Source of the DNA: Fragilariopsis cylindrus CCMP1102
Lineage: Eukaryota; Bacillariophyta; Bacillariophyceae; Bacillariales; Bacillariaceae
DNA length: 55,284 nt
Direction of reading: 5' to 3'
Assembly (NCBI GenBank): GCA_900095095.1
Contig: FMBT01000551.1
Coordinates: 1-55,284 of the forward strand
Shown here: piece by piece, positions 1 to 55,284 of the stretch
Position numbering within the stretch: position 1 is the first letter of the stretch
Layout of the letters: every line of letters starts with the position of its first letter
Position numbers and translations under genes: made by a program
Notes under the pieces: generated by a model
The model's input: the letters and a program-made list of their open reading frames with translations, nothing else
Database searches by the model: none
Told to the model about the DNA's origin: nothing

Positions 1-430
1 ATATTGAAGAATCTGAAGCGCCTGGTACAAAATTCCTGTAGAAGTCTACGCAGGAATTGCTTTTCAAAGGGGTTTTGTGTTCAAATATTTCCAAAAATTA
101 CAAACGCGCAACTCTTCTATTATCATTCATTCGAACTACAGTGTTATCACTACTACTGTCAGTTCGAGAGGGTGTGTCAAGATGAATCGATCTATTCGAA
201 TCATTACGCCTTCTTTACATACTAAGAGGTCTTCTTTATCAGACCTTGAGATTATATATATTATCAATCAGGAGATCTCTACTTCCTTGATTGATCTCTA
301 TTTTATTCATATCATAATTCTATAAATACCTTATTTAAAACACTCCTATTTACATTCAAACCTTATGTATCGCACCGTACTTTGATCTTATATCATATTT
401 TACGTAGTACATCTTCGCATCAATCATACA
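1..430 (+). mobile_element. possible 3' end and LTR of a copia-like retrotransposon
   Basis: A purine-rich tract at about 163-172 is followed by a sequence starting TGTGTCAAG and ending near 430 in ATACA, so it has the TG...CA ends of an LTR. It contains a TATA box (CTATAAATACC, about 319-329) placed as in a U3 promoter. The 172 bases upstream show no long conserved reading frame, so the internal part would be the untranslated end of the element. The 5' LTR and target duplication lie outside the window, so this is an inference from local structure only. Confidence 0.25.
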
Positions 431-2193
431 AAATGTCTTTTAAGCTACTGTAGTAGTTCGTGTTTACTAAAGTAGTAGTACAGTACCGGTACAATGTAGT
501 AGCCAAAAACACAATGATGTGATCTCTAAACACAGATCTAAACACATCAGACTTTATTTTATTCTATCTTTTGCTAGCTGCCACACCTACAGTACTCCTA
601 GCTGGGCATGACAATGCCATTTCTGGCTCCAAAATAATCATTTGTACAATCAAGACAGCAGAGAGACCCCCTTGTCCTACCCATCATAGATTGAATGCTT
701 GTTGATGATTGATCTTATCTGGAGTGATAACTTTAAGTATTGTCTCACTAGGCATGATGAGGTTGTGTGTTGAAAATTCATTTAGCTCACTTCTTTCCTT
801 CCTTCAACATCCCATGTATTACTGGGTGGGATAGTTTCCTTGATTCCAACAATAATGTTTTATATTATTGGCTAGTCAAGAATATCAATTATAGTAGTGC
901 TTTTTGGTCATTTGTTTTGTGGATTGTCTGATGGTTAGGGCTGGTGTTGCCACTGCTATTTATGGTGCATACCAAAAGAGTTAACATTGAAGGTCACTTT
1001 GTGAGACAAGCAAGAAGAAGATCTTTTAAAGAGTAGGAGTCAACGAGCATAATATACAGTTTCTTCTCTTCTTCTCTTCAGCAAGGACTTTTTCCTTCTT
1101 ATTAATGAGCTGTGTGTTATGAACTACACATGTGTAATTCCTTTGAAATAATTGGATTGCCCCAATGCTACACTCCCCATTACCTACCATTGATACTGGA
1201 TCAAAATTATGTAATTGTGTGTACTCGTTTTATGTTCATTTCTGTCTAAAACCATATATGGAGGTGCTTGTGACTCTTGCTCAATGTTATGTTATAAGTA
1301 TATACCAGTTGGCTGTTTCTCTTAGCCCCCCCCCCCCCCCCCCCCCAACGAGTAATGAGTAAGAAAGGGGGTGTTAAAAATCCAATATTAGTTGGTATTG
1401 GTACTTTCTAAAAGTGTGTTCCAAAAGTATTTCAAAAGTACACACACACACACACACGCCGCGCGCACATACACATCATATGATTTTTATGTGGAAAACA
1501 GGTCAACAGTACCCATTGATAATGTGATCTTTCCTGTGCTATATACAAACTACATAACCACAATTTAGTGCTAAACACAATACTAGGAGACAAAACAATT
1601 GTACATACTGAATTTAGTTGGCTATCTATTCTTATCACTCACACCCGGAAAGAAGAAGTATGGTATAAATGGATAGAAAGGCATACAAGCAGAGCAAATG
1701 TTTTATGTTTGTCCTGCTGGATCATTCATTCCTCTACTGACTAATTTATATAGAAAATGAAACTTGTTTTGTTTCCTATAATTATAGTTGATGGTATTTG
1801 TGAAGTGAGTGAGTAAGTATGAAAGCAACCAGAAGAAACATAGTATAATAATAATATAATCAATTGGCTTAAGGATCTCCTCTTTTTCTTTTCGTATTTG
1901 CGATACGTATAATTTGATTCTATCATCGCCTTCATTTTTTTCTTCTTCTTCCCCATTTCCCCATATAAAATAATCTTATTTATAACAAAATGGCACCGTT
2001 CGTTCATAGTAGTTCATAGTAACTTTCGTTCCAAAAATATATAAAACATACCGAAAATTGAGCCAATTCGCTCAGTCTCGTACATATTATGACAAAACGA
2101 TGACATCAATACATCGTAGATCGTTGGCGCATATCACAACGCATATCACAACGCAATATTATGCACCGCACTATTGTACATGTATTACTATTA
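431..2193. other. gene-poor stretch
   Basis: No reading frame here looks like a conserved protein. It holds a run of 21 C at 1326-1346 and a CA repeat at about 1440-1457. The last 200 bases probably belong to the 3' flank of the minus-strand gene that ends at 2194. Confidence 0.5.
1326..1346. repeat. poly-C tract (21 nt)
   Basis: Uninterrupted run of 21 C seen directly. Similar G/C runs occur at 8104-8117, 16714-16730 and 49142-49155. Confidence 0.95.
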
Positions 2194-3303
2194 TTATGGA
2201 CGACTCAACACTTCTTTCCGGGATTTGCTTTCATCAATTATTTGGACAGAATCTCTACGTCCTTGTTGTTTTAGGTAACTTTGACGTAGGAATTCTTCTC
2301 GATCTGCTTGTTCTTTAGCCTTTTCTTCGTATTGTTTTCGTTGGAAGGCTCTGTATGCAGCCGAATCAGCTTTTTCATCATCACCCCCGAATATTGATCC
2401 AACATCACAACATCCAAAACCAAGATCGGGTGCAGCCTCATCTGCTTTACTAGAATGGAACACTAAAGGGTTCGCCTTTCGTTGTCGTCTGCGATTACGA
2501 ATGAACGAGGTGGATAATGGTTGCTCTTCCAATTTCTGCAAAACAAGGTGACGACGGAAGATCGATTGGATCTTCGTAACAGCCGAGTATTCCTGTGTGG
2601 TGTGTGGTGTGTGGTGTGAAAAGCAACGATGTAGCGAATGTTAGAGATGAAATATAAATGGAAATATTCCATAATTTTTTAGAGAAGGAAGTAAAGAAAG
2701 AAGAACCAAAGCTAACTAACAACAACAAAACGATAACGAAGATACTCCGTGGACGCAAAAAGTAATAGTATATTATATAACTATTCCAAGTATAACTGGT
2801 AGTTGGTAGTCAATCAAATACTACTTACGACGTCGATCCAATCAAATCTAGTTGGTCCTTCAAAAGCAGCATCTTTTGCCGCCGGTGGTAGACTACAGAG
2901 ACTGTTATTTAGATCGTCATGCTGCTGTGTTGTTGTTGCCGACTACGTCTTGTTCCACTTTCGTTCGATGCCTCTGTGATCTTTGATTGTAATTGACTTG
3001 GAGGAGGACCACCTCCATTTCCGTGTCGTACTTGACCATTATCAAGATTTTTCTCTTCACCAGAAGATGATGTTGACGTGGAAGAGCCTTTGTTGTTGTT
3101 GTTCTTCCTATTTTCCCTTCCCTTTCTGCTTCTTCTTGCTTGTTAGCCACGACTTAATGATCGTGACGAAGAGGAACCACGACCACCTTCAGTCGTCACT
3201 TCATTGGGAATACTTCCAATATCATCGTCATCTTCATCGTGAGAAAGATCAACGTCCCTCTCATCAGTTTGATTACTACTTTACGTCCAAAAAGGAAACC
3301 CAT
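2194..3303 (-). CDS. IQ-motif (calmodulin-binding type) protein, frame disrupted
   Basis: The start ATG at 3303 opens with MGFLFGRK. The frame then runs through an acidic, Ser/Asn-rich region to a GT-AG intron at 2828-2593 (donor GTAAGTAG, acceptor CACACAG). Exon 2 (2592-2194) begins with AVTKIQSIFRRHLVL, a clear IQ motif (IQxxxR), followed by a charged helical tail of about 110 residues. IQ motifs bind calmodulin or EF-hand light chains; no other domain is recognised, so the target is unknown. Exon 1 is not open: one base seems missing after the AAA at about 3280, an in-frame TAA lies at 3145-3143, and another shift falls in CAA repeats near 2930. The predicted peptide is coherent on both sides of each break, so sequence error or recent decay are both possible. 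Exon 2 alone is intact. Confidence 0.6.
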
Positions 3304-5310
3304 AGTTTTAGTTTTCGATTAGGAAGTATCAATATATTATATATATATATATATTATGGTCAAATGTAATCCTGCCTTAAGAAGGTTTTCAATTTTCGTC
3401 AAATTCTATTTGCATCTATCTAACCTACTGTTTGAAAGAACGTTACGGTATCGGTAAAAGCAACCAACGCTGGTAATGATAAATTGAATGATGGCATAAA
3501 TCAATAGCTACTGTAGGGAGTTGAAATGCATAATCTCTCCGTCTTCTATCTAACCTTCTTACTGGTACGTTATTAGTGTACAGTATCGGAAATAGTATCA
3601 TTCAACGTAGATTTGATGAGGACGAATAAATAAAAGAGTTTTTCAACGGATTTCAGCGATTGAAACGCGCGCCAAATTTGCACAAGCCAGGCCGTGATTG
3701 GATGACGAATTTATTTTGGTGGGTGTCTAAGAAATATTATTTCTGCTCAATTTTTAAATAGCTTGAGGTTGTGTTGTATTTATTTGTTGTTTTTCTGCTG
3801 CTGGGAACATGTTTGGTGCTGAGATGTTACAACAAGTATTAAGTGGTATAATGATCAAAACTAACTCTGATATACAGATTTTTGGGGGATATATATCATG
3901 AGATTTCCAATGATGCTGTGAGGCATATACTACTGACCTCAAAGAACTTCATCAAAAATACACCATACTGGCAGGTCTGAGTTTGATCTCAACTCCACCA
4001 CACCACATCTGTCTTTGATCCTGTAGCATAATGTTCATCTCAAGACAGAGTGGATTTTGACAATAAATTTCTACAAATTTTAAATGGTATTTGGTACCTC
4101 CTTACTATATATAAATAATGTGGCGTATCAAATAGTGAAGAATCAAGTCAATGACAAGGAAGACATTGTTCAATTTTGAGATATCTACATATCCTGTGGT
4201 TGAAGTTGGACCTATTGTTTCTCAGATGCTCCTCATAATAAATGACATATCACAGCTATTTTAGCTGTAACTGCAGGGGGTTGGATGGAGTTGATGTTAG
4301 GGCTACTGTAGATGTAGCAAATCAATGATGAAATTTTAGGTCAGAAATTACTACCCTCCTTCAGCACAATGAGACTGATCAAATGTGAGTGATTCCTTTT
4401 CCAAATAAATGGTATCAATCACCACACACAACACGCAAAGAAAGGACCAAGCTTTCCTTTGAAATAGGACAGTCAAATTGATACTAGCAAACAAGGATGC
4501 CTTGGATGATATTTCTTCTTCATACCACCATCCAACATGCCATCAAGGGGCTAAATCTAGTCATGTTCACTTTGACGTAAATCCTTTGGCAATCCTTCAC
4601 AAAAATTAGGCGTAAGAAGTACTTGCTGAGGTGGTAACATTGCTCCCTTCCCTCCAGAAAACCATCTGTGCTCACCCAATCACCCAAGTATGCTGCTATT
4701 AAGTCCAGTAGTTGACTGAATAATCAGCAGAATACTTGCTTTGGATCAAAATCATGCCTTTCATCACACCAAGTTTGTTTTAGAAAAGCAATTTATAGTT
4801 GACAGTGAACCACCAAAATGCTCAATAACTCGGGTGACTATACGGTGGATACGCAATTGTAATGATCTAGTCTTTGTATTGATGTTACTCATACTGGATG
4901 TCTATGGCGAAATGATATGTCTTGGTCTGAATCAACAACAATCGCCCATCTTGCTTTGATACAATCCTTGTTCATCTCTTGACCTTGACCTTGTGCTTGG
5001 CTTGTGCTTGTTTAGAACGCCGAAGACAGTAAGTCTGTGGTTGCAATGTATGCGATCAAAACAAGTATTGGGATATCAAAAGAAACATAGCATTCTTCTC
5101 ATTACAGAAAAGCTATGTGATTATTTTGATCAGAAGTGGTATGCAATACATGGGCACAAATATCCATCGCTCCGCATTATTGGTTATTGTTCTCATTACC
5201 ATATCTAATATAAGGAGAAGATGAGAAACTTGTCTTGAATAGAATAAAGGAGCAACTCAAGGAGCAATATATTCCTTACACCGTCACAGTATATAGGAAA
5301 CTTGTAAAGC
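3304..5310. other. long non-coding stretch
   Basis: No recognisable gene. An E2F-like GCGCCAAA (3669-3676), followed by an ATTGG box (3697-3701), lies about 370 bases upstream of the IQ-protein start and could be promoter elements. The stretch 4700-5210 has short open frames on both strands but none resembles a known family. Confidence 0.4.
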
Positions 5311-5311
5311 A

Positions 5312-5620
5312 ATGACTGAGTGTAAGAAACAAATGAAGATCAACAACTTTGATAAAAGTGGACTATTGGAACTTTTGTTATCAACAGCAATGTGAGAAGT
5401 CCTACACGCCGTTCCTCATGCCGAAGAAACAGCGTCATCGACTGCCACAGCGTCGCCGATTGCTTCTCTCGTTCCTATCACGCCTGTTGCAGCGCCTTCT
5501 CATGAGAAATCCTCACCAGTGACCCAAGCCATTCCTCGCAAGGAAATTCCGTCATTGACTACTCATCGTTATCACACTAAGATGAACGTCGAACCAGAAA
5601 AGAAGACATTTGGTAACTAA
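5312..5620 (+). pseudogene. degenerate ORF, unknown family
   Basis: A 103-codon frame starts MTECKKQMKINNFDKSG and ends at TAA 5618, but is interrupted by one in-frame TGA at 5393-5395. The part after the stop is rich in Ala, Pro, Ser and Thr. GC content of 5400-5620 is higher than the surroundings. It may be the remnant of a gag-like or other mobile-element protein, but no diagnostic motif is visible. Confidence 0.25.
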
Positions 5621-6501
5621 CAATCATCGCAAGCACGATGCGCCGTTGACTACAGTATTGCAACACCTTCATCTGAAATGGACAAATAGGAAACTTTGTC
5701 AAAATTCTCTGTCTAGGACAAAGAGACGAATAAGCTGGGTCAAAACGTAGGAGGGAAATTAGTATTCAAGACTTGACACAGCTATCCGTTTTTCTTCGAG
5801 ATAGTGAACTAAGCGCCGTGAAAAATACTGAATCTTGTTGCTACCCGAACCATCACCAGAAGATGAGTCAGACCTTGGTTGAAGCTAGTACAGGGAAAGC
5901 CCAGAATCGTGACGCCACTACGATTGTTTTGGCTTTTTCTTCTATTCGTAACTACGACGATGACGATGACAATATTGATATGAGTACTGTATGTCAGACG
6001 ACATCGTCGTCGACGACGACGATGCCTACAGCAATAGCGATATGAGTTGTCAGAAGACGACAACGACAATGGCATTGATGACCACCAGATATAAGCCCCG
6101 ACGACCGTGTCAAGGTTGAAGAAGAATTGATCGGGACCCTGTAAACCTGCAAACGGAGTGGAATAAGTTCTCTGATTATTCCACGAATGCGAGTTTCTTA
6201 TACAAACATATGTATATATATATCTATCTATATCTATATATCTTATGCACAATAGTACTATTTACCTTTATATTGGCTGTAGTTACTATTTTGCTACATA
6301 TATTATGACACTGCTGTACATATACGACATTGCTAGTGATGGTATGAATTGTAAAGATCCACACGTAATATAGTAAAAATACTGTGATCTACTGTTTCGA
6401 TAGATATAAATGTTTTATAGGACTATTGAATATCGAGTACTGTGGCAACATATGAAATACATGCAGGACTCTCTCAGACTTTGTTACTGCTTTGTATGGG
6501 T
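5621..6501. other. intergenic stretch 3' of RAD51
   Basis: Contains an Asp-codon/GAC microsatellite at about 5950-6025 (also read as a short acidic ORF 5773-6045), then AT-rich sequence with TATATC repeats. No supported gene. Confidence 0.4.
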
Positions 6502-6949
6502 TTATTCGGTGGCGTCAGCAATTCCAGAACTTGAAATAGCGAATTGGCAATCCGCTTCAGGCAAAGAAGGACTATCGAAAACCTGCATGATACGGTTGTC
6601 ACCACGACCTTTGCGAAGGCGAAGGCGAGTAGTCGATGCATGGGCAATAATGTTACCCCCAATGGGTTTGGTGGAATCTTTGGCGAAACTCATTGCACCT
6701 GGATCGCTGACAACTTGGTTGGTGATAAAGACGGCCACACCAAATTCTTCCGCCAAACGAGTTAGCTGACGAAGGAATTGTCCCATCTGCATCTGACGTT
6801 CCGACAACTCCCCACGTCCCGTGTAATCAGTCCGATACAAGGCAGTAGCAGAATCTACAACCAAAAGAGCATACCGATCTAGAGATAACGATAACGATGA
6901 CGACGACGACGACGACGACAACGTCGACGAGACAGAGGTAGAGGTAGAG

Positions 6950-6983
<34 letters not shown>

Positions 6984-8660
6984 GGCAATGTGAGTGAGTA
7001 GGATGGACATATGGATTGATTCGACACGAGCGAAGGATAAATCGATGAGAGGTGGTCTTACCTTGAGACATAATTGCAGCTGCAACCTTCAAAAGCTCCA
7101 TCTGATGTTCAGAATTATGAGCTCGGGCATATGCAACGTTTTCCAAAGTAGCAACAGGATCCAAACCGAAACGTTCGGCAATCAATTTGAGACGTTCGGG
7201 ACGGAAGGATCCTTCTGTATCAATATACATTGCTTTTCCTTCAGCACCACCCTGATCAATGGACATTTGACAAGTGACACAAAGAGTATGGCACAATTGA
7301 GTCTTCCCAGTACGGAATTCACCAAAAACTTCCGTAATAGATCCTGTTTCAATACCGCCTTCCAAAAGTTTATCAACCTCAACGGATCCAGTCGTTAAGT
7401 TCACAATCGCTTTACGATCAAGTAATGCATCAGCTGCGGTTTTGAATTCCATTGGAACCAACCCCTTGACAAGTTCTTTCAACTTGGTAACTTTCGCTTC
7501 AGAAATCCCCTTGACATCTGAAGTTTACGGACCGTTGCGTGTGCAATCTATAATCGATAGTATACGATAGATAATATATTATATTATTTCATATAAAAAG
7601 AAGAAGAAGAAGAAGAATGTTAGTGTTAATGTCAACGGGTGATAGTGGAAGATAATGATTCGAGTCGTTGCCACCACCGACGCAATGTATTATATATCGG
7701 ACAAATAATATTATAGATATTAAAAAAAGGCTCCTACACAATCGTCAACATGTATTGATGGATATTTGTCGAATATTTACGTACCGATTGGATTGTGTTA
7801 TACCCACCAGATTGAAGTTTCTGGATATCATTTGCGGAAATTCCATGTTCTTGAAGAACATCAAGGGTTTGGTAGCATGCATCCTGTAAAATATTGGTGA
7901 GTATATAAAGAAGCAAAAGAAACACGTCGGGTGAGTTTTAAAATAAATAATGGTAGATAATATTTTGATACTCATACTAATTATGATTGACGAACTGACG
8001 AAATGGAATATAAAGAGGAACAAAAGATATACACATTGTGTAGCGAAGAATACAGTATATTATTATGTTCAAATAGGTATTATTGTCACCGGAAATTCGG
8101 GGAGGGGGGGGGGGGGGAGTTGGTGAACAGCGACGACGACGAAGAAGAAGAGGAAGAAGGGGAGATGGTATGGAATCTTCTTTCTATTATGATTTTATTC
8201 ATATGATTATTCTTTCGAAGGAACAAGGCGACATTCTTTCAACAACTGCGTCATTGTAGTGGGTGGAAGGCGTCGACGACAATGACAAAGAGAAGGAAAA
8301 AAAGAGCCTCTTCTCACAATGACGAGAAGGACAGGAAAAACATGAAAGCAGACGAATATTATATATTAATGGAGTGGAGGGGATTCTCTTTCTAGTGTGA
8401 TGTAATCACGCCGACGAACGAAATATCAATTACAGTAATAATAGCAATGAAGATATGATACGATACGATACGATACGATACGATACGATACGATGGCGAT
8501 GACGACGACGATAACGACGACGACGACGACGACGACGACGATAACTTGTAGAACCCCAAAACTGCTTAATAAAACTCACCGCTTCTTCCTCTTCCACATC
8601 ATCACCATCCATTCGTTGATCATGTTCCTCTCCGGAATCGTTTGTTTGTTCGGCTTGCAT
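6502..8660 (-). CDS. RAD51: RAD51 recombinase, four exons, one apparent frameshift
   Basis: RAD51 forms filaments on single-stranded DNA and catalyses strand exchange in homologous recombination. Exons are 8660-8580, 7883-7785, 7547-7062 and 6878-6502, all with GT-AG borders. The protein (about 347 residues, normal length) has the N-terminal helix-hairpin-helix region ([20 protein letters not shown]), Walker [10 protein letters not shown], Walker [12 protein letters not shown], and the L2/C-terminal block [13 protein letters not shown] ending [17 protein letters not shown] and [13 protein letters not shown] favour RAD51 over DMC1, although SEHQMELL and DPGA are DMC1-like. Exon 3 is one base short: the peptide IAHATVRKL joins DVKGISEAK only if a T is added in CTTCAG near 7521. 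Intron 1 is long (696 nt) and filled with microsatellites. Assembly error is the likeliest cause of the shift because all catalytic motifs are intact. Confidence 0.9.
8455..8545. repeat. CGATA and GAC microsatellites in RAD51 intron 1
   Basis: About eight copies of the pentamer CGATA (8457-8493) are followed by GAC/GAT triplets (8494-8541). They lie just inside the donor end of RAD51 intron 1 and are not coding. Confidence 0.9.
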
Positions 8661-9540
8661 CTTGATTGTAGTTTGAAAAGAGTTGATTGTTTTGTTATTA
8701 CTTTGCGTTGTTTAATATTTTAAATTTTTTCTAAACGAGAGAGTGTAATTTTCGTTATTTTATGGACTGCTGTAAGTTAGTAGTCGTGCATGAACGACAC
8801 TGCCTTTTGTAAGCGCGTATTTTTGCGTTGCAGTTTTACTTGTCGTACAATTGTCGCGAAGAATTGTTCGTACGTACGGTATTTACGTGTAATCGCATTG
8901 CTTTTTTTGGATTTTGTCTCTCGTCGTCAATTTCTGAAATTGTCGTGGACACTCTTGTGAGAGCGCGTATTTACGTGTAATCGCATGTTTGCGTGTACTA
9001 GAGCGCACGGTGCGAAGGACAATGGTAAATACATGAATGTACGAACGAAGGCAAGAAATAAGGAGAGCGAAGAAGGTAATGTTTTATAATTCAACATAAA
9101 ATAACATAACATAACGTATCGGATGTATTGTGATGTTGCAGCTGTTACTACTACTATCGTTGATTCGACTGAACGCTCTAAAATTTGACTCTTGCTATAG
9201 TGATAGTGATAATGATAATGATAATTATGGCAGCTTTACTTCTGCTGTATCATGGTGATCCTTGTTGGTGCTATTTCTCATATTAATGGTGACAGTGGTG
9301 CAAGTAGCAGTATTCCCTCGTCATTGGCGTTTTGTTTACTATATATTTTCTTCTTCTTCCTCTCTTCTTCCTCTTTTCCTTCCTTTTCCTCCTCCTTAAC
9401 ATCAATAGCTTCATTATGCACTCCTGTTATCTTTGGTCTCCTCAATATGCTCATCAAATTGAATCGCTTTCGTACGCTCTTTACTTTCTTCGGGCGGACG
9501 ATGAATATAATGTGTTTGCCTTGGCTTTTGCTTTTGATTC
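8661..9540. other. RAD51 upstream region
   Basis: No gene recognised. It includes a perfect 20-bp direct repeat (listed separately) and CT-rich/pyrimidine stretches from 9345 to 9400. Short open frames at 9252-9583 are low-complexity and not supported. Confidence 0.4.
8879..8986. promoter_or_regulatory. perfect 20-bp direct repeat upstream of RAD51
   Basis: GTATTTACGTGTAATCGCAT occurs at 8879-8898 and again at 8967-8986, 88 bp apart and 219 bp or more upstream of the RAD51 start codon. The second copy is preceded by GCGC, as is a related GCGCGTATTTTTGCG at about 8813. This could be a transcription-factor site array, or simply a decayed tandem duplication. Confidence 0.35.
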
Positions 9541-9845
9541 GGAATCGAATCGAATCGAATCGAATTGAATCGAATTGAATCAAATTGAATCAAATTGAAT
9601 CAAATTGAATCAAATTGAATCAAATTGAATCAAATTGAATCAAATTGAATCAAATTGAATCAAATTGAATCAAATTGAATCAAATTGAATCAAATCAAAT
9701 TGAATCAAATTGAATCAAATCAAATTGAATCAAATTGAATTGAATTGAATTGAACCGAATCAAATTGAATTGAATTGAATTGAATTGAATTAAATTGAAT
9801 CAAATGAAATGAAATCAAATCAAATCAAATCGAATCGAATCGAAC
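9541..9845. repeat. 10-bp satellite (CAAATTGAAT)n flanked by GAATC/GAATT pentamers
   Basis: From about 9588 the decamer CAAATTGAAT repeats about ten times without interruption, then continues in a degenerate form. Both ends grade into 5-bp GAATC and GAATT repeats, which suggests that the decamer arose by amplification of a mutated pair of pentamers. Confidence 0.95.
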
Positions 9846-9984
9846 CCGAAGACAAGGTTTCGTTCATTAAACGCCCAGTCTGTCGAAACAAATCAACGTT
9901 GACGAGTGCAAGGATGGAAAGAATCGAACGAATCTTACATGTCGTGATGTTTTGAAATATACTCGTATTATTAGAAGTAGTACA

Positions 9985-10240
9985 GTAGTCTCTTTGCCTT
10001 CAAGGAGGTACCATATATCTTTTCCATCATCCACGTAAAGAAAAGATGACTAAAGTTTTGAAGTGGTGTATTAGTCCCTCTGCCTTTATTGAGGAGGAGC
10101 CGTTTCTCTTTTCCATCGTCACGTATTAAAAGTAACGATGACTCAAGTTCTGAAGAGGTCTATTAGTCTCCATACGAGTATGCCTCAAAGTAGGAACCAT
10201 TTGCGGTTGCTCCAAGGAGGAACCATTTGCGGTTGATGGA
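9985..10240. repeat. degenerate tandem repeat, unit about 85 bp
   Basis: The block starting TAGTCTCTTTGCCTTCAAGG at about 9988 recurs at about 10071 with about 75 percent identity, both containing CTTTTCCATC and GATGACT. A shortened third copy starts at about 10160. It ends in a duplicated GGAACCATTTGCGGTTG (about 10193 and 10220). Confidence 0.6.
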
Positions 10241-10269
10241 TCTACTATGCGCCAGGTGGCAATCAAAGC

Positions 10270-10725
10270 AAAGTAATCAAGCTTGATACCAAGTACTATC
10301 CCAGTTCTGCTCCAAGCGCTATTCTGAGTGCAACTCCAAGTCTTTTATCCAATGCTGTTCTTAGTTTGAATCCCAGCAGTTCTCTAGTGGCGTACCTAAT
10401 TCTTTTCCTAGTCTTGGTCCAAGTGGCGCACCCAACTCTATTCCACGTTGTTGTGTCGATTTTGTCTCCCAATGCTGGATCCACTTCCATTCCGAGTGTT
10501 GATCTGAGCGCAACGCCATGCCTCAGGCAGAGTTCCTTGTTTGAGAGTTCTCTGGAGAGTTCTCTGCCAAACTTTGGCCTAAATGCATGTTCCAGTCTTT
10601 CACCTAGTTCTGTTCCTAGCCTTGAACTGAATGGTAAACCAAGTTCTTTACTGCCCAGTTTTCAACCCATTTCCATCCTGAGTACTGTTTTGAATGTGGA
10701 ACCGAGCAACTTGCCAAAGTTTTGA
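10270..10725 (+). pseudogene. relic of a PSxxPS-repeat surface protein
   Basis: The plus strand reads PSSAPSAILSATPS and, in a second frame, PNSFPSLGPSGAPNSIP. This tetrapeptide PSxx periodicity is typical of repeat regions in diatom cell-surface and secreted proteins. The frame changes several times (around 10375 and 10450), no signal peptide or folded domain is present, and the stop at 10723 is followed by non-coding duplications. The remnant is therefore probably a decayed fragment. An error-rich but live gene cannot be excluded. Confidence 0.45.
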
Positions 10726-11149
10726 ACCCAGTTAGGTCTGAGAGGTCTTCCTAGTTATAAACCAAGATTGTTACCAAGTGCTATCTCTAGCTCTGTTCCA
10801 AACGCTGTTCTAAGTGCAGAGCCCAGTCTGTTTTCAGTGTAGCGCGCCCATTTTCTACCCATTTTACACTTTACTCTGATACTATTGAATATTCTGCTCA
10901 GGAAGAGAGCAACTTAGCAACTTAAGCTAACATTTGGAACCCAGTTAGGTCTGAGAGGTCTTCCTACTTGTAAACCAAGATTGTTACCAAGTGCTATCTC
11001 TAGCTCTGTTCCAAACGCTGTTTCAAGTACAGAGCCCAGTCTGTTTTCAATGTAGCGCGCTCATTTTCTACCCATTTTACATTTTACTCTGATACTATTG
11101 AATATTTTGCTCAGGAAGAGAGCAACTTAGCAACTTAAGCTAACACAAC
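10724..11149. repeat. tandem duplication, 213-bp unit x2
   Basis: The unit starting GAACCCAGTTAGGTCTG at 10724 is repeated at 10937 with about 95 percent identity, including the downstream CAGGAAGAGAGCAACTTAG. Each copy carries further PSxx-type codons (CCAAGTGCTATCTCTAGC), so the unit comes from the same surface-protein relic. Confidence 0.95.
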
Positions 11150-11768
11150 ACAACACAACACAATACAGTAAAACACAATAAAAAAGTGGTACAATTAATT
11201 TCACATAATATCATACACAGTAAGTCCTACATTATAGTGTACAATACATACATGTCATGTATGTGCATGTCAAAAGATGAAATCGCACGACGGACAGTCT
11301 TGTGTAAACTACGCTTTTCTGTTTTTCACTACCACCAACCATTTTTTTCATTTTTTTTCAAAGTGAATGTTTTTTTGTGTCGTTCTTGGCGTTCACTCAC
11401 ACATCATAATATTATGAAAAAACATTCGTGAGAAAGGAGAGAACAATCATGCAAATCATGCATACACGGTAAGAATGTAAGAATGCAGTAAAACTACAGC
11501 TTGGTACAGCCGAAGCGAGCTGATTGCATTGCAAACGTGTTGGAGAACAAACACTGAATACTACCTACTCACTCTCCTGCACATTATCTAAAAGAAGAGC
11601 TCGGTTTCAAGTAAAATTGTACTATTTATTCAATCAACTCGACCTCAATCTCTTACAGTCATTACCTTGATTTGATTCTATTCGATTCTATTCTATTCTA
11701 TTTTATTCTATTTTGTAAAGCTGGATTAAATTAAATTAAATCAAATTAAATTAAAGCAGGTCAAAAAG
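11150..11768. other. intergenic, upstream of the FYV7-like gene
   Basis: Starts with a CAACA pentamer run and ends with AAATT/ATTCT pentamers (11680-11755) directly before the start codon. No gene seen. Confidence 0.4.
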
Positions 11769-12734
11769 ATGAGTAGTAAAGGCAAAGTCAGAAGTACAAG
11801 TACCAGTACAAGTAGAAAGCAACACAATGAAGATGGTCGTCGTTCTACTAAAGGTATTGGATTAGAATCATTTGCACAAAGGAAAGGACAAATTCGTGCA
11901 TTAGAAGAATTTAAGAAACGTAAAAACCGCAAGGTACTGGAAACTTCAATGGCATTACGTAAATATCGTAAATTAATGAAAAAGGAAGGTCATGATGCTG
12001 GGTCTGGTGCAAGTAGAAAAAGACAGCAGCAACAACAAGATGATGAAGAAGAGGTTAAAATGAACGACGACAATGATAATGACAATGATAATGATAATGA
12101 TGATGATGATGGTAGCGAAGAGCAGGAAGAAGACTCGGATATTGATATTGACGATCATCAGGGTAGGAGGAAACTACAAAAGATCGATTCTGATCGTGAT
12201 GATGACGAAGACAAGAACGAGGAAGACAAAAAAATGAATGCAGAGAAGGAAGAAAAGGAGGAAATGGATAAGAAAATGAAAAAGAATCGTCATAAAATAA
12301 AGAAAATGGATCCATTTAAAAAATCATTAGAAAAAGCAAAATTAGCGAAAGAAGAAAAGGAATCGAAAGTTTTAGGTCATGAACAGAATGAAATAGAACG
12401 ACAAATCAAATTAAAACGAAGAAAGAAGCAAACAAAATTACTACAACAAAGAACATCAAGAGGTCAACCAATAATGAAACATGCAATTAATAATATACTA
12501 TATAAATTAGAAAAACAAAACCAACAAACTCAAGAAGATCTAACACAAACGAAGAAGACGTCGACGTCGACGACTCCAACTCCTCGTCATCATTCGTCGA
12601 AATTTCATAATAACAACAAAAAGACTACCCCATCAACGACGAAGAATCGGCAACCACAGCAACAACATCAACAGAAGCAACAATTGCATGGCGAAGAAAC
12701 GAAGAAGAAGAAAAGGAGTCGAAAGTTTTACTAG
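11769..12734 (+). CDS. FYV7: FYV7/TAP26-like rRNA-processing protein
   Basis: Single-exon frame of 321 residues. The N-terminus has a basic stretch (LEEFKKRKNRKVLETSMALRK), the middle is an acidic DN-repeat tract (residues about 85-160), and the C-terminal third contains RRKKQTKLLQQRTSRGQPIM followed by a short amphipathic helix. That block, a basic helix followed by TxxGQPxMxxxIxxxLxKL, is the signature of the FYV7/TAP26 family, nucleolar proteins required for small-subunit pre-rRNA processing. It is longer than the yeast protein (about 150 residues) because of the low-complexity insert and a Gln/Lys-rich tail ending KKKKRSRKFY. No frameshift is evident. The assignment rests on the C-terminal motif only. 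Confidence 0.65.
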   Translation: MSSKGKVRSTSTSTSRKQHNEDGRRSTKGIGLESFAQRKGQIRALEEFKKRKNRKVLETSMALRKYRKLMKKEGHDAGSGASRKRQQQQQDDEEEVKMNDDNDNDNDNDNDDDDGSEEQEEDSDIDIDDHQGRRKLQKIDSDRDDDEDKNEEDKKMNAEKEEKEEMDKKMKKNRHKIKKMDPFKKSLEKAKLAKEEKESKVLGHEQNEIERQIKLKRRKKQTKLLQQRTSRGQPIMKHAINNILYKLEKQNQQTQEDLTQTKKTSTSTTPTPRHHSSKFHNNNKKTTPSTTKNRQPQQQHQQKQQLHGEETKKKKRSRKFY

Positions 12735-13018
12735 TTGATTTAAAAAGTGGAATGAAAAGTTCACTAAGAGAATCCATCACATTACAATCTATTTCATTTC
12801 ATCTACTTCATACAGAAGTACTACTAGCTAGTATATTTTTTAATCAGGGTTTTTCACTATTCTACTTCTTCTTATTTATTTTATAAAATCATTCTAAGAA
12901 AACCACCCACGAGAGTTACAGTAGAGGGGTTAAAGGAGATATGCATTCAGAAAATATGTATGTACTGTCAAATTGCTTGTTTTGTTTTGCATTTTTTGTT
13001 TTGCTCTTTTCCTTGAGT

Positions 13019-13881
13019 TTAGACAGCATTATCTACATCTCCGGTCACAACACCTGTAACAGAACGGTTTTGGTTGGTTTGTTTACGTTTACGTTCACTT
13101 TCACGTTCACCTTCATTATCATCCATTACAATATCAACACCATTAGTAGTAGCACGTGGGACTTTTTGCTTATTATTACTGTTATTATTACTACCAAATC
13201 TTTTGATACGATTTCCACATGTAAAGTAAAAAATAAGGAATGTAATGATCGACCATAATATGCCTGAAGCTAAGGCAAGACCAGCATACATATTTACCCA
13301 CGGACCACAATTTTTATCCAGTTCATTACTAATATTATTAATATCTTCTTGAGAAATAGCATTATCATTTACATTTACATTTTGTATGAACAACGTACTT
13401 GAAGCATCAATGCCATCACATATTTTTTCTGATCCTTCAACAAAGGTACCAATCCCAATAATAAGATCAGCAATTGAAGCAATGATTGTTAAAACACCAA
13501 CAGTAATAAGACCACATTTGTTCATACGACAACACCAAACAAGTTGTAGACAGATAAAAGCCACAAGTCCCATCAAAAGTGTAATAACGCTCGTCCATGA
13601 AAGGATGATTGCAATAAATGATAGAATTTGGGCTGTAATTAGTAACCAATCATTGTAAGGTCTGCAATGATCAACAATCAACAATCAACAATCAACATAA
13701 CGTATGAAAAAGAAAGAAAATGAAAGAAAGAACGAAAGAAACATAATATAGAAAGAAAGTGAGGTTATTTTTTTCCAATTGTTTTATATTCTATTTTTTA
13801 AATGACGACGAGTAGCGAATGAGAGATATTCAATACTTACAAGCAGGTACATAACTTATTATTGTTGGCGTCGGAAGTCAT
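13019..13881 (-). CDS. four-span membrane protein, unknown family
   Basis: Exon 1 is 13881-13841 (MTSDANNNKLCTC) and exon 2 is 13661-13019; the intron is 13840-13662 with donor GTAAGTATTG and acceptor CATTGCAG. The 227-residue product has three hydrophobic helices at about residues 18-40, 42-62 and 65-90, a polar loop with two Cys residues between helices 3 and 4 (about 97-150), and helix 4 at about 152-175. A polar tail follows, with an acidic/basic cluster. The four-span plan with a Cys-containing outer loop recalls tetraspanin- or MARVEL-like proteins, but the CCG motif is lacking. Function unknown. Both exons are intact. Confidence 0.7.
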
Positions 13882-14114
13882 TTTTGCTGAGAATTTTGAT
13901 TTCTGATTTTACGAAGTTTATCTTTCTTTTTTTCTTTTTAGATTGAATTAATTTTGATTTTGTGAGATGAAAAAAGAAAGGACTGACATTCATAATGATA
14001 ATGCGGTCGGTAGGGTGATAGACAGCATGACACAATGATGGTATTATGATGTTCCAGGATGTTCCACGGGAATAGAATTAAAAAAAAAAACTGCATGGGA
14101 CGACAAATCACGAC

Positions 14115-14551
14115 TTAGTAGACTGAAATAAGTTCGTCCACTTTCAACTTGGTCACATTGTGTAACATTAGATCGGAATTTGATCGTGGTTGTATCATGA
14201 TAGTACAATTACTAGTCGCTAATCCAATCAAGTAAAGCTTTGAAAGAAGTGAACGAAGAGCAATTTTCTTCTTCCTTTTCCTTTGTTTCCTGTCGTTCAA
14301 AACTTTTCCAACAAAAACTGGATGCATCATACCTAAAAGCAATATTTGAAATTTTCAATGCGCCGTGTGGGACTAACACCACGACTTGATTTAGGAAGAT
14401 ATGGGAAACTGAAAATATTCATTTTTTCTTTCTTCAAAACGCCTCACCACAGCCACTTTCAACTAAAAGAAGAAATCAAAAACACAATTCACAGCCAATT
14501 CCACATTTATTTTTATATCCACATCATATCTACTCACCATGGTATGCCCAT
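14115..14551 (-). CDS. small hypothetical gene, model uncertain
   Basis: The best supported part is an open frame from 14342 to 14115 with a basic N-terminal half (DRKQRKRKKK) and ending KLKVDELISVY. A possible first exon starts at ATG 14551 (MGIP, donor GTGAGTAG at 14537) and a second at 14408 (acceptor TTTTCAG) reading FPYLPKSSRG. To join the last exon in frame, a 46-47 nt intron (donor in CGTGGTGTTAG, acceptor CTTTTAG) is needed, which is very short. No family is recognised; the middle exon could instead end at its own TAG. Confidence 0.3.
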
Positions 14552-14696
14552 ACTGTCCACTACTTTCCGCCGTTAACGTTTATTTTTGTGAAATGAAGTA
14601 AAGTGAAGTCAACATACATACATACATCATACATACATACATACATTACCGATTAGATTAGAATAGATTTGCTTAGAGTAACAAGTAACAAGTAAC

Positions 14697-14973
14697 ATGA
14701 CAGTAGTTGTCCTCCAGGAAGAGTGTCATAATGATAGTAATGACAATGTCAATGACGAAAATAGCAACGATGAGGACGAGAACAAGAACGAGAACGAGAA
14801 CGAGAACGAGAACGAGAAGAACGAGAACGAGAACGAAAGAACGAGAACGAGAACGAAACGAGAACGAGAACGAGAACGAATGTAATCATGATTATGACTA
14901 TGATGATGCTATAATATCCCGTAATACTATACGATGTACGGTACTTGAACGACAGCAGCAGCAACAGCAACAA

Positions 14974-15005
<32 letters not shown>

Positions 15006-16247
15006 GCAACAAAAACAACAACGAAAACAAATGGATTTAGATTATGGAATAATTATTGATGATGGCTGTACAAATGAATTATTACAAAGAATACAAGATA
15101 TACGTTTAAGTTTAGAATTAAACTATAAACGTCCAACTGTTAATCGTCGTTTTTTTGTGGACGATGATGCTGATATTACTGCTACTGCTACTGCTACTGC
15201 TACTACTACTACTAACAATATTACTAATACTGATACTGATACTTCTACTACTACTAATAATAAACACAATCGACCACGAGAATCATTGATTTGTAAACCA
15301 ATTGAATCCATAATCAGATACGTATTAAATGAACAAAAAATTATTACTGCTACAAATAATAAAGAAGTAATAATAACCAATAACGAGAACGATGATAATA
15401 ATGATTCTGACCATGATTCTGACTATGAGAATGAGTATGAGTATGAATATGAGTATGAATATGATGTATATTGTAATAAATATTTACGTTTTTTAGAATA
15501 TAGAACACTTGGGAAAGAGCTCCTAGCTCATCGTGATGGTATCAAAGTATGTGATGAGACTAATATAAAAAGTACACATACTATGTTATTATATTTAAGT
15601 ACATGCTTATCAGGTGGTGAAACATTAATTATGAATGATAATTCAAATGCAACTGCAAATACAAATACAAATACAAATACAAATAATAATACAAATACAA
15701 ACAATAATAATTGTTGGGCAAAACAAACTAATCTTCATATATCAACATCTAATGATGAACGTAGAATTATTCGTCGAAATGAATATGAACATGAATATGA
15801 ACATGAACATGAATATGAATATGGTAACGATAATAAAGGAACAGAAACAGAAATGGATTATGATGCAACAACAACAACAGCAGCAACAACAACAGCAACA
15901 AGTAGAACTAAATTGATTCGTCTTGACGAAAATAATATGATTATGACAACGACAATGACAATGACGATAAAAACGGTAATTATGATAATAATGATAGTGA
16001 TAATGAAATGACGAATACTACTACAAGTACAAATGGCAATACAAGTGCAAATACAACTTGTACTACTACAAGTACAACAACTTCTCCTTATGTTAGTGTT
16101 GGGATACAACCGGTGGAAGGTAGAATATTAATTTTCCCACATTATTGGCCACATGCTGGTGCGATTATAACGAAACATAGTATACCAAAAATTGCATTAC
16201 GTGCTGAGTTAACAATTACTAAAAAACGTACAGGTAGAACTAGTTGA
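14697..16247 (+). CDS. 2-oxoglutarate/Fe(II) oxygenase (prolyl-4-hydroxylase-like), split by low-complexity inserts and frameshifts
   Basis: The catalytic double-stranded beta helix is recognisable: an iron-binding HxD (LAHRDG, about 15530), a following strand pair with LYLSTCLSGGETLIM, and near the C-terminus GRILIFPHYWPHAG with the distal His, then an Arg in ALRAELTI suited to bind 2-oxoglutarate. This is the arrangement of P4H-type hydroxylases, which hydroxylate protein prolines or related targets using Fe(II), 2-oxoglutarate and O2. Long Glu-Asn, Gln, Asn-Thr and Tyr-Glu tracts interrupt the domain. The C-terminal part is in another frame; adding one T at AATAATATGA (about 15936) joins them through a YDYDNDND stretch. 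The start at 14697 also needs shifts inside the GAGAAC microsatellite (14790-14880). The substrate is unknown. Confidence 0.7.
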
Positions 16248-17008
16248 AGAGTAAAAAGTAATATTAAGTAGAAAGTAAGTAGTAGAAAGGAAGAAGCAAG
16301 AATTAGAAAGAAAGCACATTGAGTATAATACAAATAAATAATATAGACAACAAACAGTAAAAAGTAAAGAGTACAAATTCAAACATAATAAAACGCACTT
16401 AGTTGTTTTCATTTTAATTTTTTTGGTACAGTACAGTCCATCCCGCTCCTTCTGTAATGTAGTATATTTTGCACCTAAAACGAATGAAGAGAATGAATGA
16501 ATGAATCCATCAATCATCGAAGATAATCGAACGGGTTTTCCAGAAGGATATGGAGGGGCGATGTGAGTGAGTCCATGATCTCAGAATCCCTCTCCTTTAA
16601 CAAAAATCCCCCTTTCACTGAAAATCATTCACGAATGGGGGTATAAGCGTCACGATAATAATAATGATCGATTTGAATAAGTGACTGACTTGACTATAGC
16701 TATAGTAGTATTTGGGGGGGGGGGGGGGGGTTTGTGTTTTTGGACTTCTTACTGTATTTATTAGCTAAAGTTATATCTTATGGAGTGAAAAAGCTTTAGC
16801 TTTTGCATTTTAGTTTTCAAAACAAATCAGGGATTGATTCTTCGCACTACTGTATTAACTAGCAAGCTAGCTAGCTAGCTAGTACGGTTTCTAATTGTTT
16901 CGTTGGTATTTTACGGTATATAAGTTTCGATTTTCTCTTCTATATTTTGTTACAATATTGATATCAACTGAACTTTGATTCATTTATCTATCTATCGTTC
17001 ATCTAGTC
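16248..17008. other. convergent intergenic region with poly-G
   Basis: Lies between the 3' ends of the oxygenase and BRAP genes. Contains 17 G at 16714-16730 and a GCTA repeat (about 16860-16885). No gene. Confidence 0.5.
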
Positions 17009-18205
17009 CTATTCTCCTTCTGTTGTTGCCGATGAGGATGTTAATTGTAACATTAATGATGATAATTGTTCTTCTAATGATGGTAAATATTTTTGTATCA
17101 TATCATTTGATTCATTTCGTTCTCGTCCAGCCTGTTGGATACTATGTTTCAATTGTGGTTTGTTTGAATCTAAACTTTCATTCATATCTTTTAAAAACTG
17201 TATATTATCTATAGCCTTTTTAGAACGTTTTTGTATTGTAACTAATCGATTCGATAGTTGTTTTCGATTCTGTTTTAATATTGAGATAAGAGCCTGTGGT
17301 TGTCCAACAACTGTTGCTGCTTTTTTCTTCTTATTATCATCTTGATTTTGTTCTATTTCACGTATACGTTCTTCATAAAATGTGCGTTGCTGTTCTAATT
17401 GATTTTTCAATAATGTATTATATTGTTCAGCTGCACCTTCTAATTTCCTATGAACAATTTCTTCCTCCTGTACGTCTGATAATCCAGGTGTTAAGCTACG
17501 TTCACCACCGCCATTATTATATCCATTTGAGATATTATTGTTACCGTAGTTGTTGTTGTAATAAGCGCCACCGGCATTATTACTGCTATTATTAAATTGA
17601 TTATTATTTGGATCATTCACCTCAACAATTTTCCCATCTTCTTTTGATTGTACTAACCGATGTACCCATCCCTGTCCACAAAAATCATACACATGTTGTG
17701 TTTCTGTATCAAGTGCATATGCATGTAATGTTTCCTTGTAGTGCTGTCCTGCATGTGTAGTTGCATAATTATCATTATATTGTGACGAAGCAGAAGTAGC
17801 AGATGCAGATGCCATACTGTTTACACCTATAGCATTCCGACATGAGATTATACCACAAATTAAACAAATATAATTATTTTCAGTTGTATCACAGGTATGA
17901 CATTGACTTTTCATTTCGTTTAGTCCAGAATGATCATATCTACAAACTGGACACGGGCCTGTACATTGTGATAAACAATCCAAATGGAATGTATGATTGC
18001 AAACTGTTGTTAATAAAGGCATTGTATTTGAAATCGCGGTTAAATTAGTCGTTGCTATTGTTGCCATCGATGATGATGACGACGACGATGGACCTGATTG
18101 TTGTTGCTGTTGCTGTTGCTGTTGTTGAACTGTTGTCGTTGAAGAGTAGGAGGAGGCTACCGATGCTAATGCTGTTGTTGATCCACTATGATCCTCATTT
18201 TGTTG

Positions 18206-18245
<40 letters not shown>

Positions 18246-19147
18246 GTAGGCAATCCTAAATGTTCCAAACAAACAGCACAATTTTGTATATTGTTGTCAT
18301 TATCAGTATCATTATTACATTTTTTTATTGTCGCTGCCGCTCTTTTAGTCGTCGTGTCTTTTGTTGACAGACCATCATCCTCACTTGTACTACTGGTACT
18401 AGTGCTACTGAACTTTTCTTTATTATTGTCATCAAATTTAGTCCCAGTTGCAGATGCTGCTGCTGCTGCGGTATCGTCACTTGTACTACTACTAATACTA
18501 CTGACGCCACCACCCCCACCCCCATCGCCGTCACTTGTACTTGCTGCTTCTGAAGTAGTGGTATCATTCTTGTTATCGTTATTGTTATCGTTACTGTCAT
18601 TATTTCCACTCCCACCAAAATTTGTATGGAATAGTAATGAATTTTGTTGCTGTTGCTGCTGTTGTAGCTGTTGGTCTTCTTTTTGTTTAGTAGCATTGCT
18701 TTTTGTTTTGGTTGTATTGTTTCTAATTTAATAACACGTTCTATATGACATATCTCCCGATCATTAAAAGATATATATGGTTTCCCATTCAGATCATTTA
18801 CAAATTCAATTGTATCTTCTTCATTTAAGAACTGTACAAGAACGAGAAACGTCCTTTTCTGTTGTGAATTATTTTCCTTTTTCTTCCTCTCCTTCTTTCT
18901 ATGATTATCACTAATATCACCGTCTTCATCGTCTTCATTATCAACCTCTTCACTATCGCCATTATCATTATCATAATCGTAACTATCATAATCGTCATTA
19001 TCATCGGATATAACAACTCTAACATGTTCAATAAATGGACGATGTGATCGTATTAAATTTAATATTCCTTCTGGTACATGTTCAGGTAATACACCAATCA
19101 TTGCAGCCATATGCATATTATTATTACCTGAAGTATTTGTTGATATC

Positions 19148-19183
<36 letters not shown>

Positions 19184-19500
19184 ACGTTAGAACTTGCAGT
19201 ACTTGTTGTATAAACATTCCCATGAAAATTACCCGACACACCAAATGATACACTATACTTTTTAATTCCCTCTGGTAGACGACGTTTCTTATTATGAATC
19301 AACAACAGCCCCTTCTTCGTTACAGTCGTCACAGTGGTCACCTCCTCTTGTCTTCTCTGATTGCTACTGCCGTTTTCATTGTCGTCATTTCCATTGTCAT
19401 TGCTGTCAACGTTATCGTCGTGTTGTTGTTGTTGTGGCGTAGTCGTCGTTGCATTTTGAGATGATGAGGTCGTCGCTACTAAAGACGACGTAGAGACCAT
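17009..19500 (-). CDS. BRAP: BRAP (BRCA1-associated protein/IMP)-like RING ubiquitin ligase, split by one frameshift
   Basis: Domain order matches BRAP. An N-terminal RRM-like BRAP2 domain (GVLPEHVPEGILNLIRSHRP ... FLVLVQFLNEEDTIEFVNDL ... ICHIERV) is followed by a RING finger (CAVCLEHL ... TTVCNHTFHLDC ... CPVCRY), a UBP-type zinc finger (CHTCDTTENNYICLICG ... HYKETLHAYAL ... WVHRLV) and a C-terminal coiled coil. In animals BRAP is a Ras-responsive E3 that modulates MAPK scaffolding and cytoplasmic retention. The first Cys pair of the RING is separated from the rest by about 75 extra residues rich in Gln and Ser, and the UBP finger also carries an insert. The upstream and downstream halves are in different frames; one extra A in GAAAC at about 18721-18724 links IERVIKLE to an Asn/Ser-rich linker that stays open into the RING. 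Total about 830 residues. Confidence 0.85.
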
Positions 19501-20296
19501 CGTCGGCGATATCGACGATGGCGACGCCTTGATTTACACTAGAATCACTGTGACTCAACTAACTCAACTCAACTCAACTCAACTCGATATTCACTAAATC
19601 ACTACTACTACTATACTAAATCAGTGAGCACTTCTTTAAGATGTTTTTTTTTGGCGTCTTTTGCATATGTGATTTGATAAGATACAAGGTCAAATTAAAT
19701 GGGACAAGTTAATGGATAGTCTTAAAGTGTCGATTCGAATCAAGTTCCATTATCAACAGCCACGCCACTGTTGCTGTTTCACAAAGAATAATTGAAATGA
19801 AATGACATGAAATATAGAAAAGTGTAGGCGCTTTGTGTTGCCTTTTGATTTTGTACATTAAAAAAGGAAAAATCGGGTCGAAATCGAGAGGTGCCATGGT
19901 AAACGAAAGTTTTATTTTCCAATTTTCGTAGAACGCACGAAACGAGAAGAATCGGAGGATTTGTTATTAAAGGTCAAGTGAGTGATGCTAGTTGTGATGT
20001 GATATGATTTGATAGACTTGGTCATGTTGTCTATTATCAGACTTTAGTAAAATAAAGACAAAAACAATGGTAGTCCTACGTGCGTGTGTATATATACATA
20101 TGTATATATATAATTCATTCTTATGTTGGTTAAAAAGACTTAATGATTGGGAATAAACCTGACCGAGTCCGTCCATATAATATGACGTCAAGAAGAAAAA
20201 TAGAAAAGGATAAAAACTTAATTATTATATTTCATTTCATTTACTACCGGTAATGCATTATATTTGCATTACAAGTACAAGTACAATTACGTTAGA
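19501..20296. other. intergenic, upstream of BRAP
   Basis: ACTCA pentamers at 19545-19585 lie just upstream of the BRAP start. A TGTATATATA tract is at 20085-20110. No gene supported. Confidence 0.4.
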
Positions 20297-21793
20297 TTAG
20301 ATTATATCAGCTGGTAGTACAATATCATTTTTTTTCAATAATGCTATACCTAGTCGTTTTTTGGGTAGACTTTTTAGTAATCCCTTCAAGTATAAACAAT
20401 TATATTCATGTTCACTTAAATCCCCCGGACGTAATGGACCAGTACTACTATCTACTGATTTTGATGACATATGTGCTAATATAATTGATGTCGCAACACT
20501 TAAATTAAAACTTTCCGCAAATCCATACATGGGTAATGTAAAAGTTTCATCTGCAAGTAAACGCATCTCATCTGATATACCACGATCTTCATTACCCATA
20601 ACAATACATATCGGACGTTGATCTTGATTTTTATCTTGATCGTTTTCATCATTATCATTTTTGTTATCGTTGTTCATGTTGTTAATGTTGTTGTTATTAT
20701 CCCAATCAATATCACGTATATCAATTGAATTTGGATTTAAATCGCTAGCATAAATTTTGTATCCTTGTACATCACGTATATGTTGTATCGCTTCCTTAGT
20801 TGATGGATAATTTGTTAATGTTAACCATTGTGCCGATCCCATTGCTGTTCTCATACCACGTTTTTGCATCAATGTTTGTTTCCCTTCACCGTACATACCA
20901 GAATCAATAACTAAATCAACATTTTGTATACCAAATGAATCAATTGTACGCAAGCATGCCCATACATTAGATGGATTGGCTGGATTTTCATATAAAAATT
21001 TAACATTTCGTGTCCTATGTTTCAATACAGTTGTTATACGTTGTTGACGTTTCTCATTTATCCATGGTTCTAATATTGATGTTGCTTTTGATACTAGAAT
21101 AGGATCTAATTTCATATACGCATCATTTATAGTACGTAATTCATTAGAACATTTAATATCCTCAATAGTTTCTTTTTCCTGGTCGAATACTAATTCTTCA
21201 GTATTGCTATTGGATGCAATTTCATTATTATTCATATTAGAAAATCGATTATCTTGTTTTGGATTTAATCCAAAATCAAAGCTATCCCATGATAATTCAC
21301 CCTTTGTTGATTCACCTAATTTTGATTCTTCCTTACGTCTTTTACGATCGCGACTTCTTCTTGTACTCTTTTTCTTATAGTTCGTATACTTATTTATATT
21401 ACTTGTACTTGCACTGCTTCCTGTTGTTGCTTTGATGTCGTTGTCGTTGTTTTCACCGTTGTCATAGCTATTGCTATCACCACTACGGAGACTGCTACTA
21501 CTTTCTGCACTAGCATCCGTACTTGTAGTAGAAAATAGCTGCATGTGATAAGATTTATTGCCATTACCATTGCCATAGCCATTTTCATTGAAATGATGGA
21601 TTTTATTTCGTAGTAGCCTATCCCCTGCTACTGCTACTGCTACCGGTACTGATACAGAACTACGACTACGACAACCAGTACCTGCACATGAACTTCTATT
21701 AATCGTAGTGAATGCGGAAACTGTCCTTATGAAAGAGGGAAATATAATAATGAAGTCTTCCTCGTCGTCATCGCTGTCATCGTCATTCATCAT
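20297..21793 (-). CDS. TrmH/SpoU-family tRNA (or rRNA) 2'-O-methyltransferase
   Basis: 498-residue frame. The C-terminal 260 residues match TrmH: an N-terminal motif QRITTVLKHRTRNVKFLYE, motif 1 ENPANPSNVWACLRTIDSFG, motif 2 ICIVMGNEDRGIS and motif 3 LPMYGFAESFNLSVATSIIL. These form the SPOUT trefoil knot that binds AdoMet and methylates a ribose 2'-OH; bacterial TrmH acts on Gm18 of tRNA. An Asn/Asp insert lies just before motif 2. The first 190 residues are low-complexity and include VSAF after a hydrophobic FIIIFPSFI, somewhat like a plastid-targeting cleavage site, but the acidic start (MMNDDDSDDDEED) is not a good signal peptide. A different reading of the first codons (MTTRKTSLLLYFPLS) would look like one but needs a frameshift. 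Target compartment is therefore open. Confidence 0.85.
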   Translation of the reverse strand: MMNDDDSDDDEEDFIIIFPSFIRTVSAFTTINRSSCAGTGCRSRSSVSVPVAVAVAGDRLLRNKIHHFNENGYGNGNGNKSYHMQLFSTTSTDASAESSSSLRSGDSNSYDNGENNDNDIKATTGSSASTSNINKYTNYKKKSTRRSRDRKRRKEESKLGESTKGELSWDSFDFGLNPKQDNRFSNMNNNEIASNSNTEELVFDQEKETIEDIKCSNELRTINDAYMKLDPILVSKATSILEPWINEKRQQRITTVLKHRTRNVKFLYENPANPSNVWACLRTIDSFGIQNVDLVIDSGMYGEGKQTLMQKRGMRTAMGSAQWLTLTNYPSTKEAIQHIRDVQGYKIYASDLNPNSIDIRDIDWDNNNNINNMNNDNKNDNDENDQDKNQDQRPICIVMGNEDRGISDEMRLLADETFTLPMYGFAESFNLSVATSIILAHMSSKSVDSSTGPLRPGDLSEHEYNCLYLKGLLKSLPKKRLGIALLKKNDIVLPADII

Positions 21794-22651
21794 CGTCCAT
21801 CATACAAGTTGCAGTAGTATAATAATGTAAAGTGGATTTACGACAGCCCTTCTCCTATTTCTGTTTCTGTTTCCCATCATCATCATTGTCGTCAGCAAAA
21901 GCAGATTAAGCAGCTAAATGAGTGACAGCTAGCCAACCGCACAATTAATTGTTGCTGATTTCGGACTCACTACAATGACAAAACTATGATTTATGATTTC
22001 GAAACTTTGTATATGATATATCATTACATTTATCAGTCTGTCATGTGATGTGATGTGATGTGATGTGTGCCGATTATTTGATTTGTTGTAAACCATGATG
22101 TGATGATGATAATCTGGATGTGTGGTTGTGAATTTTTTTTGCGCGGGGTTTAGGGTTAGAGTTAGACACCATTTTTGATTATTACACGGAGGCGGAAAAG
22201 TCGCAGATATATGCATCGACACTCGTACACTCTGAACAACAAAGTGAGGATTTTGCGACGTGCGTGAATTAGATACCTTGTACATGTACTGTAGAAAAGA
22301 AGCAAGAAGCAAAGAACCCAGTTTCTCCGCGCTTGTTCTGACGTCGCTCGACCAACAATAAAAGACAATACTGTAGGACCTACCTGGTACCGCCTAAGCA
22401 TTCTTTATTTTGAAAAAGAAAAAGAAATTACAACATACAGAACTACTGAACTTAAATGTAAATACGTTAATAACACAGTAATAAAGACACACGCATCTTT
22501 CTTGAGTAGTGACTTCACAATCGCTTATACCGTAACATTACACCCAACTTACAACAACACGAAACAAAACGTACTGTATCAACGAAATAGCTAGTAGATG
22601 CTAAACAGAACACCACCTGCAAAAGAACTTGAAAATAAAAAGGAAATAATA
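21794..22651. other. divergent intergenic region
   Basis: Separates the minus-strand methyltransferase from the plus-strand MYND gene, so it should hold both promoters. It contains a short TTTAGGGTTAG sequence (22149-22159), GATGT pentamers at 22045-22070, and the MYND gene 5' UTR. No gene seen. Confidence 0.4.
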
Positions 22652-23592
22652 ATGGGTTACAATAAAAAGAACAAGAACAAGAAAAGCGGTGCTGCTGGAA
22701 CTGTTGCCAGTAGAACAAAGAATAAAAATAATAATGCTAATGCTAATGCATTGCTTACATCGACGTTCGCAGTAACAACGATGTTAGCTAAAACAGGTGG
22801 TGGTGGTGGGGTGGTGATGTTTGTTTTCATATGAGTACAAAAGAAGATTTCCTAGCATATAAATCAGATAATTATCATAAATGTTGTGACGATTATCTTA
22901 AATATAGATGGAAAATGGCAATGAGAATTCCTGGTCAAGATATAAACCAACTTCATCTAGAATTTTCTCAACAGCATTCAGATACATTAATTCAAAACAA
23001 ATTTGGTTCATTTGTTTTTGCTGTATGTTGTGGATTATTTCTTCTGAATAAAGAAAGTAGTGAAAATCTAAATGAAAATGAAAATGAAAATAGCGCAGAT
23101 AATACAAATAATAATGCAAGTATAACGGCGGCAATAAAACAACGTAAAAGTATTATAATGCAATTACTTGCATTAGGGATTGATGTTCGATATCATTGGG
23201 TACCATCCATTGTATATGGTATATCAATTGCAGAAGGATCTAGTATGGGTGAAAAACATCGTAGATATGTACGTGATATTATGACAGAACGTGGTATGAT
23301 TAATATAATAGCACGTGAAACTATGACGTTGTGGTCTAGTACTAGTCCTACTAGTTCGAAAAGTAGTTGCAATTGTATGGAAATATCTAAAAAGGCTGCA
23401 AAGCGTGAAATGGAAAAATCTGGTTACTGTATGGGTTGTCAACAAGAATTCCCTAAAAATGAACTACGGAAATGTTCACATTGTCAAGCATCAAAATATT
23501 GTTCAAGTAAGTGTCAGACTGATAATTGGTCAGAACATAAAGAATTTTGTAGGGAAATAAAAATAAATGAAACAAAACAAACGAATAATTAA
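22652..23592 (+). CDS. MYND zinc-finger protein with N-terminal frameshift
   Basis: The C-terminus carries a full MYND finger: CMGCQQEFPKNELRKCSHC, then YCSSKCQTDNW and HKEFC, which mediates protein-protein contacts. The preceding 200 residues are helical and of unknown family, with an Asn/Glu insert. The frame of the MYND part is open from 22831 (ATG, MSTKEDFLAYKSD). The stretch from ATG 22652 (MGYNKKNKNKKSG) ends out of frame at the GGT/GGGG tract 22799-22811. One more G in the G4 run would give a single 314-residue protein through GGGGDVCFHMSTKED. A start at 22831 is the alternative. Architecture of this kind is a large, uncharacterised family in diatoms (general knowledge). Confidence 0.7.
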
Positions 23593-24736
23593 AGGCATGC
23601 ATTGTATGTAGGCTAGGCATGACGGGAAAAAGTTGGTTTATTGTTCACAAACAAACACATACAAACACTTAACACACACACAGAAATACTAACACACAAG
23701 AGAGAGAGAGAGAGAGAGAGGTGAATAATGACATAATTTTGATAAAAGAATACATACCGCACTATAAATAAATATATATAATAGTCATAAATAAATCAAA
23801 TGTAATACACTTCCAGTGTAGTGTAGTGTAGTCTAATTTTCTGTATGCCATACATCGCAGCCTTGTTTTGTCTTATTTTCATTATAAGTGCACTAGTAGC
23901 GCGTTATTCTATCTTTCAGTTCAACTGCGATAGTTGTTAACAACCATTAATTTTGAATAATCCTAGTACTTACTACTACTACAACTTACTAACACTATTA
24001 GTATTTACCATTAAGCCCAACTCTATTTCTTAAACTTGGTGGTGTGATGATGGAGGAAGATGTACTGTGTGTGTGTGTGTGTGTGTGATCGTATTCTCTT
24101 TTTCCAGACTGCTTGGCAAGACCACGTTGACAGACAGCCGACTCAAGTCGAGTCGACTCAGTTAATGCAGTGTAGTACCCTTTAAAAAAAAAAGAAGCCC
24201 ACGTCTTCACATCTCCACAATTCAGATGCAGATTATTCAATGCAGCTTTGGAATGATTGAATTAGCAGCACAAACAATTGAATGTATACGTGTAGCTTGC
24301 TAGTTAGCTAGCTATACTAGAAAAAAGACGAAAATGAGATCTTCTATTTTACTTGTGACTGTTTTCTTTTACTAACGTTACTACTACGGTACGGTACGGT
24401 AGGCACATTTTATTTACGGACTGAACTGTTATTGTGTTCGATTTTTACATTAAATTTGATTTCATTTTTACACTTAATTTCCTTACTTACATTTCATTTC
24501 GTTTTCGTTTTCTTCGTTTGCTGTGCGTGCGTGTGTATGTTGAAGCATTTTATATGATTTAATCTTATACCGTATGCTTTCTTCTTCTTTGTTCCGCCAA
24601 GGCAACATACCACACCACATCAGCAACATAACACAGCAGCAACAAGCTCACCCAACTCTACTCTACCCTACCCGCTCGTGCGGTCCAGCCCGCCCTTTAT
24701 TTACAACTAACGTACCGTTTTTCTACATCTTCTTTG
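23593..24736. other. convergent intergenic region
   Basis: Holds AG and TG microsatellites (23700-23720; 24067-24088). A minus-strand frame at 24240-23998 begins at a TTG and has no recognisable motif, so it is not called. Confidence 0.4.
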
Positions 24737-25677
24737 TTATTTCCTACTGTTATTGTTATTATTATTCTTAGTTCGTGCATTATGTACCTTTAAATATTGC
24801 GCATGTATTAAATCTAAAAATCTTTCATCTTGTATTAATGATAATAATGATAATTGTAATGATTTTTTATCTAATGTTGGTTGTTGTGACTGTTGTTGTT
24901 GATTCGCGTTACTGTTACTGTTACTGTTACTACTACTCGAACTTGTACTCGTACTCCCACCAATATTCAATGAGGCAAATAATGCAGCCGTTGCAGCATT
25001 ACGATCAATGGTTGGAGTTGGAAGTGCTGCTGCTGCTGAAACTACTACAGTAGGATTTTTTAGTTCGTTAAGTACATCCATTAATAAATCATTCATTTTT
25101 GTTCTTTCATTTTCATTTGGGAACCATATACCACGTATTGTTGCCTCTTTCGATTGGTTTTCATAATTTTTGAGTATTAAATAAGGATTACTTTGCTGTA
25201 ATTGAAAATCTTTTGTGAATTCCATTTTATAATTATCTGGTGAATTTCTATTTAAAATTATTAATAGATACTTTTGAGCAGTAGTAGTAATTTGTGAATC
25301 AGCATCAACAACTTTAACTAATGATAATGAACCTTCGATTAATGATTTTTCCCATTGTTGTGTTGTTGGATGAAAAAAATATAATACAACTGTGTGTGTG
25401 CATACGTGTGTGTGTGCCCAAATGAATATTAACGATAAGGAAGGACCAGTCAAAGTGAGGTGTGCGTCGCAAATATTCTGTTGAAAGATAGAGAGATAAG
25501 TCAACATAATTAAAATGATATGGAATATGAATATCATATTTTTTTCTCTCTCTTACCATGTGTTGCTGTATAGTTACCAATTATATCTGTTATACCTTTA
25601 TTTACTGTACGTTTTAATAAACGTAAATTTGCATCATTCCGTGCTTGTTCATTCACGTTTAATTTAATTTTTGTCAT
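24737..25677 (-). CDS. DCP1: mRNA-decapping enzyme subunit DCP1
   Basis: Exon 1 is 25677-25557 (RLLKRTVNKGITDIIGNYTA) and exon 2 is 25389-24737; the intron has donor GTAAGAG and acceptor ACACACAG. The 257-residue protein is an EVH1 domain of the DCP1 type: HVVLYFFHPTTQQWEKSLIEG, then FTKDFQLQQSNPYLILKN and IRGIWFPNENERTKM. DCP1 activates the DCP2 Nudix enzyme that removes the 5' cap in cytoplasmic processing bodies. The C-terminal half is Ser/Asn/Gln-rich and ends with a short helix (LSLIQDERFLDLIHAQYLK), a position where metazoan and plant DCP1 carry a trimerisation helix. Both exons are intact. The acceptor sits inside a CA repeat, which may vary in length. Confidence 0.88.
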
Positions 25678-26831
25678 TGTCGTTTGTCGTTGTGTTTGTG
25701 TTTGTCGTTGTCGTTTGGTTCAGATATCGAAATGAATCGAATCGAATCGAATCTTCGAGTAAGTGTACAAAAAGTGCAGTAGTAGTACAGTAGTCGTAGT
25801 AGCGTTTTCTAAATCAGGTTCAACTTCCCGTACGAGTCGAGGAGTCAAGTGCAAGATACTGTAGAGAGTTGATTGTGAGTTGTGTGGTACTGTCCATCTT
25901 GTGTAATGTACAGTACTGTATGTACTAGCAGTGTATGTGTGGTGAAGAGGAGAGACACGTTGGCTGTGTGGTGCTTGTTGACTTGGCTTGACAAAAATGA
26001 GATGAATCGAATGAATCGAATGAAACAATCAATCCCGAATCGAATGAATGAATGAATCAAATCGAATTATCAAATAATATGGGTTTTTTCCCGTCGAACA
26101 GAACAGAACAGAACAGAACAGCGTTTCGTAGCTCTGTGCATCATCAATATATTAATTGTTGTGCTTGTACGGTACAGTAGTCCTACAGTAACTGTTACTC
26201 TAGCTAGCTACGGTATTTATAACTGTGATACTGTCCTGCTATACTTGGTGCATTTAGTAACTTTGGTTTCCGATTTGGTGTATTCAAAAAAAAAAATACT
26301 TAACAAAACCTGGTATAAATTAACATTCTATTAAAGATTGGAAATAAAAATTCCTCTATAGGCACTACAGTTTATAGTACTGCTAGGTCCTACCCCAAAA
26401 CTAACCAACCACCATACTTTTTTGAGGAGATGTCGGACATGACAAGCTACCGGTAGGCACACCATCACCTTCACCTTCACACACACACAGAGCGGAGGGA
26501 CTTCTCTAATGAATGGAGGTACAGTGTCACAAATTTACTAGCTAACAGTTACTGCAGTTACTCGCGTTAATTTTTAATTCGAGGCGAGTGAGGGAGAATT
26601 GTAGATGTACATATCATACAGTGCAACACCGTACTACTACTGCACTTATTTTGTTGTTCCCTCTTTCCATGTCATGTCATGTCATAACATGCTGTCAATT
26701 TCTTATTTTTCATTCGGTAGTAGAGAAGCAACGACCAGGTATGTTGAATGTTATGTTTTGTTCTGTTTTGTTTTGTGTATGTTGACGTTTCATTTATTTA
26801 TATATTTATTCTTTTACTGTTGTTGTTATTG
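25678..26831. other. intergenic between DCP1 and the DUF1279 gene
   Basis: Contains GAATC-type pentamers near 25735-25755 and 26005-26060, and ACAGA pentamers at 26098-26120. No coding signal. Short open frames at 26588-27000 are in pyrimidine-rich sequence and the last overlaps the real minus-strand gene. Confidence 0.4.
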
Positions 26832-27329
26832 CTATTGTTCCTTCATCTGTTTCTTTTTCTTTACCTCTTTCCACCATTTAATAATAGGCTTGGCAGTAAG
26901 AAGTACAAAAGGAAAACGAATAGGTTCAATTAATTCATTTATTGCAACTGCTGTCATAACATTTCCTGTTTTTGGATCAACTTTTGAAAAATCTATATAA
27001 TTATTTGATGGTAATGTTGTTTGTAGCATTCCCAATACATCTATTCCAAATAATTCCATACCACTATATATACCAACACCTGTGACTACCCATACACCTG
27101 TCCACCATGCTAAAAATGGCATACCCAATTGTTTAAAATAATTCATTAAACCAATTTTTTTTTCTGTTTCTGTTCTGAAGCTGTTGCTGACGACGACGAT
27201 AAATTCTTGTTCTTTTCTTTTTCGTATTCTTCCTTATCCTCCATCATCTTCGGCAGCATGGTACTAGATGGTGTTGGTGTTGGTGTTGGTGCTGATGCTG
27301 ATGGGGATGTCATAGTAATGGACGTCCTC

Positions 27330-27363
<34 letters not shown>

Positions 27364-27526
27364 GGGGCGTCAAAGTAATAAACGTCCTCGATGATGATGA
27401 CGACGACGATGACGTCGTCGATGATGACGAGATAAGGAATCGCCGCACGACGGGTGCTGTTGTTTGACGTCGAACAGCAGCACAACTCCGAAGAAGAATC
27501 GAATAGTTGCTGCTGGACCTCATCAT
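26832..27526 (-). CDS. mitochondrial DUF1279 (FAM210-like) membrane protein, split at an A9 run
   Basis: The upstream half (27526-27146) begins MMRSSSNYSILLRSCAAVRR, a basic Ser/Arg-rich mitochondrial presequence, followed by Ser, Thr-Pro and Lys-rich linkers. The downstream half (27146-26832) has the DUF1279 core: FKQLGMPFLAWWTGVWVVTG, a hydrophobic helix, then ELIEPIRFPFVLLTAKPIIK with a second helix. FAM210 proteins sit in the mitochondrial inner membrane and affect mitochondrial translation. The two parts meet at a run of nine A (27163-27155 on the minus strand); ten A would make KQKKKIGLMNYFKQLG continuous. The split is therefore most likely an assembly artefact. Confidence 0.75.
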
Positions 27527-27699
27527 GGTGGAAACTGAAATAATAGAAGAACTTTTGCAGTACAGTACTGCTACTAGATTTGGACTAATCTAAATTTGTT
27601 CTCCTTTTGGTCGGTTATGACATTGTTGTAGCCAGTATTGTAGTCAGTATTGTCTGTGGTCGGCGTTTTCTCTCTGTTTTGTAAGTCTTGTTGTCTTTT

Positions 27700-27905
27700 C
27701 TTTTGGCGTGCTGCTGGTACTTGTACGAGCGCGCAACTGGAATCGAATGAATCGAATGAATCTAGAATGAAGATCAAGCAATGTCTCATCGAACACGATT
27801 GAAACAAGAAAAGAAGAAGGCATCGACAGAAAGATTTTTTTTTGGATCGTGAAAATAAAATCCGGACCAAAATTTCTGGTGTCTGATAACAAACCAAAAA
27901 TCAAT
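27700..27905. repeat. dispersed repeat, 'unfilled' paralogue of the MITE site at 32.1-32.76 kb
   Basis: The sequence from GCGCAACTGGAATCGAATGA (about 27731) through GCAATGTCTCATCGAACACG to AGAAAGATTTT and GGATCGTGAAAATAAAATCC (about 27868) matches the reverse complement of 32760-32637 joined directly to 32186-32100. It therefore lacks the 450-bp element found there. It lies between the divergent starts of the DUF1279 gene and the 28-kb gene, as the other copy lies upstream of MMSDH. Confidence 0.8.
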
Positions 27906-27994
27906 AGTACCGTAGCTACAGTAGTATAAAAGGAGGTAACGAAGCTCGCAACCAAACCAACAAAGAAATCAAATCATGAAATAGTACTGTAACG

Positions 27995-28903
27995 ATGACG
28001 GATACTGATGTCGATACTACAATGGAAAGTCCTGCCACATCATACGAGGACGATCCCCGAGAATTGCGTGCAGCTAGTGAACTTACCCGCATTGTCATCA
28101 CAAACAGCGAGTAGCATCCAATGGAATCTGAGGTCTGCGACCGACGGAGATATCATAACGACGGGTACGACGCAACCCAACCAAACAACCTCCACGGCAT
28201 GTTGGGGAAAATAACCACAACAAAAACCAGCCTTTGAGTGTGCCGTTTGGAACTTTTGAGATTCAATGATGACGACGATCCGTGGGGCGGAAGAGAAATG
28301 ACGGTAGCATGGAAGGCAGCGTGTGGCATTCCCGTTTTATTGCCTATTTCCAGACTATGACAATCGAGAGCGCGTCATTTGGTTGGGCGACAAATGTCAC
28401 GAGCATCAGCGGCTGGTCTGTGGCGGTGGTAGAAATAGTGATACTACAACAACAAAGCAAATGGTGATACGTGGTTGCTGGATTACGAGCTGACCACATC
28501 GGACTACAATTACACGAATGCAGATGTTCACTGGCAAATCAACAATGAATACCAGAATGTTCACAGAGGCAGTATCTTTAATCCTCCATCCCCAACCTGG
28601 CCATCGGACACACGGAACCGCTGGCTTTTGTGCGCGCAACGTGACCTGAAAGGATGCACAACCCTCGGGTTGGGCACACGAGCAATAGCCTGGTGTCCAA
28701 TCTCACCATTTCGTGTCGACGGAGATGTGAAAACTAATAACACTGGTTGGGTATGCAACTATCGATATTGTGCGCACAAAATTGTAACACCGCTGTGGGG
28801 ACCATGCTCATCGTCTACCGAACCCAAGGCAGGGGGTGGTGGTTCACAGATTGTTGCAAGTATGGCCATTGCTGCTGCCGTTCTTATGACCCTGCTTTAT
28901 TGA
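27995..28903 (+). pseudogene. GC-rich surface-protein gene with several broken frames, GPI-anchor-like tail
   Basis: Starts with ATG 27995 (MTDTDVDTTMESPATSYEDD) but leaves frame repeatedly. Coherent pieces are DGDIITTGTTQPNQTTSTAC (28120-28200), DDDDPWGGREM, FPDYDNRERVIWLGDKC (about 28345) and an intact 3' part from about 28445 to 28903. The latter is Trp- and Cys-rich (GWVCNYRYCAHKI) and ends GGGGSQIVASMAIAAAVLMT, a small-residue stretch then a hydrophobic tail, as in GPI-anchor signals. No obvious signal peptide and no known domain. GC content is near 60 percent at 28620-28680, against 30-40 percent for neighbours. At least five shifts are needed, more than in any other gene here, so genuine decay is plausible as well as sequence error. 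Confidence 0.5.
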
Positions 28904-28993
28904 TTGACGATTTAAATTCACACCAGACTGACTTGCAGGCATGGTCAAAGTCAGTTAGCCAAGTTTCGAACAGGTGATGCATCGTTGAGCAGC

Positions 28994-29182
28994 TTAAATA
29001 AATACCAAGACAAAGAAGCCAGCCCCTACTGTCAGTAATAACGTTAATGCATATAACATAAAACCGTAGCTGAATTGATGGATGGTAGGATGTATAATGA
29101 AGTAATGACGGGAAAGGACGTCATTCTTTATTTTTAATACTACAGTCGTCGCTGGGAAGATATAATGATCTTGCTCATACAT
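28994..29182 (-). CDS. small ORF with C-terminal membrane helix
   Basis: 62 codons from ATG 29182 (MYEQDHYIFPATTVV) ending in YGFMLYALTLLLTVGAGFFV, a single hydrophobic helix followed by LVFI and stop. It would be a tail-anchored protein. No family recognised; it lies in the gap between the 3' end of the GC-rich gene and the 3' end of MMSDH, and could be chance. Confidence 0.25.
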   Translation of the reverse strand: MYEQDHYIFPATTVVLKIKNDVLSRHYFIIHPTIHQFSYGFMLYALTLLLTVGAGFFVLVFI

Positions 29183-29338
29183 AGTGAACTGTAGTATAGT
29201 TATTCATCGTCGAAACGATTGTGATATGTAAGGGATGGTCACTGAGATTAGAAGCAACTAGCTACACACAGATTGTTTTTTCCATCACATTATTTTTTTG
29301 ATATGTTTAATTTAATTTAGTTTCATTCCATTATTCCA

Positions 29339-31987
29339 TTACATCTGCCCAGCAAAATTGGCTGCATCTTTTGGTTCTTCTGCTGGCTGTGCTTTCGACG
29401 AGGTTTCTTCCTCACCATCTCGACTTCTCTTGCGTGATGAGGATGATGGACCTCTTTTTCCATTCCTTACAATCGGCCATTTACTTGTAACTTTGACACG
29501 ATTTGAGAAAAATTCCATTGCGCCATCACCCGTGATATCCATATCACCGTATTTACTTCGAGTTCCATATAATCCACCAAATGAAAAAGGCTTTTTAATG
29601 GAGTAAATAAGAAGTAGTACAAATGGAGTGAGTGAGGGGAAAAAAGGGAGGACTAACTTAGCAAACAATCGTGTCACATAATAATAGTGATATATCTAAA
29701 ACTCCAAAAACTCAACAAACACACACACACACGTACACAAACAGACGCATAGACACACACACACACACACACACACACAAGTATCATCCGATTTGATCCG
29801 ATTTGATCCGATTCTAGATCCGATTCGTTACTATGAATCACGCTCGTTCGTTGCTACATACATACTACACAACAACTCACCTCACGAGGGACGGGAATTC
29901 TAAAATCATGAATGAAAAGAGTACAAGTAAGTATAAAAAATAATAAAAAGTGATGACAAAAACAAAACAAAAAAGGATCATAATATGAGTTTGTTGTTTT
30001 ATAGAACACATCATACATACATCGTAGTGGTCGTAGTCGATCAGCACTCCAACTTTCGACTTTTCGTATCGTTGTCATATGTCTTTTTTGTGCATGTGTA
30101 TTTTAACTTCTTTACAATTTGTTTTTGAAACTTACCCAATATTAATCCCTAACATAGATGAACGAAATCGTGATGTAAACCATTCAGCATTACCACCCAC
30201 AGATGTATAAATAGATGCAGCATTACCAAATGGATTTTTATTTTCTATTTCTATTGCATCCTCCCATGTCGGTACACTAAAAATACTTAATACAGGACCA
30301 AAAACTTCTTCTGACATTGTTTTATCATCTTTATTTGAATGAAGTATAATAGTTGGACCGATCCACAAATTACCACCACCACCATCTTCTTTTCCATGTG
30401 ACTTGTTTGACCAACTACGTCCATCTAATAAAATTGTTGCATCACAATTTTGTTCCGAATGTTCAATATAAGAAATAATTTTCCTATAGGATACTTCATC
30501 AATAACAGGACCCATTTGTCCTGGTTGATTCCCGGCTTCAATCTTTGATGACTTATCAACAATCTGATTGACTAATACTTGTAGACGGCTCGTATCAATA
30601 TTATTATTATCGTTTTATTGTCATCATCGTCATCATCGACCAATAATAGAACAGATGCAGCCATACATCGTTGTCCAGCACAACCTGCAAATGAAACTGT
30701 TATATCAGAGGATGCAGTATCAAAATCACAATCACCTAATGCAATTAGATGATTTTTTGCACCACCTAATGCAGTACATCGTTTTGGTGGTTGTAATTCT
30801 AAAGAACGACAACGATATGAAACAATTTTGCAACCGGTGATGAACCAACAAATGTTATAGCCTTTGTATCAGGATGATCAATAAGACATTCAACACATTC
30901 TTTTGTACCGTGAATAACATTGAAAACACCAGGTGGCACACCGGCTTCCTTCATTAATTGACATGTATAATTCATTGTTAATGGAACTTTTTCACTTGGT
31001 TTTAATATTACTGTATTACCCATAACTAATGCTATTGGTACTGTCCACATTGGTACCATAAATGGGAAATTAAACTATTGCGTTTTTGTTTGTTTTGTTT
31101 TGTTTTGTTTTGTTTTGTTTATTGGGTGTGATGTGATGTGACGATAAAAAGGTTTCAAAAGATTTGAAGAAAAAAGAAAAAGAGAAGGAAAAGTACGCAA
31201 ATAATGTGCAGTTTGTATTTATGCATATAAGCATATAGGTGAGTGAGTGAGTGAGTAAAATATCGCAAACGACGGTTCGGTTCGGTTCTATTGTATATTG
31301 TACATTATATCGTTGTTTACATCCATCGTCGTGTAAAACGTAAACATGATTCATTAACAATTAATCATTAATACATATATACATAATATGAAATATACAT
31401 AATATGAAGTAACACAAAGTAACATTAAGTAACATAAGGTAAACGTACCGGTACAATAGAAACAACAACACCCAACGGATCACGTCGATCTTCACATGAT
31501 ACCTGAGACGATACTTTTAAATTATTACCACAGGCAAGTGATGGTAATGAACATGCCCATTCAATTGTTTCATTTCCTTTTGCAACATCAGCTAAAGCTT
31601 CTGTTATATTTTTACCATTCTCTAATACAATTAATTGAGCTAATTTTAATGAATTTTTTTCTATTAATGAATGTAGTTTCATCATACAGGCAGCACGTTG
31701 TTTGATGGTATACTTTTTACTCCAACCGTTATTACCAGAAGATGATTCATCATGAAAGGCATTCTTAGCAATTTGTACAGCATGATTCACATCCTTAGAA
31801 TTTGATACAGCAACTTTACCAATAATTTTCGAATTGGTTGGATTTAATACATCCAAATATTCATTTGTTGATGATGGAATATATTCTCCATTAATATAAT
31901 TATCACAAACAGTAACTTCAACAACCGTTGGCGTGGCGTTGGCGTTGGCGTTGGCGTTGGCGTTGGCGTTGGCGTTGATCCGTTCAT
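29339..31987 (-). CDS. methylmalonate-semialdehyde dehydrogenase (ALDH6 type), four exons including a 19-nt exon, three apparent 1-nt deletions
   Basis: MMSDH converts methylmalonate or malonate semialdehyde to propionyl- or acetyl-CoA in mitochondrial valine and pyrimidine breakdown. Exons: 31987-31449, 31074-30136, 29899-29881 (19 nt, IPVPRE) and 29590-29339. Seen in order: substrate-domain start NYINGEYIPSS, RRDPLGVVVSIVPFNFP, cofactor motif VILKPSEKVPLTMN, ITFVGSSPVAK, catalytic Cys in FAGCAGQRCMA, EEVFGPVLSIF, IPVPREPFSFGG and DGAMEFFSNRVKVTSKW. Absence of a conserved Glu before GQRC and the P[VI]P[VL]P region fit the CoA-dependent ALDH6 family. Frames break in the CCAACG repeat (about 31934), at A4 near 30826-30829 and at A4 near 30613-30616; one extra A repairs each. 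The N-terminus is a Thr-Pro repeat without a clear presequence. An extra 45-residue charged tail follows the usual C-terminus. Confidence 0.88.
31049..31209 (-). repeat. MMSDH intron 1/exon 2 boundary, source of a duplication
   Basis: This segment (3' part of MMSDH intron 1, its acceptor, and the first 26 bases of exon 2) recurs at 34081-34230 with about 85-90 percent identity; the length difference comes from the TTTTG run. Confidence 0.9.
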
Positions 31988-32186
31988 GATGATAGATAAT
32001 ATACGTAGGCTATGATGTACAGATAGTAGGTATATGATATACAGTACGATCAAATAAATAAATGACCTATTTGTCGATCAAAGAATCGAATCGCTAGGAT
32101 ACTGACTGTACTGATTGTTTTTGACAGATATCGGAATTTTGGTCGGAATTTTATTTTCACGATCCAAAATAAAAATCTTTCTGTCA

Positions 32187-32636
32187 GGGCCTTCCGGCGT
32201 TGTAAATATTGTGGGGGTTGCTCGAAAACTAATAATTTATTTTCTTTGAAAAGCGGGTATGCTCAGCGTGGAGCTTACCCGCTTCACTAAAAAGCGGGTA
32301 GGGGTACCCGCTTTGGGTACCCGCTTGCCTAAAAAGCGGGTAGGGGTACCCGCTTTGGGTACCCGCTTGCCTAAAAAGCGGGTAGGGGTACCCGCTTTTT
32401 TACTTATGCCCCACGCTGCAAAAACACGATATAATATTTTTCCATACCCGCTTGGCTAAAAAGCGGGTAGGGGTACCCGCCTTGGGTACCCGCTTGCCTA
32501 AAAAGCGGGTAGGGGTACCCGCTTTGGGTACCCGCTTGCCTAAAAAGCGGGTAGGGGTACCCGCTTTTAAAAAAAACCAATCCACGATTACTAGTTTCGT
32601 TCAGCCCCCACGCTGTTAAATAGTGCCGGAAGGCCC
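32187..32636. mobile_element. MITE-like element with inverted ends and palindromic 42-bp repeats
   Basis: Terminal inverted repeats start GGGCCTTCCGGC at 32187 and end GCCGGAAGGCCC at 32636; imperfect pairing continues for about 50 bp (GTGGGGG, AAACTA.TAAT). The interior has two blocks (about 32289-32400 and 32455-32565) of a 42-bp unit, AAAAAGCGGGTAGGGGTACC followed by CGCTTTGGGTACCCGCTTGC, itself made of GGGTACCCGCTT palindromes. The spacer between blocks contains another copy of the terminal CCCCACGCTG motif. The element is absent from the paralogous site at 27.7-27.9 kb, which shows it is an insertion. It encodes no transposase. Target duplication is unclear (TCA before, TTGA after). Confidence 0.8.
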
Positions 32637-32785
32637 AGTTGACGCCTTCTTCTTTCTTGTTTCGATGTGTTCGATGAGACATTGCTTCTTGATTCATTCT
32701 TGATTTATTCGATTCATTCGATTCATTCCTTTCATTCCAGTTCGCGCACGCTACTAGTAGCCTACTAATAGATTACTATATATTA

Positions 32786-33225
32786 TATATAACTTGTTAT
32801 TTAATAGCTGCCGCTTCGCTCCTCAAGGTCTTAGAAAGACAGAGAGTCAACGATCGACCCGCCTTTTATTAATCTGTATTACTTAGTATTACGTTGGTTC
32901 GTCTCCAAATCTGTCATCAATTGTTTGTGTCCCTGTTTCCAATACAGTTGTTTCTCTACTAGTTGATCTTTTCTTTCCCAGTTTGTTGTACAAACTTGAT
33001 ATTAAGTGATTGATTTTATGCTTGGCTTTCACTACTGGTAGTACTCTGCTTGATGATCTCTTCTTCTGTAACCTGGTGTGCACGTTTGTCAAGGGTTTGT
33101 TGGAATATTTCTTTGTTTTCAATTGCTGTGGTAGTTTCCTTGACACTGTAGTCTTTGCTGGCCTGTTTGTGTTCCAGCAAAGAGTTCCAGTGGATGCGAA
33201 GCAGTTGTTTTTAGATCAATCCTAA
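32786..33225 (-). mobile_element. 3' fragment of an RT-element
   Basis: The minus-strand frame from about 33225 to 32889 (NNN-terminal part TTVSRKLPQQLKTKKYSNKP, then KKRSSSRVLPV and LYNKLGKKRSTSRET) is about 65 percent identical to 48516-48178. The 3' flank GTCTTTCTAAGACCTTGAGG and GCGAAGC..AGCT..AATAACAAGTTATAT also matches. It is therefore a truncated copy of the same element, joined at its left (5') end to the 3' end of the membrane-protein gene. Confidence 0.7.
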
Positions 33226-33237
33226 TAGCGATTGTCT

Positions 33238-34080
33238 CTAGGTATCGGCGTCGTCGTTCAAAATTATATCTACTTCCATTTCGGCGTCGTCGTTCAAAAT
33301 TGTATCTACTTCCATTTCGTCGTTGTCCGTCGGGCTTTGCGGAAGCTCGGTCCAGATTACTGGGCGAAAGTACTGATACCACGAATAGGCAAACATGGTG
33401 ACTACACAAATACCAAATACGATTACACACGCACCAAAAGCATGTTTCTCGGAGACACCCGATTCAGTGAGGGCCATAAAGCCACAAAATATTGCAAAGG
33501 GAATCTGGGCGCCAAAAATGACCAGAAAAATGATCCCCCGACAGATCTCGAATAAAAAGGTGCCCTCAAGGATGACATTGTTTGGGTGCGGACAGAACGT
33601 TGGTACGTACACCGCAAGGGTCCCATTGAGCGCTCGGAGGTAGAGATTTTCTCCAATGTCATTTGCATTGCTAAAGAAGAACTCGCCGTCCGGCATGCGG
33701 GAAGTTCGATATCGAAACGTCGCACGGTAACAAGTAATCAGTCGCGAGGTGCCCTGTACTTGATAAGTGACGCCAGTCTGATCGAGCGGAACAACTCTTT
33801 CTCCACAGCATCGTGCTACTATCACGTTAGAAAGATTGATGATACATCTGGAGGTGGAATAAAGTCCCATACAAAGGAAGAGTAAAGTGGCTGACGTGAA
33901 CAGAGCCACCCCAAATATACACCCAAAGATACTGCCACAAACTTTGGAAGAATTATCCTCGTAATTTTGATTGTTTGCCGCCGCGTTCTTGCCGTCATCG
34001 ATCTGGGCAATAGCGGGTCCCAAAATTAAGCAGAACACAAGCAGATGCGATAACAACATCCTATAGCCTACTGGAAGCAT
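33238..34080 (-). CDS. GC-rich membrane protein with signal peptide, unknown family
   Basis: Intact 280-residue frame. MLPVGYRMLLSHLLVFCLIL plus GPAIAQ looks like a signal peptide cleaved after Ala-Gln. Three membrane helices follow at about residues 45-70, 180-205 and 215-238. Between helices 1 and 2 lies a soluble part with CYRATFRYRTSRMPDGEFFF, somewhat like the beta-rich region of DUF3592 proteins (weak). The acidic tail has a 12-residue tandem repeat, EMEVDTILNDDA/EMEVDIILNDDA, encoded by a 36-bp DNA duplication. GC is about 53 percent with many G/C-ending codons, against about 30 percent in MMSDH next door, so it has a different history. The start codon directly abuts a copied MMSDH intron/exon boundary, which could supply a splice acceptor for an upstream exon. 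Confidence 0.7.
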   Translation of the reverse strand: MLPVGYRMLLSHLLVFCLILGPAIAQIDDGKNAAANNQNYEDNSSKVCGSIFGCIFGVALFTSATLLFLCMGLYSTSRCIINLSNVIVARCCGERVVPLDQTGVTYQVQGTSRLITCYRATFRYRTSRMPDGEFFFSNANDIGENLYLRALNGTLAVYVPTFCPHPNNVILEGTFLFEICRGIIFLVIFGAQIPFAIFCGFMALTESGVSEKHAFGACVIVFGICVVTMFAYSWYQYFRPVIWTELPQSPTDNDEMEVDTILNDDAEMEVDIILNDDADT

Positions 34081-34230
34081 ATTGGTACCATAAATGGAAA
34101 ATTAAACTATTGCGTTTTTGTTTTTGTTTTTGTTTCTGTTTTGTTTGTTGGGTTTGATGTGACAATAAAAAGGTTTTAAACAAATTGAAGAACAAAAGAA
34201 AAAGAGAAGAAAAAGTACGCAAATAATGTG
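34081..34230 (-). repeat. copy of the MMSDH intron 1/exon 2 boundary, at the start of the membrane gene
   Basis: Matches 31049-31209, including the AATAG acceptor and TTTAATTT.CCATTTATGG of MMSDH exon 2, and ends exactly at the ATG of the gene at 34080. Confidence 0.9.
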
Positions 34231-34280
34231 TGTATGTATGTGTGTAGGCCTACGACGTACTTCAAGTAACGTTATGTATA

Positions 34281-34636
34281 CTTCCTCCGTGCACCCCTAA
34301 AATCAACCGCGCTATCGTGTAAAAAATTAATATGCGCTAAAGCGCGATAAATCAACCACCTTTTAAGGTCTGTCGATGCTTGGAAAATAAAAAAAGGGTA
34401 GAACCTTATGGATGTTGATATATGAAATCTGTGTAGAATAATAGTTTAGATGGAACCATCAAATTTTGAAAAAAATGTTTATTGATAGAGTTGCACACAG
34501 TTGAATGATGAATAGTTTTACTAGTATTTGCTAGTTATTTTTTGGGCATTATTTAGTTTTTTGAGTGATAGCGTGTTAATAACAGGCTAAATTTTCAACC
34601 GATAGCGAGGTTGATTTTAGGGGTGCACGGAGGAAG
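34281..34636. mobile_element. Stowaway/mariner-like MITE, complete
   Basis: Ends are 37-bp inverted repeats: CTTCCTCCGTGCACCCCTAA at 34281 and its complement finishing at 34636, with one mismatch or so. They are flanked on both sides by TA, the target duplication of Tc1/mariner elements, and the tip resembles the Stowaway consensus (CTCCCTCCGT). The 355-bp interior is non-coding, with GCGCTAAAGCGCG palindromes. Confidence 0.9.
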
Positions 34637-35214
34637 TACAGTAGGTGAATATATTTTATTAGACATTGTTGAAAATTTTCAGTCCCACACAGCCTAAGAG
34701 AATTCTGAACGGCAGCCAACAACGAGCGCAGAGCCATGGTAACCCGGAAGTGCCTCGAGTCATTACTATTATTATTTTAATATTTATACAGTACTACGAC
34801 GCACGTACATACGGTCAGACGACATTTACTATTTGAAACCAACAGAAATCATTACGCACGGAGAATTAAATAAAAGAGACAAAAAAAAATCACGATTTGT
34901 TTGATTTTACCGTAGCCGATTAAACACAACACACAGCAAACACAATCCGGCACGGTACCTGTGAAGAAAAGAGGAGACACGCTGTCATTTTAATCACAAA
35001 ACACCCATCAAACAATCAATCCAATCAATTCCAATTCTACCCAGACAAAACAAAAAGCAAAAGCAAAAAACAAACCCAAACCAAAACCAAACCAAACCAC
35101 AAACATCAACATCAGCACAATTCACAATCAATATCAATATCAAATATTTCACAATTCATAGAAAAACAAAACAAACGTTACAAATACAGCATAATAAAAT
35201 AATCAACATACATC
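34637..35214. other. upstream region of the 35-kb gene
   Basis: A/C-rich leader from about 34990 to 35214 (AAACCAAACC, ATCAAT and CAAAAC repeats) is probably the 5' UTR. No gene. Confidence 0.4.
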
Positions 35215-36563
35215 ATGAGCACATCATCATCATCATCATCCTCATCATCATCATTTCGTCGAGTTACTGTGCAAGAATCATCATCAACGGATATAGTAGA
35301 ATTATCAGTTTCACTTCTAGTTGCTAAAACTCAATTTACTTTAGCTGTTCAAATTGCAATTGAGGCATTGATGAATAAATGTGGTTATTCAAGAGAACGT
35401 GCAACTACTGCATTATTAAAAGAATTAAATCGAAGCAGTAGTTCAAATAATAATACCAATACTGATAGTACTAATTATGTAGCAGGAAGTGGATGTAGAA
35501 GTGGAAGTGGAAGTGGGACGGCGTCTGCCAATGTCAATTTTAATAATGTCAATAATAATAATAATAATAATAAACCAACAGACGATGAGGTGCGTATCGT
35601 CGTGTACGGTTACCCATACTTGACAATTTTCTCTTTCTGATTTAATCTCATCTCGATCTCACCTCACCTCACCCTTTGCTTTTCCAATTTTTAATACTCT
35701 AGATTTTTGAGACCGTGAGGAAACATAGATTAGGTATCGAAGAAGCGAGTAGATTTGTATATGTCAATCGTGCTGTTAAAAGAGAATTAAATAATAACAA
35801 GAATAATATGAAGATAAAATAAAAACACTAGCACACATACAAATGCATACAACTGCAATGCAATCACACAACATGCAAATGCAGCAGAAGCAATCCATAG
35901 TTTGATCAAAAAGATATCATTAGATAATATTTTATATGAATCAGAAGACTCAGATTATGATGACGATTATGAAACATCGGTGTCAGTATCGGCATCGATC
36001 GGCATCGGCAACAAACAAGAATCATGAACCTAACATCGAACAGAAGAAGGAATTATTGATCCCTAATCCTGATAATAATATACCATCAACAACATCAAGA
36101 AAGTCACCACCACACACCATAATAAGAAAAGGGCGTTGTCATCATCATCATCATCATCGTCGTCGTCGTCCAACAAGAATGCCCGCAATAAGAAAATCCC
36201 ATCTCCTCGTAGTAAGCAAGCAAAACGAATTGCACTAATCACGTCGGTGGTGGTGGTGGTAGTCGATCCTTACGATCCAAGGTGAATCCAACCATCAATA
36301 ATAATAATAATAATAATAACAACAATAATAATACTATCCTCATCGGTCGTAAGCGATCGATTGAAGAGACTACATCCGACGACTCCACGGCAATGGCAAC
36401 AACCACCAATACTAATACGGCTGCTGAAGGGGATGTTAATGTTGATGGACCACCAGAGAAACGTCGAACAACTCGTGCTTCCAAGAGACTTCATCGGTCT
36501 ACTTCGTCATCATCATCATTATCATCATCGTCGCCACCATCATCTGAACAACAGCAGCGGTAG
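35215..36563 (+). CDS. Asn/Ser-rich protein with conserved N-terminal helical region; one intron and several apparent 1-nt deletions
   Basis: Exon 1 (35215-35589) has a Ser run, then ELSVSLLVAKTQFTLAVQIA and CGYSRERATTALLKELN. The intron 35590-35702 (donor GTGCGT, acceptor CTCTAG) joins IFETVRKHRLGIEEASRFVY. After that the text continues in changing frames: EAIHSLIKKISLDNILYESE (35890-35940), EPNIEQKKELLIPNPDNNIP, NKKIPSPRSKQAKRIALITS and finally a Gly/Asn-rich part with KRRTTRASKRLHR ending at 36561. Single added bases at A4 35816-35819, G3 36131-36133 and G2 near 36246 repair three breaks; the one near 35998 lies in a TCGGCA repeat and needs +2 or -1. The basic clusters suggest nuclear location. 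No family recognised. A shorter 164-residue product ending at 35818 is the alternative. Confidence 0.55.
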
Positions 36564-37616
36564 CAGCAGCATAGCGGTAGCAGTATTGGTGCCAACAATA
36601 ACATATCACTATCTTTCAAATACTTCGTCAATTGGAAGATGGGTTGAATGAATTCCTTTTAATCTAAAGAGTCGCGGAGTCAAGTCTCCTCTGTCTCAAA
36701 GGACTTCGGCACCTGCATGCCTACCAATTAAAAATCACAGATAAAAAGAAAATAATTATTTACACAACAACAAAATGATAATAATCACTTTCCTTTTCGA
36801 ATTTTGTCACACGTATAACATATTTTATTATCTTTTACATAATAAATATTAAATATATAATATAGTTTTTATTCCTTAATTCTTTACTACTACGCTACTA
36901 AATTACAATGCAATGCTCTCCCCTTCTCTATTATTAGACCTGCTGTACCTACCTACCCAATCAATCAGATCGCAGCTCTCTCCCTCGTCATTCGCAACTA
37001 CTAGCTACGCTGTACGTACCTAGAATGACCGTCCAATATGTATACACGCATGTCATGTGTGCTCGCTGACTCAACTAAGATTGATTCAGATTCATTGTTC
37101 GAAACAAATCCAACGTTTTTGGCTACTACCGTGCAGTGTGCTGCAAGACGAAATGATAGGTAATCGCCATTGCCCGTTATATACAGTACGGTAGATGATC
37201 ATGCACGTGGTATTTTACTCCACGGGATCTGGGATAGAAGCCGTTTCTGGTACGGGAAATGAATAATGACATGATACTGTACTTTTACTGTAGGCTACTA
37301 CTACTAAGCACTGTCACAATACTACTTTAAGAAGTGTGTGTGCGTATTTTTCTTTATAATTTTTCTTCTATATATATATATGCATAATATTATATTTCAA
37401 GTTTTTAAACATGTAACAATTTAACTAATAATAAGAGATGTAGGTTTTCACTTCGATTCGATTAGACTAGTGTTTTGTATACAGAAGCGGCACGTACCCC
37501 CACCACCTCAATAAAAAGTATTGGATATTTTTTAACAACGACAGATCAACCCTTCCGTGGGGTCATCATGTCTTTGAGGTCTTTTCTTTTCTTTTTTCTT
37601 CTCGCTGTTTTCCCTC
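36564..37616. other. convergent intergenic region
   Basis: AT-rich 3' flanks of two converging genes; TATATATA at 37370-37382. No gene found. Confidence 0.5.
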
Positions 37617-38685
37617 TTATGGTTGCTGTTGAGGAGCAACAGGTTTGACAGGATCAGATGGATGTTGTGAGTATTCAGCATTGACGTAGTCTTCATCATC
37701 AACGTCAGCTGGTTTACTTGCAAGTGTACCCCATAAGTCACGATTTTTAGATGGATGTGGTGTATTAACAAGTAACCAACCAGCCAACCAAAAGTGTGCG
37801 GCTAATGCAGGAATTAACAGTAACCAAGTAATAAGACCATCGTATCCAGGCCAGAATAGGAATAGACATGAGTTAAGAACATATCCACCTCCTGCCAAGC
37901 ACATTGTGTATCCCATGTATCGTGGGAAGACACCCCATAAAACAATGGTAAAACCTAACATAAACATGTATACACCACCAAAGACTGTACGGGTAGTAGT
38001 AGGTAAGGGTAGGTAGGCATGTTAGTTAAAGGAAACGACAGTAAAAAGAGTTGTTAGCACGGAATATCGTATTCCATAGATCAAAACGACAACAAAAGTA
38101 TAAACTTCTTGTAAATGAAAAGAACGTACCTTGTGATAAGTAATGTCCATATTGATTAATCATCAAAAGCATAAATGAAATTTGTGTTCCAATTGGTGGC
38201 ATATTGTCACTGTAGAAATACTTTTGAATTACTTCCGCAATAGGAAGGTTATCATCCAATAATAATCCTGCTGCAATTAAAAAGATTAAATTGGCAGCAG
38301 AAACAGCTTGTTGCACTATCTTGAAGGTACATAATGTAACAGCAGTTGCGGGATTCACACCAGCTCCCACTAAGATTAAACCAAGTGTAACACCAATAAC
38401 AATATCCAATAAGCATACTACTAAGTCAAAAAAGATACCAATTTTGAATGCCGCCATACTTTCTGTGATCGAGTAGGCAGTCTTTTCAGGTTGTTGCCAT
38501 TCAATTAATACCCATCGTATAGCAATTGTGGTATAAATTGTACATAGTATACTAATTACAGTAAGGATTCCTGTACTGAGTGCAGCACGTCGAAGACGTT
38601 TCCCACGAGCGGCAAGTTTATCACATTCTTCTTGATAGCGGGCCTCTTCTTCCGACATTTGATTGTATTGCTGTTGTTGCGACAT
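37617..38685 (-). CDS. DUF4386-like multi-span membrane protein
   Basis: Exons 38685-38130 and 37984-37617 with intron donor GTACGT and acceptor CCCGTACAG, giving 307 residues, all in frame. A cytoplasmic Gln/Glu-rich start (MSQQQQYNQMSEEEARYQEE) is followed by about seven hydrophobic helices. The last third, FPRYMGYTMCLAGGGYVLNS followed by a helix pair and AHFWLAGWLL, fits the DUF4386 pattern (loop with PR..G, then Gly-rich helix and a final WLL). Bacterial DUF4386 proteins are uncharacterised integral membrane proteins, so no function can be given. The C-terminal tail is acidic then Pro/Gln-rich. Confidence 0.65.
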
Positions 38686-40446
38686 GGTTCTTGTTTGTCT
38701 TCCTAAGATAATAGATAGTTCAACAAAAAGCTCAATGAGTAGAAGTTTGTGAAGGTATGTGAAATAATCTATTTTCTTTGCTTAAGTTTATTGCGTCTGC
38801 TGTTATCGCTTTTATTGCGTCTGCTAAGGTTTTTGGATTGGGAACTGCACCTCCGAGGGCGATTTCGACTCACAATATTACGTATGATGTGGAGTGTCGT
38901 CATCCTCCCTTTAATTAAGTTTAAAAATCGCATGTGATTGATCGCAGATCGCCAGAATCTACAAAAAAGCACATAATACACTCATTACTTGGCGAGAATT
39001 CACTAATTCTTATCGGATAGATTTTCGCGATGGATCGACTGCACGTGAATCTTCATTATGGCGCACAAAAAATATATATTTTAAACTCGAGATCGCGACT
39101 GAACCATTCAAACTATTATATGTCACGGGACTCACTCTCTTTTACAAATCAAGGATGTCAGTTGTCTACTGTACCTAGTAATTGTTGGACTTGATACCAC
39201 CTACCTGCCGCTGCTGCTGTTGCTGTTGCTGTATCTGATTCGTGTTGTCACATATATGAACAGTAGCTAGATTGTTGGTTGAATTGAAGATCTTACACTG
39301 TGTGATGGAATTCTTTTTTTTTCTTATGTAAGGCCAATATAATAATAAGATGGACAAAAGATGAAGTGAGTAATGTGTGATGGATTTCTCTCTGATAGAT
39401 AGATGTGTACACTACTTTATACATACAATTTATCATTCAACGTCCTCTTGCTTTGTGTTACTATTATTTTACACCATTGTCATTAATAATCATGGTTGTT
39501 ATCTCTCTGTGGTGTGAGATGTCTAGTCTAGCTTGTCTGCCTGGGAACATTGATTTGTTTTTGTCCACTAGCAGTCCTCCTTCAGAGCAGTAAGTATTAC
39601 ACACCTACTGTGTCCACTGAAGACTTCCCACTTCTCCTCTTCATTAAAAAATTCAAGCCGAATAATATGTAGGGTAGCTCTCAGTTAGTAGGACTAATGA
39701 TTTGAAAGATGTAGTGTACACCATGAACCACAAAAACTTAAAACAACTTCAGCACCGTTGCTGCTCACTTGGCATTAGTTCATACAATCAGTAGTTATAT
39801 CAGCATGCTTGCTGCAGTATATTTGACCATTAGCATCTTCAGGAAGAGACTACAATTATGCTATGAGATTCAGCTGCATCACTCTAAATCAGGTATCTTT
39901 TATTGCAACATTTGAGGTAATTGTATTTGTATCAGAGACTGGGTGATAGCAGTAGTACCAATCAAATACAAATTTGATGCAAAGTAGTCGTATAGTGTGT
40001 GTGTGCGCAACATAACAAATCTCTGGACACGGATGACAAACAGCGCTTGCTTGAAGGAGAAGGAGACCATGATGATGTTAGTAGGCTTGCGTTGCGTGTA
40101 TTGGTGTTGCTGAACTTGATGGAGAAACCTTTCTGGTAAGGTTGAATTGCACTTTATTTCGAATGAGAATTATGTGCCGTAAAAAAAAGAGAAGATAGAG
40201 AGATGTATTCGTAGTTCTTGCACACCAAACTGTTCTCGCACGCAAGTAGCACGATCGAACTAGCTAGAATAAACGTGGCAGATTGGCTCGCGATCTAAGA
40301 AAAATTATTGAAATCAAAAATTCTTATTTTTATGTCAGGAGGCGATACAAAACATTATGGCATCACCGAAGGTATCTAATGGTATTTATCCGAGATTTTA
40401 CTGGAGTTTTCCGTCGAAGGGGACTGTTCTTTAATTAGCCATGCTT
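38686..40446. other. long intergenic stretch
   Basis: No convincing gene. A minus-strand stretch at 39357-39213 with a Gln run ends at a good donor (CGGCAG/GTAGGTGG), and 38959-38769 follows an acceptor-like TTTTTTGTAG, so a small spliced minus-strand transcript is conceivable but not supported by any motif. Confidence 0.35.
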
Positions 40447-40640
40447 ACTTCCTCCGTGCAACGCTTAATTCACCCGCGCTATCGTTTGAAAATTTAGCGT
40501 GTGTGAAAAGCACGCTAAAACCTTAAAATATTTAGATCTACTCACAAAATAGAGGGTTAAAGTCACAAGTTTCCCTCATCCTCCTTGCAAATTTCAATTA
40601 TCGATTGAAAATTAACAAGCGCTAAAGCACGCTCAAATAA
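40447..40640. mobile_element. truncated copy of the Stowaway-like MITE
   Basis: TACTTCCTCCGTGCA and CACCCGCGCTATCG at 40445-40484 match the left end of the element at 34281, and internal GCGCTAAAGCACGC recurs at about 40619. The right inverted repeat is not found, so the copy is broken or highly diverged. Confidence 0.6.
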
Positions 40641-40984
40641 AAAAAAATGAAATATTTGAATATTTGGCTTGTCATCCTCTCTCTCACCGTGTTAAACTAT
40701 ATGGCTTATATCAAAAAAAATATTGTACTTCAAGTACGGTGATCTTTGGAGTAAAATTGCTTTTACGTATAATTACTAGTAGTAGAGCGCATAAAAAAAG
40801 TCTCTCTTTCCTTCTCTCTCTCTTGTCAAAACCAGCTTTTGTGCTTTTGATGTGCTTCGCAAGTAATAAGTAGCAAGTGAAGATTTTTTGTTTCGTCAAA
40901 ATTCAATAATCATAATAATTAATCTGAATTCGAACAATTCTTCGAAATTCTGAGATCGAATACGGGGAAAAAAGAAAAAAATAT

Positions 40985-41764
40985 ATGGAAATGGATACTA
41001 TAGAAATGGATATTGAAACAGAAACAGACAACAACGATTCGAACAATGATGATGATGCGGAGAGAAGCCACCTGATTCATTTTTTATTGTTGCTCGTTTC
41101 ATCCTACGTATCTCTATTTTTGGCAGCTACGTACCCTGACAATATGTTCTGGAATGCAACATTTTACATTGTTGCTTTATATTCTATTTATTTTGTTTGC
41201 TGTCAATCCAATGAACAGAAGAATCAGAAGAATCTTCTAATATATGGTGTTAATTATATGGTTGTATTATTGTTGAATTTTATTATTATGATCGTACTTC
41301 AGAAGTAGTACACGTGTATCAACGGCAACAAACAACAGGAGTATGAAAATAATGAGGAAAAGGACAATGATATTAGCGATGAAGTTGATGATAATCGCAC
41401 ATCATTAATATCGCCACAATCAGCATTAGCATCAACATCAGTATCAGCTACTGCTGCTACTGCTTCGCCATTAATAAATACTAGTAGTAATATTATCCGT
41501 GTGCCCAAAACTTTTGGACTGCTCAATCCGTTGATTGTTCTTTCAGAATACTTATATATGACTAGACTAATAATCGATGTAAGTATTGTACAAGTAAGTA
41601 GTGTACGAATACCATAGTAAATATTGTTGAATAAAATTTCGTTTTATTTTACAAACAGATAAACAAATGTATGCATTTTTCATGCTATTATGTATCAAAA
41701 AACATTTTGATCCCAGGTTTTCATTGCAGTGGTAGCAGAGAGCATATGTAGACGATTGATTTGA
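40985..41764 (+). CDS. small membrane protein, one intron, in-frame TAG
   Basis: Exon 1 begins MEMDTIEMDIETETDN (acidic), then three hydrophobic segments ending at LNFIIMIVLQK. An in-frame TAG at 41306-41308 follows, but the same frame stays open for another 270 bases: EEKDNDISDEVDDN, a Ser/Ala/Thr linker and FGLLNPLIVLSEYLYMTRLI. It then ends at a consensus donor (GAT/GTAAGT, 41579) and joins exon 2 at 41717 (acceptor TTGATCCCAG) reading VFIAVVAESICRRLI, stop at 41762. The composition on both sides of the TAG is protein-like, so the gene probably spans it. Without readthrough the product is 107 residues. No family recognised. Confidence 0.5.
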
Positions 41765-41856
41765 TGTGATTTCCCAAAGTACAGTGTAAGTTTAATTTCG
41801 ATAATAATGGACGAGCGAAGGAACGTTATGTATTCATGAGTATCATAATACCATCG

Positions 41857-44440
41857 TTACATCTTGTAATTGAATTGGAGTACGTGGGATCCTCCACTAG
41901 TGGACAGTTGATCATCGACTGTAATATTAGGATTATTATTCATGCCACCACCACAACCTGCTGCTAACTTCGACAATAGCTCTCTTCTTGAAATAGCGTC
42001 CAAGCCGTTACCACTCATATCCATATCCGATTGAATTGCTCCTCCTCCGACAACACCACCCACACCACCAGCTGAATTGGAAGAATTATTGGGATTAAAT
42101 TCACCAAAGAAAGAAGCATCGGGTGACGATGATGATTTCATATTGTTACCGTTGCCGTAGCTGTTGTTATTATTGTTTTGCTGTTTAGCCATCTGAGTTA
42201 GCTCCTTGGACTCACGTAGCATATCAATAGCTTGTTTTTCTTTTTGGGCTGCACTTAGTAACAACCTTCTTCGTTGTAATGATTCAATCATGGCAGCTTC
42301 CTCCATATTGGAAACACCACCGCCTCCTCCTCCTCCACCACCGGAGGGAGAAGACATCATTCCTAAAAGGGAGGAATCGATACCACCCCCACCACCAGAA
42401 GAAGAAGCACCATTACCTCCGCCACTTCTAGCAAGATCGGCTCGCAATCGATTGATGGTCATCATTTCTTCAAGATCCCTGTTATATCCATTGGATGACA
42501 AACCACCGACACCACCAACACCACTCATATTTCCCATTCCCATTCCATTCATAGTACCACCCATGGCACTCATTAGACCCGATGAATTATTTCTACCGGA
42601 TGAATTATTATTACCACCACCAGAACCTCCTCCCATATTATTCATGTTCATCATTGGATTCATATTCATGATTCCATTCATGCTCATATTCGTGTTGATG
42701 GGGTTCATGTTGTTCATGTTGTTCATATTGTTCATATTATTCATGTTCATAGTGGCAAGTGCCAAATCGTTTGGTCCCATTTGCATTCCTCCCATGCCTT
42801 CGAGATTCATATTCATGCCATTCATAGCATTCATTCCGTTCATGCCATTCATCATATTATTCATGTTCATGTTCATGCCATTCATATTCATATTCATACC
42901 ATTCATATTCATTCCGTTCACGAGGGCCGTTTTATTAAACATATTAGAAGCGTTGTTCATAGCGTTCGCTTGCTGTTGCTGTTGTTGACCAGCTTTGTTC
43001 TTCGTGCGTCGTTTTTGTAATGATTGTGGCTGACGTTTCCCACAGCGGAGTTTCTTTCCAAGTTCCGTTGCAGCCTTTCGGATTGCATGGCCTATTTATA
43101 TATATTATTACAGTAGAGGAGATGGAATGATGAGTAAATTAAGTTGAATGAATTTAGAATTCACAATCACACGAAGTAGTATTGTATATACCGATACGAG
43201 ATAGACCATAAACAATAATGATCATAATAATAGTATAAAACGTACCGACTTTATCACGAGCCTTTTCATCACCAACTTCAAACCAACGATTTGAATAGAA
43301 GTCCTTTTTAATAAAACCTCCTCCTGGACTTCTATTACGAACTTCTGCAACAATTTTTGCAATAACTTCCGACTTTTGATATTTTGTATTAACATTTAGA
43401 TATGTTGTTGCATACTCGTTAATCATTTGACGGAATTTTTCATTACCAGCTGTTATGAGCAAAAGAGAGAATGAATGGAGCATTATAGAATATTGTTAGA
43501 TCCCAAAAAAAAGTTATCAATTCGAATCGATTCGTATATAAATACGGGAATAACAAAATACGATTTGTTTGTCTGCCTGTCTCTTAATAGAACTTACGGT
43601 GGGAATGCTGTGTTATGGAATGTAATCCAAATCAGAAACAAAACAGGAAGGAAGGAAGGAAAACAAAAGTGTTCGTTAGAGACATTTACTCGATACACAA
43701 ACGCACACACACACACACACACACACGTACACACGCACACACGTACACAACCAATTCGATACAAGATAGAGATAAGATTAAACTAAACTCTTACTTACAT
43801 TTTGCCTTGCCCAACTACAGATAACATCTTCATCATTTGGTTTGTACCCTTCCTCTAGCATTGTGTAATCATCAGCAGATGTCATTCGTGGTGGTTTTTT
43901 GGTTGCATCACCGAATACGACTGGTATTTCTTCTGATGTTTCTGTTTCTTTTCCTTCTTGCTGCACAACAACAACAACATCTGCATCATCCTGTTGTTGT
44001 CGTTGTTGTTGTTGATCGTTGTTGATCATCTTGATGTTTTCCTCCTTCTCGTTCTTGATTATCTTGGTGTCAACTTTAATATTTGTGTTTTCATTATCTG
44101 ATGCGTCTGTTTCATCGGAAGAAATTGCAGTGTTGTCGTTGTTGTTGCTGTTGTCATCATCATTAGTATTTCTTTGTTTCTTGTTAACTACTACGATTTC
44201 GTTTTTTTCAGACCCTTTCTTCACTTGAGCAGATTTTTTGACATCATCAAGATCATCGCCATCGCCATCGCTTTTCTTGTCATTTTTGATCTCATCCTTG
44301 TTAGACTCTAAGGACGAAGGAGGAACAAAAGGAACGGCCTTTTCGCTCTTATTCATAGGAGGATGAGGAGGAAGAGGAATGACTTTTTCACTCTTCTTGA
44401 TAGGAGCAGAAGAAGTAGAAGAATCCATTGTCATAATCAT
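41857..44440 (-). CDS. DUF6824-domain protein, four exons with a 10-nt microexon
   Basis: Exons: 44440-43799, 43607-43598 (10 nt), 43449-43246 and 43091-41857; total 696 residues, fully in frame. The DUF6824 domain spans the first junctions: KPNDEDVICSWARQN, then HSHP from the microexon, then GNEKFRQMINEYATTYLNVN, KSEVIAKIVAEVR, PGGGFIK and RWFEVGDEKARDKVGHAIRK. The family is found mainly in diatoms, often as DVxCGRG...HxGN...; its role is unknown, though basic and Gln-rich flanks suggest a nuclear regulator. The N-terminal 190 residues are charged and low-complexity. The C-terminal 370 residues consist of a Met-Asn-Gly repeat (MNGMNMNMN) and Gly/Asn linkers around one helical block (NMEEAAMIESLQRRRLLLSA). 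Skipping the microexon would destroy the HxGN motif and the frame. Confidence 0.88.
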
Positions 44441-44829
44441 TGCACAGTACGCGGGTAAAACTCAAATCAATGGGGACAAAGTTTGTAGTGTGTTGATGCT
44501 TCCTTCGTTAGTGAAATAAAAGTTGCTGGACTTGTATTGTAAGAGGAGATCTTGTGTATTTCTTTTTAAGCAAAGAGTGAGAGAGCGGTTTATCGTTGTT
44601 CGGTACGATTGAGAGAGAAGCATTCGTTTTAACGATTACCAGCGACCAAGAAGAAGATATTGTTAGTTAGATCAAATTAGTATTAGAATTCGAATTAGAA
44701 TTGAATAGGCAATATAGACGCGATGTTTTCTTCTTTTTCTCGCACTAGACACACACTGCGACAGATTAATAAACATCCAAAAGAGACACTCGAGAGAGAC
44801 ATAAACATCCGAAAGAAAAACGCAGAAGG

Positions 44830-44884
<55 letters not shown>

Positions 44885-46559
44885 TCGACACTACGCTACG
44901 CTCGAGGGTAGATATTCCACACAATCCGAAAAGACACACACACACACACACACACACACAAGCGACAAAATACAACTCAAAACACACATGTACACGCATA
45001 TAAACGCATATACACGCATACAAAAACAAACATACACAGATACAGATACATAGATACCCAAGATACACATAATCACATAATCGATATAAACTTACGGTTT
45101 GGAAGACAGTCGCGGTGTAGGAAAATAGAAGATGCGGTTACAAGTAAGGTAAGGTAGTGTAGATAGTGTTTCACGTGAGTTTTTTTGTTTTTGTTTTGTG
45201 GCACATAAATTAATTTTGTGAAGTCGGATTGACAAGAAAACCTGTGATATTTACCTTTTTTTTCTAGTGTTGTACGTGAAATGGGCAGCGATATATTTTT
45301 TGAACGTACGTATCACAACAGTTTTCACGTACAAAGAAATTAATTTTGTACACGTTGTTTGGCCAGTTAGAAATACCGTATTACAGTACTGCTTTTTTAT
45401 CATGCGTTGAGCGCATGTACGAATACTAGCCAGTAGTACGCATGATCACGAGAATGGTGAATGTAACAAAAATAATAATTGACTGATAATAATAGTACGA
45501 AAATACTTAAATAGGTCGATTACAGTTAAACACGATCGTACATATAGGAATAAATGATAAAAATCCAAAGCTTCTTTTTGAGCAGAGCTTAAAGAATCAG
45601 TCAATTAAACAAATAATAATAGGAAGAATGTAAAATCGACGAAGCAACTTCTCGAGCACAATAAACAAGAGGAACTTCAATCACTACCATGCCATAAGTA
45701 ATTCTTCGTTTTAAAACTGACACGTACAGTATTATCAAAAGGGCGCATACAGTTTCTACAACACCGATAATCTTGCATACAGTATAATATAGAAACCTCC
45801 ACGGGCTATTCTTTCTTTCCTCCAAGTTATTCTTATGCGGGACTAGCTGTTACACTGTTTCAGTACAAAATACAATGATGTACGGCACGACTCATTATTA
45901 TTTGAATCTTAATATTATTATTCATAATTATTAGTACAGTAGTTTGTTTTACATAAAAGAACGTTATGTATGTGTATCAGCTTGGAGAAGAGATCAGGTA
46001 CTCGTCGCGTGGACTGGATTAATGATTAAGTAAGAAGAAAGAATTCATTAAGTATAACTGTACTACTAAAGAATATTGCGTCAGCATGAGCAGAGAATAC
46101 ACAGCTTTGTATAAAAACTTTGTTTTTTGGAATGTTCCATTGATTTTTAAATACCTTAAGTCACAACATCAATAATTCGACCAGCGTTATTTATTTATCA
46201 TCAATTGTGAAATCTAAGTTGGAAAAGAATCGAATTTGTCAACAACTTTTACGTGGCGAATGGGCGGACTTTTTGAAGAAATCTAAAAGCGTTCAATTCA
46301 TTGCAACCATGAAATGGATTTTAAAAAATGAGACGCATTACATAATACATTAATAGACGGACTGAAATAACGTATTTGCTTGCATCACTATAAGAATAAT
46401 CCAGGTCCCGTGTAATTGATCAATCCACTTATCGCAAACAAACAAAAAATGATGGAAATAATGTTTGACTACAATACGTATCTTGGCTTTTTATCATCCA
46501 AATCAATTGTCAGTCGTTTGTATTTCTTATTTCTGCTACCTCCAATATTGATTTTGCTT
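44441..46559. other. intergenic region with GA and CA microsatellites; one possible exon
   Basis: GA repeat at 44831-44882 and CA repeat at 44934-44960. A minus-strand frame at 45840-45601 follows an acceptor-like GTAACAG and encodes a hydrophobic helix (CALLIILYVSVL). It could be the last exon of an unrecognised gene, but no upstream exon was identified. Confidence 0.35.
44831..44882. repeat. (GA)n microsatellite
   Basis: About 25 uninterrupted GA units, followed at 44934-44960 by about 13 CA units. Confidence 0.95.
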
Positions 46560-48059
46560 GGCTAGTTGGCCTCTTTTCCCCCAATTTCATGTACATCTTG
46601 ATATTACTAGTAGACTATTCTTTTAGTAAATGGCTTGAATCATCGCTGTTAGGACTCTGCTTGATGACTGTTTCTTTTGTAATCTATTGTACACATTAGT
46701 CAATGGATTATTGGACATTTTCTTGGTTGCACATGTTTTACTTTTTTAGAACTTTCCTTAAGACTTTAGTCTTTACCAATTTTTGTACTGTGAAGTGCTG
46801 CCATATCGGTTTGCTATGTTTCTATGCAAATTCCTTCACTCTTTTCATGCTATGATCTATTTTGCTGGTTTCCATCTCAATAGCCATTTCTTTAGTTGCC
46901 AATTCGTGTCTACTAGTCTTGATTCTAAGTTTTCATCAAATATTTCTGGTTCATCTTCTGGTAGTACCATTTCTTTCATTGTGTATTCTTTGATAACGAG
47001 TCGTATTCTGCTACTAGTATCTACCCTCCTAATATCAATGTGTTTCTGTCTATGCATCGGTCTGTCGGTCCCCATTTCTTTTATAAATGGTACTGTAAAC
47101 TGGAAGAAACAATTGAAAGCTTCTGTTTTGTTCCTCTTCTTAGTTTTGTTTTTATTGTTGTTTTCTCTTCTTCTCTTTTCTTCCTTCTTTGATTTCTTGC
47201 ATACATAGCAGGATCCTTGACTCGTTTCCTATTTTTTATGCACAATTGTTATTGTATCTTCCATTGTTTCGGGAATTTACCTCTTAATTAATAGGTTGTC
47301 CCAACCTACTACTAATTGTTCGCCAATTAGTGGCTTGTAAGTTTATAATACTCTGGTTGTTCTTTGAGCCGAACATTGCCTTTGTAGTTGGATCTCCTTT
47401 GAAGTGTATGCTAGTAATCTTTCTTTGAAGTAAGTTAGTAATTCTTCTTTCATTATGTCACACAAGATTGGGTCAACTCTGCTCCTCAGTAGATATGTTT
47501 GTTTGATGATGTTCTTTTGTTGGCTCTTCCGTTTTGTGCATCTGAATAGGTGATCATCAACTTCTATTGAATGCCAGCATGACACACAGCGTTTGTCATG
47601 GTGGAAGTGATCTCTTATGTGTACTCTCTCTCCTGTGGGTAGTTTCTTTATGCAGTATTTTGTATTTTTATATGGCCATTGTATTCCTGTTTTGGATTGA
47701 TATGTGCTTCTTGTAGACCGGTCTGGAAATGTCCCAGTCTCTTCAAAGATGTTCCACTCCAATCAACCCTTAGGGAGAGAACTTCTGGATTGGAGGTAGT
47801 TCTACTATATTTCTCTTACCGTTCTCTTGAAGTCTCTAGTTATCTTTGTTAGTTCTCTCCCTTCAATATGAAATTGGATGATTATATTAGGACCCATTGG
47901 TACCAGAGGTTTTTCTTGTAGTCTTTTTAGTCCTGTTGTTGCTAGTTTGACTGCTTGTAAATTTAGATATGTGTTCAGGGGCATATCCGTTTCGTCATAT
48001 ACCTTGTCATCCTGATGACTTACTTTCTACCCAATTTTTGGAAATATTTTGAATTGTTA
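46560..48059 (-). mobile_element. degenerate reverse-transcriptase element (RNase H end and zinc-binding region)
   Basis: Read on the minus strand from 48030: VSHQDDKVYDETDMPLNTYL is the end of an RNase H-like domain (HQDD...LP...LN). Then come GPNIIIQFHIEGRELTKITR, two stops near 47810, and from 47762 WNIFEETG...LPTGERVHIRDH with a zinc ligand set CVSCWHSIEVDDHLFRC. This order (RNase H, linker, CxxC...HxxxC) is that of the C-terminal part of diatom RT polyproteins. A further piece at 47075-46857 and a decayed KKQSSSRVL/NNPLTNVY region (46850-46600) correspond to the C-terminal domain of the 48-kb copy. The RT itself is missing, so the copy is 5' truncated and inactive. Confidence 0.7.
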
Positions 48060-48603
48060 TATATAACTTATTATTTATAAGCTACTGCTTCGCTCCTCAA
48101 GGTCTTAGAAAGACAGTGAGTCAACAATTGACCCGCCAAATTAATCTACACTACTAGGTATTACATTGTTGGTTTTATTACAGGTTTGTCTCTAATCTGT
48201 CATCAATCATTTGTGTCTCTACTTCCGATACAGTTTGTTCTCTACTAGTTGTTCTCTTCTTTCCCAATTTATTGTACAGTTTTGATATCAAGTGATTGGT
48301 TTTATAAATGACTTTCAGTACTGGTAGTACTCTGCTTGATGATCTCTTCTTCACTAACCTGATGTACAGGTTTGTCAATGGATTGTTGGAATATTTCTCT
48401 GTTTTCATTTGCTGTGGTAGTCTCCTTGACACTTTAGTCTTTGCCTGCTTGTTTGCCGTAAAGTGTTTCCATGTCAGTTTGCTGTTCTCTTTTGCTAATT
48501 CCTTCACTCGTTTCATGCTCCTGGTACTATTGTTAACGGTGCAGTTGGAAATTTGTCATACGGTAAGGAGTGGAGCTGCAGCTTTTAAATAACAAGTTAT
48601 ATA
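48060..48603 (-). mobile_element. short RT-element derivative with inverted ends
   Basis: Minus-strand frame 48516-48178 (VKELAKENSKLTWKHF ... KKRSSSRVLPVLK ... KLGKKRTTSRE) is the C-terminal domain shared with 33225-32889 and 46.6-46.85 kb. Its 3' sequence ends at 48060 in TATATAACTTATTATTTATA, and the other end, 48603, carries the inverted counterpart TATATAACTTGTTATTTAAA; about 30 of 37 positions agree. So this 544-bp unit has terminal inverted repeats although it derives from an RT-type element. Confidence 0.6.
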
Positions 48604-49761
48604 ATATACTTGTATTTTGCTCCTTGCTGGTTCATCATTACAAGGAATGATATCGTTGTAATACTTATTGAGTAGTGTTACTAATCTTACTGCAGCAAGA
48701 AAAGCACATATTTCTGATCTGAATGACAGTGGATCAACTCAACAACCAATTGATATTACAATCAAGATTGGACAGGATAGGAGGTGTTATCAGGAGGGAT
48801 GTACACTACTTACAGAGTCAGACTAATGTTTGACAGTTTTGTATTCATAATGAGGAGCACTGTTCTAATAGCAATCTTTGGAATGTGTATGTTTTTGTGG
48901 GATAGTTAGTTTCTAGGAGGTCTGAGTTCCCCACATAGAGTTTGCAGATTGTAGGAAAAAGGGAATTTCACCAGCTTTCTTGCGTTGTAAGCTGTAAACC
49001 CATCTGTACACGGTCATTTATTTTCAAAAGAGGACCCAGAACCTACCTACAGTATATTAGTAATATACATCACATAATCTACGACCTCTAGACTACATGA
49101 AGGTCATTCAGACAGTATTTTTTAATAGACACATGACTCAGCCCCCCCCCCCCCCTCCCATACATGCTGGTCTTCTACCAAAGAACAAAAACTGCTGTAC
49201 AAACAACTTTCACATTATTTTTGATGTGATGCTAAGTAAGCTTTAGAGAGTAACTCTCTAAACATAAATATTAGTAAAGGCCTATCACTTTTGGAACAAA
49301 AGATGAAAATAGAACAGAGAAAGAGAAACCACCCCACTCCGTATCTTGCCAGAGTGTATATCTTACTACTGAATGATTGATTGGGCATGTTGACCCTACT
49401 TTAAGAGTTATTGCTGTTGCTGTTGCTGCTATTGTTGTTGTTCTGGATGTGATTGTGGTCTCTGCTCTGCTCTCTCTCTCTCTCTCTCTCTCTCTCTTTA
49501 TCCATACATAGTTCCACAGCTAAGTGAACAAGCAACTAACTCCCCGTACTCTGTACATCATATCCAGCACTACTACTAACTAATTGAAACTGTTGACCAG
49601 CACAAAGTGCTAGTAGCACCCCAACTTGAAATCCTAAGTGAATAAACAATCTAATAACAGAAAAGGGGAAAGCACAGATGTGCAACAACAGTAATATTTT
49701 AGTAGATTGTAGTATGAAAAACATTTGTGACAATGATCCACTGAGAAAATCAAAAGACAAA
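48604..49761. other. intergenic stretch
   Basis: Contains 14 C at 49142-49155 and a CT repeat at 49467-49498. No gene recognised. Confidence 0.4.
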
Positions 49762-49991
49762 ATGTCGGAATCAAAAGATAATCATCAGGATATATTTCTA
49801 TATTCCATTGCTGTTGCAAATCTCTCGAACGAGTCTCGATTCGGAACATGAACGTTGTTGATCCTGATTTTGGTTTTGATGCTGCTGCTGATGATATTGT
49901 GAATGAGGATGAATGTTATCAATCAACAAAAGTGGATCTTGACACAAAATATACGAATATTATGTTACGAATTGAACTATCCGGAATATAA
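49762..49991 (+). CDS. small hypothetical protein, one apparent shift
   Basis: ATG 49762 opens MSESKDNHQDIFLYSIAVAN and stops at TGA 49849. The overlapping frame from 49848 reads MNVVDPDFGFDAAADDIVNE and ends at TAA 49989. Both halves have normal protein composition, and a single added base near 49846 would make one acidic protein of about 76 residues. No family recognised. Other models (two exons, chance) are possible. Confidence 0.3.
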
Positions 49992-50952
49992 TTATTGATT
50001 TGAATTGAAACAGCGACATGATCGATTTGATCGACGTGCAATGGTTGATTCATACATCATCAACGATTAAGGCGAAACGTTGTCGTCAACGACAATGCAT
50101 CCATTAAGAATGCAAAAAAAGAACGGAAGTTGATGTGATCAATATATAATACACCTCAATGAATAAAGAACGTTGCTTATAAGGTATTTCCTCTATTTAT
50201 TGCTGCAAGTTAGGCGGTCAATTTTCATACAATAAAAGAAATGCTAACTAGTAGAGTATGTATTATAACAGAAAAAAGTGAAAACAAATCAAACTCGATT
50301 GTTTGCTGTTTGCAATTCAGTATAATCATTGTGATTATTAGATTGACGGTATCTTCGTTTCTCGTATTGGACAATAGTCAGTCAGTCAGTCAGAACGTAT
50401 GAATATTTAAAAAAAAAATCAGATCCAGTTGAGTCAGTCGATGAGGAAGGAACCAATCCTCTCTCTCTCTCTCTCGTTTCTTGATCACACACTCTCTCTG
50501 TCTCATTGTACTACTTCGAAGTAATTACATAGAGATGATTCATTCATTCCCCTCCACATTATACTCCCTAACAATCAGATCACAATGCTAACTTTCTTCA
50601 TTGCTATCAGTAGCACTTTTCCTGGTAACTTATTACCTCACATTTATCGAATATTCCTTATCATATATTATTGTATCAATCAAAAATGAAAGGTCAAATC
50701 CTTTTCTTCAATTCAAAGTAAATAAAGGGTCAAATATGTATGCTGCTTATTCTCTTCTCTTCGTTGTGGGCCTTACGAAAAGAAAGAATCTAATACTTTG
50801 AGAACTAACTGATAAAATGTGTACTGTGATTTTTATTTCACTCCCCTCCTGCCCCGCCCCCCGACGGCGAAGTTGTGATATTTGTGCATTTACTGCGTCT
50901 TGTGTGTTACTCCTGCTGTTGATTTTGAGCATGTAGTAGTAGTTTCTTTTCT
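49992..50952. other. intergenic stretch
   Basis: CTCTCT runs at 50458-50475 and a GTCA repeat at about 50378-50393. Non-coding as far as can be seen; the last 200 bases are the 3' flank of PET117. Confidence 0.4.
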
Positions 50953-51120
50953 TTACGTTTTTTGTTTTATTCGTTCCTTATCACGTTCAACACCAGCTTT
51001 CATTGATTCACGATCACGAATTTGTGATTCATGTGAATACATAACAGCACCAATTGCAACTAGAGATGTTGTCAACATCACAATTGCTGGTCCTTTACCT
51101 TTTGGTAAAAAAGAAGCCAT
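50953..51120 (-). CDS. PET117: PET117-like cytochrome c oxidase assembly factor
   Basis: A 55-codon intact frame starts at ATG 51120 (MASFLPKGKGPAIVM), has one membrane helix (residues about 12-28), and continues HESQIRDRESMKAGVERDKE RIKQK. The pattern of a single N-terminal helix followed by HxxQxxxRxxMxxGVxRDxER is the PET117 signature. PET117 sits in the mitochondrial inner membrane and helps couple haem a synthesis (COX15) to COX assembly. It is shorter than the human protein (81 residues) but ends at a similar charged helix. At 55 residues it is easily missed by length cut-offs. Confidence 0.75.
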   Translation of the reverse strand: MASFLPKGKGPAIVMLTTSLVAIGAVMYSHESQIRDRESMKAGVERDKERIKQKT

Positions 51121-52393
51121 TATTATTATTTTTATTACACTATTTTTATGTTTCTTCTTCTTCTTCTCCTCAAAATGTCGTACGTTTTGTTCTGCTCATG
51201 CACTACGGACTGCACACAGATTTCACTAGTATGTATACTATACTAACAAGGTTTGACGATGCTGAGTTTGAGCTTGAGCTTGAGTTAGAGTTGATAGTTA
51301 GTATCGGATCAGTGATCGGCGGATAAAGATTATGCATTTCTTTTAACGACGATTTTTCACAAAAAAAAAAGATGAAAAGAAATCGAATGAATCGAATGAA
51401 CAATCACACCAATATCCCGTCGAAGGCCTGACATTCTTTGTATACTTGCGTACAGTACGTTCAGACCACACAATAATTATTTAAACGTTGTTAGGCTTGT
51501 GCGTTCTCACTACAGTACTAAGTACAGATGTAGTCGCGCAATGACGTCGTCACGTAATCAACCATAAGACGCCTGTCCTTCACAACCTACATTGATTAAA
51601 AAAATGCTTTGTTTTTTATCTACTTGTACATTATTTTTTTCAATTTCGACGCACGACACACTGCACGAAAAGAGCTAACTCTCACTCACATGCTCTCACG
51701 GTACTAGTATGGTACAGTATGCGCCGCTGATCAGCAGCACGTGATTGATCTCTCAATATCACAAATTAAACTTTGGTTTAACCAAGTTCGGAAATAAATT
51801 ATACGGCCCTTGTTATGCAAAATGGTAAGCAAAAAAACCCCCGTTGTATGGTATAAATGTATGTAGTAATCCTATTGAGACCAATACTTGTGGGGAAGTA
51901 GGTAGCTACGAGCAAGCGATTAGAAATAGGATGGGCGGCGATTGTTGTCTTTTGGAAAGACAAAAAGGATAACGCCGATGTGATACACGTCTGTCCTTCA
52001 TCCGCCAAAAAAAGAGTTCGAAACATTTTACCGTGTGTTTACTAGAGCCCAGAAAAATCGAGTTCGTATTTATCTTCCAAAGGTGAACTCGTATGTTTGG
52101 GGTTGTGATTGATTTTATTGGATAACATACATGACATACACACAACACACACACACACATGGAACAAGAATATGATTGTCAATGTGTGCTGTGCTGTGCT
52201 GTGCTGTGCTATGCTTCTATTCCATGAGATCCGACAGAGATAATGTAGATGAAATAATTGTTGACCTGGTTTTGGTGTAGTGGAGGTGTCGTCCTGTCGT
52301 CCTGGAAATGAAAAATCAAAAAAAAAAAACGAAACTAAAGCTCACACAAAATATTTGTATTATTCAAATCACTTCTTCTTTTTTCATATTCGT
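51121..52393. other. divergent intergenic region
   Basis: Between PET117 (-) and the DDX3 gene (+). Contains an A10 run (51360-51369), GAATC-type pentamers near 51382-51400 and a GTGCT repeat at 52185-52208. No gene supported. Confidence 0.4.
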
Positions 52394-54822
52394 ATGTCTT
52401 CCCGAAACAACAATAACAACAACAAACTTATCGACAATGACGAATCCAACAAAAACATAACTAACAATCAAATCAAATCAAAAAACAATTAAAGGATCTA
52501 AATATGTGCCGCCGCATCTGAGAAACTCTCAGAGTGGTGGTGGTGGAAGTGATTCCCAACAACAGCAACAACCTGCCCGAAGTAGTTACAGTGGTGGAGG
52601 TGGCGGTGGCGGTGGTGGTGGCCGCGGAGGTGGAGGAGGAGGTTACAACAACGACCGGTAAGTTATTTTGAATACAAGAAAAAATTGAATCGAATTGATG
52701 ACAAATGTGGTAAAAACTCGTTGAAAAGCAAGAGAGAGCGAGAAAAAAAGTGAAAAAGCTAGGAACTAGATCAGAATTTAAAGCTAGAATGAAATGTTCG
52801 ACAAATTTATTCGTAATAACTTGATTCATAAACTAACTTTTACTCATTTCTGTGTTTTCTTTCCCCTGAACTTTGTGTTTGTTTTAATTAATATTTGTCT
52901 ATATTTTCTAGACGAGGAAGCAACCATGGCGATGACCGACGTGGAAGTTACGGTGGTGGAAGAGGTGGTGGTGATTCAAGAGGACCACCACCACAAGGAG
53001 GTGGGGGTGGTGGAGGAGGAGAACCTCGTCGTAATTCTCGTTGGAGTGAAGTAGATGCCGGTGGTGGAGGTGATGACCGTCGTGGAAGTAACTATGGTGA
53101 TCGTGGTGGAGGACGAGGCGGTGGTGGCGGATATAACGACCGTCGTGGTTCTTCCTACGGTTCACGTACCAATGAACGTGGATTCCATGGTGATATTCAA
53201 CCCGATCCACGTATGGAACGTCAACTGTTCGGACAAGAAGATCATCAAGTTACCGGTATTAACTTCGATAATTATGATAAAATCCCTGTTGAAGTTTCTG
53301 GTGAAAATTCACCTGATCCTATTACCGAGTACACCGTTGATACTATCGGTGAAGATCTGTATCGTAATACCCAACTTTGTGGATACCAACGACCAACACC
53401 TGTCCAAAAATATTCTTGTCCTATCGGTAGTGCCGGTCGGGATTTAATGGCCTGTGCCCAAACTGGTTCTGGTAAAACTGCTGGTTTCTTATTTCCGATC
53501 ATTATGGCTATGATTAAGAATGGTGGACGAGAAGCTCCTGATAATGGTCGCCGTCAGGTCTATCCTGAAGCATTGATCATGGCCCCAACACGTGAACTTG
53601 CACAACAAATTTATGAAGAAGGTCGTCGTTTCTGTTACTGTACCGGAATTGCTACAGTCTGTATTTATGGTGGTGCAGAAGTTAGAGAACAACTCCGTCA
53701 AATCGAGCGTGGTTGTGATTTATTAGTTGCAACTCCTGGTCGACTTGTCGATTTGATTGAACGTGGTCGTCTCGGTATGGACAATATCCAATTCTTAGTC
53801 TTGGACGAAGCTGATCGTATGCTTGATATGGGTTTCGGTACGTGTCGTGCCGTGCCGTGTTATTTTTTTGACCTCTTTTTTGTTTTGATACAATATTCTC
53901 TAATACAACCTATCCTATGCTATCATTCTTCTTGTCCTGTACAGAGCCTCAAATTCGTCGCATTGTCGAAGAATCCGGTATGCCTCAAGGTGATGGCCGT
54001 CAAACAATGATGTTCAGTGCGACCTTCCCCGCTCAGATCCAACGTTTGGCAAGTGATTTCCTCCGTGATTATATCTTTTTAACTGTTGGTCGTGTCGGAG
54101 CGGCTTCCAAAGATGTTACTCAAACGGTTGAGTACGTCGAAGAACGTGACAAGTTGGATGCTGTCATGAAATACCTTTTGACGATTGAGGATGGATTAAT
54201 TTTGATCTTCACAGAAACTAAGCGTAACTGTGATTACCTCGAGGACGTATTGTGTGCCAAGGGCTTTCCTGCTTGTTCCATTCACGGTGATAAGAGCCAA
54301 CGTGAACGTGAAGATTCGTTACGTAGTTTCAAAAAGGGTATCACTCCCGTTATGGCAGCTACCGATGTTGCTAGTCGTGGTTTGGACATCCCCAATGTCA
54401 CTCAAGTTATCAATTACGATTTACCAACCAACATTGATGATTATGTGCATCGAATTGGACGTACTGGTCGTGCTGGAAACACCGGTAACGCACTTTCTTT
54501 CGTAAATGAAAAGAATTCCGGTGTTATCCGTGAACTTCGTGATATGCTCGATGAGAATGAGCAGGTAGTTCCTCCATGGCTGAACCAAATGGCAGCCAAC
54601 AGTGGTAACCGCGGTGGTGGTGGTCGTGGCCGTAATAGCGGTGGCAGCAAGAACTTTGGTGGACGTGATTTCCGTAAAAGTGGCGGCGGTGGAGGAGGAG
54701 GAGGTGGTGGAGGAGGACAACGCCAAAGTGGGTACGGTGGTGGTGGAGGCTTCGGTGGTGGCGGTGGATATGGAGGAGGAAGCGGAAGCAGCAATGGTGG
54801 CAACTTTGGTGGTGCCTGGTAA
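52394..54822 (+). CDS. DED1: DDX3/DED1-type DEAD-box RNA helicase
   Basis: Exons 52394-52657, 52912-53837 and 53945-54822 with clean GT-AG borders. Near the N-terminus [11 protein letters not shown] is the DDX3/DED1 conserved block. The helicase core has the Q motif ([14 protein letters not shown]), motif I AQTGSGKT, Ia PTRELAQQ, Ib [48 protein letters not shown] and [12 protein letters not shown]. Both ends are Gly/Arg-rich (RGG-like). DED1 unwinds 5' UTR structure during translation initiation and enters stress granules. Exon 1 is not quite open: the start frame ([12 protein letters not shown]) reaches a TAA at 52490, and the KYVPPHLRN frame begins just after; the AAATC/A6 repeat at 52470-52488 must have one base too many or two too few. 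Exons 2 and 3 are intact. Confidence 0.92.
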
Positions 54823-54905
54823 AATAAAAACAATGCAATGCAAATTCCTCTCTTTCTTCTCTACTGCTTTGGCACACACGGACGATCTTCAAAATTCTCC
54901 CTGTC

Positions 54906-55022
54906 TCATAAACTTCGTTCCTTATTTACAAAATTAGTCCTTAATAATTTCATCTCTCGTAGTACATGTGTAGCATCATCCGGCACAAGGACGTCCAGAA
55001 AACTACCATGTGGGATTGGATT
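54906..55022 (-). pseudogene. possible exon relic
   Basis: On the minus strand an open stretch reads NPIPHGSFLDVLVPDDATHV then LREMKLLRTNFVNKERSL and a TGA at 54906. It looks like the C-terminus of a real protein but has no acceptor AG upstream and no coding sequence from there to the window end. The plus strand is also open here (ending RKLPCGIGL, stop about 55024), so the call is weak. Confidence 0.2.
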
Positions 55023-55284
55023 ATAAAAAATAAAAAAATAAAATTTCACACGCGATTAATTCTTTTATTGTTAAACAATTTATTAAAAATCGAATCATCA
55101 AATAATTACTGTTACATAATTCATTGTAGGAGGTCACCTCCTAGTTTGTGTACAGATATATTATTATACCGAATACAGGAACACCTCTAAGAAAAGAAAA
55201 AGCAGTGCTAACTAGTCGTTCGTCGTCCTACTATTAGCCTTCTATAGTGCTTCTACTAGCTTGTAGTGCAGTTGGTACCTCTGT

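Follow-up and report, generated by a model that had tools for sequence, protein, structure and literature searches.

Frame breaks in conserved genes of a Fragilariopsis cylindrus contig as probable consensus errors at a locus assembled as overlapping duplicate contigs

A locus present on several contigs

The window analysed here is a 55,284-nucleotide stretch of Fragilariopsis cylindrus CCMP1102 that makes up one entire contig (C130) of a 67.9-Mb assembly of 818 contigs. Much of it recurs elsewhere in the same assembly. Positions 5013 to 33721 (forward strand of the window) have a second copy in the 30,050-bp contig C102; the collinear blocks shared by the two contigs are 87 to 99% identical, and the two longest of them reach 98 to 99%. 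Positions 41515 to 55283, again on the forward strand, recur in contig C568, and positions 51351 to 55283 have, besides the C568 copy, a further copy in C115. Judged by this sequence comparison, C130, C102, C568, and C115 are overlapping duplicate contigs (haplotigs) of one locus.

A preliminary description of the window had listed 11 sites at which conserved genes lose their reading frame. The frame changes are present at the listed places, but many of the descriptions given for them proved wrong. Eight of the 11 sites fall within the stretch covered by C102, and the remaining three all belong to one gene near 35 kb. C102 is in frame at five of the eight covered sites, namely, those in RAD51, a MYND-finger gene, a DUF1279/FAM210-like gene, and two of the sites in an aldehyde dehydrogenase gene, so that at each of these the break is missing from another assembled copy. 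At the other three (a putative 2-oxoglutarate [2OG] oxygenase gene at 15936, BRAP at 18721, and the dehydrogenase at 30826), C130 and C102 are identical.

Breaks in individual genes

The RAD51 break lies at 7521 to 7522 on the reverse strand, where C102 is one base longer and in frame. The base missing from C130 is an isolated T at codon position 3 and not, as had been thought, a member of a TT run. Read from C102, RAD51 aligns without gaps to residues 52 to 211 of RAD51 homolog 1 (5jzc_A). The MYND-finger gene breaks at 22808 to 22811 on the forward strand, upstream of a Pfam zf-MYND match, and is in frame there in C102. The G4 run blamed for this break is itself the product of it, having arisen in C130 when a GGT repeat lost one T. 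Further down the same gene, C102 has a single-base loss of its own at 23384 and a gain at 23418.

In the DUF1279/FAM210-like gene, the break maps to 27172 to 27173 on the reverse strand, where C130 lacks a T (at about 27172) and C102 is open across the translated stretch. The A9 run at 27155 to 27163, to which the break had been assigned, is the same in both contigs. The gene's match to Pfam PF06916 (E value of 0.0073, 17.2 bits) is below the family cutoff of 26.

The aldehyde dehydrogenase gene, on the reverse strand, has three breaks. At 30613 to 30616, the in-frame copy in C102 is two bases shorter, so that C130 shows a gain of two relative to C102 rather than the loss of one base originally proposed. 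An N-terminal minisatellite at 31922 to 31976 (the site near 31934) is in frame in C102 and out of frame in C130; its sequence differs between the two contigs and is irregular in each. The third break, at 30826 to 30829, lies inside the Aldedh domain and is the same in C102: Pfam places profile positions 136 to 219 in one frame and 230 to 279 in the next. The assertion that the breaks are nearly always deletions was thus borne out at three of the five sites decided by C102, which are single-base losses, but the other two are a gain of two and a complex change.

The two remaining shared sites are less sharply placed. The BRAP frame change, put at A3 at 18721 by the preliminary description, lies somewhere between 18270 and 18740 on the reverse strand. 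The BRAP2 and zf-UBP domains are found by Pfam in separate reading frames, and the upstream frame still carries the BRAP2 match as far as about 18700, beyond that A3. An intron in the low-complexity BRAP linker may be an alternative to a frameshift there. The candidate frame change in the putative 2OG oxygenase gene, at 15936 to 15950 on the forward strand, sits in low-complexity sequence, and neither part of the gene has a Pfam match at an E value of ≤0.01. For the 35-kb gene (35215 to 36660, forward strand), in which the frame is thought to change three times, no long duplicate was found among the 39 of 833 candidates that were scored; its first exon, the part searched in Pfam, gave only a match below the cutoff.

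The three shared breaks sit in stretches with 0 or 1 single-nucleotide polymorphism (SNP) between the contigs, a microsatellite excepted; between 28359 and 31807, which spans the dehydrogenase site at 30826, there are none at all. With so few SNPs around them, C102 is no independent witness at these sites. This bears on the idea that breaks common to both copies are passed by programmed ribosomal frameshifting or repaired by insertional RNA editing. The dehydrogenase break at 30826 would suit such an idea, being shared, within a conserved domain, and in a place with scant space for an intron, and a slip on A_AAA is conceivable there. Inspection by eye of the other shared sites revealed no such motif, however, the contigs are not independent at the shared breaks, and the other two dehydrogenase breaks are missing from C102. 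We therefore consider the chance of programmed frameshifting or editing at the shared breaks to be vanishingly small, and that of the 30826 break in particular being a true genomic frameshift, bypassed in translation or through RNA editing, to be very slight.

The copies also break genes that are whole in C130. In C102, the damaged genes are SpoU, a tetraspanin-like gene, and one of 11.8 kb. In C115, it is a DEAD-box helicase, in whose exon at 54072 to 54480 on the forward strand this contig lacks one base at 54072 and another at 54480. Each contig therefore damages a different set of genes, and the sets of C130 and C102 are complementary. No Rfam match passed the gathering thresholds.

Gaps, runs, and selection between the copies

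Over 25,440 aligned bases, C130 and C102 differ by 297 substitutions and 55 single-base gaps. The gaps are unequally divided: 38 of the missing bases are absent from C102 and 17 from C130 (P = 0.006). Similar inequalities appeared between C130 and C568, with 20 bases missing in C568 and 7 in C130 (P = 0.019), and between C115 and C568 over about 1.9 kb outside the window (10 and 2 single-base gaps; P = 0.039). In 13 one-kilobase bins with at most two SNPs (12,722 bases), we counted 13 single-base gaps versus 5 SNPs, a contrast for which no P value was used, since bins selected for their low SNP number would make it circular. The same bins hold 13 gaps versus 42 in an equal length elsewhere, and gap density is 1.3 to 1.4 per kb in coding sequence versus 2.7 to 3.0 per kb in noncoding sequence. 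Because gaps are rarer in coding sequence and in SNP-poor bins, some of them are probably true polymorphisms.

We had also considered the coding/noncoding contrast as support for assembly error. When coding intervals were drawn by hand and excluded low-complexity parts, the ratio of single-base gaps to longer frame-shifting indels was 15:2 in coding sequence against 40:28 elsewhere (P = 0.025), which made the single-base gaps seem less depleted from coding sequence than the longer indels. Counting low-complexity coding sequence as coding moved five longer frame-shifting indels from noncoding to coding, giving 16:7 against 39:23 (P = 0.62), and the argument was dropped. Among the codon positions of lost bases, there was no clear bias (third, 6; second, 5; first, 1; ambiguous, 7). 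The bases lost at 12235 and 23384 are both T at codon position 2.

The preliminary description had attributed the breaks to systematic undercalling of homopolymers in a long-read assembly. Assembly error is supported, but homopolymer undercalling is not supported as its main source. Runs of 3 (15 of 82 single-base gaps versus 8 expected) and of at least 6 (10 versus about 1.4) are indeed in excess, and yet most of the gaps, 51 of 82, fall in runs of 1 or 2, for which random expectation is about 67. Runs of C21, G17, C14, G14, and A12 are retained, the A9 held responsible for the DUF1279 break is unchanged between contigs, and different contigs have different losses. The run lengths and the surviving long runs speak against undercalling as the main cause, which we regard as very unlikely; it would account for a minor part at most.

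Coding SNPs, pooled from 18 exon stretches out of 19 (the one excluded, at the N terminus of BRAP, had no frame assigned to it), comprised 49 synonymous and 41 nonsynonymous changes, a pN/pS of 0.22, which points to purifying selection between the copies. Among the broken genes, the signal comes from RAD51, with 9 synonymous and 3 nonsynonymous changes, and the MYND gene, with 11 and 9; there is little power in DUF1279 (0 SNPs) and the dehydrogenase (1 SNP), and the scored part of BRAP has 0 or 1. Nonsynonymous changes exceeded synonymous ones by a margin in SpoU (7 versus 4) and in one exon of DUF6824 (15 versus 5), a domain that points to diatoms or close relatives. The pooled ratio speaks against pseudogenes under relaxed selection, and the earlier view that relaxed selection is disfavored holds, the breaks also being complementary between copies.

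A second biological reading is that the haplotypes carry different real frameshifts as heterozygous null alleles, leaving one working copy of each gene. The complementary sets of broken genes in C130 and C102 are what it predicts, and the gaps are fewer in coding and low-SNP regions, as true polymorphisms would be. Against it stand the unequal loss rates among contigs, the excess of gaps over SNPs in near-identical stretches, and the presence among the broken genes of RAD51 and a DEAD-box helicase. Genes of both kinds are usually important. We judge null alleles to be highly improbable.

Consensus error as the probable origin

The breaks are very probably residual consensus errors, mainly losses of one base, and the assembly in which they occur represents the locus as haplotigs. 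Assembly error is well supported over pseudogenes or programmed frameshifting as far as sequence comparison goes, because each copy of the locus breaks different genes and gaps outnumber SNPs in near-identical stretches. The source would be a thin or haplotype-mixed long-read consensus. More tentatively, some losses might arise where reads of two haplotypes conflict and the consensus retains neither base. Both C115 losses in the helicase exon fit this picture, falling at positions where C130 and C568 differ, but none of three C130 losses in the same overlap does (C115 equals C568 there, and two lie in the poor last 430 bases); five C568 gaps carry no information on the question. Focused literature searches turned up no account of bases dropped from a consensus where haplotypes differ.

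In Trypanosoma brucei Lister 427, indels in a collapsed long-read assembly were corrected by allele-specific assembly. About 7,000 variants suggested errors, 98% of them indels or complex; at some sites, the reads showed two alleles, neither of which was in the assembly (PMC8445201). As here, the frameshifts concerned conserved genes, and there they vanished after error correction and allele separation. Unlike that work, in which the proof came from reads, we compared duplicate contigs of one assembly, and the losses in our case occur in SNP-poor stretches too. Gene-fragmenting errors have likewise been described in long-read assemblies of small genomes, where frameshifts and premature stops similarly mimic pseudogenes but were judged against a curated set (PMC12007338).

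In the organism itself, the affected genes are probably whole; with the three shared breaks and the 35-kb gene, this would follow by analogy only. The risk for annotation is that RAD51, the aldehyde dehydrogenase, and others would be miscalled as pseudogenes or that tiny introns would be invented to bridge the breaks. Homopolymer-aware polishing by itself would be no cure. Duplicate contigs within the same assembly reveal many of the errors, and they are worth consulting before gene loss is claimed.

Breaks compared between duplicate contigs

The window is the complete 55,284-bp contig C130, from an assembly totaling 67,884,144 bases in 818 contigs. Positions 5013 to 33721 are duplicated in contig C102 (30,050 bp), positions 41515 to 55283 in contig C568, and positions 51351 to 55283 in contig C115 at 99%. 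Because these duplicates belong to the same assembly, the breaks could be tested internally, without reads. The 39 candidates scored, out of 833, included no long duplicate of 33721 to 41515, which holds the 35-kb gene, and the sole Pfam match of that gene's first exon fell under its cut-off.

C102 proved to be in frame at several of the breaks. At 7521 in the RAD51 gene, it has one extra base, an isolated T at a third codon position; its frame is open, and its reading aligns without gaps to residues 52 to 211 of RAD51 homolog 1 (5jzc_A). In the MYND gene, a GGT repeat has lost a T in C130, which yields the G4 run; C102 keeps the frame at this point. Further along the same gene, C102 has a single-base loss at 23384 and a single-base gain 34 bases on, at 23418, its frame being altered only between the two; this pair is either a true compensated change or two errors. 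The preliminary description placed the DUF1279/FAM210-like break in an A9 run, but this run is identical in both contigs; the missing base is a T near 27172, and C102 is open across the translated stretch. In the aldehyde dehydrogenase gene, 31934 is a minisatellite, irregular in both contigs and in frame in C102, while at 30613, described earlier as a one-base loss, C130 has gained two bases relative to C102.

Three breaks are common to both contigs. The frame change at 30826, within the Aldedh domain, is the same in C102, and the flanking profile positions (219 and 230) leave little room for an intron. The contigs likewise do not differ at 18721 (BRAP) or 15936 (oxygenase-like, a label without a Pfam match at E ≤ 0.01). 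The BRAP2 and zf-UBP domains of the BRAP gene sit in different frames; the BRAP2 match keeps its frame to about 18700, past 18721, and the exact site cannot be fixed. Around these breaks, the contigs differ by one SNP outside a microsatellite (14.85 to 21.37 kb) and by none (28.36 to 31.81 kb), so the two probably derive from one haplotype or from reads in common and do not test each other there.

Conversely, similar losses occur in C102 in genes intact in the window, namely the 11.8-kb gene, SpoU, and a gene that we take to be tetraspanin-like, and a DEAD-box helicase gene intact in C130 is broken in C115. Fixed pseudogenes or programmed frameshifting do not fit a pattern in which each copy breaks genes intact in another.

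Repeats in the window

At 34279 to 34638 lies a presumed MITE-type element, about 360 bp long, whose 51-nt terminal inverted repeats are 90% complementary; among the matches listed, copies 86 to 94% identical occur on seven other contigs. By eye, an end related to it lies near 40448. A roughly 385-bp dispersed repeat (32783 to 33169 and 48057 to 48455) recurs on many contigs at 80 to 91% identity. Tandem units with a GCGGGTA/TACCCGC palindrome, spaced mostly by 42 nt, fill 32234 to 32610, with a 98% copy on contig C202, and 10-nt units resembling TTGAATCAAA form a long array at 9541 to 9840, where identity to C102 is only about 88%. Upstream of both the DUF1279 gene and the dehydrogenase gene lies a 40-nt inverted repeat, 93% complementary (27835 to 27874 and 32135 to 32174). 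Part of an aldehyde dehydrogenase exon and intron (31046 to 31192) is duplicated 3 kb away at 34078 to 34213 (85% and 71%); a 280-amino-acid open frame beside this duplication had no Pfam match at E ≤ 0.01.

Single-base gaps and SNPs between copies

Four aligned blocks covering 25,440 bases of the window show 297 substitutions between C130 and C102; single bases are missing 38 times in C102 and 17 times in C130 (P = 0.006 for equality). For C568 and C130, the corresponding counts are 20 and 7 (P = 0.019); over about 1.9 kb past the window, C115 lacks 10 and C568 lacks 2 (P = 0.039). True alleles would hardly be expected to lose bases so unequally, as contigs that differ in quality readily would.

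Thirteen 1-kb bins with two or fewer SNPs (12,722 bases) hold 13 single-base gaps and 5 SNPs, and the remaining bins (12,718 bases) hold 42 and 292. Since the former were chosen for having few SNPs, a P value for this contrast is circular and was discarded; what counts is that gaps exceed SNPs there at all, as between 25.8 and 31.8 kb (eight gaps versus two SNPs). Because gaps become rarer alongside SNPs, part of them are probably true polymorphisms.

With low-complexity coding sequence excluded from the coding intervals, 2 longer frame-shifting indels were coding and 28 were not, versus 15 and 40 single-base gaps (P = 0.025). Counting that sequence as coding gave 7 and 23 versus 16 and 39 (P = 0.62), and we rejected the contrast as support because it vanishes in this way. 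Coding SNPs pooled over 18 of 19 stretches comprised 49 synonymous and 41 nonsynonymous changes (pN/pS, 0.22). Only RAD51 (9 and 3) and MYND (11 and 9) carry enough SNPs to be informative among the broken genes; nonsynonymous changes exceed synonymous ones in SpoU and one DUF6824 exon.

Origin of the losses

Homopolymer under-calling, the cause first proposed, stands as an added risk: the 82 single-base gaps are in excess in runs of three (15; 8.0 expected at random) and of six or more (10; about 1.4 expected). It leaves the bulk unexplained, however, as 51 of the 82 lie in runs of one (38; 44.3 expected) or two (13; 22.4 expected), and long runs were kept in the contigs.

Loss at heterozygous sites gave a mixed picture in the three-contig overlap. 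Both C115 losses fall on differences between C130 and C568 (T/C at 54072 and C/T at 54480), for which the chance probability is about 1.4 × 10^−4 (41 SNPs in 3,473 bases). At the three isolated C130 losses (52112, 55206, and 55248), C115 and C568 agree, which argues against such loss; the latter two fall within the poor terminal part of the contig. On this point, the five C568 losses in the overlap are uninformative. The last 430 bases of C130 (54857 to 55284) differ from C115 and C568, which are alike there, while C115 is mostly like C130 before that point; this is either a haplotype switch or a poor contig end.

Passages of a study of a collapsed long-read assembly of Trypanosoma brucei describe about 7,000 error-suggesting variants, 98% of them indel or complex, and a correction that raised ordinary heterozygous calls by about 5,000, in proportion to the sites with two read alleles of which neither was in the assembly (PMC8445201). 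By analogy, part of the losses in the present contigs may have arisen where the reads held two alleles and neither base was kept in the assembly.
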